From NCBI RefSeq assembly GCF_025717515.1, contig NZ_JAJIRN010000001.1, positions 434,001 through 498,000 of the forward strand: a DNA stretch of 64,000 nucleotides, read 5' to 3'. Both the position numbers and the translations under genes were made by a program. Below the pieces are notes generated by a model. The model saw only the letters and a list, made by a program, of their open reading frames with translations. It did no database searches and was not told the DNA's origin. The first letter of the stretch is position 1, and each line of letters begins with the position of its first letter. The DNA comes from Roseateles oligotrophus. GTDB lineage: Bacteria; Pseudomonadota; Gammaproteobacteria; Burkholderiales; Burkholderiaceae_C. Positions 1 through 64,000 of this stretch are shown here, one piece after another.

Positions 1-977
1 CTGATGCGGTAGAAGGTGATACCGCCCTGGCTCCAGCTCTCCATCGTCTTGCCGTGGCGCTCCCAGAAGTCGGCCGGCAGCGCCTGCACACCGGTGTAGA
101 GCAGGTCGGAATCTTCCAGCGTCTTGTCGTTGCGGTAGTCCTCGGTCGGCAGGCCCAAGGCGCGCGCCTTGATGCGCATATTGATGTCTTTGGACACCAG
201 CACGACCTCGCGGCCCGGCTCCTTCAGCTTCAGCGCCGTCACCACGGCAAGGATCTGGTTGTCGGCCTTGCCTTGCGGCAGGCCCGGCGGCAGCGGGGCG
301 TCGACCAGCTGAGTCTGGAAGAACAGCTTGCCGCCGGCCTCGCGGTGGCCGGTGTGGTTCAGCGGCAGGCCCTTGGCCATCTCCTCCAGGCCGCTGCTCT
401 TGAGTCCGCCGGCCAGGTTGTCGAGCTCGCGGCTGACCTGGCGCACATTGCGCGCCACCTCGGTCATGCCTTTTTTGTGCCCGTCCATTTCCTCCAGCGT
501 GATCATGGGCAGATAGATGTCGTGTTCCTCAAACCTGAACAAGCACATCGGGTCATGCATCAGCACATTGGTGTCCAGCACAAACAGCTTGGGCGCAGCG
601 GCCGCGGTCTTTTTCGACTTGGCGGCTTTGGGCTGAGAGCCAAGGGCGGGGCCGGCCTTGGCCGCCTGATCTGCGGTCGCGCGAGGCTTGGCGCCGGTCG
701 CCCTTGGTGGGGCAAAAGTCGTTTGCACGTCCGGGCTTGTGGGCACGGCGGCCAAGCCTTTGCCGCTTGGCTTCGAGCTAGGGGCGGGGGACGCTGCAGT
801 CACAGCTGCCGGCGCGGCTTGGGTCGCCGCCGGCATCGCGGCCGCCGTCAAGGCAGGCTTGGCTGCGGATGGCGGCTGCTTGCGAGGCGCATCGGACTTG
901 CTGACTGCCAAATTGGCCTCAAAGGCGGAAGACTCTAGACGGCTTGCTCGTTTGGTCGGGGGCTTGGGCAGTGGCAT
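1..977 (-). CDS. PhoH-family protein with N-terminal PIN domain (partial, C-terminus off window)
   Basis: This is the first 325 or so residues of a PIN-PhoH (YlaK type) protein, read leftwards and cut by the window edge. The start is the ATG at 975-977, giving MPLPKPPTKR. Residues 1-130 are low-complexity, rich in Ala, Pro and Lys, and probably disordered. A PIN nuclease fold begins at about 131 with KLFVLDTNVLMHDP, where D136 is the expected first metal ligand. It continues through ITLEEMD and VVLVSKDINMRIKARALG to the window edge. Family knowledge says a PhoH P-loop ATPase should follow, but it lies outside the window. Such proteins are proposed RNA helicase/nuclease fusions, and the cellular role is poorly defined. 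The long N-terminal tail is unusual for the family. No operon partner is visible in the window, since a pair of terminators separates it from the upstream peroxiredoxin gene. Confidence 0.85.
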   Translation of the reverse strand, partial: MPLPKPPTKRASRLESSAFEANLAVSKSDAPRKQPPSAAKPALTAAAMPAATQAAPAAVTAASPAPSSKPSGKGLAAVPTSPDVQTTFAPPRATGAKPRATADQAAKAGPALGSQPKAAKSKKTAAAAPKLFVLDTNVLMHDPMCLFRFEEHDIYLPMITLEEMDGHKKGMTEVARNVRQVSRELDNLAGGLKSSGLEEMAKGLPLNHTGHREAGGKLFFQTQLVDAPLPPGLPQGKADNQILAVVTALKLKEPGREVVLVSKDINMRIKARALGLPTEDYRNDKTLEDSDLLYTGVQALPADFWERHGKTMESWSQGGITFYRI

Positions 978-1036
978 GGTGGTTGTCAGTCTGCGTTGAG
1001 GGAGTCGGTGGTCGGGAGGGTATAAAACCTGGCATG

Positions 1037-1076
1037 CGAAAAAACAAAAGCCGCACAGACAGCTGTACGGCTTTTG
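1037..1076 (-). terminator. Intrinsic terminator, distal of a tandem pair behind the peroxiredoxin gene
   Basis: Arms CAAAAGCCG (1045-1053) and CGGCTTTTG (1068-1076) pair perfectly. An inner ACAG/CTGT extends the stem past one mismatch. Read on the minus strand, the hairpin is followed by a run of six T. It would stop any transcript passing the first terminator before it reaches the phoH-like gene. Confidence 0.8.
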
Positions 1077-1149
1077 GGTTTGGCTTTGCGGCTCTCGGGC
1101 ATGAGCCCATTATGCACAAACTGCAGTGACATCAAAGATCGCTTGCGGG

Positions 1150-1190
1150 CAGAAAAAAACCGGCCGGGCTTCAATAGCGCGGGCCGGTTT
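1150..1190 (-). terminator. Intrinsic terminator, proximal of a tandem pair behind the peroxiredoxin gene
   Basis: Arms AAACCGGCC (1157-1165) and GGCCGGTTT (1182-1190) form a GC-rich stem. On the minus strand the stem runs into seven T. It lies about 30 bases past the peroxiredoxin stop codon, so it is the primary terminator of that gene. Confidence 0.82.
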
Positions 1191-1220
1191 GGCTTGGTTC
1201 TGATGCTGGAGCCGAAAGGC

Positions 1221-1700
1221 TCAGGCAATTTCCTTCTTCAGGTTGCCCACTTCCTTGAGGACTTCGTCCACATGGCCGGCCACCTTGATGCCGCGCCATT
1301 CGGCTCGCAACACGCCGCTGGCGTCGATCAAGAAGGTAGAGCGCTCAATGCCCTTGACCTTTTTGCCGTACATGATCTTGTTCTTGACCACGCCGAACAT
1401 ATGGCAAAGCTTCTCTTCGGTGTCGGCAATCAACTCGAAAGGCAGCTCCAGGGTCTGCTTGAACTTGTCATGCGAGGCCATGTTGTCGCGGGACACACCC
1501 AGCACTACCGTGCCGGATTTCACGAAATCCTTGTAGCGATCACGGAATTGCATGGCCTCGGTGGTACAACCCGGTGTGTTGTCCTTGGGATAGAAGAACA
1601 GCACCACGGCGTGACCCAAATAGGTGTGCGGTGTGAACTTCACGCCTCCCGTGGCAAGGGCTTCAATTTCCGGGAGGGGTTTGTTGAGCGCTGGCGTCAT
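1221..1700 (-). CDS. bcp: Peroxiredoxin, PrxQ/Bcp family
   Basis: A 159-residue cytosolic thiol peroxidase that reduces hydrogen peroxide and organic hydroperoxides. The signature PKDNTPGCTTEA places the peroxidatic cysteine at C45. The thioredoxin fold continues through VLGVSRDN, IADTEEKLCHMFGV and ERSTFLID. The resolving cysteine that many Bcp proteins carry five residues on is Met50 here. The only other visible cysteine is C99, so the enzyme may work as a 1-Cys type or use C99; that is inference. The length is normal for the family. The ATG is at 1698-1700. The gene stands alone, with two consecutive terminators behind it. Confidence 0.93.
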   Translation of the reverse strand: MTPALNKPLPEIEALATGGVKFTPHTYLGHAVVLFFYPKDNTPGCTTEAMQFRDRYKDFVKSGTVVLGVSRDNMASHDKFKQTLELPFELIADTEEKLCHMFGVVKNKIMYGKKVKGIERSTFLIDASGVLRAEWRGIKVAGHVDEVLKEVGNLKKEIA

Positions 1701-1830
1701 GTGGCGTTGTATGTATGATGCGCCCGAGTAGGCATAGCCGTTGATTATACGTTGTTCGGCATGACCGTCGGGCGAGACTGCTTTGGTACCCTAGGGGGAG
1801 CGCTTCCGAGGTCGATGCGCGCTCTAGAGC

Positions 1831-1860
1831 CGCAAGAGGCCGCAAGGGGCCGCAAGGGGC
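1831..1860. repeat. Three tandem 10-bp repeats
   Basis: The unit CGCAAGGGGC occurs at 1841-1850 and 1851-1860, and a one-base variant CGCAAGAGGC occurs at 1831-1840. The array lies in the non-coding gap between the Mth938-like gene and the peroxiredoxin promoter region. It has no coding role that I can see. Confidence 0.7.
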
Positions 1861-1881
1861 GAAACGAGGCCTGCCGGGCTT

Positions 1882-2256
1882 TCAAACCTCGATCAAAAGG
1901 GCTGCCAAAACGTTGCGCCCTTCGCTCGCCAACACGTTGTAGGTGCGGCAGGCTGCGGCCAGATCCATGGTTTCGACGCCAATTCTGGCCTGTATCAGGC
2001 TTTGATACAGCGCCGGTTTGGCAAACCTGATGCGCGCGCCGCTGCCGAAAATCACCAGCTCGGGCTTCAAGCTCAGTATTTGCTCGAAATGTGACCCGCT
2101 CAGCTCATCGAAGCGGCTCAAAGCCCACGCTTGCACCTCACCTCGCCAGGGCACCAGCAAGCTGGAACCGTAGGCCTCGCCGTTCACCCAGACCGACCGG
2201 CCATCGTGCTTCGAAATGCTGTTGCCGCCTTGCGGTTCATCGAGTTGAAATTTCAT
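1882..2256 (-). CDS. Mth938/NDUFAF3-like domain protein
   Basis: A 124-residue protein starting at the ATG at 2254-2256 (MKFQLDEPQGG). The reading frame is open further upstream, but this start fits the family N-terminus. Diagnostic stretches are YGSSLLVPW, PELVIFGSGARIRF and IGVETMDLAAACRTYNVL. Together they match the Mth938 fold shared with the mitochondrial complex I assembly factor NDUFAF3. The bacterial function is not established. There is no signal peptide or membrane segment. The stop is separated from the peroxiredoxin gene by about 180 bases holding short tandem repeats. Confidence 0.8.
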   Translation of the reverse strand: MKFQLDEPQGGNSISKHDGRSVWVNGEAYGSSLLVPWRGEVQAWALSRFDELSGSHFEQILSLKPELVIFGSGARIRFAKPALYQSLIQARIGVETMDLAAACRTYNVLASEGRNVLAALLIEV

Positions 2257-2456
2257 ATTGACTGCTAGAGCTTGGGCTGGGCGTTGAAGGGAGGGCAAGT
2301 TACGGCGAGTTTCGGTGCGGCGTGCGCCGCCGCTGGCTGCCGGCTTGCCAGCCTGTGATTAAATTGTATGTTTTGCGGCGCAGCATTTCTCGCGCCGACT
2401 CGCTTCACCCAGCTGCCCATGCCTTGTTTCGCCGCCATTTCTGAGGAGTTCACGTC

Positions 2457-3686
2457 TTGTTGAAGCCCACGCTCAAGTCCCGAAAGTTGGCCAATGTCTG
2501 CTATGACATCCGCGGCCCCGTGCTCGACAAGGCCCGGCAGATGGAGGAAGAAGGGCACAAGATCATCAAGCTGAACATCGGCAATATCGCCGCCTTCGGC
2601 ATCGAGCCGCCCGACGAGATCGTGCAGGACATGATCCGCAACCTGCCCGCTGCGGCCGGCTACACCGACTCCAAAGGCTTGTTCGCGCCGCGGAAGGCGG
2701 TGGTCCATTACTGCCAGGAAAAGAAGATCGCCGGCGTCACCATTGACGACGTCTATCTCGGCAACGGCGCCTCCGAATTGATCGTGATGGCGCTGAATGC
2801 CTTGCTGGATACCGGCGATGAGGTCTTGCTGCCCGCGCCCGACTACCCGCTCTACACGGCGGCCGTGGCCTTGTCCGGCGGCACGCCGGTGCACTATGTT
2901 TGCGACGAACAAAGCGACTGGATGCCCGATATCGAGGACATCAAGCGCAAGATCACGCCCAACACGCGGGCCATCGTCGTCATCAACCCGAACAACCCGA
3001 CCGGCGCGCTGTATCCCGACAGCGTCTTGCAGCAAATCGTTGAAGTCGCCCGCCAGCATCAGCTGATCATCATGGCCGATGAGATCTACGACAAGACGCT
3101 GTTCGATGGCAACACCCACACCAGCATCGCGGCACTCGCCGACGATGTGCTGTGCCTGACCTTCAACGGCTTGTCCAAAAATTACCGGGCCTGCGGTTAC
3201 CGCGCCGGCTGGATGGTGGTGTCGGGCGAGAAGCGCCATGCGCAGGACTACATCACCGGCTTGAATATGCTGGCCTCGATGCGCTTGTGCGCCAATACGC
3301 CGGGCCAGTTGGCGATTCAGACCGCCTTGGGCGGCTACCAAAGCATCAATGATTTGGTCGCGCCCAGCGGCCGCTTATGCCGTCAGCGTGACTTGGCCTA
3401 TGACTTGTTGACGCAGATTCCTGGCGTCAGCGTGGTCAAGCCGAAAGCGGCTTTGTATATGTTCCCCCGCCTGGACCCGAAGATCTATCCGATCGAGGAT
3501 GACCGGCAGTTCGCCTATGAACTGCTGGCCGAGGAAAAGGTATTGATCGTGCAAGGGACGGGCTTCAACTGGACAGCCCCCGATCATTTCCGGCTCGTGT
3601 TTTTGCCCAACTCCGATGACCTCCGGGACGCGGTCGGGCGGATCGAGCGTTTCCTCACGCATTACCGCAAGCGGGCCGGGCGTTAA
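2457..3686 (+). CDS. PLP-dependent alanine-type aminotransferase (AlaA/AlaC class)
   Basis: A 409-residue fold-type I aminotransferase that most likely makes alanine from pyruvate and glutamate. It shows NPNNPTG (178-184), ADEIYD (207-212) and the Schiff-base lysine K241 in SKNYRACGYRAGW. The C-terminal part holds substrate-carboxylate arginine candidates such as the one in DHFRLVFLP. A TTG start at 2457 is chosen because GAGGAG at 2443-2448 sits eight bases upstream; a second TTG follows immediately. It leads the hom-thrC operon with a 45-base gap before hom. In Burkholderiales this gene order is common, which suggests co-regulation of aspartate- and alanine-family amino acids. Substrate specificity cannot be read from sequence alone. 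Confidence 0.9.
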   Translation: MLKPTLKSRKLANVCYDIRGPVLDKARQMEEEGHKIIKLNIGNIAAFGIEPPDEIVQDMIRNLPAAAGYTDSKGLFAPRKAVVHYCQEKKIAGVTIDDVYLGNGASELIVMALNALLDTGDEVLLPAPDYPLYTAAVALSGGTPVHYVCDEQSDWMPDIEDIKRKITPNTRAIVVINPNNPTGALYPDSVLQQIVEVARQHQLIIMADEIYDKTLFDGNTHTSIAALADDVLCLTFNGLSKNYRACGYRAGWMVVSGEKRHAQDYITGLNMLASMRLCANTPGQLAIQTALGGYQSINDLVAPSGRLCRQRDLAYDLLTQIPGVSVVKPKAALYMFPRLDPKIYPIEDDRQFAYELLAEEKVLIVQGTGFNWTAPDHFRLVFLPNSDDLRDAVGRIERFLTHYRKRAGR

Positions 3687-3731
3687 TCGCCGGCCCTGAT
3701 TGTTTTTTAGCGAAGACCAGAAAGAATCCCC

Positions 3732-5042
3732 ATGAAAGCGATCAAAGTTGGCCTGCTGGGCATTGGCACCGTAGGCAGCGGCACTTTCAATGTGCTGCGC
3801 CGCAACAGCCAAGAAATTCGCGGCCGCGCCGGCCGGGACATCGAGATCACGATGGTTGCTGACCTCGACGTCGAGCGTGCCCGCTGCGTCGTCGGACCCG
3901 ACGTGACCGTCGTCAGCGATGCGCGCGCCATCATTGCCAACCCCGAGATCGATATCGTCGTCGAGTTGATCGGCGGCTACGGTGTCGCCAGAACCCTGGT
4001 GCTGGAGGCGATTGACGCCGGCAAGCATGTGGTCACCGCCAACAAGGCCTTGCTGGCCGTGCATGGCACCGAGATTTTTGCGGCCGCGCGGGCCAAGGGC
4101 GTGATGGTGGCTTTTGAAGCGGCCGTGGCCGGCGGCATTCCCATCATCAAGGCCTTGCGCGAAGGCCTGACGGCCAATCGCATCGAGTGGATCGCCGGCA
4201 TCATCAACGGCACGACCAACTTCATCCTGTCCGAAATGCGCAGCAAGGGTCTGGACTTTGCTGTGGTGCTGAAGGAAGCGCAGCGTTTGGGTTATGCCGA
4301 GGCCGACCCGACCTTTGACATCGAAGGCGTTGACGCCGCGCACAAGATCAGCCTGATGAGCGCGATCGCATTCGGCAGCCCGGTGCAGTTTGACAAGGCC
4401 CATGTCGAGGGCATCACCCAGTTGCAGGCGGTCGACATCAAGTACGCCGAGCAACTCGGCTACCGCATCAAGCTGCTGGGCCTGACGCGCCGGCGCGAGA
4501 ATGGTATCGAGCTGCGCGTGCATCCGACCCTGGTGCCGATGGCGCGCCTGATCGCCAATGTCGAGGGCGCGATGAACGCCGTCGTCGTGCAGGGCGACGC
4601 GGTCGGCACGACGCTTTACTACGGCAAGGGCGCAGGCGCCGAGCCGACCGCTTCCGCCGTGATCGCCGATCTGGTCGACATCACCCGTTTGCACACCGCC
4701 GACCCGGACCACCGCGTGCCGCATCTGGCCTTCCAGCCCGACGCGATGAGCGACACGCCGGTGCTCGCGATGGAAGAGGTGGTGACCAGTTTCTACCTGC
4801 GCCTGCGCGTGGCCGATGAGGCCGGCGTGCTGTCCAGCATCACCGCCATCCTGGCCGAAAGCGATATCTCGATCGATGCGGTGCTGCAACGCGAGTCCGC
4901 TGAGGGTGAGCGTCAGACCGATCTGATCATCCTGACCCATGAGACGGTGGAAGGGCGGATGAACCGCGCGCTGGCCCGTATGCAAGGCCTGCCGACGGTG
5001 TTGGCGCCCATCGTGCGGCTGCGCAAGGAAGAGTTGGCATGA
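3732..5042 (+). CDS. hom: Homoserine dehydrogenase
   Basis: A 436-residue NAD(P)-dependent enzyme reducing aspartate semialdehyde to homoserine in threonine and methionine synthesis. The N-terminal Rossmann loop GIGTVGSG is at 10-17. Catalytic-domain motifs follow: TANKALLA, AVAGGIPI, GIINGTTNFIL and GYAEADPTFDIEG. A C-terminal ACT domain from about 350 (VADEAGVLSSITAILAE) suggests feedback control by threonine. The length is typical of the monofunctional form with no fused aspartokinase. The ATG is preceded by GAAAGAA. Its stop overlaps the thrC start as ATGA. Confidence 0.96.
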   Translation: MKAIKVGLLGIGTVGSGTFNVLRRNSQEIRGRAGRDIEITMVADLDVERARCVVGPDVTVVSDARAIIANPEIDIVVELIGGYGVARTLVLEAIDAGKHVVTANKALLAVHGTEIFAAARAKGVMVAFEAAVAGGIPIIKALREGLTANRIEWIAGIINGTTNFILSEMRSKGLDFAVVLKEAQRLGYAEADPTFDIEGVDAAHKISLMSAIAFGSPVQFDKAHVEGITQLQAVDIKYAEQLGYRIKLLGLTRRRENGIELRVHPTLVPMARLIANVEGAMNAVVVQGDAVGTTLYYGKGAGAEPTASAVIADLVDITRLHTADPDHRVPHLAFQPDAMSDTPVLAMEEVVTSFYLRLRVADEAGVLSSITAILAESDISIDAVLQRESAEGERQTDLIILTHETVEGRMNRALARMQGLPTVLAPIVRLRKEELA

Positions 5043-6445
5043 GGTATATCAGTACCCGTGGTGACAGGACCGAACGGGCCTTTTGCGAAATCCTGCTCGA
5101 AGGCCTGGCGCCCGACGGTGGCCTCTATCTGCCCGTCAGCTATCCGCAGATCGACGCAGCGACGCTGAGCAAGTGGCGGGGCTTGAACTACGCCGATCTG
5201 GCCTTCGAGATCCTGTCGCTCTATATCGACGACATCCCGGCCGAGGATCTGCGTGCGATTGCGCAGCGCACCTACACGGCCGAGGTCTTCGGCACGCCCG
5301 AAATCACCCCGCTGAAGGTCCTGGAGCCGGGCTTGGCGCTGCAGGCCTTGTCCAATGGCCCGACCCTGGCCTTCAAGGACATGGCGATGCAGTTGCTGGG
5401 CCAGCTGTTCGAATATGAGCTGAAGCGCCGCGGTGAGACGCTCAACATCTTGGGCGCCACTTCCGGTGACACCGGCAGCGCGGCCGAATATGCAATGCGC
5501 GGCAAGGCCGGCGTGAACGTTTTCATGCTCAGCCCGCATGGCCGCATGAGCCCGTTCCAGCAAGCGCAGATGTTCAGCCTGCAAGACGCCAACATCCACA
5601 ACATCGCCATCGAAGGCGTGTTCGATGATTGCCAGGACATCGTCAAGGCGGTGTCCAACGATCTGGACTTCAAACGCAAATACAAGATCGGCACCGTCAA
5701 CTCGATCAACTGGGCGCGTCTGCTCGCTCAGGTTGTCTATTACTTCGCCGGCTATTTTCAAGCCACGAAGTCGAACGACGAGAAGGTCAGCTTCACCGTC
5801 CCGTCCGGCAATTTCGGCAATGTCTGCGCCGGCCATGTCGCGCGCATGATGGGGCTGCCGATTGCGAATCTGGTCGTCGCGACGAACGAGAACGATGTGC
5901 TGGACGAGTTCTTCCGCACCGGCGTCTACCGCGTGCGCGGCGCGGCCGACACGCATGAGACCTCCAGCCCTTCGATGGATATTTCCAAGGCCAGCAATTT
6001 CGAGCGCTTTGTGTTTGACCTGCTGGGGCGTGATGGAGCGCGTGTCAAATCGCTATTCGATGACGCCATCGCCAGCGCTGGGCGTTTCGAGATCAGTGCT
6101 AGCGAGCATGCGCAGATTCAGCCTTATGGCTTCGTCTCCGGCAGCAGCACGCATGCCGACCGTTTGGCGACGATTCGCGCGACCTTCGAAAAATACGGCG
6201 TGATGGTCGACACCCATACCGCCGACGGCCTCAAGGTTGCGCTCGAAAACCGTCAGCCCGGCGTCACCATGCTGGTTCTGGAGACCGCTCTGCCGGTCAA
6301 GTTCGCCGCGACGATCGAGGAGGCGCTGAACCTGACCCCGCCGCGTCCGGCCGGTTTGGAAAACATCGAGTCGCTGCCCAAGCGCGTGTCGGTGCTGCCG
6401 GTGGACGCCCAAGCGGTCAAGGCCTTCATTGAAACTCATGTCTGA
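5039..6445 (+). CDS. thrC: Threonine synthase
   Basis: A 468-residue PLP enzyme converting O-phosphohomoserine to threonine. The PLP lysine is K113 in NGPTLAFKDMAMQ. The phosphate-binding glycine and serine loop is LGATSGDTGSAAEYA. Other family blocks are SGNFGNVCAG and TADGLKVA. The length matches the long (class I) type of Gram-negative bacteria. The four-base ATGA overlap with hom indicates translational coupling. Its 3' end overlaps moeA by eight bases. Confidence 0.96.
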   Translation: MRYISTRGDRTERAFCEILLEGLAPDGGLYLPVSYPQIDAATLSKWRGLNYADLAFEILSLYIDDIPAEDLRAIAQRTYTAEVFGTPEITPLKVLEPGLALQALSNGPTLAFKDMAMQLLGQLFEYELKRRGETLNILGATSGDTGSAAEYAMRGKAGVNVFMLSPHGRMSPFQQAQMFSLQDANIHNIAIEGVFDDCQDIVKAVSNDLDFKRKYKIGTVNSINWARLLAQVVYYFAGYFQATKSNDEKVSFTVPSGNFGNVCAGHVARMMGLPIANLVVATNENDVLDEFFRTGVYRVRGAADTHETSSPSMDISKASNFERFVFDLLGRDGARVKSLFDDAIASAGRFEISASEHAQIQPYGFVSGSSTHADRLATIRATFEKYGVMVDTHTADGLKVALENRQPGVTMLVLETALPVKFAATIEEALNLTPPRPAGLENIESLPKRVSVLPVDAQAVKAFIETHV

Positions 6446-7676
6446 AGCGACAACGAAGCGGCCCGCCCTGCAGAGCCTTGACGAAGCGCTGCAGCGCCTG
6501 CTGTCCACGGTGCAGCCGCTGGGCTTGAGCGAGACCTTGCCCACCGCCGATGCGCTCGGCCGCGTGCTGGCCGAGGCCGTGGTGTCCCTGATCTATGTGC
6601 CGCCGGCCGACAACAGCAGCATGGACGGCTATGCGCTCCGTGCGGCCGACGTGCAGGCGGCGGGCAGCGTGCTGCCGGTCGCTCAGCGGGTGCCGGCCGG
6701 CGTGGTCGGCGCGGTCCACCAAGCGGGCACGGCGGCACGCATTTTTACCGGCGCGCAGATTCCCATCGGCGCCGATGCGGTCATCATGCAAGAGCAGTGC
6801 GAGGCGGTGGCCGGCGAGGGTTTGGGCAGCGTGCGCGTCAATGCCGAGGTGCAGGCGGGCCAATGGATTCGCCGCCGTGGCGAGGATGTGGAGCAGGGCG
6901 CCACCGTGCTGGCCGCGGGCTGCCGGCTGGATGCGGCGGCCTTGGGCCTGGCCGCCTCGGTCGGCGCGGCGCAGCTGACGGTTGCGCGCCGGCCACGTGT
7001 GGCGCTGTTTTCGACCGGCGACGAGTTGGTGATGCCGGGCGAGCCGCTCAAGCCTGGAGCGATCTACAACTCGAACCGCTTCACGCTGCGGGCGATGCTG
7101 CAAGGCCTGGGCTGCGAGGTGATCGATCTGGGCATCGTGCCCGACAAGCTCGACGCCACCCGGGCGGCGCTGCGCGAAGCGGCGGCTCAAGCAGATTTGA
7201 TCATCACCTCGGGCGGCGTCTCGGTCGGCGAAGAAGACCATTTGCGCCCGGCCGTGCAGGCCGAAGGCAGCTTGGATCTGTGGCAGATCGCGATCAAGCC
7301 GGGCAAGCCTTTGGCCTTTGGCCGTGTGGCGGACAAGGCCTGGTTCATCGGCCTGCCCGGCAATCCGGTGTCCAGCTTCGTGACCTTTGCGCTCTTGGTG
7401 CGGCCGGTGATCTTGCGGCTGCAAGGGGCGAGCAAGTTGCAGCCGCGCGGCTTCATGTTGCGCGCCGATTTCGACTGGCCCAAGGCCGACCGTCGGCGCG
7501 AATTTCTGCGCGTGCGCTTGAACGAGGCCGGCGGACTGGACCTGTTCCCGAACCAAAGCTCGGGCGTGCTGACCTCGGCCGTGTGGGCCGACGGCTTGCT
7601 TGATGTCCCGGCCGGTCATTGCTTCCAGCGCGGGCAAATGCTGCCTTACTTGCCGATGAGCGAATTGCTGACATGA
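6438..7676 (+). CDS. moeA: Molybdopterin molybdenumtransferase MoeA
   Basis: A 412-residue cytosolic enzyme that inserts molybdate into adenylylated molybdopterin. The ATG at 6438 inside the thrC tail is preferred to the in-frame TTG at 6429. Motifs are PPADNSSMDGYALRAADV near 55-75, FSTGDELV, SGGVSVGEEDHL and GLPGNPVSSFVTFALL, in MoeA order. The MoCF-like domain is central and a beta-barrel forms the C-terminus (DRRREFLRVRL). It is translationally linked to thrC upstream and to moaD downstream (ATGA). The gene joins cofactor synthesis to an amino-acid operon, a linkage common in Burkholderiales. Confidence 0.95.
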   Translation: MSEATTKRPALQSLDEALQRLLSTVQPLGLSETLPTADALGRVLAEAVVSLIYVPPADNSSMDGYALRAADVQAAGSVLPVAQRVPAGVVGAVHQAGTAARIFTGAQIPIGADAVIMQEQCEAVAGEGLGSVRVNAEVQAGQWIRRRGEDVEQGATVLAAGCRLDAAALGLAASVGAAQLTVARRPRVALFSTGDELVMPGEPLKPGAIYNSNRFTLRAMLQGLGCEVIDLGIVPDKLDATRAALREAAAQADLIITSGGVSVGEEDHLRPAVQAEGSLDLWQIAIKPGKPLAFGRVADKAWFIGLPGNPVSSFVTFALLVRPVILRLQGASKLQPRGFMLRADFDWPKADRRREFLRVRLNEAGGLDLFPNQSSGVLTSAVWADGLLDVPAGHCFQRGQMLPYLPMSELLT

Positions 7677-7933
7677 GCACCATCACCATTCGTCTGAAAT
7701 TCTTTGCGTCCTTGCGCGAGCGCCTGGGTGCCAACGAGGCCTTGACCTTGCCGGCCGGCACGACGGTGGCCGGGCTGCGTGACTTGCTGCTGGCCCGCTC
7801 GGACGCGCATGCGGAATTGCTGGCCCGTGGCCGCGCGGTTCGCTGTGCGGTGAATCAGCAGTTATGTGCCGAAGATGCCGTCATTGGCGATGGCGCCGAG
7901 GTGGCCTTCTTCCCACCCGTGACTGGCGGCTGA
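7673..7933 (+). CDS. moaD: Molybdopterin synthase sulfur-carrier subunit MoaD
   Basis: An 86-residue ubiquitin-like sulfur carrier starting MSTITIRLKFFASLRERLG. It ends in the diagnostic PPVTGG, whose C-terminal glycine is adenylylated and thiocarboxylated. It partners the catalytic subunit MoaE, which is encoded about 14 kb away at 22021-22509 rather than beside it. It overlaps the moeA stop by four bases (ATGA). An in-frame upstream extension to 7619 lies inside moeA and is rejected. Confidence 0.94.
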   Translation: MSTITIRLKFFASLRERLGANEALTLPAGTTVAGLRDLLLARSDAHAELLARGRAVRCAVNQQLCAEDAVIGDGAEVAFFPPVTGG

Positions 7934-7948
7934 GCCCGTTCTCGCGCC

Positions 7949-8335
7949 ATGCAAGGCCTGCACCTGTGCGCCGATTTGAGCGGTGTTCGCGCCGATCTGC
8001 CGGAGATGCTCGATCCCGCCGCGCTGCAAGCAATCTGCGTGGCAGCGGTGGCGCAGGCCGGCTTGGGCGCGGTGGCCGAGTTGTTTCACCGCTTCGTTCC
8101 TGCGCCGGGCGAAACGCAGTCCGGCATCACCGGCGTCGTGCTCTTGGCCGAGTCGCATCTGGCCGTTCACACCTGGCCCGAACTGGGTGGCGTGACGCTG
8201 GATGTCTATGTCTGCAATATGGGCCAGGACAATAGTTCCCGTGCGCAGGCCTTGATGGCGCGCCTGATCAGCGCTTTCGCACCCGAACAGGTGCAGCAGC
8301 AGGCGCTGCAGCGCGGCGGGCTGGCGCAGATTTAG
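7949..8335 (+). CDS. speH: S-adenosylmethionine decarboxylase proenzyme (SpeH type)
   Basis: A 128-residue pyruvoyl-dependent enzyme of the short bacterial/archaeal class. It makes decarboxylated AdoMet, the aminopropyl donor for spermidine. Self-cleavage is expected before S69 in the block LAESHLAVHTWPE, which creates the pyruvoyl group. The expected processing histidine is H74 and the catalytic cysteine is C89 in VDVYVCNMG-like context. The first ATG is 15 bases after moaD, so it is probably the last cistron of the hom-thrC-moeA-moaD operon, but I see no good ribosome binding site. Its last 68 bases overlap the 3' end of the convergent soxR gene. A membrane aminopropyltransferase that could use its product lies at 11567-13144. 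Confidence 0.9.
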   Translation: MQGLHLCADLSGVRADLPEMLDPAALQAICVAAVAQAGLGAVAELFHRFVPAPGETQSGITGVVLLAESHLAVHTWPELGGVTLDVYVCNMGQDNSSRAQALMARLISAFAPEQVQQQALQRGGLAQI

Positions 8336-8876
8336 CGGCCTCGGCCATCACCTTCGCCGCGCTGTCGCCGATCAAGTAGCGCGCGCCCGCGCCGGCCTTG
8401 CCGGCCGCGTCTGCGGGGTTGTAGAGCGCGCATTTGCTCAGCGACAAGCAGCCGCAGCCAATGCATGAGCTCAAGGTGTCGCGCAGCCTAGTCAACTCTG
8501 CAATGCGCTGGTCCAGGATTGGGCGCCAGGACGTCGACAGGCGCTGCCAGTCGGCCGGGGTCGGCGTGCGCCCCTCGGGCAATTCGGCCAAGGCGGCGCG
8601 AATCTGCTCCAGGCTCAAACCGACCGTTTGCGCCGCGCGAATAAAAGCCAGTCGGCGCAAGTCGCCTCGCGCATAGTGGCGCCGGCCGCCTTGTTTGCTT
8701 TCACTTGCGCTGCGCTGGCTGCTCAGCAGCCCCTGCTCTTCATAAAAGCGCAGCGCACTGGCGGCCACGCCACTGCGTTTGACCAAGTCGCCGATCGTCA
8801 GCCGGGTCTCGGCCGCTGCCGTCTTTGATGCGCTCTTTGATGTGGCTTTTGATGTGGAGTCTGGCTTGTTGGACAT
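8268..8876 (-). CDS. soxR: Redox-sensitive MerR-family regulator SoxR
   Basis: A 202-residue transcription factor. The helix-turn-helix is at about 25-50 (LTIGDLVKRSGVAASALRFYEE-like, with wing GGRRHYARGDLRRL). A dimerisation helix follows, then the [2Fe-2S] cluster site with C138, C141, C143 and C149 in CIGCGCLSLSKC, the SoxR-specific CX2CXCX5C. It is longer than enteric SoxR. It has a Ser/Thr/Lys-rich N-terminal arm of about 24 residues and an Ala/Arg-rich tail of about 45 residues, and the tail overlaps the convergent speH. Oxidation of the cluster by redox-cycling agents normally activates the protein. A matching operator lies 22 bases upstream, shared with the divergent questin-oxidase-like gene. 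Confidence 0.93.
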   Translation of the reverse strand: MSNKPDSTSKATSKSASKTAAAETRLTIGDLVKRSGVAASALRFYEEQGLLSSQRSASESKQGGRRHYARGDLRRLAFIRAAQTVGLSLEQIRAALAELPEGRTPTPADWQRLSTSWRPILDQRIAELTRLRDTLSSCIGCGCLSLSKCALYNPADAAGKAGAGARYLIGDSAAKVMAEAAKSAPARRAAAPAAAPVRVRKR

Positions 8877-8892
8877 GGTTCGAAAAAATCGC

Positions 8893-8926
8893 TTGACTTC
8901 AAGTTCACTTGAACTTTCAGTATAGA
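8893..8926 (+). promoter_or_regulatory. SoxR-box promoter for the divergent questin-oxidase-like gene
   Basis: A near-perfect palindrome, TTCAAGT-TC-ACTTGAA (8898-8913), resembles the core of the enterobacterial soxS operator. It overlaps a -35-like TTGACT (8893-8898). The best -10 is TATAGA (8921-8926), 22 bases away. A weaker CAGTAT (8918-8923) would give the 19-base spacer typical of MerR-family promoters. Direction and spacing favour control of the gene starting at 8954. Autoregulation of soxR is possible. Confidence 0.75.
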
Positions 8927-8953
8927 GGCCTTGCTACCTTAATCAAGCGCATC

Positions 8954-9979
8954 ATGACCCACGCACAAGCAAACATCTCCGCATTGGCCCCTTGGCTGGA
9001 ACTCAATCTGCGGCAATTCCCGCTCGAGTACGGCGACCAACTCAGCAGCCATCTGCCCATGGCCTTGCATGCCTTGCACAGCCTGGGTGCCGACGAGGCG
9101 CGCATGGCCGCCTTCTTCAATAGCTATAGCCGTCGATTCGAAGGCATGGTGGCACCGTCTGCGGTAGCGGCCCCTGAGGACTGGCTGAGCTTGCGTGGCG
9201 ACTGGTCGGCTTACAGCGCCCTGCGCAGCTACTTTGAGTTGGCCTTGGCGGCTGAAGGGCGTGACGCATTGCTGCGCCGGGTTTTGCCCGATTTGTTGCC
9301 GGGCATATCGGCGGTCGCTTTTCATGGCGCGATCCGGCTGGCCCATGCGGTGGAGGGTGGGCACGGCCCCGAGTTGGTGGCGGCCTTGGCCTATTGGGCC
9401 AGTCGTTGGCAGCAGTTGCCGGCGCCAGCCGTGCAAAGCGGTGTTGAGTCCTTGAACTTGCCTGCTTGGTCCGAGCGCTTGGTGGCGGGCGCATCCACCT
9501 GGCGCAGTGAGGCGCCCTTGATTTTTCTGCGCATGATGGAGGCCAGCGCCAGGCCTGTGTATGCCGAGTTAGTGTGGGCCGCGCCTGCCGCGGCGCCGAC
9601 CTTGCTGGCTCGCGTGGCGGAGCTGGCGAGCCTGGCCTTGGACTATTACTTGCACAGCGCCAATTTCACCGTGCTGCACATGATCACCGGCCTGCGCGCT
9701 GTGCGTGTGTTGGCACCCTGGATACCGGCCGAGCCGAACTTTCAAATACAGGTGCAGGCCATTCTGACTCAGGCCTTTGTCGCCGCCTATATGGCCGGGC
9801 GTGTGCAATGGCGAGACACTCCGGAGCCCAAAAATGGCTTGAACTGGGCCGAGCTCGCCGACGCCGCAACCCAAGCCGAAGACGACCATGTCATCAAGCT
9901 GGTGCATGCCTGCCGAGAAGAAATGGCGGTCTATGGTGATCCGCAGTATTTGCAGGCCGCAGCGATGGCTTTGCGGTGA
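8954..9979 (+). CDS. Questin oxidase-like protein (DUF4243 family)
   Basis: A 341-residue protein recognised from AFHGAIRLAHAVE and the later FTVLHMITGLRAVRVL block. These correspond to the conserved His-containing motifs of questin oxidase-like proteins. Fungal members carry out Baeyer-Villiger cleavage of the anthraquinone questin with NADPH, apparently without a classical flavin motif. The bacterial substrate is unknown. The ATG at 8954 is chosen because the open frame further upstream (8909) lies inside the operator and -10 region. No signal peptide is seen. The gene is divergent from soxR with a SoxR-type box between them, so induction by redox-active compounds is a reasonable inference. 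Its 3' end converges on the flavoprotein gene, 12 bases away. Confidence 0.72.
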   Translation: MTHAQANISALAPWLELNLRQFPLEYGDQLSSHLPMALHALHSLGADEARMAAFFNSYSRRFEGMVAPSAVAAPEDWLSLRGDWSAYSALRSYFELALAAEGRDALLRRVLPDLLPGISAVAFHGAIRLAHAVEGGHGPELVAALAYWASRWQQLPAPAVQSGVESLNLPAWSERLVAGASTWRSEAPLIFLRMMEASARPVYAELVWAAPAAAPTLLARVAELASLALDYYLHSANFTVLHMITGLRAVRVLAPWIPAEPNFQIQVQAILTQAFVAAYMAGRVQWRDTPEPKNGLNWAELADAATQAEDDHVIKLVHACREEMAVYGDPQYLQAAAMALR

Positions 9980-9991
9980 AATGGGTGATCT

Positions 9992-11566
9992 CTAACGGCG
10001 GCCGAGGCGGGCCGCCAGCTTTGAGGCCAAGTCGAAGCCCTGCGTATAAGCCTCCTCAAACACCGAGTAGCCGGCCAGATCGCTGTGCGCGAAATGCAAC
10101 CGGCCTTGTGGCTGCTGAAGCGCGCTGAGCGCCGCCGAGCCACGCAGCCCCGGCACAGGGATGCTCATCGCGTGGCCCCAGCGCACCAGATCGGCGCGCT
10201 CGATCTGGCCAAGCAGATCGGGGTGAACCGGCATCAAGTCGGCCAATATCTGCCTCAGCCAATGCCGCCAGTCTTGTCGAAGCAGCTCGCCGCGCCGTGC
10301 TTGAGGCAGCGCCCAGTAGGCGCTCAGCACGGTCGCACCGGCCTGCGGTTTGAGGCTCTGGTGCATCGCATCGACATAGCCCAAGCCCTGGCTGGCGTAG
10401 ATCACATTGTCCCAGGCAGGCGGCGCGCCGCTGCGCTGCAAGAGCGGGCCTTTCAGCTGCAGATTGGCGACCAGCCAGGGGGCATAACGCATTTGTTCGG
10501 CGGCGGCCTTCAGTGGCGCGAGGCCTTGGCCCAGCAGCTTGTTGGCGATGAAAAGCGGTGTGGCCAGCACCAGCTGCTCGGCCTGCCAGCGCTCGGCGCT
10601 CTGCCTCGCTTCGTTCCAGACCAGGAGCTCAACCTGATGTTTGCCCGACTCCACCCTCAAGACGCTGCGGCCGCGGTGGATCTGCGCCGTCACCGGGGCC
10701 GCGATCGCGTCGGTCAAAAACGCGTTGCCCTGCGGCCAGGTCAGCACCGCTTCGCGCTCGGCGCTCGAGCCTGCCGGATGAAAGCCGTGGCGGCTGGCAA
10801 AGTAATGCAGCCCCGCCCAGGCCGACACATCTTGTAGGCCGGCGCCATAGTCATCCCGGCAGCAGTAGTCCAGATACCAGCGCAGATGCGGGTCGCTCAG
10901 CCCTTGACTTGTCAACCAGGCGGCAAAGCTTTGGCCGTCCAAGGCGGCATGGCCCGGCGTCCAAGGTGCGCGGCGCGTCGGCATGGCGAAGCCCAACTGC
11001 GCCTGCGCGGCCTCGACGGCGCGTTCGAACAAGCGCTGTTGTGCTTGTGCCGAGGCGGTCTGCGCCGGTGGCAGCAAACCGTCATGCCAGGCAGCGTCAA
11101 AAAACAGCCGCTCCTGCGGGCTGTGGCAGAGGTGGCGCTCGTCCCAGACCGGGCGGCCGAGTCGCTGCCGCACCAGCCCCAACTCTTCAAGCAGTTGGTA
11201 CACCTCGTGCGAATGCGGGCCGGGCAGAGGGAGGTAATGCGCGCCGGTCGGGCAGACCATGCCGCCCATTTTGTGAGCGCGACTATTGCCTCCGACCTCG
11301 TCCTCCAACTCCAGGAGCGCGAAGTCGGCTATGCCGGCCTGGCTCAAACCTCTTGCGCAGGCAAGACCTGACACCCCCGCCCCGATGATCAGCACCTGGG
11401 TTCGTCGCAGCGGGCCATCGCCTGCCTTTGGTGGCTCAGCGCGCAGGCGGTGGCCGCGTTCGGCATGGGCGCCACCGACCCAGCCGCCCGCCGTTTCTGC
11501 AAGGGGTGCCTCACAGCCCGCCAGCAGCAGCGAAGCGCTGCCCATCAATAATTCACGCCGCCGCAC
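9992..11566 (-). CDS. Exported FAD-dependent amine-oxidase-like oxidoreductase (lipoprotein)
   Basis: A 524-residue flavoprotein. The N-terminus MRRRELLMG followed by ASLLLAGC combines twin arginines with a lipobox (C18), so a Tat-exported lipoprotein is likely. The FAD Rossmann motif VLIIGAGVSGLACARGL is at about 58-74, with an acidic residue at its strand end (LLELEDEVGGNSR). The C-terminal FAD block ends HSDLAGYSVFEEAYTQG. The overall plan is that of flavin monoamine/polyamine oxidases. The start is GTG at 11564-11566, directly abutting the stop of the membrane aminopropyltransferase gene without a spacer, so the two are co-translated. A polyamine or other amine substrate is suggested only by this context. 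Confidence 0.8.
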   Translation of the reverse strand: MRRRELLMGSASLLLAGCEAPLAETAGGWVGGAHAERGHRLRAEPPKAGDGPLRRTQVLIIGAGVSGLACARGLSQAGIADFALLELEDEVGGNSRAHKMGGMVCPTGAHYLPLPGPHSHEVYQLLEELGLVRQRLGRPVWDERHLCHSPQERLFFDAAWHDGLLPPAQTASAQAQQRLFERAVEAAQAQLGFAMPTRRAPWTPGHAALDGQSFAAWLTSQGLSDPHLRWYLDYCCRDDYGAGLQDVSAWAGLHYFASRHGFHPAGSSAEREAVLTWPQGNAFLTDAIAAPVTAQIHRGRSVLRVESGKHQVELLVWNEARQSAERWQAEQLVLATPLFIANKLLGQGLAPLKAAAEQMRYAPWLVANLQLKGPLLQRSGAPPAWDNVIYASQGLGYVDAMHQSLKPQAGATVLSAYWALPQARRGELLRQDWRHWLRQILADLMPVHPDLLGQIERADLVRWGHAMSIPVPGLRGSAALSALQQPQGRLHFAHSDLAGYSVFEEAYTQGFDLASKLAARLGRR

Positions 11567-13144
11567 TCAATGCACCTTGCCCCATTCCGCCTCGAACTCA
11601 TGCACCAGTTGCTGGTTCGACAGGCGGTTCACCTCGGTCGGCAGGCGCGCCATATCGGGCGGAAAATTCATCAGCGCGGGCAGGCCGGCCAGGTCCAGAA
11701 ACTTCAGCCCGGCGGGCAGCGCGCGCGGCGGCGCCCAGGGGCGCCGGCCGGCCAGCACAAAGCCCCATTCGCCAAAGCTGGGCACATGGGCGTGGTAGGG
11801 GGTCGTCGTCAGGCCGACTGCCTCCAGCGTGCTGACCACGGTCCAGAAGCTGCGCCTGGCGATCAAGGGCGAGGTGGTCTGCACCACCGCGTAGCCGCCG
11901 GCCGTCAGATGCTGGTCAATCAGCTGATAGAAGCTCGTCGTGTAGAGCTTGCCCAGCGCGAAATTGCTGGGGTCGGGGAAGTCGATCACGATCACATCAA
12001 AATGCCCGGCCTGCTGCTCCAGCCAGCCGAAAGCATCGGCGTTGACGATCTTCAGCTTCGGCGAAAGCAGCGCGTCGCCGTTGAGCTGGCGCAGCAGGGG
12101 CAGGGTCGAGAACAGCCGCGTCATATGCGGGTCCAGCTCGACCAGGGTGACGCTTTGCACGCTCGGGTAACGCAATACCTCCCGCACCGCCATGCCGTCG
12201 CCGCCGCCCAAGATCAAAACATTTTTCGGCGCGCCATGGCCGGCCATCGCCGGATGCACCAAGGCCTCGTGATAGCGGTATTCGTCCTTGGAATGGAATT
12301 GCAGATTGCCGTTCAGGAACAGACGCACGCCCGCATTGCCCTGGGTGACGACGACGCGCTGATAGTCCGAACTCTCGCGCAGCAGGATGTGCTCGCCGTA
12401 GAAACGGTCCTCGGCCCAGCTCGTCAGTCGGTCGGCGCCCAGCATCGCCGCCAATAGCAGGCCGAAGCTGGCGGCGCAGGCCAAGGCATGGCCGCGCCAG
12501 GCCCGCAGTTGTGAGCGAAATAGCCACAGCGCCCAGATCGCCACCAGTACATTCAAAAGCCCGAAGAACAGGCCCGTGCGCACCAGACCCAGATGGGGCA
12601 CCAGCAGCAGCGGGAAGGCCAAGGCCACGACCAGGGCGCCAAGGTAGTCAAATGTCAGCACCTGCGAGACCAGATCGCCCAGCTCATAGCGCTTACTGAA
12701 CTGCTTTTTGAGAATGCGCATGACCAGCGGAATTTCCAGCCCGACCAAGGCGCCGACCAGCAGCACCAGGCCGTAAAGCAGCACTCGAAAGGCCGCCAGC
12801 TGGCCCGGCGGCAAGAGACTGTGGGCAAGAAAAAGCGCGGCCGGCATCAACCCGCCCACCAAGCCCACCAGCAACTCGATTTTCAGAAACTGCGCGACCA
12901 ACTGGCGCCTCAGATAGCGGCTCAGCCAGGAGCCCAGCCCCATCGCAAACAGATAAGTGCCGATGATGGTGGAGAACTGCAGGACCGAGTCACCGAGCAG
13001 GTAACTGGCCAGCGCACCGGCCGTCAGCTCATAGACCAGACCGCAGGCGGCGATGACGAAGACGCTGGCGAGCAGCAGCAACTCGGGCAGGGAGATGCGG
13101 CTTGCGTCGATTTCTGAGTTGCTGGATGGGGCGGAAGGTGACAT
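11567..13144 (-). CDS. Membrane-bound polyamine aminopropyltransferase-like protein (spermidine synthase fold)
   Basis: A 525-residue two-part protein. From about residue 18 to 225 there are some seven hydrophobic segments (for example LLLLASVFVIAACGLVYELT and IEIPLVMRILKK-like loops). The C-terminal half is a spermidine-synthase methyltransferase fold with LFLNGNLQFHSKDEYRYHEALVHP, the AdoMet loop ILGGGDGMAVREVL, the acidic VELDP and IVIDFPDPSN. These match aminopropyltransferase active-site blocks. The ATG at 13144 is preferred to the open extension to 13246, which lacks conserved sequence. It likely uses decarboxylated AdoMet from SpeH. The real acceptor amine, and whether the membrane part transports or anchors, are unknown. 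Confidence 0.85.
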   Translation of the reverse strand: MSPSAPSSNSEIDASRISLPELLLLASVFVIAACGLVYELTAGALASYLLGDSVLQFSTIIGTYLFAMGLGSWLSRYLRRQLVAQFLKIELLVGLVGGLMPAALFLAHSLLPPGQLAAFRVLLYGLVLLVGALVGLEIPLVMRILKKQFSKRYELGDLVSQVLTFDYLGALVVALAFPLLLVPHLGLVRTGLFFGLLNVLVAIWALWLFRSQLRAWRGHALACAASFGLLLAAMLGADRLTSWAEDRFYGEHILLRESSDYQRVVVTQGNAGVRLFLNGNLQFHSKDEYRYHEALVHPAMAGHGAPKNVLILGGGDGMAVREVLRYPSVQSVTLVELDPHMTRLFSTLPLLRQLNGDALLSPKLKIVNADAFGWLEQQAGHFDVIVIDFPDPSNFALGKLYTTSFYQLIDQHLTAGGYAVVQTTSPLIARRSFWTVVSTLEAVGLTTTPYHAHVPSFGEWGFVLAGRRPWAPPRALPAGLKFLDLAGLPALMNFPPDMARLPTEVNRLSNQQLVHEFEAEWGKVH

Positions 13145-13246
13145 GAGGGCGAGCTTAGCCGAAGCTGCTGATTGGCTACATTCTTCTGCTCGTCGACCTC
13201 TTCCCTGCGCTTGTCGTGCAGCGAGCTTTGCTTGCCTGCGCCGCAC

Positions 13247-13705
13247 TCAAGGTCGGTGACCGGGGCTTGTTGGCCGCGCTTGATTTGTCAGTGGAACCGA
13301 CTCGGCCGCTAAAAGACCTTCGGCACGAGACGTCAAGATGCAAGCGACGAATATCGCGGCTGTCACATCAAAGGTCAGACAGAACCCTGGCCAGCCCTGC
13401 GGCACACCGCTGTTGTGAACCAGCTTGTGATGAAAGAAGTCCATCACGCCGTGCCCGGCAAGTGCGGCGACAAGCAGCCACAAATTGCGCTTGAAGCCGA
13501 GCAAGGCGACGACCGTGAATACGGCCGAAATGGCGAGCTCGGACAGCAGCACTTGCTTGTCGCCATCAATCACCGCGAACAAGACGTAATAGGTGGCGAT
13601 GACGATCATCATCGCCGGGTAGAACACTCGGTCTCGGTCCATGGCCAGCAGATGGGCGCCGCCGCAGACAGCTAGCGCAAGGGCGATGCCCACGAAAAAT
13701 TCCAT
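13247..13705 (-). CDS. Small multi-pass membrane protein of unknown function
   Basis: A 152-residue protein starting MEFFVGIALALAVCGGAHLL, with four hydrophobic stretches and a short polar tail. A conserved-looking loop, HGVMDFFHHKLVHN, contains several His and one Asp and could bind metal; that is inference. I do not recognise the family with certainty. It lies 40 bases downstream of the di-haem peroxidase gene in the same direction. The open frame upstream to 13765 overlaps that gene and has no membrane or signal features, so the ATG at 13703-13705 is used. Confidence 0.7.
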   Translation of the reverse strand: MEFFVGIALALAVCGGAHLLAMDRDRVFYPAMMIVIATYYVLFAVIDGDKQVLLSELAISAVFTVVALLGFKRNLWLLVAALAGHGVMDFFHHKLVHNSGVPQGWPGFCLTFDVTAAIFVACILTSRAEGLLAAESVPLTNQARPTSPGHRP

Positions 13706-13745
13706 AGCTTGTTCTCCAGTTGGTAGCCAATGAGCTTGCGGGCAC

Positions 13746-15056
13746 TTATCTTTTTGGGGCGTCAAGAATCGGGCCCGACAGCGTCGCGAGAAAGTCCGCC
13801 AAGTCCTTGATCTCTTGCTCGTTCAGCTGGATCGGCTGGCGCTCGCTTGGTGTTCCGGCGCGGCCCTTGGCGGCGCTGCTCAGTTCCGACCGCCCGATGA
13901 CGGCGGCCGGCGCCTTCACATAGTGATTGATGACCTCCGCGATGGTCTTGAATTGGCCTGCATGCATATAGGGAGGCCGCAAGCTCACATTGCGCAAGCT
14001 CGGTGTCTTGAACGCGCCGTCCAAGGCCGGGTCGGTGCTGACCATGAAACGCAGCTCCTGGCATTGCTCCGGCGCGGCGTCACTGAAGCGGCCGAGGCAA
14101 TTGAACTCATCTTGCTGCACCTTGGCCAGCGCACTTGCGCGGCCATGGTCGGGCCGGCTGGGGTCGCGTTGTGGCACCGCCGTGTTGTGGAAATGCTGGT
14201 CGGTGAATAGCGGGCCGTTGTGGCAGCTCACGCATTGCCCCTTGCCGATGAATATGCGCAGGCCCTGGATCTCTTGCGCTGTCAGGTCTTGCTGGGCGCT
14301 TGCGTCCCCCAGCAAGTTGCCGACAACGTAGCGATCAAAGCGCGATTCGCCGTGGATCAGCGTCTTTTCGTAGGCCGCAATCGCCTTGCCCATATTGGCG
14401 AAAACGCGGCTGACCTCGGCTTGCGCTTTGCCGTCCATCCGCCGCCAGGCGGCTTGTTCGGCCGGCATTCCCAGCGGCCCGGCGTCTTGCGGCAAGGCGC
14501 TCAGATCGGGCATGGGCTTGAAGATCGCCTCATAGTCGGCGCGGTAATGGGCTTGCAGCAGATGGGCGTAGCGGCTGCGGTTACCGCCATGTTCGACGGC
14601 GTCTTCCAGCGGGCCCAGCGCCTGCGACCAGAGGCTGTCTTTGCGGCCGTCCCAGAACAACCAGGGGCTGTGCGCGCTGCCGACAATTGGCATCGCCCGC
14701 CTTGCGCCGAGGCCGACACCGCGCCCAAGTGGCAGTCCGTCCTGGAATTGCTTGTTCGCGTCGTGGCAGCTGGCGCATGACACCGCCTGGTTCTGGCTGA
14801 AGCGAACATCATTGAAGAGGCGCCGGCCCAGCTCAATGGCTGCGGGCGAACCCTCCACCGCATTCGACGAATCTGCCGGCGTGGGTGGCAAATTTTTGAG
14901 CTGCAGAGAGGCCAACAGGTCGAGCTCCGCTGGGCTCCACGGTGCCCGCACGCTGAGGGCTTGATGCTGGGGTCCGGCACTGAATCCGCTCAGCAGCGAG
15001 GCTGCGACGAGAAGCAGCGGGCCGAGTACGAGGCTTGTTGAAATGGCTTTGCGCAT
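13746..15056 (-). CDS. Di-haem cytochrome c peroxidase (MauG/CcpA family)
   Basis: A 436-residue periplasmic protein with a signal peptide (hydrophobic residues 9-25). It has two c-type haem sites, CASCH (94-98) and CVSCH (275-279). Flanking blocks FNDVRFSQNQAVSCASCH, GKGQCVSCHNGPLF, FKTPSLRNVSLRPPYMH and the distal-methionine region are those of bacterial di-haem peroxidases and MauG relatives. Classical members reduce H2O2 with electrons from cytochrome c; MauG relatives oxidise protein side chains. Which applies here cannot be told. It is preceded by a FixH-like lipoprotein gene and followed by a small membrane protein gene, probably as one operon. Confidence 0.9.
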   Translation of the reverse strand: MRKAISTSLVLGPLLLVAASLLSGFSAGPQHQALSVRAPWSPAELDLLASLQLKNLPPTPADSSNAVEGSPAAIELGRRLFNDVRFSQNQAVSCASCHDANKQFQDGLPLGRGVGLGARRAMPIVGSAHSPWLFWDGRKDSLWSQALGPLEDAVEHGGNRSRYAHLLQAHYRADYEAIFKPMPDLSALPQDAGPLGMPAEQAAWRRMDGKAQAEVSRVFANMGKAIAAYEKTLIHGESRFDRYVVGNLLGDASAQQDLTAQEIQGLRIFIGKGQCVSCHNGPLFTDQHFHNTAVPQRDPSRPDHGRASALAKVQQDEFNCLGRFSDAAPEQCQELRFMVSTDPALDGAFKTPSLRNVSLRPPYMHAGQFKTIAEVINHYVKAPAAVIGRSELSSAAKGRAGTPSERQPIQLNEQEIKDLADFLATLSGPILDAPKR

Positions 15057-15086
15057 GAGGCTTCCTCGGTGCTTGAAGAGCGTCAG

Positions 15087-15524
15087 TTAGCGCGCTGCCG
15101 CGGGCGTCGCGACGATGGTGTTGAAGCTCACCTGGTCGGCGCCGCCTCCTTCACTGTGGATGGCCAGCTTGATTTCCCACCAGCCGCTCATGCTGAACTT
15201 CATGCCTTCCAGCAAATAGATACCGTCAGCCAACTCTCGCGTGACCTGCGGGCGAGTGGGCAGACCGTGGCCATGCTGCGGCATGCCGCCGTCCACCGCA
15301 ATCTCCGCATGCGTGATTGGCCGGCCGTCTGCTGTTGTCAGTTTGATTTGCCAGGTATGGATCTGATTGATCGCTGCCGCCTTGGCGGGCGGCTGCAGCG
15401 CGACGATGAATTTGCCTTCGGCCGTTGGGCGAGTCAGTGCGAGATTCAGATCGTCCGGGGGAGCCGCGCAAGCGGCGATGCCGAAGGCAGCGAGCAGCGA
15501 GAGCTTGGAAATGATGCGGTACAT
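15087..15524 (-). CDS. FixH/YtkA-like lipoprotein
   Basis: A 145-residue protein starting MYRIISKLSLLAAFGIAAC, with a lipobox cysteine at C19, so it is probably anchored in the envelope. The mature part has an immunoglobulin-like beta pattern. HTWQIKLTTADGRPITHAEIAVDGGMPQHGHG and YLLEGMKFSMSGWWEIKL-type strands match FixH/YtkA domains. The GGMPQHGHG segment has Met and two His that could bind copper; that is inference. It is the first gene of the unit leading into the di-haem peroxidase (30-base gap). The open frame upstream to 15578 lacks a signal and is rejected. Confidence 0.72.
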   Translation of the reverse strand: MYRIISKLSLLAAFGIAACAAPPDDLNLALTRPTAEGKFIVALQPPAKAAAINQIHTWQIKLTTADGRPITHAEIAVDGGMPQHGHGLPTRPQVTRELADGIYLLEGMKFSMSGWWEIKLAIHSEGGGADQVSFNTIVATPAAAR

Positions 15525-15876
15525 GGTGAGGTCTCCAAAAGGTGTGAGGGCAAGCGGCGAAGGCGAAATGCCTGGCACCGAGCTGGACTTTCGTCGGTGC
15601 CGCTGGCTGGCGATAGCGACTTGTGATCAGCCGTTCCGCGCCGTCCCTGACTGGTGCTGATTGGCGCTTGAGTGGTCAAGGCGCCCGACCGCCCGGTGCC
15701 AATATGGCTTGGCCCGCTGCGGGGCTTGCTTGCCAAAACCATTCGGTCGCCAAGCGCAACCGTTCCGGCATTGCCGCCAACAGCCCGTCTCAAATAGCTG
15801 TTGGCATGGAGCCATCGCAGCGAAAGTCCAGTCATCGAAGACATCCCGTCTTCGATTCACCCAAAGGAAGCAAATC
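15525..15876. promoter_or_regulatory. Divergent control region with perfect hairpin before the metallothionein-like gene
   Basis: This 352-base gap separates the FixH-like gene (leftward) from the metallothionein-like gene (rightward). The clearest element is ATCGAAGAC-ATCCC-GTCTTCGAT at 15834-15856, nine perfect pairs around a five-base loop. It ends nine bases before the AAAGGAAG ribosome binding site of the Cys-rich peptide. GCACCGA (15575-15581) and TCGGTGC (15594-15600) form a second dyad in the leader of the FixH-like gene. An imperfect dyad spans 15661-15686. I find no clear -35/-10 pair. Confidence 0.6.
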
Positions 15877-16029
15877 ATGAACGATACAAATCAAAGCCCT
15901 TGCCGCTGTGCGACTTGCCCTGGCTCTGCCTGCCGCTGCGGTTGCCAGCAGCCCAGCACCGCGCCACAGACCTGCGCCTGCGGTCCGCAATGCCCATGTG
16001 GCCCGGCTTGCGCCTGCCCCAAAAACTGA
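15877..16029 (+). CDS. Small Cys-rich metallothionein-like protein
   Basis: A 50-residue peptide with 12 cysteines, at 9, 11, 14, 19, 21, 23, 33, 35, 39, 41, 45 and 47. They are arranged as CxC and CxxxC pairs in two halves split by a Pro/Thr/Gln linker (24-32). No aromatic residues or histidines occur. This composition is that of a metallothionein, with CxC spacing favouring Cu(I), Zn or Cd thiolate clusters; the metal is inference. The ATG at 15877 follows AAAGGAAG by a good distance. The open frame reaching back to 15661 is rejected as non-coding. The next gene (HD domain) starts nine bases after the stop, so they form an operon. Confidence 0.8.
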   Translation: MNDTNQSPCRCATCPGSACRCGCQQPSTAPQTCACGPQCPCGPACACPKN

Positions 16030-16038
16030 AGAAATCTG

Positions 16039-16806
16039 ATGGGCATCGGTACTCTGGACTGGACCCGGCGCGGCGGTATGTTGACGCTCAATGAGCGCTG
16101 GCGACTGACCCTGGCGGCAATCGGCAAGCGGGCGCGCCTGCATAAAGCGGCGCGGGCAGGCGAGACTCCCGCTGCGCTCAAGCTGCTCGACCGGCTGGGC
16201 TTGGGCGCCCTCGATTACATCGAGCAGCCTTGGGATGCGCTCGCCTTTGCCGCCTCAACCGCCGCACAAGAGCTGCAGCCGCAGTGGTTGAGCAACCATG
16301 GCTGGCGGACCTATGCCTGGGGCACCTTGCTGGCGCTTGATGGTAATCTGGAATACGACAAAAACCTCTTCTTTGCGGCTTGCATGTTGCACGACCTTGG
16401 TCTGACTCCCCATGCTGCCCAGCCGGCCGATCAATGCTTTACGCTGCGCAGCGCTCTTGCGGCTCGCAGCATTCTTCAGCGTGCCGGCGCGTCCCCGGCG
16501 CAGCTGGATTGCGTGGCGCAAGCGATCACCCTGCATCCCAATCTTGAGGTCGGCATCGAGCAAGGTGTGGAGGCGCATCTCTTGCAGGCCGGTGCTGCCT
16601 TCGATGTGGTCGGGCAGCGCAGCCATGAGCTGCCGGCAGCGCTGCAGGCGGGTGTGCTGGGCCGGCACCCACGCCTGGGTTTCAAGCAATCGTTTTGCGC
16701 CTGCATGCAGATGCAGGCGCAGGCAACGCCGAACTCGCGCATGGGCTTGTATGTGCGTCGCCTGGGTTTCCTAACTCTGATTCAGCAAGCACCTTTTGAC
16801 GAGTAG
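16039..16806 (+). CDS. HD-domain hydrolase, cyanamide-hydratase-like
   Basis: A 255-residue soluble protein with an HD phosphohydrolase fold. H87 in NHGWRTYAWG, H118-D119 in ACMLHDLGL and the His in AITLHPN form the metal-binding set. The pattern NH(x)R...LHDLGL is close to cyanamide hydratase-like and related HD proteins of unknown substrate. The C-terminal half has FDVVGQR and LPAALQAGVLGRHPRLGFKQ-like helices. It is co-transcribed with the 12-cysteine peptide nine bases upstream, so a metal-linked or nitrile/cyanamide detoxification role is conceivable but unproven. It converges with the LytTR regulator gene. Confidence 0.78.
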   Translation: MGIGTLDWTRRGGMLTLNERWRLTLAAIGKRARLHKAARAGETPAALKLLDRLGLGALDYIEQPWDALAFAASTAAQELQPQWLSNHGWRTYAWGTLLALDGNLEYDKNLFFAACMLHDLGLTPHAAQPADQCFTLRSALAARSILQRAGASPAQLDCVAQAITLHPNLEVGIEQGVEAHLLQAGAAFDVVGQRSHELPAALQAGVLGRHPRLGFKQSFCACMQMQAQATPNSRMGLYVRRLGFLTLIQQAPFDE

Positions 16807-16857
16807 CGCCATTCGAGTGGGGCCCAAGCTGGGTCATTTCTGGCGCGAGCAGCGGCT

Positions 16858-17679
16858 CTACATCGGCCGGAACAGGTAGCTAAACGCGCGGCTGACCTTG
16901 ATGGGGCGCTGCAGCCCGCGCAGCGTCAAGCTGTAATGCCCGATTTCGTCGCGCGTCGCGCTGAGGATGCAGTTGAAGTTGACGAGCACGCTGCGGTGCA
17001 CTTGCTTGAAATCGCTGGTGTCTATTCTGGCCGTGAGCTCACGCAGGCTCATGCGCACCAGCGCCTCGCCGGTCGCGGTGACGACATTCACATATTTTTC
17101 GGTGGCCTCGAAACAAATGACCTCGGCGACCGGAATCATCCGGACGGTGTTGCCGACGCCCGCTCGAATAACCTTGATCCGCTCCGGTGCTTCTTTCTCT
17201 TCCATTTCCTCTGCGGACGCGGACAGTGTCTGTACCTTTTGCATCAAAGCGCCCATTTCACCCGTAGCGGGCGACTCGGCACGCTCACCGAGCCGGCGTT
17301 TGAGTCGCTCAACGCTAGACCTCAAGCGCTCGGCGGTGACCGGCTTGAGCAAATAGTCGACCGCCGAGTGCTCGAACGCGGCGATGGCAAATTCGTCATA
17401 GGCCGTGACGAAGACAAACAGCGGTTCCGCCTTGTCGCCCGGCCAATCGTCGGCGACCACCTCCGCCACTTCCAGACCGGTCTTGCCGGGCATCTTGATG
17501 TCGAGAAACATGATGTCGGGCGCTTGTTCGAGTGCCAGCTCAATGGCGGAGAGCCCATCCTCGGCAACGGCGATCACTCGCAGTTCGGGCCAGACCTCGG
17601 CCAGTAAACGCGACAAGGTTCTGGCGAGTACCGGCTCATCTTCGGCGATGAGGGCACTTGGCCTAGCTTCTGTATTCAT
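16858..17679 (-). CDS. LytTR-family response regulator
   Basis: A 273-residue regulator with an N-terminal receiver domain. The acidic pair is in IAEDE (11-15), the phospho-acceptor is D60 in IMFLDIKMPG, and the switch residues lie in FVTAYDEFAIAAFEHSAVDYLLKP. A linker of about 40 residues precedes the C-terminal LytTR DNA-binding domain, with VIPVAEVICFEATEKYVNV-like strands, LRELTARI and FKQVHRSVLVN. It is the AlgR/LytR type. The ATG at 17677-17679 overlaps the kinase stop by four bases (ATGA), so the two are translationally coupled. The longer open frame to 17937 lies inside the kinase gene and is rejected. Confidence 0.93.
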   Translation of the reverse strand: MNTEARPSALIAEDEPVLARTLSRLLAEVWPELRVIAVAEDGLSAIELALEQAPDIMFLDIKMPGKTGLEVAEVVADDWPGDKAEPLFVFVTAYDEFAIAAFEHSAVDYLLKPVTAERLRSSVERLKRRLGERAESPATGEMGALMQKVQTLSASAEEMEEKEAPERIKVIRAGVGNTVRMIPVAEVICFEATEKYVNVVTATGEALVRMSLRELTARIDTSDFKQVHRSVLVNFNCILSATRDEIGHYSLTLRGLQRPIKVSRAFSYLFRPM

Positions 17680-18770
17680 TGGGGAATCCTTACGCTGGCA
17701 CAAAGGCCGGTCGGTGTTTGAGGCATCAGTGTCAAGCTGGCGCGTGGCCCGTAGGCGGCAAGCAGGCGTTCCCGCACATGCTGCAAGCCATAGCTGGCGT
17801 TGGGCCCCTGCGCCAGCGCCCTGGCCGCGCCTTCGGCTGATAGGCCCAGGCCGGTGTCGGTCACCGAAATCTCGACCCCCGCCACAACCCCCGCTTCCAG
17901 CCCAAGGTCGACACGCCGCGCGCGCACCTCGATGCACCCCGCGCCGACCTTGGGTTCGAGCCCATGCTTGATGGCGTTCTCGACCAAGGGTTGCAGCAGC
18001 ATTGGCGGCAAGGCCATCTGCTCGAGACCGCTGGGCAGATCGAGCCGGTAGCTCAGGCGCGGCCCCATGCGCACCGACATGATGTCCAGGTAGGCGCGCA
18101 ATTGCGCGAATTCATCCCGCAAGCTGCTGAGTTCCGTTCGGGAGGCCGCCAGCGCGCTGCGCAGGTAAGTAATCAGTTGGTCGATCATGAACTCGGCCTG
18201 CCGCGAATCTTCGCTGACCAGGGAGCGCAGGTTGGCCAGCGTGTTGAACAGCATATGCGGCTCCAACTGGGCGCGCAGCAGGCGCAGCTCGAACTCGGTC
18301 GCCAGACGCTGGGCTTCGGAGCGCGCTGCGGCCTCGTTCGCGAGGCGCTCGCGGCTGGCAAAGTAGTGCAGGCCGAAGCCGGCAATCAGCAGCGTGAAGA
18401 CGATGGGCAGCAGTCTGTCCTGGCCCGGACTCATGACTCGAAAGGGCTCGCCAAGCATCACGAGTGCCAGCACATGGCCGGCCACATAGCCCGCCGGGAT
18501 GGCGATGATGCCGGTCAGTGCCCAGCCCAACGTAGATCCGATGTTTGGAAACCAGCGCGAGGTCCTGAGCAGCATCGCAGTGCCCACGATGCCCATGCCG
18601 ACACATTCACTGAATACGAGCAGCCGGCCCCAACTGTCCACGCCCGGCGCAGCGATGAACAGCACGCTGGCCGCCAAGGCCCAGAACAAGGCCGAGCCCA
18701 GGGTCAGGCGCAGCAGACCCTGCCAGGTCTTGGGCGTCGGCCGAGTGTTGGCGGTAGTAAGGTGAGACAT
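17676..18770 (-). CDS. LytS/AlgZ-type sensor histidine kinase
   Basis: A 364-residue membrane kinase. Four hydrophobic segments fall at about 26-42, 50-68, 82-106 and 121-137. The cytoplasmic His_kinase block LRAQLEPHMLFNTLANLRSL has the phospho-accepting H172. The ATPase part shows MLLQPLVENAIKHGLEP (N box), VTDTGLGLS (G1) and GLQHVRERLLAAYG (G2). It phosphorylates the LytTR regulator encoded by the overlapping downstream gene. No periplasmic ligand domain is seen, so membrane state or a small ligand is the likely input; that is inference. The next genes on the same strand upstream are DUF350, DUF4178 and SPFH genes, 228 bases away. Confidence 0.92.
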   Translation of the reverse strand: MSHLTTANTRPTPKTWQGLLRLTLGSALFWALAASVLFIAAPGVDSWGRLLVFSECVGMGIVGTAMLLRTSRWFPNIGSTLGWALTGIIAIPAGYVAGHVLALVMLGEPFRVMSPGQDRLLPIVFTLLIAGFGLHYFASRERLANEAAARSEAQRLATEFELRLLRAQLEPHMLFNTLANLRSLVSEDSRQAEFMIDQLITYLRSALAASRTELSSLRDEFAQLRAYLDIMSVRMGPRLSYRLDLPSGLEQMALPPMLLQPLVENAIKHGLEPKVGAGCIEVRARRVDLGLEAGVVAGVEISVTDTGLGLSAEGAARALAQGPNASYGLQHVRERLLAAYGPRASLTLMPQTPTGLCASVRIPQ

Positions 18771-18997
18771 GCCGCGCTATTCCTGAAGAAGACCGCTTCG
18801 CGCGGTGGCCGAGATCTTGCAGAACAAAAAATACAACAAGAGTCGTTGGCACTTTAGGTGCTGGGCCTTGATCTGCCTATTGCGCCTCGCCCCGCCGCTC
18901 GGAATCTGTCCTTGAATGGTCGATTGAGGGCTCCAAACGGCGAGCCGGCATCCTTTTTCGCGTCCAGCCCCACTTCACTCGTCGCACGCATTCGCCT

Positions 18998-19222
18998 TCA
19001 GCCGTGAATCGCGGCGGCCACGATCAGCCCGATCGAGATGCACATGGACGCCACCACGATGGCCAGTGCCAAGTTCTTCTGCTCGACGATTTCTTCCCAG
19101 AGTTTGTAGGGCGTCAATTTGTCGATGATGACAAAGCTGATCCAGAACACTAGCACGCCGATGACGGCATACAAGATCGAACCCAGCACGACGGCCGGGC
19201 GCAGCCATTCAAATCCATTCAT
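18998..19222 (-). CDS. DUF350 small membrane protein
   Basis: A 74-residue protein with two transmembrane segments (about 10-32 and 52-72), starting MNGFEWLRPAVVLGS. The N-terminal FEWL, the FWISFVIIDKLTPYKLWEEI block and the EQKNLALAIVVASMCISIGLI block match DUF350 (YjfL-like) proteins, although only one repeat is present. An AAGGAGATC ribosome binding site precedes the ATG at 19222. Its function is unknown. The family recurs beside DUF4178, SPFH and polyamine genes, as here. The longer open frame to 19414 overlaps the DUF4178 gene and is rejected. Confidence 0.82.
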   Translation of the reverse strand: MNGFEWLRPAVVLGSILYAVIGVLVFWISFVIIDKLTPYKLWEEIVEQKNLALAIVVASMCISIGLIVAAAIHG

Positions 19223-19259
19223 AACGATCTCCTTGAATGCATAAATTCGTTTGCAGCGT

Positions 19260-20870
19260 TCATTTGTGGCCTCCGCCGCCACTGCCCGAGCCGCCGTAAG
19301 AGCCGCCGCTGTAACTGCCGCCACCGGGGTAGATGCGCGGGCCGCCGCTGCGCTTGCACTGCGCGTACTCGCTGCTGGCTTCTCCGAAATTGTCTTTATA
19401 GGCTTGGCAGTCATCGCTCTGGCTGCTGCAGGACTTCACCAGCATGAAGAGGAAAAACAGAGCGAACAGACCGAGGATGAAATTGCGAACAAAGCGCGGG
19501 TTGCTGCCGCTCAGGCTGGCAACATCGCGCGTCAGCGCTTCGCCAGGGGCGCCGTCCAACTTGAAGGCCTTGGCAACTTCACTGGCATCGAGCTTGCGCC
19601 CGAAACTCCATGTCACTTCGTCCGCGGTTTGTTCGCGGCTGAGCAGGGCGCCGGAGTTGCCCTGCGCTCCTTCGTAGTCGCTCACCAAGGCCTGCTGCTC
19701 GCGGTCGACCTGCCAGTAAAACTCGCCCAGCACATAAGTAACCTTGGCTCGATAGCTCCAGCGTTTCTTGAAGCTCTTGCCCTGCCATTCGACCTTGTCT
19801 CCGCTGCCTTGCGGCGCACCGGTCAGCGGCCGCACCAAACTCCAGCCTTCCTCGGTGTCAACCAGGAAGGCGAAGCCCTCGGTCTTGTTGAAGAGCAGGT
19901 ATTCGCGCCAGAAGGTCTGCTCGTCGTCGCTGCCCGCCACGGGCAGGTCGCAACGTTCCTGATAGCCGACCACCTGCCAGGGCAGGGCGGCGCCGCCGCT
20001 GACCGCCAAGCGGCCGACGGAGCCCAGGGCAATCTGCGGCTCGCGCCCATTCGCTTGCGCATAATGTGCCAGGTCGGCGCCCACGCCCTGCGAGATGTCC
20101 ACCACCGCATGGCATTGGCCGCAGACTATTGCTTTGCTGTTGGCCAGCTGCGGCGTCAGCGCGGCGCCGCAACTCGGGCATTCGATGGCGCGCGAGGCGA
20201 GGCCGGTGTCTTTGTCTTCCCGCAGGCCCTGCATGGCCAACTCTTCAAGGCGCACCGCGCGGCCCAGCGACCATTGCGCGCCGCTGGTCTGCCCATAGTC
20301 CAGCGTGCCGACCTCGTCCTGCGCGTTGCGCAGCTCGGCGACCCAATGCTCGCCTTGCAAGTCGGGCGGGCGCGGCAGTTCCCCTTGCGCGGCCAAGACT
20401 CGGGCGAGGGTGAGTGCGGCGACACGCCAGCTCTGGCCGGCCAAGACGATCAAGTCCCCCAAAACCAGCTCATGCGACTGCGGCACGGCCTCGCTCAGCG
20501 GGGCATCAAAGCTCAGCACGAACTGGCCGTTATCCTCGCTCAGCCAGCCACTTTTACCCGAATCGAACAGTGCATGCCATTCATTCCAGCTGCCGCCGCT
20601 GTAGCCGATTTGCAGACGCCCGACGATGCTGAAGGGCTCGCTGCTGAAGCGCCCGCTCGCACCGAGTTGCAGCGCCGAGTAGTCGTTCAGCAAGTCGGCG
20701 CTGACGCCGATCTTGCGCAGCGCCGAGCCCTCGCGCAGCAGGCAGCTGCGGCAGAAGCTGCAGACGGCGCTGGCCGAGGCCGCCGACGCGAACTCGACGG
20801 TCGCACCGCAGTTCGGGCAGGCCGCGCTCCAGCGGCGCTGGCTTGAGTCGGGTGAGCCGGTTTGAGTCAA
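19260..20870 (-). CDS. DUF4178 protein with two zinc ribbons and Gly-rich C-terminal tail
   Basis: A 536-residue protein with alternating modules. A zinc ribbon, CPNCGATVEF...CSFCRSC, falls at about 18-43 and is followed by a DUF4178 domain (about 60-200; LQIGYSGGSWNEWHALFD). A second ribbon, CPSCGAALTP...CGQCHAV, is at about 245-280 and is followed by a second DUF4178 domain (about 290-420; QVVGYQERC...FWREYLLFNKTEGFAFLV). A hydrophobic segment (FILGLFALFFLFML) then leads to a Ser/Gly/Tyr tail ending GGSGSGGGGHK. The domain is uncharacterised. It probably binds membranes or proteins. It lies between DUF350 and the SPFH gene, with seven bases to the latter, so they form one operon. Confidence 0.85.
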   Translation of the reverse strand: MTQTGSPDSSQRRWSAACPNCGATVEFASAASASAVCSFCRSCLLREGSALRKIGVSADLLNDYSALQLGASGRFSSEPFSIVGRLQIGYSGGSWNEWHALFDSGKSGWLSEDNGQFVLSFDAPLSEAVPQSHELVLGDLIVLAGQSWRVAALTLARVLAAQGELPRPPDLQGEHWVAELRNAQDEVGTLDYGQTSGAQWSLGRAVRLEELAMQGLREDKDTGLASRAIECPSCGAALTPQLANSKAIVCGQCHAVVDISQGVGADLAHYAQANGREPQIALGSVGRLAVSGGAALPWQVVGYQERCDLPVAGSDDEQTFWREYLLFNKTEGFAFLVDTEEGWSLVRPLTGAPQGSGDKVEWQGKSFKKRWSYRAKVTYVLGEFYWQVDREQQALVSDYEGAQGNSGALLSREQTADEVTWSFGRKLDASEVAKAFKLDGAPGEALTRDVASLSGSNPRFVRNFILGLFALFFLFMLVKSCSSQSDDCQAYKDNFGEASSEYAQCKRSGGPRIYPGGGSYSGGSYGGSGSGGGGHK

Positions 20871-20877
20871 CGGCGGC

Positions 20878-21912
20878 TCAACCCAGTTTCTTCAGCAGTT
20901 CGGCCTTCTTGGCGGCGAATTCCTCGTCGGTCAGGATGCCCTTGGTCTTGAGGTCGCCGAGCTTTTCCAGCAAGGCCATGATGTCCTCGGCGCTTTGAGG
21001 CCCCGTGATGGGCGCCGCAGCGGCATGGCCCGCCAGGCCGGCTTGCAATTGCTGGGCCATCACCTGACCCATGGCAAGACCTGCCCCCAGGCCCATCGCG
21101 TCGCCGGCCACGCCGCTGCCACCACCACCGGCCGCACCTTCGGCAAACTTGGGGATCGCCTGCGCGGTCTGGTACTGCATGAACTGGCCCATGTTCTGGC
21201 CGATCATGCCCATGCCGATTTTCTGATCCAGCACCTTCTGCAACTCCTCGGGCAGCGAGACGTTTTGCAGCGTCACGCTCTCCAGCTTGAGGCCGATCTT
21301 CTCGAACTCGGGCGCGGTGACGGTTTGCAATTGCTTGGCAAACTCGATCTGGTTGGCCGCCAAATCGAGGAAGGGAATGCCGGCCTGCGCGACCGCGTCG
21401 CTGATATGTTGCAGCATCATGCCGCGCAGTTGGCCGTCCAGGTCCGACACCGAGTAGCGCTCGCGCGTGCCCGAGATTTGGGTGTGGAACTGCTTGGCGT
21501 CGGCGATTCGGTAGGCGAAGTTGCCGAAGGCGCGCAGGCGCACGGCGCCAAAGTCCTTGTCCCGAATCGTCACCGGCTGCTGCGTGCCCCAGCGCTGATC
21601 GATCTGCTGGCGGCTGCTGAAGAAATAGACATCGCTTTTGAACGGCGACTCGAACAACTTGTCCCAGTTCTTCAGATAGGTCAGCACCGGCAAGGTTTGG
21701 GTCGTCAATTTGTACATGCCGGGGCCGAATACATCGGCGACCTTGCCCTCATTGACGAAGACGGCGATCTGCGATTCACGCACGGTCAGCGAGGCGCCAT
21801 GCTGGATTTCCATCTCGGCCATGGGGAAGCGCCAGGCCAGCGTACCGTCGGAGTCCTCGGTCCACTGAATAATGTCTATGAACTGTTTCTTGATGAAGTC
21901 CATCAGTCCCAT
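20878..21912 (-). CDS. SPFH/Band-7 protein with C-terminal SHOCT domain
   Basis: A 344-residue protein starting MGLMDFIKKQFIDIIQWTED. The SPFH-type region (about 25-215) has VFGPGMYKLTT, IRDKDFGAVRLRAFGNFAYRI and a coiled IEFAKQLQTVTAPEFEKIGL segment. A Gly/Ala-rich, weakly hydrophobic stretch (about 245-305) follows. The end is a SHOCT helix pair, DIMALLEKLGDLKTKGILTDEEFAAKKAELLKK. Related proteins were once named virion core protein-like, and some assemble into membrane-associated rings. It leads the DUF4178-DUF350 operon. The ATG at 21910-21912 has a GGGAGAACG ribosome site. The open frame to 22434 is the shadow of moaE. Confidence 0.87.
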   Translation of the reverse strand: MGLMDFIKKQFIDIIQWTEDSDGTLAWRFPMAEMEIQHGASLTVRESQIAVFVNEGKVADVFGPGMYKLTTQTLPVLTYLKNWDKLFESPFKSDVYFFSSRQQIDQRWGTQQPVTIRDKDFGAVRLRAFGNFAYRIADAKQFHTQISGTRERYSVSDLDGQLRGMMLQHISDAVAQAGIPFLDLAANQIEFAKQLQTVTAPEFEKIGLKLESVTLQNVSLPEELQKVLDQKIGMGMIGQNMGQFMQYQTAQAIPKFAEGAAGGGGSGVAGDAMGLGAGLAMGQVMAQQLQAGLAGHAAAAPITGPQSAEDIMALLEKLGDLKTKGILTDEEFAAKKAELLKKLG

Positions 21913-22020
21913 ATCGTTCTCCCGGTGGTTGCGCTTGCGCAGCAGTATGCGACAGCTCGGGGCCTTTTTTACTCCCACCTGCGGGTGATATTTACCTGCT
22001 GCCGCAGGCACAATTCCGGC

Positions 22021-22509
22021 ATGAGAAAAAATTCCCCCCGCGTCAGCATCCAGACCGAAGACTTTGATCTCGGCGCCGAAACCTTGGCGCTGCGTGCTCA
22101 AGATGGTGGCATCGGAGCGGTGGTTGCCTTTGTAGGCACCGTGCGTGATGCCAGTCACGGCCAGAGCGTCAGCGCGATGGAGTTGGAGCATTATCCCGGC
22201 ATGACCGAGGCGGCGATCGAGGCGATGATTGATGCTGCCTTCGCACGCTTTGACCTTCGCGCCGCCCGCGTGATTCACCGCGTCGGCGCCTTGGCCGCCT
22301 GCGACCAGATCGTGCTGGTGCTGGCGGCGTCCGCACATCGGGGTCAGGCCTTTCAGGCTTGCGAATTCTTGATGGACTACCTGAAGACGCAAGCCCCGTT
22401 CTGGAAGAAGGAAACCACGCCCGAGGGCGCGCATTGGGTCGACGCGCGCGATAGCGATGATGCGGCGCTGGCGCGCTGGGGTCTGGCCTCCAACAACGCC
22501 GGCGTATGA
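22021..22509 (+). CDS. moaE: Molybdopterin synthase catalytic subunit MoaE
   Basis: A 162-residue enzyme that transfers sulfur from MoaD thiocarboxylate to precursor Z. Motifs are VAFVGTVRDASHGQSVSAMELEHYPGM-type (shown here only in part: AFVGTVRD, LEHYPGM), VIHRVGAL, VLVLAASAHRGQAF and the C-terminal lysine block APFWKKE. The length is typical. The ATG at 22021 opens directly after a short divergent spacer shared with the SPFH gene; that spacer holds two small hairpins (21976-21987 and 21995-22008). The stop overlaps crcB by four bases. It is unlinked to moaD at 7673. Confidence 0.94.
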   Translation: MRKNSPRVSIQTEDFDLGAETLALRAQDGGIGAVVAFVGTVRDASHGQSVSAMELEHYPGMTEAAIEAMIDAAFARFDLRAARVIHRVGALAACDQIVLVLAASAHRGQAFQACEFLMDYLKTQAPFWKKETTPEGAHWVDARDSDDAALARWGLASNNAGV

Positions 22510-22892
22510 GCGCGGCCTTGGGTCTGCAGGCTGCGGCCGTCGCCGCTGGTGCGGCCATCGGCGCTTTGGCCCGCTGGGGCACCGGCTTGTGGCTGAACGC
22601 CAGCTATCCCGGCTTTCCGCTCGGCACCTTGGTCGTCAATCTGGTCGGTGGCCTGTTGATCGGGATGGCGATGGCCTGGTTCGGCCGCAACCCTAACGAT
22701 CTGCTCAAGCTGCTGCTGGTCACCGGATTTCTCGGCGGGCTCACGACTTTCTCGGCCTTCTCGGTCGAATCATTGGGCTTGCTGCAGCGCGGCGAGGTCG
22801 GGCTGGCCTTGTGGCATGGCGCGCTGCACACCCTCGGCGGCCTGGCTTGTGCGGCAGCCGGTTGGCGCTTGATGCAGCAACTGCAGGGTTGA
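22506..22892 (+). CDS. crcB: Fluoride channel CrcB/Fluc
   Basis: A 128-residue inner-membrane protein with four transmembrane helices that exports fluoride as a dual-topology dimer. Family motifs are GALARW, GTLVVNLVGGLLIG and GFLGGLTTFSAFSVE, the last containing the Phe residues lining the pore. The start overlaps the moaE stop as ATGA. No fluoride riboswitch is visible, which is expected since the gene is translationally coupled to moaE. Confidence 0.95.
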   Translation: MSAALGLQAAAVAAGAAIGALARWGTGLWLNASYPGFPLGTLVVNLVGGLLIGMAMAWFGRNPNDLLKLLLVTGFLGGLTTFSAFSVESLGLLQRGEVGLALWHGALHTLGGLACAAAGWRLMQQLQG

Positions 22893-22919
22893 TACCGATA
22901 CGGGCGAGGTAGCTCAAGC

Positions 22920-22936
22920 ATATATCTTTGATATAT
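22920..22936. promoter_or_regulatory. AT-rich palindrome between crcB and the M9-type peptidase gene
   Basis: ATATATC-TTT-GATATAT is a perfect seven-base dyad with a three-base centre in otherwise GC-rich DNA. GC on the left and ATGC on the right could extend it past a bulge. It lies 68 bases before the TTG start of the downstream gene, so it may be an operator or promoter element. Confidence 0.5.
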
Positions 22937-23003
22937 TTATGCATTGGGCGTGAATGCTGCGAGCTGCGGCGTTCGGAGCGCTTGACCGTATTGGAGAAAA
23001 GTT

Positions 23004-23954
23004 TTGATAGCAAGCCAAAAGACGCCCGGCAGTTTGACCGCCCAGGCGGCGCTCGTATGGGGCTTTTTTCTGGGCTGCGGCCCTGGCCACGCAGAAGATC
23101 ACTCGGCACCCAGCGCGGCCGCAAACTTGGTCAGCGTCGAGCAGGTCTTGAGTCGGGCCCATCGCTGCAGCGCCACGCTCGAGTTGCGCTCGCAGGCCTT
23201 GAGTCCCCAGCAAGAGGCCCAGATATGCGGTGAATTGGCCGCGATCGAGATCCGCTTTCACCGCCTGTTCGGCACCGAGGGCCGGCCGGTCAAACATGAT
23301 TTGAACAACTCCCTGCGCGCCAATATTTATGCCTCCGGCGATGAGTTCGTGCGTTATGCCGGCCAGCATTTCGACATGCCGACGAATAACGGCGGCATGT
23401 ATCTGGAGGGCCTGCCGGAGCGCGTCGGCAACCGCGCCGAGTTCGTCGCCAACCAGAAAAAGGACGGCAGCGTGCGCAATCTCGGCCATGAATATGTCCA
23501 CTATCTGGACGGGCGCTTCAACCTTTACGGCGACTTTTGCGCCAATCTGCACGACTCGCATGACGCACCGGAAAATTGCCCCAAGCCGGCGCCGCAGACG
23601 CCCTATCTGATCTGGTGGACCGAGGGTGTGGCCGAGTACATTGCGCGCGGCGCAGATCATCCCAAAGCAATGAAGGCGGCGGGCAGCAAGGCCTTTGCCT
23701 TGAGCCAATTGTTCGACACCGGCTATATGAACAACGGCGGCGATGAGCGCGTCTATGCCTGGGGTTACTTGGCCGCCAGGTTCATGCTGGAGCGGCAGCG
23801 AGTTCGGCTTGAGCAGATGCTGGCCTTCACCCGCAGCGGCGACTACCCGCGCTACCAGGCCTTGCTGCGCGGCTGGGGCAGCAGCCTGGATGCGGAGTTT
23901 GCGAAATGGCTGGAAGGCTTGAGCCCGGCGCTTGAGCAGACCGCTCAGAACTAG
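23004..23954 (+). CDS. Secreted M9-like zinc metallopeptidase (minimal collagenase-type catalytic domain)
   Basis: A 316-residue exported protein with a signal region (about 12-30, LVWGFFLGCGPGHA). The zinc site HEYVH is at 162-166, inside GHEYVHYLDGRFNLYGDF, and the third ligand is E207 in WWTEGVAEYI. Both blocks are typical of M9 (Vibrio/clostridial) collagenases. True collagenases are two to three times longer, with an activator domain and collagen-binding repeats. Here only a compact catalytic part is present, so the substrate may differ. The TTG start at 23004 is supported by GGAGAA five bases upstream. It converges with the YciI-like gene. Confidence 0.8.
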   Translation: MIASQKTPGSLTAQAALVWGFFLGCGPGHAEDHSAPSAAANLVSVEQVLSRAHRCSATLELRSQALSPQQEAQICGELAAIEIRFHRLFGTEGRPVKHDLNNSLRANIYASGDEFVRYAGQHFDMPTNNGGMYLEGLPERVGNRAEFVANQKKDGSVRNLGHEYVHYLDGRFNLYGDFCANLHDSHDAPENCPKPAPQTPYLIWWTEGVAEYIARGADHPKAMKAAGSKAFALSQLFDTGYMNNGGDERVYAWGYLAARFMLERQRVRLEQMLAFTRSGDYPRYQALLRGWGSSLDAEFAKWLEGLSPALEQTAQN

Positions 23955-23970
23955 GCGCGCAGGCTCTGCA

Positions 23971-24441
23971 TCAGAAGCTCTTCTTCGCTACCTTTTTGTG
24001 GCCATCGTTGACCAGCATCAGCGCCGCTGATCCGTAGTATTTGTGGTACTCGGCGATCATCTCGCCGCTGCTGATGACGGGGTCGGTGGCGGTGAGCTGC
24101 CGGGCCTCTTCGATATCGGGCACGGCCAGGATGAACAGGCCGCGCCAGCCGTCCACACCGTCAAAAGGCCCTGCCAGGGCCAGCTTGCCCTCGGCGGCCA
24201 AGCGATTGATATTGGCAAAATGCCCTTTGAACATCGCGCTGCGTTCCGCCCCGGCGGGCATAGGCTTTGGCCCGGTTTTCAGGACCACGAGCACATACTT
24301 TCGCATGCCGTATTCGTCCGCACCGACGGCATTCGCCATTTCAGCGTCATAGGGTTGGCTCGGCAAGTTAGGCGGCTGTGCTTGGGCGAGCGCAGCCCCG
24401 ATTGGGAGGCAAAAAACCAAACTGGCGAGCAGGCTAGGCAT
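23971..24441 (-). CDS. Exported YciI-like protein
   Basis: A 156-residue protein with a cleavable signal peptide (MPSLLASLVFCLPIGAALAQAQ). The mature region YVLVVLKTGPKP...FKGHFANINRLAAEGKLALAGPF...WRGLFILAVPDIEEARQL-type blocks match the YciI/YCII fold (dimeric alpha-beta barrel). Most YciI proteins are cytosolic with a His-Asp pair; here the FKGHF histidine is visible. The ATG at 24441 follows GGAGAT. Function is unknown. Its periplasmic location is the odd point. Confidence 0.75.
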   Translation of the reverse strand: MPSLLASLVFCLPIGAALAQAQPPNLPSQPYDAEMANAVGADEYGMRKYVLVVLKTGPKPMPAGAERSAMFKGHFANINRLAAEGKLALAGPFDGVDGWRGLFILAVPDIEEARQLTATDPVISSGEMIAEYHKYYGSAALMLVNDGHKKVAKKSF

Positions 24442-24529
24442 GGGCGCGATCTCCATAAAGCTGTGTGCGATGCTACGCCGGCGCGGCTTGGCGTGCTTGT
24501 CGCTAGGCTGATTGCTTGAATGCCTGAAC

Positions 24530-25045
24530 TTAACGCCAGCGATGCAAGCCGTCAAAGTCTTCTTTGCTCAATGTGACTCCCTGCTGGCGCAAGATGGCGT
24601 AGGCACAGCTCAGGTGAAAGAAGAAGTTAGGTAGCGCGAATTGGGCGAGAAAATCGACGGCCGGCAGCGTAATGGTCGCGTGCCCCGCGTCGCCTCTGAT
24701 TTGTTTGGCCTCGGCACCCAAGAACATCTCGGGTGTCAACTCGGCCAGCCAGGCCTGGCGGGCGCGAATCAGCTCTTGCAGCCCGGCCAAACCGGCCGGG
24801 TATTCGCCAAAGGCCGGCAACTCGCGCCCGAGCAGCGGCGCCAAGGCGCGCAGCACAAAACCGCCGGCTACCTCGACCTGACTGCGCAGCGGCAGCATAT
24901 CGGGTGCCAGGCGCGTGGCGAGCAGGTCGGGTTCCGAAATCGCCCCGGCCTCGATTTGCGATTGAGCTAAATCAAGCATTGAACTCAATTGCTTCAGATA
25001 ACGTTGAAAAACCGGTACCGAGACCGCATAAAGGTTCAAGCTCAT
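24530..25045 (-). CDS. DUF1993 family protein
   Basis: A 171-residue soluble helical protein starting MSLNLYAVSVPVFQRYLKQLSSML, with HATITLPAVDFLAQFALPNFFFHLSCAYAILRQ near the end. These are the hallmarks of DUF1993, a DinB-like four-helix fold. The conserved late histidine of FFFHL could bind metal. The function is unknown. The ATG at 25043-25045 is used rather than the open extension to 25123. It is divergent from clpB, and the clpB heat-shock promoter lies between them. Confidence 0.8.
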   Translation of the reverse strand: MSLNLYAVSVPVFQRYLKQLSSMLDLAQSQIEAGAISEPDLLATRLAPDMLPLRSQVEVAGGFVLRALAPLLGRELPAFGEYPAGLAGLQELIRARQAWLAELTPEMFLGAEAKQIRGDAGHATITLPAVDFLAQFALPNFFFHLSCAYAILRQQGVTLSKEDFDGLHRWR

Positions 25046-25108
25046 AGATACGAAGCGCCGGTTGAATTTGAGAAGCATTGTCAATGCAAGTCCTGCTTGA
25101 TGGCCGCT

Positions 25109-25137
25109 CTTGAATTCAGTCAAGCCCTACCTCATCT
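25109..25137 (+). promoter_or_regulatory. Sigma-32 (heat shock) type promoter of clpB
   Basis: CTTGAA (25109-25114) and CCTCATCT (25130-25137) are separated by 15 bases. They match the RpoH consensus CTTGAA and CCCCATNT closely. The predicted start of transcription is about 25 bases before the clpB ATG, leaving a short leader with GGAGGA (25155-25160). Confidence 0.8.
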
Positions 25138-25167
25138 GCCTGCTAACCCTTAACGGAGGATTGATTC

Positions 25168-27774
<2,607 letters not shown>

Positions 27775-27788
27775 GGCTCGCTCTTTAG

Positions 27789-27820
27789 ACGGCCCCATGA
27801 CGGCCCCATGACGGGGCCGT
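27789..27820 (+). terminator. Repeat-derived hairpin behind clpB, probable terminator
   Basis: ACGGCCCCATG occurs twice in tandem (27789-27799 and 27800-27810). The second copy pairs with GGGGCCGT (27813-27820) to give an eight-base GC stem and a five-base loop. No T-run follows, so termination would be weak or factor-assisted. Confidence 0.5.
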
Positions 27821-27873
27821 CGCTTGGCTCGCCGTGGCTTGTGGGCCTCGATAATCGGGCAGGGATTAAATGA

Positions 27874-28650
27874 TTGACTCAATCCTCTTCGGTTTCCCTT
27901 CATTCAGCGCCGGTCACGCCTATGTTCTCTCCTGTTATCGAGTCTTTTTGGCAAAGCCAATTCCTTGCCGAGACAACGGTTTTCGACAGTGAACGCCTGA
28001 GCGTGCACATCAATCCGGCATTGGAGGAGGCGCGCCGGTTGGTTTTGCTGGAGCGCGCAGGGGGCAAGTTGATGGTGGCATTGAAGCCGGCGGTGGCGCA
28101 GCAGATCGGCCTGTTGCCACAAGCCGGGGACTTGACGCCGGAAAGCGTACGACTGATGTTGGATGAGGCGGGTATTGCCCTGCACGGTGCGGATCATGTG
28201 TTTCATTTCAGTGATGATTCACTGGCGGCCTTGTTGTCCGAGCCGCAGGCCGCCCACATCCGTGCATTGAGTGCTGCCGATGAAAAGGAGTTCGCCGAAT
28301 TCCAGTCGCAGGCTTCCGAGCAGGATTTGGATGATGCTTGGGTCGAGTTGGATCACTGGGCGGTGTTTGGCGCCTTTGATGCGAAATGCAAGCTGATGTG
28401 CGCGGCCAGCATGTATCCCTGGGATGGCGCGCAAATTGCGGACATCGGTGTGTTGACCTTGCCGGCGTTTCGCGGCCAGGGTCAGGCGTGGCGAGTGGTG
28501 CGTGCCATTTGTCGCCATGCGGCTCAGGCCGGGTATCAAACCCAATATCGCTGCCAACTCGACAACGCGGCCTCGATTGCCCTGGCCCGGACGGCCGGTT
28601 TGAGTTTGTATGGCAACTGGGATGTGATCGCGCAGGACGCGGAAATCTAG
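27874..28650 (+). CDS. GNAT-family acetyltransferase
   Basis: A protein of up to 258 residues. The C-terminal half has the acetyl-CoA binding pattern IADIGVLTLPAFRGQGQAWRVV-like (R/QxxGxG/A: FRGQGQA) followed by YQTQYRCQLDNAASIALARTAGLSLYGNW. This is the FR47-like GNAT arrangement. The N-terminal 130 residues are a separate, poorly conserved domain (HINPALEEARRLVLLERA). The start is uncertain. TTG at 27874 has AGGGA eight bases upstream; ATG at 27922 is the alternative. The substrate is unknown. It converges with an M16 remnant. Confidence 0.75.
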   Translation: MTQSSSVSLHSAPVTPMFSPVIESFWQSQFLAETTVFDSERLSVHINPALEEARRLVLLERAGGKLMVALKPAVAQQIGLLPQAGDLTPESVRLMLDEAGIALHGADHVFHFSDDSLAALLSEPQAAHIRALSAADEKEFAEFQSQASEQDLDDAWVELDHWAVFGAFDAKCKLMCAASMYPWDGAQIADIGVLTLPAFRGQGQAWRVVRAICRHAAQAGYQTQYRCQLDNAASIALARTAGLSLYGNWDVIAQDAEI

Positions 28651-28671
28651 TCCAAGCCGGCCAGCTCGGGA

Positions 28672-29067
28672 TCAGGAAAAAAGTGCCTCGGCGCAGGCCC
28701 GAGCGCGCTGCGGCACGCTGCCCGCCAGGGCCACGGCCGGACTTGAGCGGCCCGGCTGCAGCAACTGCTCGAACACCGCCTGCACCTGTGCGCCCTTGAC
28801 GGCTTGCATGTGGGACATCGCTTCTTCGGGCTCGCGCAGCCGGCCGAAGTTGAACAGCTCTTGTGCGGCGAGCTCCATGCGCCGCGCCGACTGCGGATCT
28901 GGTGGAGCGCCTTTCATGCAGGCTGACAAAAGGTGCTGTGCTGGCGCTGGTGGCGAAGCGACAAGCGAGAGTCTTGAATGAGCAGCGTTGCACCATGATG
29001 CGGGTCTCCTTGAGGCTTGTGAACAAAGGGCATCGATCTGTCTATCGATGTCGCTCAGTGTCTTCAA
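28672..29067 (-). pseudogene. C-terminal remnant of an M16-family peptidase
   Basis: A 131-residue open frame. About residues 43-130 resemble the last part of M16 (pitrilysin/processing peptidase) proteins: a run like AQHLLSACMKGAPP, SARRMELAAQELFNFGRL, EEAMSHMQAVKGAQVQAVFEQLL, then SPAVALAGSVP. The HxxEH active-site half and most of the fold are absent, and the first 40 residues look unrelated. A decayed gene is the simplest reading. A small functional protein cannot be excluded. Confidence 0.6.
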
Positions 29068-29318
29068 GGTCGGCGATCCTGTCGTAAGGATGAAGTCGGG
29101 TTTTGGTCGGATTTGCGTGTTGGCTTTGGCCCTTGCGATTGCCCGGAACCGGCTCGCGGGGTTCGACCATGGCCTGCTCGCTGGGCGGCGGCTTCACGCA
29201 GAGAACGCGCGGCGGGGCGCTTGTGCAAGAGCGAGTGAATTAAATCCGCGAGAATCGAGCCTGTCCGCCTCTTCAATTCACTTTTGGGGCGCCATTGAAA
29301 TCAGTAGCAAAAGAAATC

Positions 29319-29594
29319 ATGACCGAAGCCAAGCCAGAAACCACCGCAGCCCCAGCCGCCGAGAAGCCCGCCATCCCCGACCGCCTGTCGGTAGATGAGC
29401 GCAGCCCGCATTTCAATGCGGCCGTGTTCCAGCATGAAATCGGCATCCGCTTGAATGGCAAGGAACGCTCCGACGTTGAGGAATACTCGATCAGCGAAGG
29501 TTGGGTGATGGTGCGCGCCGCCAAGACCCGCGACCGCAAGGGCAACCCCTTGATGATGAAGATCAAGGGCAAGGTCGAGGCGTTTTACCGCTGA
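29319..29594 (+). CDS. DUF3297 family small protein
   Basis: A 91-residue protein starting MTEAKPETTAAP. It has an Ala/Pro/Glu-rich lead of about 25 residues, then the compact DUF3297 core: PDRLSVDERSPHFNAAVFQ, IGIRLNGKERSDVEEY and GWVMVRAAKTRDRKGNPL, ending KGKVEAFYR. It is common in proteobacteria and its function is unknown. The ATG at 29319 is preferred to the in-frame TTG at 29295. It is a stand-alone gene converging on the DUF2804 gene. Confidence 0.85.
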   Translation: MTEAKPETTAAPAAEKPAIPDRLSVDERSPHFNAAVFQHEIGIRLNGKERSDVEEYSISEGWVMVRAAKTRDRKGNPLMMKIKGKVEAFYR

Positions 29595-29609
29595 CGCGGC
29601 GACAAGGGG

Positions 29610-29628
29610 TCACCAACGCGATTGGTGA
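29610..29628 (+). terminator. Hairpin between convergent DUF3297 and DUF2804 genes
   Basis: TCACCAA-CGCGA-TTGGTGA is a perfect seven-base dyad with a five-base loop, starting 15 bases after the DUF3297 stop and covering the DUF2804 stop. There is no T-run. It could serve as a weak bidirectional terminator. Confidence 0.45.
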
Positions 29629-30611
29629 TCCTCGGTGACGCCGAGCAGGCCCTTGACCTGATGGGCGGGCGCATCCAGTGAAGCCCGCACCATGCCGCTG
29701 AACGTGCCGATCGGCTGAATGTAGTGGCTGGCCGCGATGATCAGATTGCGGTCTTCCTGCCTGGCTCCCTCGGGGCTGAAGCTCAAATCGAGCAGGCCGT
29801 CGGCAGTGCTGATGCGCCAAGGCTCAAGCGGCCGCTTGGGGTCGAACTCGAAACGTGCCGCGCCCAAGGGAATCAAGGCCCCATGCAGCCAGAGCGCGTT
29901 TTCGTTCGAGCCGAAATAGCCGCTTTGCAGATTGAAACCCATCTCCGGGCTGTGCGCGCAGGCCCAGCGCCAATCGGTGTTGCGGGCCAATAGGCCGTTG
30001 GAGCTGTCAACGCTGGCGACGGCTTGATCCAAGGAGTAAGTTTGACCCTTGACGTGCAGCTGACCCTTGACGCTCAGCGCCGGGGTCTTTTGCGTCGCAT
30101 GGGCGGCGCCATGCTCGATCGGGCCAATGGCCAGCAATATCGGCGCCGCCTCGGCCAAGCTCAGATCGGCTTGCAGTTGCATCTCGCCGGTTTGCACGCT
30201 CAGGCTCAGGCTGTCCGTGGCCTGTTGATGCTGCAGGCTCAGGCTTGCGCCCGGCCCACGGAACCATGCCTTGCAGCCGTTCAGCGGCCGATCCGATACT
30301 TTGCATTGCAGACTTGGCAGTCCGTCTTGTCGCCAGTTGGCCAACAAGCTCTTGCTGCGTCGATCAAACACATAGGCAAAGGCGGTGCAGGTCCAACCGA
30401 GGTCGACGATGGCCAAGCCAATGAAGAGCTCGTCATTGCCAAGACCCACATATTGCCAGCGCTTGTGATGCAGGCGCCGCCAGAGCCATGAGCGTTGGAA
30501 CGGGCCACTCAAGGCCCGCCAGTCAATCCGCGCAATGCGACCGGCATAACGGCCGGTCGCGGGTGCGCCGGAGCTCACCACCTCGGCCGGCGGACCGGCT
30601 AACTGCACCAT
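29610..30611 (-). CDS. DUF2804 family protein
   Basis: A 333-residue soluble protein recognised by RYAGRIARIDWRAL, RRLHHKRWQYVGLGND, IVDLGWTCTAFAYVFDR and the late DLSFSPEGARQEDRNLIIAASHYIQPIGTFSG-like blocks. Together these are DUF2804 features (a lipocalin-like/AttH-type beta fold). The biochemical role is unknown. The ATG at 30609-30611 shares one base with the PhoD stop (TGATG), so its translation is coupled to the PhoD-like gene. The longer open frame to 30941 is antisense to the PhoD coding region and is rejected. Confidence 0.8.
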   Translation of the reverse strand: MVQLAGPPAEVVSSGAPATGRYAGRIARIDWRALSGPFQRSWLWRRLHHKRWQYVGLGNDELFIGLAIVDLGWTCTAFAYVFDRRSKSLLANWRQDGLPSLQCKVSDRPLNGCKAWFRGPGASLSLQHQQATDSLSLSVQTGEMQLQADLSLAEAAPILLAIGPIEHGAAHATQKTPALSVKGQLHVKGQTYSLDQAVASVDSSNGLLARNTDWRWACAHSPEMGFNLQSGYFGSNENALWLHGALIPLGAARFEFDPKRPLEPWRISTADGLLDLSFSPEGARQEDRNLIIAASHYIQPIGTFSGMVRASLDAPAHQVKGLLGVTEDHQSRW

Positions 30612-32944
30612 CAGTCGACCAGCACCTGCGCCTTGCCGACCGGCACCCGCACACGCTTGACCGACGCGACGGGCGTGCTCGGCGCGGCGCCGCCGACCAA
30701 GGGCGTTAGCTTCTTGAAGTCGCACACCAACTCGGTCTTGCTGACGTTGACGACCGCATAGCCCTGCGCGTTGGAGTCGACATAGCTCAGCCAAGGGTTG
30801 TTGGCACTCGGCGGCACGCCGGTCGTGCTGTTGGCAAACGGGTTCATGCGCTTGACGACTTCGGCCGCCGGCACAAAGCCGATCGGGATGCCCAGCGCCT
30901 TGGCCAGGCTGTCGGCGATCAGCAGATACAGCGTCTTGCAAGGCACCGACTTGCCTTCGCCCGACAAGCGCGCGTTGGTTGCCGCGATGGTGTCACCCAT
31001 ATGGCCGTTCAAGGTTTCGTCAAAGGTGTTGATGGGGCTGGCGCTGAGGCCCGGGGTCGGCTGCACCGCCGCCAACGGGATCAGGCCGGCGCCGATCGCC
31101 GCCATCACCGCGGCCTGGATGGCGGCGGTATTGCTGAGGTCGGTGACGCCGGAGGCCATCGCAATCGCGGCCGACAACATCTGGATCGCGATGTCCTCGC
31201 AAGCCACCTCGTTGACCAGCACCAGCGGCTTGACGGCCGCAAACGCGGGCGAGTTGGCCGCACCGACAAAGTAGCTGAAGAAGGAATTGCTGGAGATGCC
31301 GGCGGTGACCAGGTCCACCATCACCGGCTTCGGGCTGGCCGCATTGAAGTCGTCCATCACCGTGCCGGCAAAGAAGGCGTGGATGTCGCCGGTGACGGCC
31401 ACCACATTGCTGACCTTGTTGCTGGCCAGATGCGCCATCAGCTGCTTGCGCTCGCCGTTGTAGCCGTCCCATTGGTCGGCATTCAGTATGAAGCGGGTCT
31501 TCAGCGCGGCGGGCGCTGTCGGTAACTTGGCGCCGTCGACGATCATCTTCATCAGCGAGGTTTCATTGCCCCAGATCTTCCACAGCGAGGTGGAGTTCTT
31601 CATCGTCTCCATCCACCATTGGCGCTGCGCGGTGCCGAGCACGGTCACCAGCGTCATCGGATCGGGCAGGCCCAAGCTTGTCGCCGCGGCGATCTTTTGC
31701 GCCTCGATGCCGGCCAGCGTGGTTTCGGGCACCATATAGCGCGCACCGATCTGGCCCAGCGGCTTGCCGTCCAGCGGGCTCGGTGCGGCTTCGGGGATCA
31801 GGTGGTCGGCGCGGTAGAGGCGCTGGTCCGTCATCACCAAATGCATCAGCTTGCCGAATTTCAGATCACGGTAGATGCGGATATTGCTGATGCCGTAACC
31901 GGCGTCGAGCGTGAAGCTGATGTCGGCCGGCATGAACTCGAACCAGGCCTGGCTGGCCGAGAGGCGGCGCGAGGTCTGCACGGTGTTGTCGGCCGCGCCG
32001 GTGGCGGGGTTGAAGCTGCCGTTGTCATAGGTCGTGCGGTCTTGCCAGCAATCGTCCGAGAACTCATGGTCATCCCAGACGGCGACAAAGGCGAAGCGCT
32101 CGTGCACCGCTTGCAGGCGCGCATCACTGCGGTAGCGCTTGTACAGATAGCGGTAGTCGGCCAGGCTGGCGGCGTATTTGCCGCCGCCGGGCAAGGCTCC
32201 GCCATTGGGCAGGACCAAGGCGGTGTGTGCGGGCTCAACCCCGCCGGCCTGGTAATCCGCGCCGACGGCCTCGTAGATGTAGTCGCCCAGGTGGACGACG
32301 AAGTCGATGTCCTCCTTGGCCAGGCTGGTGAGGCCGGCCCAATGGTTGACGCTCCAGTCCTGACAGGCCATGAAGGCGAACTTGGCGCTGTCGATGTCGG
32401 CGTCCGCCGCAGGCGCGGTCTTGAAGCGGCCGACCTTGGAGCGCGTGTCGCCGGCGGTGAACTGGTAGTAGTAGGTGGTGGCGGCTTTCAGCCCGCTGAT
32501 GCGGTGGCGCACGCTGTTGTCGTAGAAGCCGAACACCGGCACATCGGCTTCGGCGTCGATATTGCCGCTCAGCGCCGTGTTGCTGCCCAGCAAGCTTGAA
32601 TTGTCGGCGCTGCTGATGCGAAGGCGCACGCTGAAATTGACGGCCGTGCTGGCGCTCAGGATGTCATCGGCGGCTGCGGGCACCACGCGCGTCCACAGCA
32701 AGGCGCCATCGCTCTTGGGGTCGCCCGAGGCCACGCTTTGCGGGAACTTGAAGGCACCGGTGGCCGCCGGGGTGGCCGGCAAGGGCTGATTTGTGCCGGG
32801 GAAGGTCGGTGGCAGCGGCACGATGGCCTCGCCGCCACTGTCACCGCCGCCACCGCAGCCGCTCAGGCCCGTGAGGGCAGAAGTGGCGGTGATCAGGGCG
32901 CCGGTTTGCAGCACCGACTTGCGTAAAAAACTGCGTCTGTCCAT
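30611..32944 (-). CDS. PhoD-like alkaline phosphatase, Tat lipoprotein
   Basis: A 777-residue exported metallophosphoesterase. The N-terminus MDRRSFLRKS is a Tat motif, and LTGLSGC gives a lipobox at C30. A PhoD N-terminal Fn3-like domain (about 60-175) precedes the metallophosphatase core: FMACQDWSVNHWAGL, FVVHLGDYIYEA, FVAVWDDHEFSDDC, VAVTGDIHAF and later His/Asp positions. It is longer than Bacillus PhoD because of an insert and C-terminal extension near 600-720. PhoD enzymes cleave phosphodiesters or monoesters with Fe/Ca. Here it sits between a FadL-like porin gene and a DUF2804 gene, not in a phosphate-starvation context. Confidence 0.88.
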   Translation of the reverse strand: MDRRSFLRKSVLQTGALITATSALTGLSGCGGGGDSGGEAIVPLPPTFPGTNQPLPATPAATGAFKFPQSVASGDPKSDGALLWTRVVPAAADDILSASTAVNFSVRLRISSADNSSLLGSNTALSGNIDAEADVPVFGFYDNSVRHRISGLKAATTYYYQFTAGDTRSKVGRFKTAPAADADIDSAKFAFMACQDWSVNHWAGLTSLAKEDIDFVVHLGDYIYEAVGADYQAGGVEPAHTALVLPNGGALPGGGKYAASLADYRYLYKRYRSDARLQAVHERFAFVAVWDDHEFSDDCWQDRTTYDNGSFNPATGAADNTVQTSRRLSASQAWFEFMPADISFTLDAGYGISNIRIYRDLKFGKLMHLVMTDQRLYRADHLIPEAAPSPLDGKPLGQIGARYMVPETTLAGIEAQKIAAATSLGLPDPMTLVTVLGTAQRQWWMETMKNSTSLWKIWGNETSLMKMIVDGAKLPTAPAALKTRFILNADQWDGYNGERKQLMAHLASNKVSNVVAVTGDIHAFFAGTVMDDFNAASPKPVMVDLVTAGISSNSFFSYFVGAANSPAFAAVKPLVLVNEVACEDIAIQMLSAAIAMASGVTDLSNTAAIQAAVMAAIGAGLIPLAAVQPTPGLSASPINTFDETLNGHMGDTIAATNARLSGEGKSVPCKTLYLLIADSLAKALGIPIGFVPAAEVVKRMNPFANSTTGVPPSANNPWLSYVDSNAQGYAVVNVSKTELVCDFKKLTPLVGGAAPSTPVASVKRVRVPVGKAQVLVD

Positions 32945-32955
32945 GATGGTCTCTT

Positions 32956-32994
32956 GTCTGCGTTATTCGTCTACGTTGTTCGTCTGCGTTGGCG
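32956..32994. repeat. Three 13-bp direct repeats in the leader of the PhoD-like gene
   Basis: Units GTCTGCGTTATTC (32956-32968), GTCTACGTTGTTC (32969-32981) and GTCTGCGTTGGCG (32982-32994) lie head-to-tail. They fill the 53-base gap between the FadL-like stop and the PhoD-like start. The regular 13-base phase could be an operator array or replication slippage. Confidence 0.65.
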
Positions 32995-32997
32995 GGC

Positions 32998-34491
32998 TCA
33001 GAACTGATAGTTCAGCTGCACGCCGACGGTCTTGGCCGAGCTTTCGTAATTGCCGCGCACGGTGGAGTAGGCGCAGCTGCAAGGCACAACGCCTTCGGCA
33101 TCGTCGGTGGCGCTCATCGGCGCGTCCTTGAGCTTGACATAGCCGAATGACAGATCCACGCTGGCCTGTTTGTTGATCGCGAAATTGGCGCCCAGCGCAT
33201 ACCAGGTGCGATCGGAGTCGGGCAGGGCGGGGCTGCGGTAGACGGTGTCAACCGGGCTCTTGTCAAACGACACGCCGGCACGCAGCAGCAGGGCGGGCGC
33301 AACTTTCCAATTGCCGCCGAGGGAGACGCGCCAGGCGTCCTTCCAATGCTCGGCAGTGATCGACGGTGCGGCCGTGCTGTCAAAGTTGATCCGCAGCGTC
33401 TCCAGCGTCGAATAGCGGTACCAGGTGGCATCGGCCATCACGGCGAAGCGGCTGTCGAGTTGGCGGAACGCATTCATGGACAGCGAGTCATGCGTCTTCA
33501 CGTTCAGCGAGGCGCCCGAATCATTGTGGTCAAGCTTGCTGTGGCCGTCACCCGGCTTGCCGGTGATGGCGGCCAGCACTTCGGGCGGCAGATTGCTCGG
33601 CTGGGTCCAGTCGCCTGTACCTTTGAGCTTGTGCGAGATGCTGCTGCGCCATGACGCGCCGACACGGGTTTGCTCGTCGATCTCCCACAACAAGGCGAGG
33701 TTGGTGCCGAAGCCCCAATCGTTGCCGCTCACATGAACCGAACCGTCATAAGCCGAATCACCGAAGACCTTGGCGGCCTGCTGGCGCAGTTGCAAGGCGA
33801 GGCCCGGCGCACCGCCGGCGGCGGCTTGGCCCGCAGCGGCCAGCAAGCCGGCTGCATACGCCGAGCCATAGGGCGTGGCACGCTTCAAGTCCCCTTCCAT
33901 GTATTGGGCGGTAATACCGAAGGCCAAGGACAAGGACTGGCTGGGCTTCCAGGCGATATTGGGATTGATGGCGAAGGACTTCAGCTCGACCGAATTCAGG
34001 TTGTAGCGGCCGCCCCAGCTCGGCTCGTAATCCAGCTTGGCGCCGTAGGGCACAAAGGCGCCGACACCAAAAGCCATGCTGTCGGAGTATTTGTAGCTGC
34101 CGTAGAAATGGGGCACGACCACGCTATTGGTGGGCGACTGCGACTCACCGGCCTTGGAGATAGGCACCGGCTGGAAGCCCGAGCCGGGCAGGGCGATGGT
34201 TGAGCCTTGATCGGTGAAACGGACATTCGGCTTTACAAAGTCCAGCACACCGGAGAACTGCCAACCGGACAGTCGCGTGATTGCCGCCGGGTTGGCAAAA
34301 ATGGTGCTGGCATCCGCGCCTTCGGCCCCATTCGCGTTGGCCGTGCCTTCACCGGCAGCACTTTGGGTGCCAAAGCGGTAGCCGGCGGCTTGGGCTTGAT
34401 TCGCCGGCAAGAGCAAACTCAAGCCGCTCGCAATCAAGGCTGCCAGGGCGTGGTGTCGGGGTCCGGAATTGATTTTGCTGGGTCTGGCCAT
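32998..34491 (-). CDS. OmpP1/FadL/TodX-family outer membrane transporter
   Basis: A 497-residue outer-membrane beta-barrel with a signal peptide cleaved near AQA-AGY (residue 36). The N-terminal hatch region GTQSAAGEGTANANGAEGADASTIFANPAAITRL is typical of FadL. Amphipathic strands follow throughout, ending with the terminal strand KTVGVQLNYQF (aromatic last residue). FadL-type channels pass long-chain fatty acids, aromatic hydrocarbons or other hydrophobic compounds. It lies upstream of the PhoD-like gene and downstream of a di-haem cytochrome gene, with a sterol-desaturase family enzyme nearby. This hints at uptake or handling of a lipid-like substrate. Confidence 0.88.
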   Translation of the reverse strand: MARPSKINSGPRHHALAALIASGLSLLLPANQAQAAGYRFGTQSAAGEGTANANGAEGADASTIFANPAAITRLSGWQFSGVLDFVKPNVRFTDQGSTIALPGSGFQPVPISKAGESQSPTNSVVVPHFYGSYKYSDSMAFGVGAFVPYGAKLDYEPSWGGRYNLNSVELKSFAINPNIAWKPSQSLSLAFGITAQYMEGDLKRATPYGSAYAAGLLAAAGQAAAGGAPGLALQLRQQAAKVFGDSAYDGSVHVSGNDWGFGTNLALLWEIDEQTRVGASWRSSISHKLKGTGDWTQPSNLPPEVLAAITGKPGDGHSKLDHNDSGASLNVKTHDSLSMNAFRQLDSRFAVMADATWYRYSTLETLRINFDSTAAPSITAEHWKDAWRVSLGGNWKVAPALLLRAGVSFDKSPVDTVYRSPALPDSDRTWYALGANFAINKQASVDLSFGYVKLKDAPMSATDDAEGVVPCSCAYSTVRGNYESSAKTVGVQLNYQF

Positions 34492-34712
34492 GTCTATGTC
34501 TCCTGATGTCTGGCAGCTGCGCCGGGCGGTTCTTTTTTTGAACGGTTTGGCGTCTTCGCTGCTGATGGGGTCAGCCTATCTTCGGGCTTGAAAGCGATCC
34601 GTTTGAGCGGGTAATCCTGGACTTTTGGCCTGAATCCCACGTTTTTTTCAGTTTTAGAGGCAGTGCCTTAAAAGCGGTTGCGGCGGTGGCATTCGATGGC
34701 GTTCGGTGGCCT

Positions 34713-35963
34713 TCAATGGCAGGCCGGTAGGGTCAGCTGATTGATCCAGTCGCGCACCACGGTGTTGCCCTCGGTATGGTTGACATGGCGGCCAATCACC
34801 GGCATCACGTCGCCGGTCGAGGTATGGCTCATGCGGTAGGCGAGCAAGGAAACGTCGGCCTGACCGGGCTCGATACCGTATTTATAGGCGCCGCCGGGCC
34901 CGCCGTAGGCCAAAGGCTTTTTGCACACACCCCATTGCGAGGTCGACGGGCTGCTGCTGCCGACGGTCGCAATGTCCAGCATCAGGCCGGTCTGGAAGGC
35001 CGCGCCACGGCTGCTGTGGCAATGCGCGCAGTTGACGTCCAGATAGGCCTTGGCGCGGGCTTCAATGGTTTGAGTTGTATCGCGCCAGTCGGCGTTGACG
35101 GGTGCAGTGGCAATGCCGCTGAAGCCCGACAGCAGCTTCAACTCGTCCCAGTAAACCAGCTGGTTCTTGGTCAGCGTGGCGCTGTAGGCATAGTTCTTGT
35201 TGAGGTTGCGCGGCTTGGGGCCGATCGGCAGGATGCCTTGGCCGCCGGCCGACTGGGTCGAGTGGCATTGCTGGCAACTCTGCGCATTCGGCACGCCGTA
35301 GACGAACTTCTCGTTCGCGCCCGACGCCCCCACCAACTCGAGCTTGACGTCGGCGCCGCCGATCTTCAGCTTGGCGTCCTTTTGATCGGCATCCCACACA
35401 TAGGGCAGGCCCGACCAAGTTCCGTTCGGTTGCAGCACCAGGATCCGCGTTTCGACCAGCAGGTTGTTGGCCAGATCAATCGAGTCGCCTTGCGCCGTTT
35501 GGTTCTGCCTGGCCACAGCGCTATAGGTCGCATCGGTGCCGGTGGCCTTCGGGTAGTAGAAGGTCTTGGTGATCGCCGAGCCGATCGGGAACTCGATGGA
35601 TCCGTCTGTTTTGTAAGTTATCTGCTTGCCGGCCGGCACATAGATGCTGCGCAGCTTGAACGCGTAGTCCGAAAACAAGGCCGTGTTCAAGTCATAAGGC
35701 AATACGCCCTTGTTCAGGCTCATCTTCTTGCCGTCGCTGAGCACCAAGTGCCAGTCCGAGAGTTTGTCGGGCGCGGTGCTCTGGTCGAATATTTTCACCT
35801 CGGGCGTGGCTGGCACTGTGGGGACGACCGGCGGCGGGGTCGGCTCCACGGCCGCGTTGTTATCGCTGCCGCCGCAGCTGGCCAGCAGGGTCAGCAGGCC
35901 AAGGCTTAGGCCGACGCTGGCGATACAGGCGAGCGGGTTTGATTTGATGTGCTTGATGTTCAT
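34713..35963 (-). CDS. Di-haem c-type lipoprotein (SO_2930 family)
   Basis: A 416-residue envelope lipoprotein with a lipobox LTLLASC (C30). A Pro/Val-rich linker is followed by a beta-rich domain (about 60-225: LPYDLNTALFSDYAFKLR, GSAITKTFYYP, ETRILVLQPNGTWSGLPYVW). Two haem sites follow: CQQCH (230-234) and CAHCH (312-316). The pattern of haem-site spacing and the FSDYAFK block matches the SO_2930-like family. That family is regularly found beside a parallel beta-helix protein, exactly as here. Neither partner has a known function. Electron transfer during oxidation of an envelope substrate is an inference. Confidence 0.83.
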   Translation of the reverse strand: MNIKHIKSNPLACIASVGLSLGLLTLLASCGGSDNNAAVEPTPPPVVPTVPATPEVKIFDQSTAPDKLSDWHLVLSDGKKMSLNKGVLPYDLNTALFSDYAFKLRSIYVPAGKQITYKTDGSIEFPIGSAITKTFYYPKATGTDATYSAVARQNQTAQGDSIDLANNLLVETRILVLQPNGTWSGLPYVWDADQKDAKLKIGGADVKLELVGASGANEKFVYGVPNAQSCQQCHSTQSAGGQGILPIGPKPRNLNKNYAYSATLTKNQLVYWDELKLLSGFSGIATAPVNADWRDTTQTIEARAKAYLDVNCAHCHSSRGAAFQTGLMLDIATVGSSSPSTSQWGVCKKPLAYGGPGGAYKYGIEPGQADVSLLAYRMSHTSTGDVMPVIGRHVNHTEGNTVVRDWINQLTLPACH

Positions 35964-36036
35964 GACTATGTTTCCTGTTTGGCGCTGCGCTGGCCGGTTT
36001 CCTGTGAGCGTTGGGCGTTTGTGGCCTTCTTCGAAC

Positions 36037-37449
36037 TCAAGGCAGGCCGGTCACTGCCGGCATGCTGATGCTGCAATTCATCCGCGCAGGGAAGGGAAAG
36101 TTCGGGCCGGCCGACAAGCCTTGCAGCAAGGCCATCAGGTCCAGGTCGAGGTTTTCGTAGGAAATCATGCCGGCCACGGTCAGCGTGTCAATGACGTTAG
36201 TCTTCGAGCAAATCTGATTGTTGCCCTTGTACATGCCGCCCTGGCCCTGGCTGCCGGTGCTGCCGGTGGCGGGGTCGACAATGCCGTCCCAGATCACCGC
36301 CGGCAAGCGCTGCGGCAAGCTATTGCTCTTCAGCGAAGCGAACATGCCGTCCACCACCGCCCCTAATCCGGTCGGGTCGGCGAAGGCGCCGGCGGGCGCG
36401 CTGCCGAAGTCGTCTATTCTGTTGTCGTGGGCGTAGAAGCCGCGCAGATAGGGGTCGTAGACCTTGGGGTCGAAGGCGATCTGGGTGGCCTGGAAGCTGA
36501 TTGCAAGAATCGCCGCCGTCTTGTGCTTGGTGATCGTGTTGCCGCTGACCTCGGAGTTTTGCGAAGCCAGCACCATCACGCCGGTGCCGGGCGGCACCGC
36601 GGTGACAAAGCCGGTGGCGTTGGCGGCCGTGGGCTGGTTGTTGTCGTGAACCTTGTTATTGCGCACGATGGTGCCGTCGTTGGTCGCAAAGCGGTAGGTG
36701 CCCGGCAAGGCGAACACCAGGATGCCGCCGGTGTTGTCGTGCACGTCGTTGTTTTCCACGATCGCATTGCGCGAGTTTTCGATCTCGATGCCGGCGACGT
36801 TGTAATAGACCTCGTTGCCGACCACGCGGATGTTTTTCGATTGCCCGACATAGACGCCGGCATCGCGCGTGCCGATCGCCTTGCTGTTGATGATCTGCAC
36901 GTTGTCGCAGGCCACCGGGTAGAGGCCGTAAGCCATGCGCGAGGTCTTGACCGGGTCGGTCATCCACTCGGCGCGCACCGTGTCCATCAACACATCGCTG
37001 GAGTCGGAGACCATGATGGCGTCGCCGACCGCGTCCTCGACGCCGAATTTGCGCAGGGTTACGCCCTTGACGAAGCGCGCCTCAAGCCCGTTGGTTTCGG
37101 CCGCGCCCTTGAAGGACAAAATCGTGTTGCTGGCCGGATCGCTGCCATTGCCGGCGCCCAGGATGGTGACCTTGTTGACGCTGAGTTTGAGGGTCCGGTT
37201 GAACAGGTATTTGCCGGCCGGCAGCGTGATGGTGTCTCCTTCCCTGGCCCTGAAGAAGATCGTGTTGAGGTCTTCGGAATTCATTTGCGCGGCAGTCACG
37301 ACGGTGCCCGGCACCGGGGTCGGCGCGGGTGCCGGGGCAGGCGCAGGTGCAGGGGCTGGTGCCGGGCTGGGAGTGGAGCTGCCTCCACCGCAGGCGGCGA
37401 GCCCCAAGGAAAACACGGTCGCAGCCCAAGTCGAGCGAGGGTTTTTCAT
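36037..37449 (-). CDS. Parallel beta-helix lipoprotein, partner of the SO_2930-type cytochrome
   Basis: A 470-residue protein starting MKNPRSTWAATVFSLGLAAC (lipobox C20), followed by an Ala-Pro dipeptide run that spaces the domain from the membrane. Residues 60-330 show right-handed beta-helix rungs: VTILGAGNGSD, DVLMDTVRAEWM, VQIINSKAIGTRDAGVYVG, IRVVGNEVYYNVAGIEIENS and IVENNDVHDNTGGILVF. Such helices are found in polysaccharide lyases and in carbohydrate- or lipid-binding proteins. No lyase catalytic set is obvious. The C-terminal part carries the cysteines NNQICSKTN and RMNCSIS. The ATG at 37449 is chosen, as the open frame to 37605 lacks a signal. Confidence 0.83.
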   Translation of the reverse strand: MKNPRSTWAATVFSLGLAACGGGSSTPSPAPAPAPAPAPAPAPTPVPGTVVTAAQMNSEDLNTIFFRAREGDTITLPAGKYLFNRTLKLSVNKVTILGAGNGSDPASNTILSFKGAAETNGLEARFVKGVTLRKFGVEDAVGDAIMVSDSSDVLMDTVRAEWMTDPVKTSRMAYGLYPVACDNVQIINSKAIGTRDAGVYVGQSKNIRVVGNEVYYNVAGIEIENSRNAIVENNDVHDNTGGILVFALPGTYRFATNDGTIVRNNKVHDNNQPTAANATGFVTAVPPGTGVMVLASQNSEVSGNTITKHKTAAILAISFQATQIAFDPKVYDPYLRGFYAHDNRIDDFGSAPAGAFADPTGLGAVVDGMFASLKSNSLPQRLPAVIWDGIVDPATGSTGSQGQGGMYKGNNQICSKTNVIDTLTVAGMISYENLDLDLMALLQGLSAGPNFPFPARMNCSISMPAVTGLP

Positions 37450-37643
37450 CAGATATTTCCTTCTTCGGTGCGTGCCGGGCAATTCACAATCGCCGACATC
37501 TGGATGCGAACAGCGGGTCGATTTAACGCTGTCCTTTTGGGTGTGGAACAGGCTGTGCCGATTATTGAGCCAGCGATATTTTTCTCTCTTGTCACAATCT
37601 GCCATTCGTCAGTCAAATGACGACAAACTAGGATAAACACCGA

Positions 37644-37683
37644 GACAAGGCCGGCGCCCCCAAAAGCCGGCGCCGGCCTTGTC
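37644..37683. promoter_or_regulatory. Perfect 15-bp inverted repeat just before the AraC-type regulator gene
   Basis: GACAAGGCCGGCGCC (37644-37658) is exactly complementary to the arm at 37669-37683, around a 10-base loop. The element ends 15 bases before the regulator ATG (37699) and one base before an in-frame TTG (37684). No T-run follows, so it looks more like an operator, a translation-blocking hairpin or a REP-like element than a terminator. A smaller dyad, CGTCA/TGACG, lies at 37607-37622. Confidence 0.65.
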
Positions 37684-37698
37684 TTGAAGCCAATAAAG

Positions 37699-38727
37699 AT
37701 GAACCAACGCACGCCCACCGCGCCCTCTCGTTACGCCTTGCAAATGCTGACTCTGTTGGAGTCCTGGGGGATAGGCCGCGAATCCGTGCTGGAGCGCGCC
37801 GGGCTGGATCAGGCCGAGTTCAACCGCAAGCAACGCAATTTGCGCATCACCTTGGCCGAAGCCGAGCGGATCTATGTGGCGGCCGCTGAGCTCAGTCAGC
37901 GCAAGGATCTGGCATTTGAATTTGGCCTGCGCCTGACCCCAACTTCGCATGGTTTGCTTGGCTACGGCTTGATAGGCAGCCCCGATATCCACGCGGTCTG
38001 GAGTTTGGCCATTCGCCAGCAATTCCATCTGACGGCGGCGTTCAGCATGGCCTACCGGCGCAGCGAAAATATGGGGCGCGCCGAGTTCGCGCCGGTCGGG
38101 TCAATGAGCCAGGACAGAGTCTGGTTCTATCAGGAAGTGCTGGCCGTGGCGACGCACACCACCATGAGGTTATTGCTCGGCGAGCGTATGCGCCCCTATG
38201 ACGTCCGCCTAGCGATGCGGGTGCCGGAGCACATCGAGCGCTATCTCGCCTTGAGCCCCACGCGATTTCATTTTTCCCCGGACGCGCCGCCGGGTGTCAT
38301 CGTCAGCATGGACGCGGCCTTGCTGGCTTTGCCCCTGCCCATGCCCTCGCCGGACATCGTCGCCGGCGTGGAAAAGCAGTTGAACAAGCAATTGCCCAGC
38401 GCCGAAACCGAGCCCTCATGGGTCAAGGTGGTGTGCAAAATCATCAATCAGGCCGAGCAGTGGCCGGTCACTTTGAAGGGCCTGGCGGCTCAATTGGACG
38501 TGTCTGAGCGCACCGTTGACCGGCGTCTCAAGCAGGAGGGCGTGTTGTTCAGCGAGCTGCACGACGGCCTGTGGCTGGACCGGGCCTGCACGCTCTTGAG
38601 CAATAACCGGATGACGGTGGCCGAAGTTGCCGAGCGCCTGGGCTATCAGGACGCGGCCAATTTCAGCCGCGCGTTCCGGCGTCGCACGCAGAAGTCGCCG
38701 AGCGAGTACCGGACTCAGCATATGTAG
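37699..38727 (+). CDS. AraC-family regulator with Arabinose_bd/OruR-type sensor domain
   Basis: A 342-residue transcription factor. The N-terminal part (about 15-200) resembles the DUF/Arabinose_bd domain of OruR and related AraC regulators (LRITLAEAERIYVAAAEL, TSHGLLGYGLIGSPDIHAV-like). The C-terminal double helix-turn-helix is VTLKGLAAQLDVSERTVDRRLKQEG with NRMTVAEVAERLGYQDAANFSRAFRRRT. The ATG at 37699 is preferred; TTG at 37684 is possible. It diverges from the beta-helix/cytochrome/FadL/PhoD genes and precedes the desaturase-like gene. It is the likely local regulator of both sides, perhaps sensing a lipid or hydrophobic metabolite. Confidence 0.9.
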   Translation: MNQRTPTAPSRYALQMLTLLESWGIGRESVLERAGLDQAEFNRKQRNLRITLAEAERIYVAAAELSQRKDLAFEFGLRLTPTSHGLLGYGLIGSPDIHAVWSLAIRQQFHLTAAFSMAYRRSENMGRAEFAPVGSMSQDRVWFYQEVLAVATHTTMRLLLGERMRPYDVRLAMRVPEHIERYLALSPTRFHFSPDAPPGVIVSMDAALLALPLPMPSPDIVAGVEKQLNKQLPSAETEPSWVKVVCKIINQAEQWPVTLKGLAAQLDVSERTVDRRLKQEGVLFSELHDGLWLDRACTLLSNNRMTVAEVAERLGYQDAANFSRAFRRRTQKSPSEYRTQHM

Positions 38728-38831
38728 AGAAGCGCTGCAGGCCGGCAAACTTGGCTCCGAAACTCAGGCCAGGTGGTGCAAAACATTGGATCATTGCCGC
38801 GGTCGCCGTAGATCAAAGGACGCCTCAAAAA

Positions 38832-39713
38832 ATGGACACCGCACTCGACCTTTTCCGTCAGCATCTTGATCCGCGCGACCTGACCCTGTTGTTGCTATCG
38901 CCGCTGTTCATGCTTTGCATTGCCATCGAGAGTTGGCGTTTTCGCAAACAGCCCGGCATCTACTCCTGGCGCGACACCTTCATGAGCATGAACAGTGGTG
39001 GCAGCTATTTGTTTGTCGATTTGGTTCTGGTGATCGTGCTGGTGATCCCGGCGATGCAGTGGGTTTATCAATACCGCCTCTGGACCATAGAGATCACGCC
39101 GTGGACCTTTTTTGCGCTCTTCATGGGTGTGGAACTGCTGTACTACGGCTTTCACCGCGCCAGCCACCGCATCCGCTGGTTCTGGTGCGCGCATGTTGTG
39201 CATCACGGCTCCGAGCATATGAACTTCACCACCGCGCTGCGGCAGAGCTGGTTCTATGCGATCGCCGGCAATTGGTTGTTCTACACGCCTATGGTCTGGC
39301 TGGGTTTCGAGCCGCATTGGGTCTTGTTCGCGCTGTCCTTGAATCTGGGCTATCAGTTCTTTGTGCACACGCAATGGATAGGCAAGCTGCCGGCCTGGTT
39401 CGAATGGCTGTTCAACACGCCCTCGCACCACCGCGCGCATCATGGCCGCAACCCCGTTTACATAGACCGCAACTTCGGCGGCACGCTGATCATTTTCGAC
39501 CGCCTGTTCGGCAGCTTTGTGCCGGAGCAGGAGGCGGTCGACTACGGCCTGGAGCACCCGGTGCCGACCAACAATTTGATCTGGCTGAATGTGCATGAAT
39601 GGGCGGCGATGCTGAAGGACATGCGGCGGGAGCTGCGCGAGAAGGGGTCCTGGTGGCTGGCCTTCAAGCATCTGTGGGCGCCGCCGGAGTGGGAGCGGGG
39701 GGATGTGGGGTAG
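38832..39713 (+). CDS. Sterol desaturase / fatty acid hydroxylase family enzyme
   Basis: A 293-residue integral membrane di-iron enzyme. Its histidine clusters are HRASH and WCAHVVHH near 120-135, a middle HTQW, and NTPSHHRAHHGRN near 205-215. This is the arrangement of the fatty acid hydroxylase superfamily. Four or five hydrophobic helices surround them. The substrate could be a fatty acyl, alkylglycerol, carotenoid or sterol-like lipid. The ATG at 38832 follows a run of A; the open extension to 38751 is not needed. It lies 104 bases after the AraC-type gene, on the same strand. Confidence 0.85.
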   Translation: MDTALDLFRQHLDPRDLTLLLLSPLFMLCIAIESWRFRKQPGIYSWRDTFMSMNSGGSYLFVDLVLVIVLVIPAMQWVYQYRLWTIEITPWTFFALFMGVELLYYGFHRASHRIRWFWCAHVVHHGSEHMNFTTALRQSWFYAIAGNWLFYTPMVWLGFEPHWVLFALSLNLGYQFFVHTQWIGKLPAWFEWLFNTPSHHRAHHGRNPVYIDRNFGGTLIIFDRLFGSFVPEQEAVDYGLEHPVPTNNLIWLNVHEWAAMLKDMRRELREKGSWWLAFKHLWAPPEWERGDVG

Positions 39714-40087
39714 CGGATTGATTTGTGGGCTGACAGTGAAGCCCATGCCGCTTGCCGCTGCGCACGCGCCTCGGTCTCTTTATGCTACTCAGCAACTTCA
39801 AAAGGGAGTGGAGGGCTGTTAAGTCCATCAGTCAGCCTGCCCAACAGGCCTGATCATCGGCCGAATTTGGAAGCCATGGTTGCGTCCATGCCGGGCATTC
39901 AGTCCGCCGTGCATCCTTGCAACTCTCCGTACCAAATCGACACATCAAGCCACCCAAATACTGTCGAGTAAGCGGCCCGGCATCATAATGACTACAGCTA
40001 TTTGGATGTCTCCACCCCCATGCATCGTGGCCGGCGCTTGCAGCGATTGGGGCAACAGGTGTTGTCGAAATTTCTGAGGATCTCTTG
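39714..40087. other. Intergenic region without recognised genes
   Basis: A 374-base gap between the desaturase-like gene and the PAS kinase gene. Short open frames occur on both strands but none has a start context or protein pattern that I recognise. The only clear signal is GAGGA at 40076-40080, the ribosome site of the kinase gene. The kinase promoter should lie here, but I cannot pick a convincing -35/-10 pair. Confidence 0.6.
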
Positions 40088-42028
40088 ATGAGCACTCAAG
40101 ACGGAAGGCCGGCAACGGTTAGCCAGCAGCCCAATGATTTCAAACCTGCCTTGCCGGTCGATCCCGCCGGCAGTTCCGTGATGGGCGAACAGGCTGTGGC
40201 TGGCGCGGCTGCCGAGTTGAGTGTCGAAACCATCATTCAAGTCATAGCCGCCAGCCAGCCGGGAATGGCCGGCTACTGGGACGAGCATCTTCGGTGCCGA
40301 TTTGCCAATCCTGCATACCAGGCATGGTTTGGAAAGACCCAAGATGAAATGCGCGGAAGGACGATTCAAAACCTTCAAGGCGATGAATTGTTCAAGAAGA
40401 ATGAGCCGCATATACGCTTGGCTCTTGAGGGCATAGAACAATCGTTTGAACGAAAACTGATCAAGCCCAATGGAGCGGTTGCTTGGCTCTGGGTCCGGTA
40501 CTTTCCTCACCGGATGAATGACAAGGTAATTGGATTTGTCGCGCTGGTGTTGGACATCACCGAACGTAAGCTGACGGAGCATGCGTTGCAGGCAAGCGAA
40601 ACCCGCTTGCTTGACGCGAAGGCTGTTGCAAACATCGGCAGTTGGGAAACTGACCTGACCAGTCTGGACGTGATTTGGTCGGCGCAGACCTACAAGATTT
40701 TTGATCTTGACGCCAAGACATTTCAGGCCTCGCATCCGGCATTTTTAGAGTTCGTTCATCCGCATGACCGGGCAGCGGTAGATGCTGCTTTCCTCAAATC
40801 ACTCGGACACAAGGGCGCTAACTCAATCGAACATCGGATTGTGAGCGCCACCGGCGTCACCAAATACGTGCAAGAGCGTTGGCGCATCGAGTGCGACCCT
40901 CAGGGACTGCCGGTGCGAGCCCTCGGCACCTGTCAGGATGTTACCGAAACGAAGTCAGCGGATGAGGCGAAAAGACAAATTGCCGACCGCTTGGCGCTGG
41001 CTACGCGGGCCAGCGGAGTAGGTATTTGGGACTACGACATTGTCGGCAACAAAATTGTCTGGGATGACGCCATGTATGCGCTTTACGGCATCGCGCCAAC
41101 TCAGTTTGCCAACTTTTACGAAGCGTGGCACAGCAGCGTTCATCCGGAGGATCAAGCCCGCAGCGATGAAGAAGTCCAGCGCGCCATACGGGGGGAAGGG
41201 GAGTTTGACACCGAGTTCCGCATCCGGCGTCCCGACGGAACTGTCAGAAACATCCGCGCCGTCGCGATGGTTCAACGCGATGCCGATGGCCTGGCGCTGC
41301 GTATGGTGGGAAGCAACTGGGACATCACCGAGCAAAAGCACAATGAAGTAGCGCTGCAAGCGTCGCTCCGTGAGAAGGAAGCCCTGTTGAAGGAGGTTCA
41401 CCACCGCGTCAAAAACAACCTGCAGGTCATCACCAGCTTGCTGCGCCTGGAGGCTGGACGCAGCGCAGTTGCCGATACCAAGGAGGTGCTCGGATCCATG
41501 CGAGGTCGTATCCGCACCATGGCGCAGTTGCATGAGACCCTGTACCGCTCGGGCACCTTTGCATCGGTGGATTTGGGGGTTTATCTGGGCCAAGTGGCCA
41601 CCCAGGCGTTCAAGAGCCAAGAGTTGCACGGCGACTTGGTGCGGCTTGCTTTGAACCTGGGTTCGGTCAATGTTGGCATGGATCAGGCCACGGCGGCGGG
41701 ACTGCTGCTTAATGAGTTGATCTCCAATTGCCTGAAGCATGGCTTTCCTGAGGGCCGTGCAGGTGAGGTGCGCGTGGAGTTGCAGCCTGCCCATGAGCAG
41801 GGCAAGCCCTCTGATGACCGCTGGTGCTTGTGCGTGAGAGACAGCGGCGTGGGTCTGGCCGCTGATTTTGAGGAGAAGCGAAAAACCTCGCTCGGCCTGC
41901 AACTGGTCCACGACCTGAGCGATCAGTTCGGAGGCATCTTGGTCATAGACTCGGTAGCCGGTCAGGGCGTTCGGTTCAATGTCGTTTTTACCGTGCAAGC
42001 GCCCGCAGCATTGGTGATGCCGCCATGA
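40088..42028 (+). CDS. Multi-PAS sensor histidine kinase, HisKA_2/HWE-like type
   Basis: A 646-residue kinase with no membrane segments. Three PAS regions fall at about 50-160 (MAGYWDEHLRCRFANPAYQAWF, VLDITERKL), 170-290 (GSWETDLTSLDVIWSAQTYKIF) and 300-420 (GVGIWDYDIVGNKIVWDDAMYALY, NWDITEQK). A HisKA_2 block follows, LLKEVHHRVKNNLQVITSLLRLE, with the phospho-acceptor histidine near 438. The ATPase domain shows LLLNELISNCLKHGFPEG and DSGVGLAADFE, with a compact end. Such soluble kinases usually sense light, redox or small ligands via PAS; no cofactor residue is certain here. The start is ATG at 40088 with GAGGA upstream. It overlaps its receiver gene by four bases. Confidence 0.92.
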   Translation: MSTQDGRPATVSQQPNDFKPALPVDPAGSSVMGEQAVAGAAAELSVETIIQVIAASQPGMAGYWDEHLRCRFANPAYQAWFGKTQDEMRGRTIQNLQGDELFKKNEPHIRLALEGIEQSFERKLIKPNGAVAWLWVRYFPHRMNDKVIGFVALVLDITERKLTEHALQASETRLLDAKAVANIGSWETDLTSLDVIWSAQTYKIFDLDAKTFQASHPAFLEFVHPHDRAAVDAAFLKSLGHKGANSIEHRIVSATGVTKYVQERWRIECDPQGLPVRALGTCQDVTETKSADEAKRQIADRLALATRASGVGIWDYDIVGNKIVWDDAMYALYGIAPTQFANFYEAWHSSVHPEDQARSDEEVQRAIRGEGEFDTEFRIRRPDGTVRNIRAVAMVQRDADGLALRMVGSNWDITEQKHNEVALQASLREKEALLKEVHHRVKNNLQVITSLLRLEAGRSAVADTKEVLGSMRGRIRTMAQLHETLYRSGTFASVDLGVYLGQVATQAFKSQELHGDLVRLALNLGSVNVGMDQATAAGLLLNELISNCLKHGFPEGRAGEVRVELQPAHEQGKPSDDRWCLCVRDSGVGLAADFEEKRKTSLGLQLVHDLSDQFGGILVIDSVAGQGVRFNVVFTVQAPAALVMPP

Positions 42029-42396
42029 TCAAGCGCCGAATTCTGGTGGTTGAAGACGAACGCCTTATCGCGCGGGACATTGCCATGCAACTGTGCGATT
42101 TGGGTTACGAGCCGCTTGGCCCGGCGCATACCGGCGAGCAAGCCATCAAGATGGCGGGGCAATTGCGGCCCGATTTGGTGCTGATGGATGTGCATCTGGC
42201 CAGCGCCATAGACGGTATTGAAGCGGCCCAGGTCATTCGCGCCCAATTTGATGTGGCCTCTGTATTTCTGAGTGCCTTTTCTGGCGATGCCAATAGTGCC
42301 AGGGCCGAACTCGCAAAGCCCGCAGGCTACCTGGCAAAGCCATTCGAGGACTATGAACTGCGGGAGACTATTGAGGCGGCGTTCAAAGGCGGCTGA
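42025..42396 (+). CDS. Stand-alone receiver-domain response regulator
   Basis: A 123-residue CheY-like protein with no output domain. Its acidic pair is in VVEDE (8-12), the phospho-acceptor is D55 in LVLMDVHL, the conserved switch Thr/Ser is in FLSAF, and the lysine is in YLAKPF. The VHLASAIDGIEAA pattern is that of receivers paired with HisKA_2 kinases. It is coupled to the kinase by an ATGA overlap. The output partner is not in the window. Roles in stress signalling, phosphorelay or partner switching are possible. Confidence 0.92.
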   Translation: MIKRRILVVEDERLIARDIAMQLCDLGYEPLGPAHTGEQAIKMAGQLRPDLVLMDVHLASAIDGIEAAQVIRAQFDVASVFLSAFSGDANSARAELAKPAGYLAKPFEDYELRETIEAAFKGG

Positions 42397-42609
42397 CATC
42401 CCGGTGTGCTGTTGCTGCGGTGCTCACGCCACCATGCAACCCCGCCAAACCATTGAACTCAGACCGGCTCAGCCGGATCATTTACCTCGGAGTTGCCGCC
42501 CGTTTGACACGGCAAGCCGGGTCGATCTGATCTTGAAATAACGCCTGTCTTTAGAATCCAGCCTCCTGCCCCTGCATGGCGCCCTCGAAGCGGCGCCGGA
42601 AGCCCACGA

Positions 42610-44244
42610 ATGAATGCTGCCGCTGCTGCCAAGTCAAAGATGCCTGTCGCCCCAGTCGTGATCGTGGGAGCCGGCTTGGCCGGTTTGACGGTGGCACTGC
42701 ATCTGGCCGATACGACGCCGGTGGTGGTGTTGGCCAAGCGTGAATTAACCGAGGGGGCCACCGCTTGGGCGCAAGGCGGCATCGTCGGTGTGCTGGGCAG
42801 CGATGACAGCATCGAGTCCCATGTGCGGGACACCCAAGACGCCGGCGCCGGCCTGGTCGATGCCGGCACCGCCCGCTTCATCGCCGAGCGCAGCGCCGCC
42901 GCAGTCGAATGGCTGGTCAACCAGGGCGTGCCTTTCACTCCCGATGACGACGGCCCGCTGGGCCTGCACCTGACGCGCGAGGGCGGCCATGCGGTGCGCC
43001 GCATCGCGCACGCGGCCGATGCCACCGGCAAGGCCATTCACGACCAATTACTGGCCGCCGCCAAACGCCACCCCAACATCACGCTGCGCCAGCGCTGGAT
43101 GGCGCTGGACCTGATCACCTCGCGCCATGTGCAGCGCGAGGAAGAGCCGCGCTGCTACGGCATCTATGCGCTGGACATCGATACCCAGCGCGTCGAAGCG
43201 CTGCCGGCGCGTGCGGTCGTGCTGGCCACCGGCGGCGCCGGCAAGGTCTACCGTTACACCACCAACCCGGACACCTCCACCGGCGACGGCATCGCGATGG
43301 CCTGGCGGGCCGGCTGTCGGGTCGCGAATATGGAGTTCATCCAGTTCCACCCGACTTGCCTGTACCACCCGCAGGAGCGCAGCTTTTTGATCACCGAGGC
43401 GCTGCGCGGTGAGGGCGGCTATCTCAAGCTGCCCGAACATGTCGGCGGCGGCCGTTTCATGGCCGCGCATGATGACCGGATGGAGTTGGCGCCGCGCGAC
43501 ATCGTCGCCCGCGCGATCGATTTCGAGATGAAAAAGCATGGCGTCGACCATGTCTGGCTGGACGCGACGCACTTGGGCGAGGCTTTCCTGAAAGAGCATT
43601 TCCCGACCGTCCATGCGCGCTGCCTGAGCCTCGGCATCGACATCGCCAAGCAGCCGATCCCGGTCGTGCCGGCGGTGCATTTCACCTGCGGCGGTGTGGT
43701 CACCGATCTGCTCGGGCGCAGCGACTTGCCCGGCGTCTATGCGGTGGGCGAGACCGCCTACACCGGCCTGCACGGCGCCAACCGGCTGGCCAGCAATTCG
43801 CTCTTGGAATGCGTGGTCTTGGGTCAGACCTGTGCCGATCACATTCTGGCCCAGCCCGCGAGCGAGCCCGCGCCCTTGCCGGGCTGGGACGAAAGCCAGG
43901 TCGAAGACGCCGACGAGCAGGTCGTCATCGCACATAACTGGGATGAGCTACGGCTCTTGATGTGGAACTATGTCGGCATCGTGCGCACCACCAAGCGGCT
44001 GGAGCGGGCGCTGCACCGGATCGCCTTGCTGCGCGGCGAGATCGATGACTATTACGCCAATTTCCGCGTCAGTCGCGACCTGCTGGAGTTGCGCAATCTG
44101 GTCGACTGCGCCGAGCTGATCGTGCGCTCGGCCTTGTTGCGGCATGAGAGCCGCGGCCTGCATTACAGCCGCGACTATCCGCTGACGCTGCCGGTCAGCT
44201 TTCCGACGGTGTTGATGGCCGAGCGGGGGCTGCGCAAGCTTTAG
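42610..44244 (+). CDS. nadB: L-aspartate oxidase
   Basis: A 544-residue flavoenzyme that oxidises aspartate to iminoaspartate for NAD synthesis. The FAD motif VIVGAGLAGLTVALHLAD is near 18-36. Succinate dehydrogenase-like blocks include SSAWAQGG-type (here TAWAQGGI), LHLTREGGHAVRRI, VEFIQFHPT-type (MEFIQFHPTCLY), LITEALRGEGGYL and GLHGANRLASNSLLE. A helical C-terminal domain ends the protein. Length is normal. A CCGGCT-C-AGCCGG dyad lies upstream at 42464-42476. It ends overlapping the convergent ComFB-like gene by four bases. Confidence 0.96.
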   Translation: MNAAAAAKSKMPVAPVVIVGAGLAGLTVALHLADTTPVVVLAKRELTEGATAWAQGGIVGVLGSDDSIESHVRDTQDAGAGLVDAGTARFIAERSAAAVEWLVNQGVPFTPDDDGPLGLHLTREGGHAVRRIAHAADATGKAIHDQLLAAAKRHPNITLRQRWMALDLITSRHVQREEEPRCYGIYALDIDTQRVEALPARAVVLATGGAGKVYRYTTNPDTSTGDGIAMAWRAGCRVANMEFIQFHPTCLYHPQERSFLITEALRGEGGYLKLPEHVGGGRFMAAHDDRMELAPRDIVARAIDFEMKKHGVDHVWLDATHLGEAFLKEHFPTVHARCLSLGIDIAKQPIPVVPAVHFTCGGVVTDLLGRSDLPGVYAVGETAYTGLHGANRLASNSLLECVVLGQTCADHILAQPASEPAPLPGWDESQVEDADEQVVIAHNWDELRLLMWNYVGIVRTTKRLERALHRIALLRGEIDDYYANFRVSRDLLELRNLVDCAELIVRSALLRHESRGLHYSRDYPLTLPVSFPTVLMAERGLRKL

Positions 44245-44531
44245 GCTTTGGCGCGCAGCGCCAACCTGGCCTGCACGAAGTTGAACGCATAGCCGACCGA
44301 CTCGTCGATGGCGGAGTCGATCTCGCGCCGTTCATGCTCGGTCAGGTAGAACAAGAAGTCGACCGCGTGGCGGATATAGCGCGGTGGCAGACGGTTCAGC
44401 GCCACGCAGGCGACGTCGCAGAGCAGGTCGCTGTCGGCGGCAACTGCGGGGAACTGCGGCGCCAGGGCCATCACGGCACCCAGCACCTCGCGTTCGTGGT
44501 GGTTGTAGATCGAGCTGAAGTCTTGGGTCAT
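44241..44531 (-). CDS. ComFB-domain small protein
   Basis: A 96-residue protein starting MTQDFSSIYNHHEREVLGAVM, with DVACVALNRLPPRYIRHAVDFLFYLTEHER. The IYNxxE start, the Cys in CDVAC and the LPPRYI...F block are those of ComFB (late competence development) domains. In some bacteria these bind cyclic di-nucleotides. The domain is a compact helical fold and no DNA-uptake genes are nearby. It lies between nadB and nadA and is transcribed from the nadA side, about 100 bases downstream of nadA, so it might be co-transcribed with it. Confidence 0.78.
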   Translation of the reverse strand: MTQDFSSIYNHHEREVLGAVMALAPQFPAVAADSDLLCDVACVALNRLPPRYIRHAVDFLFYLTEHERREIDSAIDESVGYAFNFVQARLALRAKA

Positions 44532-44629
44532 TTGGCTAAGCCTCCGTCAGAGATTCCCACACGATAAACGCTTTTCGCTCTCAGCGGGCCGCTGAAATGC
44601 CCTGATCCGGCCGCCTATTTGTCATCGTT

Positions 44630-45730
44630 TCAAGCCGCGCCGATGCCGGGCACCAGGCCTGCCGCCGCCGCTTTGGACTTGGCCGTGAAGTCCAGCATGC
44701 GCTCGATGCAGCCCAGCGCCTTGACGCGGGTGGCTTCGTCAATTTCTATTTCAGGAAGGCCGCGCTCCAGGCAGTCGACCAGACCTTGCAGCCCGTTCAT
44801 CGCCATCCAGGGGCAATGGGCGCAGCTCTTGCAGGTGGCGCTGCTGCCTGCCGTCGGCGCTTCGATCAGCGTCTTGGTCGGGGCCAACTGGCGCATCCGG
44901 TGCAGGATGCCGTTGTCGGTGGCGACGATGTATTCCTGCGCCTCCCCCTCGACGACCGCCTTGATCAGTGCCGAGGTCGAGCCCACCACATCGGCCAGCG
45001 CCACCACGCTTTGCGGCGACTCGGGGTGGACCAGAATCTTTGCTTCCGGATGCTGCTCGCGCAGCAGTTGCAACTCCAAGCCCTTGAACTCGTTGTGGAC
45101 GATGCAGTCACCGGCCCACATCAGCATGTCGGCGCCGGTCTGCTCCTCGATATAGCGGCCCAGATGGCGGTCCGGCGCCCAGAGGATTTTCTTGCCCTCG
45201 GCCTTCAAGGCGGACACGATCTCCAGCGCGCAGGAGCTGGTCACCATCCAGTCGGCGCGTGCCTTGACGGCCGCGCTGGTGTTGGCGTAGACGACCACGG
45301 TGCGGTCCGGATGCGCGTCGCAAAAAGCGGCGAACTGATCGGCCGGGCAGCCCAGGTCGAGCGAGCAGGTGGCGTCCAGATCGGGCATCAGCACGCGCTT
45401 TTCGGGGCTCAGAATCTTGGCGCTTTCGCCCATGAAGCGCACGCCGGCGACCACCAGCGTCGAGGCTTCATGGTCACGGCCGAAGCGGGCCATCTCGAGC
45501 GAATCGGACACGCAGCCGCCGGTTTCCAGCGCCAGGTCTTGCAGGTCGCCGTCAACATAGAAATGCGCGACCAGCACCGCATTCTTGGCCTTCAGCAGCT
45601 CGGCCGCGCGGGCTTTGAGTGCCTGCTTTTGGCTGGGGTTCAGCGGCGCGGGCGTCTTGGCCCAGGCTTGGGCGGTGCAACTGAGGCCGGCGCCGCCTTG
45701 GCGGGTGTAGTCGAAGAGAACTTGTTCCAT
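44630..45730 (-). CDS. nadA: Quinolinate synthase A
   Basis: A 366-residue [4Fe-4S] enzyme joining iminoaspartate and dihydroxyacetone phosphate to quinolinate. Three pseudo-repeated domains are visible. Conserved blocks are [54 protein letters not shown] and the cluster motif [10 protein letters not shown] near 316-325. The cluster ligands are expected to be one cysteine from each domain. The ATG at 45728-45730 is preceded by seven C and no purine-rich ribosome site, so translation initiation is unusual. The open extension to 45775 lacks conserved sequence. Confidence 0.95.
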
Positions 45731-45761
45731 GGGGGGGATTTTAGGGGTGACGGCAAAGCGC

Positions 45762-46586
45762 TCAGGCCAGGGCAAAGAATCGGCTGGGCGGCATGCCCAC
45801 GGTGCGAGTCACCATCGCGGTGAAAGCGCTGGCGCTGGCATAGCCCAGCTCATGGGCGATCAAGCTCATCGGCATCTTGCGGGCCGCCAGCGTCAGCGCG
45901 CGCGCCAGCAAGACCTGCGAGCGCCACTGCGCATAACTGCTGCCCAGCTCATCGCGGAAAAGTCTGGAGACCGTGCGCGCACTGGCCCCGACTTCGGCCG
46001 CCCAGCCGTCCAGATCGGCGTGGCGCCCGGGCTCGTCCAGCATCGCCTCGCACAGGCGCCGCAAGCGCTTGTCCTGCGGCAAATCAACGCCCAGGCGAAG
46101 GCTTTTGGCGCGCCGCAGCTCGTCCAGCACCAGGCTGGCAATGCATTGTTCGCGGCGCGGGTCCTCGGCAGCGTCGGGCGAGATCGCCAGTTGCATCACC
46201 AACTCACGCAGCAGCGGCGTCACCTCGATGACCCGGCAGCCCTGCCACACCGGGCCATCGCTGGGTGCCTGATGCAGGTAGACCGTGCGCAGATCGGCGC
46301 GTTCCACGGCCGTCACCGCATGCACGATGGTGGGCGCAATCCAGACCGCGCGGGCCGGCGGTACCAGATAGGTGGCGTGCGCGGTGTTGACCCGCACCGC
46401 GCCGCTGATCGAGAACGCCAGTTGACCCCAGGCATGTTGGTGCGCTTGGATGTCCACGTCATGTTCCAACACTCTAGCTTTGGCGCGCACCGGTCGCTGG
46501 GCGCTCGGTGCATAACGCAATGGGTCCAGCGGTGGCAGGCTGGTGCGTCGCACCCTTGCCTTGGCGGCGGTTTTTTGGGTGGGCAT
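45762..46586 (-). CDS. AraC-family regulator with cupin sensor domain
   Basis: A 274-residue regulator. The N-terminal cupin-like half carries [22 protein letters not shown] and [12 protein letters not shown]. The C-terminal helix-turn-helix pair is [25 protein letters not shown] and [27 protein letters not shown]. The FTAMV/PPSRFF ending is the YdeC/NimR-like subtype that often controls a divergent exporter. It diverges from the MFS gene with about 78 bases between the starts, so it most likely regulates that gene. The nadA start lies only 31 bases beyond its stop. Confidence 0.9.
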
Positions 46587-46664
46587 GTTTCTTCTGGCTG
46601 AAATTCAATAGAACTTGTCGCTCTATCGTAACTTGGCCTGCGCCACCCCGCCTAAAGTCTCGGC

Positions 46665-47897
46665 ATGAACTCAGCAACGCTTCCAATTCAAGCCTCCGAG
46701 CAGGCCCGCCGCGACTTTTCCACCATTGGCCTGATCGGCCTGGCGCATGGCACTTCGCATTTCTTTCATATGCTGCTGCCGCCTTTGTTCCCGGCCTTTA
46801 TGCAGGACTTCGGCCTGAGCTATTCGCAGCTCGGTTTGCTGGTGACAACGTTTTTCATCATCTCCGGCTTGGGTCAGGCCATGGCCGGCTTCTTGGTTGA
46901 TCGCACCGGCGCAAGGCCGGTCTTGTTCGCGGCGCTGAGCTGCTTTGTGCTGGCCTCGCTGGCGGCGGCGATGGCGGGCGGCTTTGGCGGCTTGATGCTG
47001 GCCGCTGCACTGGCGGGCCTGGGCAACGCGCCATTTCACCCCGCCGACTTCACGATTTTGAACAAGCGCGTTTCGCAGCCGCGCTTGGGTCATGCCTTCT
47101 CGGTGCATGGCATCACCGGCAATCTGGGCTGGGCGCTGGCGCCGGTGTTTGCTATCGGCATCAGCGAGCTCAGCGGCAGCTGGCGCTACGCCTATCTCGG
47201 CACAGGCCTGCTGGCGCTGCTGGTGCTGGCCTTGCTGTGGTTGAAGCGCGATGCGATCGACGACAGCCAAGGGGCTTGGTCGCATGACAAGCCCGGCGCC
47301 GCTGCGGTCAAAGACGAGCATCCGATGGCGTTTTTGCGCCTGCCCTCGGTCTGGTTGTGCTTCTCGTTTTTCTTCTTCGGCACCGCCGCGCTGACCGCGA
47401 TTCAAAGTTTTGCCAGCCCGGCGCTGGCCGAGCTCTACGGCCTGCCGCTGAAGGCGACCGCCTTTGTCGTCACCGGCTATATGCTCAGCGGCGCCATCGG
47501 CATGGTGATAGGCGGTTTTTGGGTCGCCAAGTCGGCCTCGCTGGAGCGCAATATCACCATCGGCTTGGCCGGTGCGGCCGCGCTCCTGGCCTTGGCCGCG
47601 ACCGGTTTGATCGCGCCGTTGCTGGCCGCCATGGTGGTGGCCGTGGCGGGCTTTGGCACCGGCCTGGCCGGGCCCTCGCGCGATATGTTGATCAAGCGCG
47701 CCGCCCCGCCGGGCGCCACCGGCCGGGTTTACGGCACCGTCTACTCGGGCCTGGATCTGGGCTTTGCGGTGGCCGCGCCGATCTTCGGCGCCTTGATGGA
47801 CAGAGGGCAGCCGAGTGGCGTGTTCTACGGCGCCGCCTTGGCCTTGCTGCTTGCGATTGGCGCGGCGAGCCTGGTTGGCTGGGTGCGCAAGCGCTGA
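46665..47897 (+). CDS. MFS transporter
   Basis: A 410-residue protein with about 12 hydrophobic helices. The loop 2-3 motif DRTGARPVLF follows GFLVD, and a long cytoplasmic loop near 195-225 (KRDAIDDSQGAWSHDKPG) splits the halves. The second half contains GGFWVAKSASLERN. The first helix HGTSHFFHMLLPPLFPAFM resembles the FSR/fosmidomycin-resistance subgroup and related exporters. The substrate is unknown. It is controlled in all likelihood by the divergent AraC-type gene. The ATG at 46665 gives MNSATLPIQASEQARR. Confidence 0.9.
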   Translation: MNSATLPIQASEQARRDFSTIGLIGLAHGTSHFFHMLLPPLFPAFMQDFGLSYSQLGLLVTTFFIISGLGQAMAGFLVDRTGARPVLFAALSCFVLASLAAAMAGGFGGLMLAAALAGLGNAPFHPADFTILNKRVSQPRLGHAFSVHGITGNLGWALAPVFAIGISELSGSWRYAYLGTGLLALLVLALLWLKRDAIDDSQGAWSHDKPGAAAVKDEHPMAFLRLPSVWLCFSFFFFGTAALTAIQSFASPALAELYGLPLKATAFVVTGYMLSGAIGMVIGGFWVAKSASLERNITIGLAGAAALLALAATGLIAPLLAAMVVAVAGFGTGLAGPSRDMLIKRAAPPGATGRVYGTVYSGLDLGFAVAAPIFGALMDRGQPSGVFYGAALALLLAIGAASLVGWVRKR

Positions 47898-48131
47898 ACT
47901 TACCGGCCGATTGACCATCAATCAAACCTCGGTCACGGCCCGATCCAAAGTTTGAGCCGCAAGCCGCGCCCTGCCCGGTTCATGGATTAGCCGCGAAGTT
48001 GCCTCTTCACCTGGGCGTCCACAGAAACTGTGTGGTGGTTTCAGTGGGCCCAATGCCCGGTACGTGCACAAAACAGTCGCTCCAAACCCAGCGATTCCGC
48101 CCCATCAAGACTTGGCAAAAACCTGTTTTCT

Positions 48132-49025
48132 TCAAGCCAACGGCGTGACCGTCACCTTGACTTGTAACTGCTGCGCGCCGCCGCCCAGCACGATGCCGCG
48201 CATCGGCGTCACGTCGCTGAAGTCGCGGCCCCAGCCCAGCGTGATGTGCTCGCCCTGCACCAGGCAGCGGTTGGTGGGGTCAAAGTCGATCCAGCCATGC
48301 AGCGGGCAAAACACCGACACCCAGGCATGCGAGGCGTCGGCACCGATCAGGCGCGGCTGGCCAGGCTTGGGGTGGGTGAGGATGTAGCCGCTCAAATAGC
48401 GTGCCGGCAGGCCCAGGCTGCGCAGACAGCCAATCATCAGCTGGGCAAAATCCTGGCAGACGCCGCGGCGGCCGCTCAAGACCTGCTCCAGCGGCGTCGA
48501 GATCTCGGTCGCCTCGGCATCGAACTTGAAATCGGCAAAGATGCGCTGCGTCAGGTCCAGCGCAGCCTCCAGCAGCGGCCTGCCCGGGCGAAAGCTGGGG
48601 CGCGCATACAGCTCCAGCGCGCTGCTCAACTCGACATGCGGCGAGGCGTAGAGGTAACGCGTTGCTTCCAGGGCGTCGGCCGTCTGCGCGCGCTGCACCT
48701 GCTCGCGCACCGACTCCCAGGGTTTGGAGCCCTGCAGCTGTGCCATGGCGGGCCGTTGGCTTAAGGTGACGACCGAGTCCGCATGCACGTTCAGGGTCTT
48801 GTGCGGCGCCATCAGCGTCAGGCGGCTTGTCGGGTTGCCGAAATAATCACGGCCCTCGCTGGCCTCATGCTCAGCCGGCTCCACCCGGATGCGATGCGAC
48901 TCGGTGGCCTGCAGGGCAAAGCTGCGCGGGGTCAGATGCAGGTATTGCTGCGACAACGTGACGGGGCTTTGATAGCTGTACTCGGTCTCATGCTCGACCC
49001 TGTATTTGATGCCGGCGGCGCTCAT
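48132..49025 (-). CDS. Transglutaminase-like protein (short form)
   Basis: A 297-residue soluble protein. An N-terminal beta domain (YRVEHETEYSYQSPVTLSQQYLHLTPRS) precedes the papain-like core with C190 in GRRGVCQDFAQLM, H233 in ASHAWVSVF and D248 in WIDFDPTN. This is the catalytic triad of bacterial transglutaminase-like peptidases. Members of this type act on peptide or isopeptide bonds, but substrates are unknown. It is the last gene of a five-gene unit and overlaps the ATP-grasp/Alpha-E fusion stop by four bases (ATGA), which points to a joint function. Confidence 0.9.
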   Translation of the reverse strand: MSAAGIKYRVEHETEYSYQSPVTLSQQYLHLTPRSFALQATESHRIRVEPAEHEASEGRDYFGNPTSRLTLMAPHKTLNVHADSVVTLSQRPAMAQLQGSKPWESVREQVQRAQTADALEATRYLYASPHVELSSALELYARPSFRPGRPLLEAALDLTQRIFADFKFDAEATEISTPLEQVLSGRRGVCQDFAQLMIGCLRSLGLPARYLSGYILTHPKPGQPRLIGADASHAWVSVFCPLHGWIDFDPTNRCLVQGEHITLGWGRDFSDVTPMRGIVLGGGAQQLQVKVTVTPLA

Positions 49026-51580
49026 GGCTTGGCCGCCTTCTCGCCGGTGTAGCTGAAGAATTGAACGCTGATCCGCTCGGACATGGTCTCGCTGGCGCGC
49101 CTGATGCGCAGCAGCAACTGTGTCAAGCGCGCATTGCCCCGGTAGAGCTCGGTGGCCGGCGCCAGCGCCAGCAACTCATCCCTGGCCGCTTGCATTTCAA
49201 CTTCACCGCAAGCCCCTGTGCCCAGGGCCATCTTGGCCATGCCCTTGACGATGCCGTCGAGCTGGAACAGCACGCTGCGCGGGTTGCTGGCGTCCAGCAA
49301 CAAGAGGTCCAGCACCGGCAGCCATTCGGGCTGGGCCCGGTAACGTGAGCGGTAGGTGACGATGCTGTCGGCCAACTCCAAGAGCCAGTCCAGCGAGCCA
49401 TCGGCGTCCATGCTCAAGGCGCTTTGCAAGACCTCGCATTGATACTGCAAACGCTCCAGCCGCCGGCCCAGCGATAAAAAGCGCCAGCCCAGATCGCGGT
49501 TCATACCGTCCAGCGCAAAGCCGGCCATCGTCATCGAGGCGGCCGCTGCATCGTCGAGCAAGGTCATCGCATCGGCCTGCGACAGGCGCTTGGGGTCGGC
49601 GGGCGCTTGCTGCAGCATGCGGTTGAGGGCGCGCCAGTTGTCGATCGACAGCCGCTCACGTAACTGGCTGGCGCTGCGGTAGAGCTGCTGCTGCTGGCGC
49701 GCCAGGCCGGGCACCTCGGGCGACACCACGGCCAAGAGCAAGGCCTGCTCGACCTGCGCGTCGCTCAGTGAGGCGCTGAGCTGGGCTCGGTCGGTGCTGT
49801 CCTTGGGCGGGTGCTTGCCGTCCAGCAAATGATGTTGCGCGCACAGCGCCTTGACGGTGGGCCATTCGGCGCCTTGCGCGGCGGGGCGCAGATTGAACAA
49901 GAAGTTCAGGCTGACGCGCAGCAGCCGCGCGATATTGTCGCAACGCTCGGCATTGCGACCGAACCAGAACAGGTTCTCGGCCGCGCGGCTCGACACATGG
50001 GTGTCGTCGCGCACCAGATCGGCCACGGTGGTGGTGCGCGACAGCGGCCGGTGCGCATCGACCAAGGGCAGCTCGCGCGCCTGCACCCAGGTGTCTTTGC
50101 TGCCGCCTCCGCGCTGCAGCGTGATCACGCGCACATCGGGGCCGGTGGCCACGCGCGTGAGCCCGCCCGGCATCACCACATAGCCGGTCGGCGTGGCGCA
50201 GGCATAGACGCGCAAGCCCATTGCGCTGGCACCCAGGCCCCCATGCGCGCCAGGGCGTTGCTTGGCGATGTCGGCGCGCCAGACCGGCGCCTGCGACAAA
50301 TGCACCAGCTCCTGCGCCACATAGTCGGCCGGGTGGGCGCGCAGCTTGGCGATGAAGGCGGCCCGCTCGACGCCCTTCAGGTCTTGGCCAAAGACGGTGA
50401 ATTGGCGGCTTTGCGGGAAGGCAGGCTTGATCACCAGTCGGTCCAGCTTGGCAATCACCTGCGCCAAGGCGGCCGGCTCGCCGCACCACCAGGTGGCCAC
50501 CGAAGGCATCTTCAGCGGCGCGCCCAGCACGCGCTGGGACAGCGCCGGCAAAAAGCCCAGCAAGGCGCCCGATTCCAGCAGGTTGGAGCCCAGGCTGTTG
50601 GCGATCAAGACATTGCCCAGCCTTGCCGCCTCGATCAGGCCGGGGATGCCGAGGCTGGAATCGGCGCGCAGCTCCAGCGGGTCGCAATAGTCATCGTCGA
50701 CCCGGCGCATGATCACATGCACCCGCTTCATGCCCGACAAGGTCTTGTGCCAGACCATGCCATTGCGCACGGTCAGGTCCGACCCTTCCACCAGCGGCAG
50801 GCCCAGGTGGCGGGCCATATAAGCTTGCTCGTAATAGGTTTCGTTGTAGGGGCCGGGTGTCAGCAAGACGATCAGCGGTGGCTCGCCGGCGCGTAGCGGC
50901 GTGCTGCCGCTGTTCGCGCATTGGTGGCCCCAGTAGCTGAGGCTGTCGCGCATCTTGTCGAAAAAGCCGGTCAAAGGGCGGACATTCAGGTCGCGCATCA
51001 GATCGGGGAAGGTGCGGCCGATCACCGCGCGGTTCTCCAGCGCATAGCCGCTGCCGGACGGCGCTTGTGTGCGGTCCGCCACCACCCACCAGCGCCCACT
51101 CGGGGCGCGCGCCAGGTCCACCGCATAGAAGTGCAGCGCGATGCCGTCGCGGTGGCGCATGCCGTGACAAGGGCGCAAGAAACCGGCATGACCATGGATC
51201 AGCGCCGGTGGCAGTTGGCCCTGCTGCAGCAGCAGTTGCGGGCCGTAGACGTCCAGCAAGATCTGATTCAGGAGCGTGGCGCGCTGCGTCACGGCGGCCT
51301 CGATCTCGGCCCATTCGTTGTGCGGCAGGATCAGCGGCAGCACATTCAAATCCCAGGGCCTGCCGGCGCCGCGGGTGTCGGCGTAGACGTTGTAGGTGAC
51401 GCCGTTCTCGCGCACCTGGCGCTGCACCGCCTCGTCGCGCTCGCGCATCAGGCCGGGCGCCTCGCGGGCCAGCGCCGTCAGCAGCGCGCGCCAATGCGGG
51501 CGCGGCTGGCCATCGGCGCCCAGCATTTCGTCAAAGCGATCGGTGGCGGCCGGGTAGCCTGAGAGAAGTCGAGAAGGCAC
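49022..51580 (-). CDS. Circularly permuted ATP-grasp / Alpha-E fusion protein
   Basis: An 852-residue fusion. Residues 1-490 form the circularly permuted type 2 ATP-grasp ligase (LPLILPHNEWAEIEAAV, LQQGQLPPALIHGHAG, IHFYAVDLARAP-type, LTPGPYNETYYEQAYMA, DDDYCDPLELRADS, VITLQRGGGSKDTWV). Residues 530-850 are the all-helical Alpha-E domain (SRAAENLFWFGRNAERCDNIARLL, SLGRRLERLQYQCEVLQSAL, MDADGSLDWLLELADS). A few kilobases upstream the two functions are encoded by separate genes, so this is a second, fused version. The ligase should form an amide or peptide bond with ATP; its substrates are unknown. Confidence 0.92.
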   Translation of the reverse strand: MPSRLLSGYPAATDRFDEMLGADGQPRPHWRALLTALAREAPGLMRERDEAVQRQVRENGVTYNVYADTRGAGRPWDLNVLPLILPHNEWAEIEAAVTQRATLLNQILLDVYGPQLLLQQGQLPPALIHGHAGFLRPCHGMRHRDGIALHFYAVDLARAPSGRWWVVADRTQAPSGSGYALENRAVIGRTFPDLMRDLNVRPLTGFFDKMRDSLSYWGHQCANSGSTPLRAGEPPLIVLLTPGPYNETYYEQAYMARHLGLPLVEGSDLTVRNGMVWHKTLSGMKRVHVIMRRVDDDYCDPLELRADSSLGIPGLIEAARLGNVLIANSLGSNLLESGALLGFLPALSQRVLGAPLKMPSVATWWCGEPAALAQVIAKLDRLVIKPAFPQSRQFTVFGQDLKGVERAAFIAKLRAHPADYVAQELVHLSQAPVWRADIAKQRPGAHGGLGASAMGLRVYACATPTGYVVMPGGLTRVATGPDVRVITLQRGGGSKDTWVQARELPLVDAHRPLSRTTTVADLVRDDTHVSSRAAENLFWFGRNAERCDNIARLLRVSLNFLFNLRPAAQGAEWPTVKALCAQHHLLDGKHPPKDSTDRAQLSASLSDAQVEQALLLAVVSPEVPGLARQQQQLYRSASQLRERLSIDNWRALNRMLQQAPADPKRLSQADAMTLLDDAAAASMTMAGFALDGMNRDLGWRFLSLGRRLERLQYQCEVLQSALSMDADGSLDWLLELADSIVTYRSRYRAQPEWLPVLDLLLLDASNPRSVLFQLDGIVKGMAKMALGTGACGEVEMQAARDELLALAPATELYRGNARLTQLLLRIRRASETMSERISVQFFSYTGEKAAKP

Positions 51581-51730
51581 GGTGAAGCGAAAAGGGTTCG
51601 CGTGGACTACAGGGCTGCGATTATCTCTGTGCTTGGCCGGCCGCGGTCACAAGAAACAAACGCCGGGCCGCCCCAAGTGTTTCTTCTCCCCCTCGGGGGG
51701 CCTGGCGCGAAGCGACTGGTATGGGGGCGC

Positions 51731-54700
51731 TCATAAGGGCTGCCAGCGCAGATCCAGCGTCATCGGAAAGCTCGGGTTGAGCGGCTCCTTGAACAGCGTC
51801 ATCGGCCCCGGCGTGTGGCCATGCGGCCAAAAGCGCGCGAAGCGCCGCGCTTCGGCCGCGTTGGCGTTGACCGGCGAATGTTCCTCGCTGCGCCCGCCCG
51901 GGTGGACGACGTGATAGGTGCAGCCACCGATCGCACGGCCGCTCCAGCTGTCGACCAGATCAAAGGTCAAGGGTGCTTGCACGCCAATCGTCGGATGCAG
52001 CGCCGACCAGGGGCTCCATGCGCGGAAACGCACCGCCGCCACATATTCGCCCGGCACCCCGGTCGGGTGCAACGGCAGCATGCGGCCATTGCAGGCAATC
52101 ACATGCCGCCCGTCGGTCAGGCCGCGAACCAGCAACTGCATGCGCTCGACCGAGGAATCCACATAACGGGCCGTGCCGCCGGCGGCCATTTCTTCGCCCA
52201 AGACATTCCAGGGCTCGATCGCCTGCCTCAGCTCCATCTCCACGCCCTCGTAAACGACGGTGCCAAAGCGCGGGAAGCGGAACTCGATGAAGGGCTCGAA
52301 CCAATGGTCCTCAAAGGCATAGCCGGCCGCGCGCAGATCGCGTGCGACATCGCGGATGTCTTGTGCGACGAAATGCGGCAACATCCAGCGGTCATGCAGT
52401 GCCGTGCCCCAATGCACCAGCTTGGCCTGATAAGGCTGCTGCCAGAACCGCGCCACCAAGGCGCGCAGCAGCAACATCTGCAAGAGGCTCATGCGCTCAT
52501 GCGGCGGCATCTCGAAGGCGCGGAACTCGACCAGGCCCAGGCGCCCGGTCGGGCCGTCGGGCGAGTAGAGTTTGTCGATCGAGAACTCCGAGCGATGCGT
52601 GTTGCCGGTCAAATCGACTAACAGGTTACGCAAGAGGCGGTCAACCATCCAGGGCTTGTCGCCGGGTGCCAGGGTCGGCAAGATCCGGTCCATCTGCTGG
52701 AAGGCGATCGCAAGCTCGTACAGATTGTCATCACGCGCTTCGTCCACGCGCGGCGCCTGGCTGGTCGGGCCGATGAAGGTGCCCGAGAACAGATAGGACA
52801 GGGCCGGGTGGTTCTGCCAATAGCTGATCAGGCTCTTGAGCAGATCGGGGCGGCGCAGCAGCGGGCTGTCTTCGGCGGTGGCGCCGCCCAGCGTGGCATG
52901 GTTGCCGCCGCCGGTGCCGGTGTGGCGGCCGTCGACCATGAACTTCTCGGTGCCCAAACGAGTCAGCCTGGCCTCCTGATAAAGCGTGCTCATCGTGTAG
53001 ACCAGCTCGTTCCAGCTTGCGGACGGGTGCACATTGACCTCGATCACGCCCGGGTCCGGCGTCACGCTGAGCAGCTTGATGCGGGGGTCGCGCGGCGGGC
53101 CATAGCCTTCGATCCAGAGCTTCAGTTGCAGCTTGGCGGCCGTTGCTTCGACGATCTGCACCAGCGCCAGATAGTCCTCGATGCGTTTGACCGGCGGCAT
53201 GAAGACATAAAGGCGGCCGTTGCGCACCTGCACGCATAAGGCGGTGTGAATCACGTCGCGCGGCGCCGGTGTGGCCTGGTGCTGGCCGGGTCGCGCTTGT
53301 TCCGGTGCCGGCACCGGGCTGTCGGCCCGGCCCAGCGTGGCACGCGCCAGCCTCTTGGCCGCTGCCAGCGCGGCGCGCGGGCCCCGCTGAGTTTGGCGGT
53401 CAGCATGGGCCAGCTTGAGGTCCAGCGTCGCCTTGGCCTCCAGCAGCGCGCTGCGCTCGGCAAAGGGGTCGAGATCGAATTCGGTCTCTTGTTCTTCCGG
53501 CAAGACCCAGGGCAGCGAGTTCAGCGGCAGGCGCAGGCCCAGCGGTGAATCGCCGTCGATCAGATACAGATGCTCGCGTTTGAGCGGCCAGGCCGTGCTG
53601 CGCCAGCTCGTGCTCAGGCTGACGCCGGGTTCGAACGGTGTTGGCGCCAAGGGCAGCACATAGCCGGCTATTTCACCCAAGCCCTTGTCCAGAAGACGGG
53701 CCAGACGGCGGCGCTGTTCGGAGTCGCTCAAATCGGCGAACAGTGGGTTCAAATTGCTCGGCAGACCCTCCTCGATCTGCGCCTGCTGGCGGACGTCTTC
53801 ATAGGCGGGAATGCTGCTGGCGGCGGGCAAATGCAGCCCCTCCAGCAGCGCGGCCATGAAGCGCTCGGCTTCAGCGTTGCCATAGCCGTCATTGCTGCCT
53901 TCTTCCGAGAACAACGAGGCATCGCGCCACATCGGCTGGCCGTCGACCCGCCAATAGATGTTCAGCGCCCAGCGCGGCAGCGGTTCGCCCGGATACCACT
54001 TGCCCTGGCCGTAATGCAGCATGCCGCCGGGGGCAAAATGGTTCTTCAGCCGCAGCATCAGCTGGCCGGCCAGCTCGCGCTTGTGCTCGCCATGGGCCTC
54101 GGTGTTCCATTGCGCGCCGTCCATATCGTCGATCGACACAAAAGTCGGCTCGCCGCCTTGCGTGAGGCGCACATCATTGCGCTTCAGATCGGCGTCGACC
54201 TGCTGGCCCAGCCGGTCTATGGCCTGCCAGTCGGTGTCGGAATAGGGCTTGGTGACGCGCGGGTCTTCATGGATGCGGGTCACCGTCATCTCATGCACGA
54301 AGCTGACCTCGGCCTTGTCGGTGAAGCCGCTGACCGGTGCGGCCGACGAGGGCAGGGCGGTGCAGGCGAGCGGGATATGGCCCTCGCTGGCCAGCATGCC
54401 CGAGGTTGGGTCCAAGCCTATCCAGCCGGCGCCGGGGATGTAGACCTCGGTCCAGGCATGCAGATCGGTGAAGTCGACCGCGGCTCCATTGGGGCCGTCG
54501 AGCGAGGCCTGGTCGGGCTTGAGCTGGATCAGATAGCCGGACACAAAACGCGCGGCCAGGCCCAAGGCGCGCAGGATCTGCACCAGCAGCCAGGCGCTGT
54601 CGCGGCAGGAACCCGAGGCTTTTTGCAGCGTCTCCTCGGGGCTTTGAATGCCCGGCTCCATGCGCAGCAAATAGCCGATGCGGACCTGCACGCGCTGGTT

Positions 54701-55156
54701 CAGATAGACCAGAAAGTCATTGGTCGGCAAGGAGCTACTGAGCATTTCGCTGCGCACCGCCGCGATCCAATCTTTGAGCATCGGCCCCGGCGGGTCGACC
54801 TGCAGATAAGGCCCAAGCTCCGCCGCCAACTGGGCCGGGTAGGCAAAGGGGAAGCGCTCGGCGTATTTTTCGACGAAGAAGTCAAAGGGGTTGATCACCG
54901 TCATGTCGGCGACCAGATCGACGGTGAAGCTGAGTTCTTCGGCCTTCTCGGGGAAGACAAAGCGGCCGATGTAGTTGCCGTAAGGGTCTTGCTGCCAATT
55001 GATGAAATGCTCTTCGGGCGAGACCGTCAGCGAGTAGGACAGGATGGGCGTGCGCGCATGCGGCGCCGGCCGCAGCCTCACCTCATGCGGGGACAGTGCC
55101 ACGGCGCGGTCGTAGCGGTAGCTGGTGCAGTGGTGCAATGCGACTCGGATGGCCAT
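51731..55156 (-). CDS. Large transglutaminase-like protein with DUF2126 region
   Basis: A 1141-residue protein. Residues 1-300 are a transglutaminase-like domain (IRVALHHCTSYRYDRAVALSPHEVRLRP) with C184 in GSCRDSAWLL, H233 in DLHAWTEVY and D249 in WIGLDPTSG. The remaining 800 residues are the DUF2126 region, with WRVDGQPMWRD, GTGGGNHATLGGATAEDSP, SYLFSGTFIGPTSQAPRVDEARDD (shown in part: FSGTFIGPTSQ) and EFRAFEMPPHERMSL. Parts of this region resemble a glutamine-synthetase-like amidoligase fold, with E and H residues that could bind Mg-ATP. The protein therefore pairs a peptidase and a possible ligase. It lies 18 bases after the Alpha-E gene. Confidence 0.9.
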   Translation of the reverse strand: MAIRVALHHCTSYRYDRAVALSPHEVRLRPAPHARTPILSYSLTVSPEEHFINWQQDPYGNYIGRFVFPEKAEELSFTVDLVADMTVINPFDFFVEKYAERFPFAYPAQLAAELGPYLQVDPPGPMLKDWIAAVRSEMLSSSLPTNDFLVYLNQRVQVRIGYLLRMEPGIQSPEETLQKASGSCRDSAWLLVQILRALGLAARFVSGYLIQLKPDQASLDGPNGAAVDFTDLHAWTEVYIPGAGWIGLDPTSGMLASEGHIPLACTALPSSAAPVSGFTDKAEVSFVHEMTVTRIHEDPRVTKPYSDTDWQAIDRLGQQVDADLKRNDVRLTQGGEPTFVSIDDMDGAQWNTEAHGEHKRELAGQLMLRLKNHFAPGGMLHYGQGKWYPGEPLPRWALNIYWRVDGQPMWRDASLFSEEGSNDGYGNAEAERFMAALLEGLHLPAASSIPAYEDVRQQAQIEEGLPSNLNPLFADLSDSEQRRRLARLLDKGLGEIAGYVLPLAPTPFEPGVSLSTSWRSTAWPLKREHLYLIDGDSPLGLRLPLNSLPWVLPEEQETEFDLDPFAERSALLEAKATLDLKLAHADRQTQRGPRAALAAAKRLARATLGRADSPVPAPEQARPGQHQATPAPRDVIHTALCVQVRNGRLYVFMPPVKRIEDYLALVQIVEATAAKLQLKLWIEGYGPPRDPRIKLLSVTPDPGVIEVNVHPSASWNELVYTMSTLYQEARLTRLGTEKFMVDGRHTGTGGGNHATLGGATAEDSPLLRRPDLLKSLISYWQNHPALSYLFSGTFIGPTSQAPRVDEARDDNLYELAIAFQQMDRILPTLAPGDKPWMVDRLLRNLLVDLTGNTHRSEFSIDKLYSPDGPTGRLGLVEFRAFEMPPHERMSLLQMLLLRALVARFWQQPYQAKLVHWGTALHDRWMLPHFVAQDIRDVARDLRAAGYAFEDHWFEPFIEFRFPRFGTVVYEGVEMELRQAIEPWNVLGEEMAAGGTARYVDSSVERMQLLVRGLTDGRHVIACNGRMLPLHPTGVPGEYVAAVRFRAWSPWSALHPTIGVQAPLTFDLVDSWSGRAIGGCTYHVVHPGGRSEEHSPVNANAAEARRFARFWPHGHTPGPMTLFKEPLNPSFPMTLDLRWQPL

Positions 55157-55174
55157 ATGTGGGTGCCTGTGGGC

Positions 55175-56122
55175 TTAGACCGACGGGTTCAAGAAGTCGC
55201 GGCTGATGCCAAGGCCCAGCTTGCCGACGCGGTCCAGAAACTGACTCAGGAAAACATGCAAGCCGGGTTGCAGAATTTCATCGATGCTGGCGAACTCCAG
55301 GTCGGCATGGATGCGCCCGGCCAGGCGCAGCGTCTCGTCCGATTGTTTGTTGGCGACGCGTTTCAAGTTGCTGAGCAGGCGCGCCATGCAATGCGCCAGC
55401 GAGCGCGGCATATCGGGCCGCAGAATCAGCAGCTCGGCCACCTTGTCCGGCGTGATCACATTGCTGTAGACCTTGCGGTAGACCTCAAACGCCGAGACCG
55501 AGCGGAGCACGGCCGACCAATGGTAGAAGTCGCGCGCCCCAGGGCCGGACGGCTCGGCCGCAGCTTCGAGTGCGTGGAACTTGACGTCCAGCAGGCGGGC
55601 GGTGTTGTCGGCCCGCTCCAGAAAGGAGCCGATGCGCAGGAAGTTGAAGGCTTCGTCCTGCAACATCGTGCCGACGGTCACGCCGCGCGACAGATGCGAG
55701 CGAAACTTGACCCATTCGCACAAAGCAGCCGGGTCGCGCGACAGCAAGCCGTCGGCGATCATCCGTTTGAACTCCAGCCAGGTCTGGTTGGTGGTCTCCC
55801 AGACCTCGGTCGTCAAGGTGCCGCGCACCGCGCGAGCGTTCTCGCGCGCCTCGCGCAGGCAGCTCAGGATGGACGAGGGGTTGCGCTCGTCGCTGACCAT
55901 GAAATGCTTGACCCGCTCGGCGTCGATCTCGCCCCAGCGCGCCTGGTAGGCCCCGGTCAACTCGGAGATCGACAGCAGGCTGCGCCAGCCCTGCAGCGCC
56001 GCTTCGGCCGATTGCGGCAGCAGCGAGGTCTGGTAATTGACGTCCAGCATGCGGGCGGTGTTTTCGGCCCGCTCCATGTAGCGAGAGAGCCAGAATAGGT
56101 GGTCTGCGGTTCTTGACAGCAT
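55175..56122 (-). CDS. Alpha-E domain protein
   Basis: A 315-residue all-helical protein starting MLSRTADHLFWLSRYMERAENTARML. The domain is named for its repeated Glu-rich helices; ENARAVRGTLTTEVWE and GSFLERADNTARLLDVKF are typical. It has no known enzymatic activity and always occurs with the circularly permuted ATP-grasp ligase and a transglutaminase-like protein. It lies 23 bases after the ATP-grasp gene and 18 before the DUF2126 gene, all within one operon. Confidence 0.9.
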   Translation of the reverse strand: MLSRTADHLFWLSRYMERAENTARMLDVNYQTSLLPQSAEAALQGWRSLLSISELTGAYQARWGEIDAERVKHFMVSDERNPSSILSCLREARENARAVRGTLTTEVWETTNQTWLEFKRMIADGLLSRDPAALCEWVKFRSHLSRGVTVGTMLQDEAFNFLRIGSFLERADNTARLLDVKFHALEAAAEPSGPGARDFYHWSAVLRSVSAFEVYRKVYSNVITPDKVAELLILRPDMPRSLAHCMARLLSNLKRVANKQSDETLRLAGRIHADLEFASIDEILQPGLHVFLSQFLDRVGKLGLGISRDFLNPSV

Positions 56123-56145
56123 TGTTAGTATTCCTTCAGAACCGA

Positions 56146-57609
56146 TTAATCTTCCAACACCCAGGTGTCCTTGGTGCCACCGCCTTGGCTGCTATTGACG
56201 ACCAGCGAGCCTTCCTTCAGCGCGACGCGTGTCAGGCCACCGGGCACGATTTGCACCTTCTCGCCGGACAACACAAAAGGCCGCAGATCGATATGGCGCG
56301 GCGCGATGCCGGCCTCGACAAAGGTCGGGCAGGTCGACAGGCTCAGCGTCGGCTGCGCGATGTAATTGCTCGGGTTGGCCAGCAGGCAGGCGCGGAAGTC
56401 CACGATCTCCTGCTGGGTCGCCGCAGGCCCGACCAACATGCCGTAGCCGCCCGCACCATGCACCTCCTTGACCACCAAGTCGGCCAGGTTGGCGAGCACA
56501 TATTTCAGGTCTTCCGGCTCGCGGCAGACATGCGTCGGCACATTGTTCAAAATCGGCTTCTCACCCAGATAGAACTCGATCATCTTGGGCACATAGGGGT
56601 AGATGGACTTGTCGTCGGCAATCCCCGTGCCGATGCCGTTCGCCAGGTTGACGTTGCCGGCTTTGTAGGCCTCGACCAAACCGGGGCAACCTAATGTCGA
56701 ATCCTTGCGGAATACCTGCGGGTCGAGGAAGTCATCGTCCAGGCGCCGATAGATCACGTCCACCCTTTTCGGGCCACGCGTGGTGCGCATATAGACGATC
56801 GCGTCCTTGACGAACAGATCCTTGCCCTCGACCAGCTCCACGCCCATTTGCTGGGCCAGGAAGGCATGCTCGAAATAGGCCGAGTTGTACATGCCCGGCG
56901 TCAGTACCACCACGGTCGGCTCACTCTTGGCGTTCATGCTGTGCGGCCCGACACTGCGCAGCGTCTCCAGCAGCAGATCGGGGTAGTGGGCGACCGGGGC
57001 AATGCGGTGCTGCGAGAACAGATCGGGGAACAGCCGCATCATCATCTTGCGGTTTTCCAGCATATAGCTGACGCCGCTGGGCACGCGCAGATTGTCCTCA
57101 AGCACGTAGTAACTGCCGCTGCCGTCGGGGTTGGCGGCGCGCACGATGTCGATGCCGGCGATCTGCGAATAGATGTTGAGAGGCACCTCGACGCCCATCA
57201 TCTCGGGGCGGAACTGCGCGTTATTGAGGATGGGGCCCGAAGGCACGATGCCGGCCCGGATGATGTCCTGGCCGTGATAGACATCGTGAATGAAGCGGTT
57301 TAAGGCGGTGACGCGCTGGCGCAGCCCGGCTTCCATTTCATTCCACTCATCAGCGGGAATGACGCGCGGGATCACATCGAAGGGGATCAAGCGCTCGGTG
57401 CCTTCGCCGCCGTCCTTGTCGCCATAGACGGCGAAGGTGATGCCGACGCGTCGGAAGATCAGCTCAGCTTCTTCGCGCCGCAAACGCATGATCTGTTCGG
57501 GCTGACCCGCCAGCCAGCGCTCAAAGGTCTGGTAATGGCTGCGCGCCCTTGGGCCTGTGGGGTCCGATGCGCCATTGAAGTGCATTTCGTCGAAGCTGGA
57601 TTTCATCAT
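56146..57609 (-). CDS. Circularly permuted type 2 ATP-grasp ligase
   Basis: A 487-residue enzyme, the stand-alone counterpart of the first half of the fusion at 49022-51580. Conserved blocks are IPFDVIPRVIPADEWNEMEAGL, GIVPSGPILNNAQFRPEM, IAGIDIVRAANPDGSGSYYVLEDNLRVPSGVSYMLENR (in part), VVLTPGMYNSAYFEHAFLA, RRLDDDFLDPQVF and VVNSSQGGGTKDTWV. It should ligate an amine to a carboxylate via an acyl phosphate. Substrates are unknown. Two adjacent ATG codons (57607-57609 and 57604-57606) are possible starts after an AAGGAGAG site. It leads the five-gene operon and has a palindrome just upstream of the ribosome site. Confidence 0.92.
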   Translation of the reverse strand: MMKSSFDEMHFNGASDPTGPRARSHYQTFERWLAGQPEQIMRLRREEAELIFRRVGITFAVYGDKDGGEGTERLIPFDVIPRVIPADEWNEMEAGLRQRVTALNRFIHDVYHGQDIIRAGIVPSGPILNNAQFRPEMMGVEVPLNIYSQIAGIDIVRAANPDGSGSYYVLEDNLRVPSGVSYMLENRKMMMRLFPDLFSQHRIAPVAHYPDLLLETLRSVGPHSMNAKSEPTVVVLTPGMYNSAYFEHAFLAQQMGVELVEGKDLFVKDAIVYMRTTRGPKRVDVIYRRLDDDFLDPQVFRKDSTLGCPGLVEAYKAGNVNLANGIGTGIADDKSIYPYVPKMIEFYLGEKPILNNVPTHVCREPEDLKYVLANLADLVVKEVHGAGGYGMLVGPAATQQEIVDFRACLLANPSNYIAQPTLSLSTCPTFVEAGIAPRHIDLRPFVLSGEKVQIVPGGLTRVALKEGSLVVNSSQGGGTKDTWVLED

Positions 57610-57621
57610 TCATGCTCTCCT

Positions 57622-57639
57622 TTGCTCATCTATGAGCAA
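57622..57639. promoter_or_regulatory. Palindrome in the leader of the ATP-grasp operon
   Basis: TTGCTCAT-CT-ATGAGCAA is a perfect eight-base dyad with a two-base centre. It ends right before the AAGGAGAG ribosome site (57615-57621 on the minus strand) of the ATP-grasp gene. The geometry suits a dimeric repressor. The rest of the 306-base divergent gap (57610-57915) is GC-rich and shows no other gene or clear promoter to me. Confidence 0.6.
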
Positions 57640-57915
57640 TATCCGGGCCATGCGCCGGCCGGCGCTTGCGGCCGCGCTGCCGCTTCAATAACGGGCATGG
57701 GTGCACCGCCATGGTCTCATCCGGGGCACCTGCCTGGTGCGGGCTTTTCGGCACCTGTTGTGTGCGGCGAGACTGCGAGGGATAGCTCGGGCAGGTGCAG
57801 CGCCGCGCGCACCGCATAATGGGCGCCCCGCAGTCAAGCCAGGCGCATAAACCTGGGCGGGAATGCCTTTTGAGCCCGCGCTGGCCCCGCCACCATGCTT
57901 TGGGGAAGCCACGCC

Positions 57916-58776
57916 ATGCTCAGACTCCGGTTCCAGCTTGAATTGAGCTACGAGATCGAGCCGCCGGGCTGTGATTTCATTTTCAATCTGCAGGCCGCAC
58001 AGACGCCGCAGCAGTTGCTGGTCAGCGAGTTGCTCGGCAATAGCCAGGGCCTGCCCAGCCAGAGTCATCTGGACCCCTCGACCCAGAACCGCTATTTGCG
58101 TCTGCGCGCCGGGGCCGGCAAGCTCAGCCTGAACTACCAGGCCACGGTGGATCTGGATCATGTGCAGACCGCGCCGGAGCTGCTCGGCGAGGTCGCCGTG
58201 GCGGATCTGCCGGCGGCCGTCTTGCACTATGTCTACCCCAGCCGCTATTGCCAGTCCGATCGGCTGCACCGTTTGGCCGTGCAGGAGTTTGGTCATCTGC
58301 CCAAGGGCTATGGTCGGGTGCTGGCGATTCGCGACTGGGTGCGCGGGCGCACGAGCTTTCTGGCCAATTCGTCCACCGGCACCACCACCGCCGTCGACAC
58401 CCTGGTCGAGCAGGTCGGCGTGTGCCGCGATTTCGCACATTTGATGATTGCGCTGTGCCGCGCGCTGAATATGCCGGCCCGCTTTGCGACCGGCATCGAC
58501 TATGGGCTGGACCTGAGCCTGCGCGCGCAGGACTTTCATGCCTATGTGGAGGTCTATCTGGGGCAGCGCTGGTATTTGTTCGACCCCTCGGGCGTGGCGA
58601 TCCCGATGGCCTTGATCCGCATCGGCACCGGCCGCGACGCCGCCGACACCGCCTTCGCGACCATCTTTGGCGGCGTGCGCGGCGCGGCGCCGGTGATTCA
58701 GATCGAGGCTATTGCCAATGCAGGAGGCCAGCTGATGCAGCCTGTCCATGTCACGCAGGGCTTGTCCACGGCTTGA
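57916..58776 (+). CDS. Transglutaminase-like protein, divergent third copy
   Basis: A 286-residue protein. An N-terminal beta domain (about 1-105) is followed by the transglutaminase core with C170 in VGVCRDFAHLMIALCRAL, H208 in QDFHAYVEVYLG and D223 in WYLFDPSG. It differs from the two transglutaminase-like proteins of the divergent operon in having a longer YHHV-free N-terminus and a C-terminal IGTGRDAADTAFATIFG segment. The ATG at 57916 with GGGGAAG seven bases upstream is preferred to the TTG-led extension at 57895. Its position opposite the ATP-grasp operon suggests shared control. Confidence 0.9.
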   Translation: MLRLRFQLELSYEIEPPGCDFIFNLQAAQTPQQLLVSELLGNSQGLPSQSHLDPSTQNRYLRLRAGAGKLSLNYQATVDLDHVQTAPELLGEVAVADLPAAVLHYVYPSRYCQSDRLHRLAVQEFGHLPKGYGRVLAIRDWVRGRTSFLANSSTGTTTAVDTLVEQVGVCRDFAHLMIALCRALNMPARFATGIDYGLDLSLRAQDFHAYVEVYLGQRWYLFDPSGVAIPMALIRIGTGRDAADTAFATIFGGVRGAAPVIQIEAIANAGGQLMQPVHVTQGLSTA

Positions 58777-58833
58777 AATGCGGGTGCAGCGCAGTGCACC
58801 AGCGCAGGCTTGCCAGCCTGAGACAATCAGCTC

Positions 58834-59079
58834 ATGAAGATCTCCCAAATTGAATTCGAACTGCGCGGCGAGTACATCGAGCTGGACAAGCTGCTCAAGG
58901 CCAATGGCTTGGTCGAGAGCGGCGGCCGCGCCCGCGTACTGATCAGCGAGGGCAATGTGCAGGTGAATGGGCAGGACGAGCTGCGCAAGACCGCCAAAAT
59001 CCGCGCCGGCCAGGTGGTGTCCATGCACGGTGTGCGCATCAAGGTCTTGGCCGATCCCTTGTCAAGTGACGGAGAGTAG
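58834..59079 (+). CDS. S4-domain RNA-binding protein (YbcJ-like)
   Basis: An 81-residue protein that is essentially one S4 RNA-binding domain: YIELDKLLKANGLVESGGRARVLISEGNVQVNGQ, with a basic patch KTAKIRAGQVVSM. It resembles YbcJ-like small S4 proteins, thought to bind structured RNA. The ATG is at 58834. The RraA-like gene starts two bases after its stop, so an operon with a possible RNA-metabolism theme is likely. Confidence 0.88.
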   Translation: MKISQIEFELRGEYIELDKLLKANGLVESGGRARVLISEGNVQVNGQDELRKTAKIRAGQVVSMHGVRIKVLADPLSSDGE

Positions 59080-59081
59080 CC

Positions 59082-59585
59082 GTGAGCTTGGCCTTTTCGA
59101 CCTGTGATTATTGTGATGCCCACAAGGCGGATGAAGCGGGCGATTTCCGCTGGCTGCCCGGCGTGTTTCGCAGTTATGGCGGCTTGAGCCGGTTTGCTGG
59201 CCCGGTCAGCACGGTCAAATGCTTTGAGGACAACAGCCTGGTCAAGGCGGCCGTTGAAAGCCCCGGCCAGGGCCGTGTTTTGGTGGTCGACGGCGCGGCT
59301 TCGATGCGCCGCGCCTTGCTGGGCGGGCAACTGGCTTTTGCCGCCGCCCACCATGGTTGGGCCGGGCTGTTGATCAACGGTGCGGTGCGCGACCTGGGCG
59401 AGCTGGCGCAGGCGCAGGTGGGCATCCTGGCGCTGGGTCATGTGCCCATGCCGACCGACCGCAAGGGCCAGGGGCTGGCCGGCGTTTCATTGCAACTGCA
59501 AGGCGTGCAGGTGCGGCCCGGCGACTGGCTTTATGCCGATGCCGATGGGGTCGTGCTCAGTGGCACGGCCTTGCACGCGGCTTGA
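59082..59585 (+). CDS. RraA-like protein (RNase E inhibitor or HMG-aldolase fold)
   Basis: A 167-residue protein starting at a GTG with GGAGAGTAG just before it. Blocks are TCDYCDAH, FAGPVSTVKCFEDNSLVKAAV, VLVVDGAASMRRALLGGQLA and GLLINGAVRDLGELAQ. RraA inhibits RNase E in E. coli; related proteins are class II pyruvate aldolases. A G-X20-R-D-X2-E arrangement is present (GGQLA... to VRDLGE), which is associated with the aldolase-competent members. Either activity, or both, is possible. The neighbouring S4 gene favours RNA metabolism, but that is weak evidence. Confidence 0.85.
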   Translation: MSLAFSTCDYCDAHKADEAGDFRWLPGVFRSYGGLSRFAGPVSTVKCFEDNSLVKAAVESPGQGRVLVVDGAASMRRALLGGQLAFAAAHHGWAGLLINGAVRDLGELAQAQVGILALGHVPMPTDRKGQGLAGVSLQLQGVQVRPGDWLYADADGVVLSGTALHAA

Positions 59586-59697
59586 TCGTCGGCGCCGCGT
59601 GGAATGCTGCGCGGAATGCTCAGGGCGCCGCAGCTTGCGCCAAGCGGGTTCGGTTAAGCTGCGGCCGGATGGAATCCTGTCTTCGAGGGGTGTTTGA

Positions 59698-60465
59698 ATG
59701 CTGGTGAGTCGGGGCATTTGGAGGCTGGCCTTTTTCATCCTTGCCTGGGCCTTGCTGCCTGGGCTTTGCCGGGCTCAGGCCTTGCAGTTCTATACCCACA
59801 GCATCGGCGACCAGGTGCAGGTGCGGGGCGAGGCCTTGCAAGGCAAGCCCCATGGGGGCAAGCGGGCCTTTCATGTTGAAGTGGTGCGTGCTTTGATGGC
59901 CGATCTGGGCTACCCGGATGCGATCACCGTCGTACCGTTTGCGCGCGGCATGAAGCTGGTGCAAGAGGGGTCGCACCGGGCCTTGTTCAATGTCATCAGG
60001 ACACCGGGGCGCGAGAGTAGCTTCAAGTGGGTCGGCCCCTTGCTGATCGACCGCGATTGGTTCTATGAATCCAGCCAGAGTGCGAACCCTCTGCTCGGCA
60101 TCGAGCAGGCCCGCAGCTTGGCGGTTTGCGTGGCCAATGGCACCGGCTACGAAGAGTTGCTGGCCCGCCAGGGCTTCAGCCGATTTGAGCGAGGGGTGTC
60201 CTATGAAACCTGCCTGCGCATGCTGAAGGCGGGGCGGGCGGCGCTGATGGCCTCATCGGAAGAAAACTTCCGGGGTCTGCTGGCGTCGGCCGGTTTGAAC
60301 GCGGCGGATTTCCGGCGCACGCCGGTGGAGGCTGGCGCTAGTCCGGGCTATATCGCGTTCTCGCTCGATACACCCGATGCGGAGGTGCAGCGCTGGAGTC
60401 GGGCGCTGGAGAAGCTGCGCGCAAGCCCGCTGTGGTCGCAGCTCTACGTCGCCTATCACGACTGA
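59698..60465 (+). CDS. Periplasmic solute-binding protein, family 3 type
   Basis: A 255-residue exported protein with a signal peptide (LAFFILAWALLPGLCRAQA, cleaved near residue 27). The mature fold has the bilobed family 3 pattern: HVEVVRALMADLGYPDAITVVPFARGMKLVQEG, ALFNVIRTPGRESSFKWVGPLL and ARSLAVCVANGTGYEELLARQG. It lacks a nearby permease or ATPase gene, so it may be an orphan receptor or a divergent sensor-like protein. The ligand is unknown. GAGGGG lies upstream of the ATG. It converges with serB. Confidence 0.8.
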   Translation: MLVSRGIWRLAFFILAWALLPGLCRAQALQFYTHSIGDQVQVRGEALQGKPHGGKRAFHVEVVRALMADLGYPDAITVVPFARGMKLVQEGSHRALFNVIRTPGRESSFKWVGPLLIDRDWFYESSQSANPLLGIEQARSLAVCVANGTGYEELLARQGFSRFERGVSYETCLRMLKAGRAALMASSEENFRGLLASAGLNAADFRRTPVEAGASPGYIAFSLDTPDAEVQRWSRALEKLRASPLWSQLYVAYHD

Positions 60466-60488
60466 GGGGGGCGCAAGCCTGGCCCGGG

Positions 60489-61187
60489 TCAGCGCAGCAG
60501 TTCGAGCAAGCGGGCCAAGCCGCCGTCATTGATAGACACCATCGCCTGTTCGCGCACCCGGGGCTTGGCGTGATAGGCGACCGACAGGCCGGCCGCGCCC
60601 ATCATCAAGAGGTCGTTGGCGCCGTCACCGACCGCGATGCATTGCGCAGGCGCGCAGCCGATTTCGGCCGCGCATTGCAGCATCATGCGGCGCTTTTCTT
60701 CGCCGTCGCAAATATCGCCCCAGTCCTGCAGGATGAGGCCGCCGGTGAGCAGGCCGTCTTTGACTTCGAGCTCATTGCTGCGCACGAAATCCATGCCCAG
60801 CTCGGCTGCGACATAGCGGGTAAAAAACGTGAAGCCGCCCGACACCAGCAGCAGCTTCACACCGGCGGCTTTGAGCGCCGCGCACAGCTCGCGCGCGCCG
60901 GGATTGAATTGCAGGCGTTCTTTCAAGACTTCGTCCAGCGCCGTCACCGGCACGCCCTTGAGCAGCGCCAGGCGCCGCCGCAGGCTGTCTTTGAAGTCGG
61001 TGATCTCGCCCCGCATCGCCGCCTCGGTGATGGCTGCCACCTCGGCCTTGCGGCCGGCGGCGTCGGCAATCTCGTCGATGCACTCGATGTTGATCAGCGT
61101 CGAGTCCATGTCGAAGGCGGCGAGCTTGAAGTCGGCCAGAGCCAGTGGCGGGGTGAAGCCTTGCACCACTAAATTCGTCGTCGTCAT
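60489..61187 (-). CDS. serB: Phosphoserine phosphatase
   Basis: A 232-residue HAD enzyme completing serine synthesis. Motif I is FDMDSTLI with nucleophile D26 and acid D28. Then come VSGGFTFF (motif II), a conserved lysine in the AKP region, and GDGANDLLMMGAAGLSVAYHAKP (motif III/IV). A short N-terminal lead precedes the HAD core, without the ACT-like domain of longer forms. The ATG is at 61185-61187, 12 bases after the mfd stop, so it is co-transcribed with mfd. Confidence 0.95.
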   Translation of the reverse strand: MTTTNLVVQGFTPPLALADFKLAAFDMDSTLINIECIDEIADAAGRKAEVAAITEAAMRGEITDFKDSLRRRLALLKGVPVTALDEVLKERLQFNPGARELCAALKAAGVKLLLVSGGFTFFTRYVAAELGMDFVRSNELEVKDGLLTGGLILQDWGDICDGEEKRRMMLQCAAEIGCAPAQCIAVGDGANDLLMMGAAGLSVAYHAKPRVREQAMVSINDGGLARLLELLR

Positions 61188-61199
61188 CTTGAAGTTCTA

Positions 61200-64000
<2,801 letters not shown>

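What the first reader, a model, noticed from the sequence alone, without database searches (positions are those of the whole stretch)
7949..21912. Split polyamine and membrane-stress gene set: speH, exported flavoprotein, membrane aminopropyltransferase, DUF350, DUF4178 and SPFH-SHOCT
Within 14 kb lie an AdoMet decarboxylase, a membrane-embedded aminopropyltransferase, an abutting Tat/lipobox amine-oxidase-like flavoprotein, and an SPFH-DUF4178-DUF350 operon beside a LytS/LytTR pair. As I recall, DUF350, DUF4178 and spermidine-synthase-like genes tend to travel together in other bacteria, with no worked-out mechanism. Here they could make and oxidise a modified amine at the membrane, with SPFH/DUF4178 proteins as scaffold. 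The set is interrupted by redox and metal genes, which may be functionally related or incidental.
Basis: partly seen in the sequence, partly recalled or inferred. Interest (0 to 1): 0.7.

Follow-up and report, generated by a model that had tools for sequence, protein, structure and literature searches.

The report
Split membrane aminopropylation operon
These genes belong to one conserved bacterial operon, broken in this genome by extra unrelated genes, that probably attaches an aminopropyl group to something in the cell envelope instead of making the usual polyamine spermidine; the link is partly published, but the side of the membrane the enzyme faces and one of its partners look new and are easy to test.

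Summary
All named genes are present. SPFH-SHOCT, DUF4178, half-length DUF350, membrane aminopropyltransferase (APT) and an exported flavoprotein form one conserved operon; AdoMet decarboxylase lies nearby or elsewhere. Of 100 genomes sampled from the same family, 54 hold all four of SPFH, DUF4178, DUF350 and APT, and 53 of 55 APT genomes hold the flavoprotein. The closest named relative found has the operon intact: where the window has 5.9 kb (LytSR, HD, YtkA, MauG) it has 486 bp. So the "split" is most simply an insertion, and the redox and metal genes are incidental.

The AdoMetDC / 7TM-spermidine-synthase / DUF350 / DUF4178 association is in print (PMC11237479, passages; Li et al. 2019, cited there, not read). 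Three things I found in no held paper: the flavoprotein as a near-constant partner in this family; a DUF4178 C-terminus fixed as GGxHK (51 of 51 family loci); and an APT with seven predicted TM helices whose charge pattern puts the catalytic domain in the periplasm (141 of 141 sequences).

Best reading: an envelope aminopropylation module, not spermidine synthesis; acceptor unknown. "Amine oxidase" is weak: the catalytic-lysine position is Arg in 106 of 117 flavoproteins. New variant of a known kind.

The parts
7949..8335 (+). speH/AdoMet decarboxylase, class 1b (128 aa); likely pyruvoyl Ser69, with His74 and Cys89
   Evidence: PF02675 and TIGR03330 over cut-off; Ser69 and Cys89 in 63 of 63 aligned, His74 in 59 of 63; catalytic roles recalled from class 1b AdoMetDC
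9992..11566 (-). probably exported flavoprotein (524 aa): RR and lipobox N-terminus, FAD-binding, amine-oxidase superfamily
   Evidence: PF01593; profile matches MAO-B, putrescine oxidase, LSD1; lipobox-like motif in 42 and RR/KR in 44 of 49; present in 53 of 55 APT genomes of the family sample
11567..13144 (-). membrane aminopropyltransferase: seven TM helices, then a spermidine-synthase-fold domain; likely ATG at 13144 (residue numbers in this report count from 13150, two codons upstream)
   Evidence: NF002956 676 bits; AlphaFold model mean pLDDT 90.2, pTM 0.77; best PDB matches include 1uir and 6bq2
18998..19222 (-). half-length DUF350 membrane protein (about 74 aa, two TM)
   Evidence: PF03994 over cut-off; hydrophobicity
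19260..20870 (-). DUF4178 protein (536 aa): ribbon-DUF4178-ribbon-DUF4178-TM-Gly/Ser tail ending GGHK
   Evidence: PF13785, two domains; model mean pLDDT 84.9, tail under 50; tail conserved
20878..21912 (-). SPFH/Band_7_1 protein with C-terminal SHOCT (344 aa)
   Evidence: PF13421 and PF09851 over cut-off
13100..18996 (.). extra block between DUF350 and APT (TM protein, MauG-like, YtkA, Cys-rich small ORF, HD protein, LytTR, LytS); not part of the system
   Evidence: blastn with L167 (Paucibacter sp. Y2R2-4): collinear on both sides, 486 bp in place of this stretch; in the 54 family loci (stretches of up to 20 kb around the operon) tblastn found only lytR-like hits of 33-37% in three

Best explanation
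The set is one module for aminopropylation in the cell envelope, of a published but functionally open type, split in this genome by an extra block. Shown by sequence: AdoMet decarboxylase, expected to make decarboxylated AdoMet (dcAdoMet), co-occurs with a seven-TM protein that carries an aminopropyltransferase domain with intact motifs. In this bacterial family that protein is nearly always accompanied by a half-DUF350, a double-DUF4178 protein, an SPFH-SHOCT protein and a probably exported flavoprotein. Inferred: dcAdoMet is used by the membrane enzyme to aminopropylate an acceptor other than putrescine, at or beyond the inner membrane. The flavoprotein acts on the product or on its partner proteins on the periplasmic side. 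SPFH, DUF4178 and DUF350 form the membrane-bound assembly that positions or regulates the enzyme in response to envelope stress.
For: Family sample of 100 genomes (G000 plus 99): APT 55, DUF350 55, DUF4178 54, AdoMetDC 55 over their cut-offs; SPFH, DUF4178, DUF350 and APT together in 54. Flavoprotein (E 1e-30 or better): in 53 of 55 APT genomes. The two misses, G008 and G040, are 65% and 74% complete, and G008 has a copy cut at a contig end. The only match without an over-cut-off APT is G016, whose locus keeps pieces of SPFH, APT and flavoprotein. Kept when not adjacent: in G025, G035 and G083 the flavoprotein is on another contig although the APT contig runs on past the APT; in G094 too, but there the APT contig ends beside it. 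Phylum sample of 249 genomes: DUF4178 in 19, APT in 27; all 19 DUF4178 genomes have the APT on the same contig, 15 of 19 within 3 kb. The flavoprotein profile (E 1e-40 or better) matches 10 of 249; all 10 have APT and DUF4178. Complete same-strand operon with AdoMetDC at its end in G123 and G287 (L157, L166). Donor logic: of 51 family genomes with APT and AdoMetDC, 45 have no second aminopropyltransferase-like match of 100 bits or more, so the membrane enzyme is the evident consumer of dcAdoMet there. The dcAdoMet-site motifs (G[GA]GDG, D390xPD393P, Y293-H294-E295) are conserved. PF01276 decarboxylases (ornithine, lysine or arginine type, recalled) occur in 94 of 100 genomes, so they do not track the APT.
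Against: No acceptor is known and no activity was measured here. Four of 55 APT genomes lack a detected AdoMetDC; three are incomplete (G008, G009, G040: 65, 89, 74%) and one is 97% complete (G061). AdoMetDC is often unlinked: on the APT contig in 36 of 51, within 15 kb in 24. In the six APT genomes with a soluble SpeE-like gene, the only AdoMetDC lies beside or fused to that gene, not beside the APT, so there the donor must be shared. The flavoprotein is absent from 17 of 27 APT genomes of the phylum sample, so it is not essential to every such system; eight of the 27 lack DUF4178 too. A stress role for the SPFH part is by analogy only, and PspA is absent from 47 of 55 APT genomes. That the fusion does not make spermidine is recalled from Li et al. 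2019, not read.
Confidence: 0.6

Rival explanations
1. The aminopropyltransferase domain is cytoplasmic. It aminopropylates a membrane lipid headgroup or a small amine from the inside, and the TM domain flips or exports the product (an MprF-like arrangement).
For: dcAdoMet is made in the cytoplasm; no dcAdoMet exporter is known to me. The TM domain carries near-invariant charged residues (E41, E92, E139, R145, D168) that could bind an amine or a headgroup. A TM bundle fused to a transferase recalls MprF (recalled).
Against: Seven TM helices with K+R of 8.7 in even loops against 1.1 in odd loops (141 of 141 sequences) put the C-terminal domain outside. A cytoplasmic domain needs an even number of TMs or a strong exception to the positive-inside rule.
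Confidence: 0.3
2. An ordinary, membrane-tethered spermidine synthase, with the other genes as envelope neighbours.
For: NF002956 is named polyamine aminopropyltransferase; the fold and motifs match spermidine and thermospermine synthases; AdoMetDC co-occurs.
Against: The top solved matches include enzymes for acceptors larger than putrescine (triamine/agmatine APT, thermospermine synthase). Six APT genomes also have a soluble SpeE-like gene with the genome's only AdoMetDC beside or fused to it, which would make two spermidine synthases. R. pickettii, a betaproteobacterium, is reported to make putrescine and 2-hydroxyputrescine (PMC7857480, passages); whether it has this APT was not checked. 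Li et al. 2019 (recalled, not read) found no complementation of an E. coli speE mutant.
Confidence: 0.1
3. Two separate modules share a locus: an amine-modifying set (AdoMetDC, APT, flavoprotein) and a membrane-stress set (SPFH, DUF4178, DUF350).
For: DUF350 and SPFH occur without the others: SPFH without APT in G067, G079, G086, two of these with PspA; DUF350 in other operons (PMC11237479, passages). The junction between DUF350 and APT carries more than 1.2 kb of other DNA in 25 of 127 loci (24 of 121 after removing loci fetched twice).
Against: DUF4178 was not found without APT in the genomes sampled (0 of 45 family genomes without APT; 19 of 19 DUF4178 genomes have APT in the phylum sample). 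DUF350 is present in 55 of 55 APT genomes.
Confidence: 0.1

Closest known systems
PspA/CesT-Tir operon with 7TM-spermine-synthase fusion, DUF350, DUF4178 and a lipoprotein (PMC11237479, section 19, passages read)
   Same: 7TM-APT fusion, DUF350 and DUF4178 in one operon with a lipoprotein; proposed link of polyamine-type chemistry to membrane dynamics
   Different: No PspA at this locus; an SPFH-SHOCT protein is there instead; DUF350 is a half-length form, against 8TM in that paper; the lipoprotein is a flavoprotein; AdoMetDC belongs to the set
Variant of the glutathionylspermidine-synthetase-like operons with Band-7/SHOCT, AdoMetDC and polyamine oxidase (same paper, passage read)
   Same: Band-7/SHOCT, DUF350, AdoMetDC and an oxidase-like gene together
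   Different: Here a membrane APT and no ATP-grasp ligase among the genes scanned; DUF4178 is present; the SPFH protein has no clear TM segment by hydropathy
AdoMetDC with MFS-spermidine synthase fusion and DUF350 (Li et al. 2019, Biochem J 476:2579; title seen in reference lists, content recalled)
   Same: AdoMetDC class 1b, membrane-fused APT, DUF350
   Different: Whether that paper mentions the flavoprotein, the DUF4178 tail or the topology could not be checked (not held)
B. subtilis pspA-ydjGHI (YdjI SPFH protein; PMC8581546, passages read)
   Same: SPFH protein without TM in an operon with TM partners; B. subtilis has a PF13421 match (control; that it is YdjI is inferred)
   Different: YdjI has a zinc-finger motif near its C-terminus, here SHOCT; PspA is missing from 47 of 55 APT genomes here
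FAD amine and polyamine oxidases (MAO-B, putrescine oxidase, LSD1, SpdH)
   Same: PF01593 superfamily, FAD-binding N-terminus, profile match
   Different: Own set of invariants; position aligned to MAO-B Lys296 is Arg in 106 of 117; N-terminal signal with RR and lipobox

Membership tests
Published 7TM-APT / DUF350 / DUF4178 operon type (PMC11237479) | APT domain fused to 7 TM helices | tested here: met
   NF002956 over cut-off; seven TM helices in the model
Published 7TM-APT / DUF350 / DUF4178 operon type (PMC11237479) | DUF350 and DUF4178 in the same operon | tested here: met
   in relatives DUF4178-DUF350 within 2 kb in 53 of 53, DUF350-APT within 2 kb in 44 of 54 same-contig cases; split by an extra block in the window
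Published 7TM-APT / DUF350 / DUF4178 operon type (PMC11237479) | PspA-CesT/Tir dyad in the operon | tested here: not met
   the genome's one PspA match (43 bits) is on contig C34, the window on C1; 8 of 55 APT genomes have PspA. CesT/Tir was not searched
AdoMet decarboxylase class 1b | family model and active-site Ser/His/Cys | tested here: met
   TIGR03330 79.7 over 75.65; Ser69, His74, Cys89
AdoMet decarboxylase class 1b | activity on AdoMet and not ornithine or arginine | not testable with these tools
   needs enzyme assay; neofunctionalised SpeD homologues exist (PMC10407285, passages)
Aminopropyltransferase / spermidine synthase | fold and dcAdoMet-site motifs | tested here: met
   1uir_A E 3.9e-18, TMt 0.69; G[GA]GDG, D390xPDP, YHE conserved
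Aminopropyltransferase / spermidine synthase | acceptor is putrescine | not testable with these tools
   no assay; indirect evidence against (see rivals)
FAD amine oxidase (MAO/PAO type) | PF01593 and FAD-binding N-terminus | tested here: met
   77.2 bits over 19.8
FAD amine oxidase (MAO/PAO type) | lysine near flavin N5 (MAO-B Lys296; role recalled) | tested here: not met
   profile alignment puts it at window K343; column is R in 106, H in 4, K in 3 of 117. The three with Lys are the window, L070 and L106, so the failure is for the family, not for the window's copy
YdjI-type SPFH protein | PF13421 domain and no TM anchor | tested here: met
   255 bits; no clear TM by hydropathy
YdjI-type SPFH protein | works with PspA | tested here: inconclusive
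   PspA present in the window's genome at 43 bits but absent from 47 of 55 APT genomes; interaction not testable
MFS transporter | 12 TM helices (recalled) | tested here: not met
   seven TM helices

The most novel reading that the evidence does not exclude
The aminopropyltransferase domain works in the periplasm. The seven-TM part carries dcAdoMet across the inner membrane, binding it through near-invariant acids (E41, E92, E139, D168), and the outward-facing domain aminopropylates an envelope acceptor. One candidate acceptor is the conserved GGxHK tail of the DUF4178 protein, which follows a single predicted TM helix. The exported flavoprotein then acts on the modified group. This would be extracytoplasmic aminopropylation driven by a cytoplasmic decarboxylase.
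Probability: 0.35. Interest if true: 0.88.

Novelty: new variant of a known kind. Interest (0 to 1): 0.56.

Why it matters
AdoMetDC and spermidine-synthase-like genes tend to be annotated as spermidine makers. In 45 of 51 sampled genomes here the only strong aminopropyltransferase partner of AdoMetDC is this membrane enzyme, so that annotation may mislead for a large group of environmental bacteria. A PhoA/GFP topology test would decide whether aminopropylation happens outside the cytoplasm, and the conserved HK tail and exported flavoprotein give two defined places to look for the product.

Tried and rejected
Regulation by the neighbouring LytSR pair: rejected, as the pair lies in the extra block and only LytTR hits of 33-37% appear in other loci: three of 54 family loci and three of 80 named loci.

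A PspA link: PspA is not associated with the APT (8 of 11 PspA genomes have it; Fisher p 0.34).

Cysteine depletion as evidence of export: the APT catalytic domain has 18 Cys in 141 sequences (0.04%), and 9 homologous SpeE-like domains have 22 in 1951 residues (1.13%). But the SPFH protein (0.01%) and DUF4178 domain 1 (0.04%), both expected inside, are as poor in Cys, and the flavoprotein, expected outside, is not (1.0%). I keep it as weak support only.

Rfam and tRNA scans of the window found nothing. Literature: one paper in the library holds DUF4178; no paper holds any of six phrases for a periplasmic or membrane aminopropyltransferase. A claim that the flavoprotein, tail and topology are unpublished rests and on a library without most subscription journals.

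Limits: the tests ignore shared ancestry, though the family sample spans 99 genera. Loci L167-L246 are the best 80 of at least 583, so they lean to close relatives. Six genomes were fetched twice under two locus names, so 158 APT loci are 152 distinct; on distinct sequences the charge pattern holds in 135 of 135, and Arg stands at flavoprotein position 343 in 101 of 112. Counts from loci cut by contig ends understate presence.
Full report
What is there. The window is positions 434001-498000 of contig 1 of a 5.76-Mb genome. The closest named relative found is Paucibacter sp. Y2R2-4, with the membrane aminopropyltransferase (APT) 89% identical over its best segment (that tool may leave out records very near the window's own). 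Read from the SPFH gene downwards on the minus strand, the order is SPFH-SHOCT, DUF4178, half-length DUF350, an extra block, the APT and a flavoprotein. On the plus strand AdoMet decarboxylase (speH) lies beyond a questin-oxidase-like gene and a MerR gene, next to moaD and moeA.

One system, not neighbours. In 100 genomes drawn from the same family (the window's genome plus 99, in 99 genera), matches over the family cut-off are APT 55, DUF350 55, DUF4178 54, Band_7_1 58 and AdoMetDC 55. Fifty-four genomes hold all of SPFH, DUF4178, DUF350 and APT; 50 of these also hold AdoMetDC. None of the 45 genomes without an APT over the cut-off has DUF350 or DUF4178 over the cut-off; four of them have AdoMetDC, three of those beside or fused to a SpeE-like gene. 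The one APT genome without DUF4178, G090, has the APT on a 5.9-kb contig that begins just before DUF350. Gaps between neighbours are small: SPFH to DUF4178 under 2 kb in 52 of 53 same-contig cases, DUF4178 to DUF350 in 53 of 53, DUF350 to APT in 44 of 54.

The flavoprotein belongs. A homologue of the window's flavoprotein (E 1e-30 or better) is in 54 of 100 family genomes: 53 of the 55 APT genomes and G016. The two misses are incomplete assemblies (65% and 74%), one with a copy cut at the contig end. G016 keeps only pieces of flavoprotein, APT and SPFH, the last two next to each other, as a deletion through the operon would leave. In G025, G035 and G083 the flavoprotein is on another contig although the APT contig runs on past the APT, yet it is kept; in G094 it is on another contig too, but there the APT contig ends beside it. 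In the phylum sample (249 genomes) the flavoprotein profile (E 1e-40 or better) matches 10, and all 10 have APT and DUF4178. In that sample 19 genomes have a DUF4178 match (18 over the cut-off), and all 19 have the APT on the same contig, 0.6 to 10.4 kb away. The flavoprotein is absent from 17 of the 27 APT genomes there and DUF4178 from eight, so these partners define subtypes.

Where AdoMetDC stands. In G123 and G287 one same-strand run holds AdoMetDC, flavoprotein, APT, DUF350, two DUF4178 genes and SPFH (L157, L166). Of the 23 phylum loci read, 11 have an AdoMetDC match. In the family, AdoMetDC is on the APT contig in 36 of 51 and within 15 kb in 24. Of the 51 genomes with both, 45 have no second APT-like match of 100 bits or more, so there the evident user of dcAdoMet is the membrane enzyme. 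In the other six, the only AdoMetDC lies beside or fused to a soluble SpeE-like gene, so the donor would be shared. PF01276 decarboxylases, which include putrescine makers (recalled), are in 94 of 100 genomes and do not track the APT. The window's AdoMetDC keeps the expected Ser, His and Cys; the catalytic roles are recalled.

The split. The window and L167 are collinear over 2451-9963, 10028-13099 and 18997-22877, but L167 has 486 bp where the window has 13100-18996, 5.9 kb. The block with the TM protein, MauG-like cytochrome, YtkA, Cys-rich small ORF, HD protein and LytTR/LytS pair is therefore extra in the window relative to L167. With DUF350 and APT adjacent in most relatives, insertion is the simplest reading. 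Of 127 loci with DUF350 and APT on one strand (the window among them), 25 have more than 1.2 kb at this junction, 24 of 121 once loci fetched twice are removed, with differing cargo.

Topology of the enzyme. The AlphaFold model of the APT (43 sequences, mean pLDDT 90.2, pTM 0.77) has seven long helices, 21-52, 55-79, 84-112, 118-151, 157-187, 189-210 and 218-237, then the spermidine-synthase fold, whose best solved matches are Thermus triamine/agmatine aminopropyltransferase and a plant thermospermine synthase. Lys plus Arg in loops 2-3, 4-5 and 6-7 average 8.7 per sequence against 1.1 in loops 1-2, 3-4 and 5-6, with even above odd in 141 of 141 sequences and in 135 of 135 distinct ones. In the 23 phylum loci plus the window, many of them distant, even loops exceed odd ones in 24 of 24. 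By the positive-inside rule the N-terminus is in and, with seven helices, the catalytic domain is out. Cysteine is nearly absent from this domain, unlike in SpeE-like relatives, but SPFH and DUF4178 domain 1, expected inside, are equally poor in it, and the flavoprotein is not, so I give that little weight. Within the TM part E41, E92, E139, R145 and D168 are all but invariant even in distant members. Against the periplasmic reading stands the need to bring dcAdoMet across the membrane; no such carrier is known to me.

DUF4178 protein. It has two CxxC ribbon pairs, two DUF4178 domains, one predicted TM helix and a Gly/Ser-rich tail. In the 54 family loci, all 51 DUF4178 proteins found end in GGxHK; so do 3 of 9 in the phylum loci and 51 of 65 in the named loci, with two more ending HK. 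More distant members (among them Rhodocyclaceae and Acidobacteria) end otherwise, often in acidic residues. A C-terminus fixed to the last residue suggests a functional end: a modification site, a sorting signal or a binding tag. No solved fold was matched, which is inconclusive.

The flavoprotein. It has an RR or KR motif and a lipobox-like motif at the N-terminus (44 and 42 of 49), so it is probably exported and lipid-anchored. It belongs to the amine-oxidase superfamily (PF01593; best profile matches MAO-B, with putrescine oxidase). The column aligned to MAO-B Lys296 is Arg in 106 and Lys in 3 of 117; those three are the window, a genome of its own genus (L070) and L106. I therefore call it a flavoenzyme of that superfamily and leave oxidase open.

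How it most likely works. Shown: co-occurrence, order, intact motifs, seven TM helices in the model. Inferred: AdoMetDC supplies dcAdoMet; the membrane enzyme transfers its aminopropyl group to an acceptor that is not putrescine; the flavoenzyme acts afterwards on the periplasmic side; SPFH, DUF4178 and DUF350 hold the assembly in the membrane. The analogy for the last point is YdjI of B. subtilis, an SPFH protein that recruits PspA to the membrane with two TM partners (PMC8581546, passages). PspA itself is missing from 47 of 55 APT genomes, so here the SPFH protein would serve the APT assembly instead.

What is known. PMC11237479 (passages) describes operons of a 7TM-fused spermidine-synthase-like gene with DUF350, DUF4178, a lipoprotein and a PspA-CesT/Tir dyad, and a Band-7/SHOCT variant of another operon with AdoMetDC and a polyamine oxidase. 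It suggests sensing of polyamines or aminopropylation of other substrates and cites Li et al. [quoted passage not shown] That paper is not held; I recall that it reports AdoMetDC with a membrane-fused spermidine synthase and DUF350, no spermidine, and no complementation of E. coli speE. So the association and the polyamine-independent idea are not new. What I found in no held paper is the near-constant flavoprotein, the fixed HK tail and the outward-facing catalytic domain.

Verdict. A new variant of a known kind. The finding's observation is confirmed and its interpretation partly supported. The interest lies in a cheap topology test that could show aminopropylation outside the cytoplasm.

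Noticed in passing
window 13100-18996; junction in 25 of 127 loci: The stretch between DUF350 and APT holds different cargo in different genomes; in L063, L076, L100 and L202 a similar set of large genes that looks like DNA modification and helicase genes (judged by eye, no family search).
   Followed up: partly
L256 (G016:C79:1-20000), 7491-8346 and 12963-13561: Remnant of the operon: pieces of flavoprotein in several frames, and the first 50 residues of SPFH followed at once by the C-terminal part of APT.
   Followed up: partly
window 15877-16029 (+): 50-residue Cys-rich ORF that looks like a metallothionein (by eye; the longer ORF has no Pfam match).
   Followed up: no
window 16039-16806 (+): HD protein nearest to the cyanamide hydratase family but under its cut-off (54.7 against 109.85 bits).
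   Followed up: no
window 8909-9979 (+): Questin-oxidase-like protein (PF14027) beside a MerR regulator; both also lie in L167 between flavoprotein and speH.
   Followed up: partly
L153, L154, L155, L156 (AdoMetDC genes): Four AdoMetDC homologues carry Ser where the other 59 of 63 have the presumed catalytic His. They lie near an APT and a long DUF350 and may have another activity.
   Followed up: no
G079 and G086: Band_7_1 protein and PspA without APT, fitting a YdjI/PspA pair in the same bacterial family.
   Followed up: no
window 13247-13765 (-): Small membrane protein of the extra block with no Pfam or NCBIfam match.
   Followed up: no
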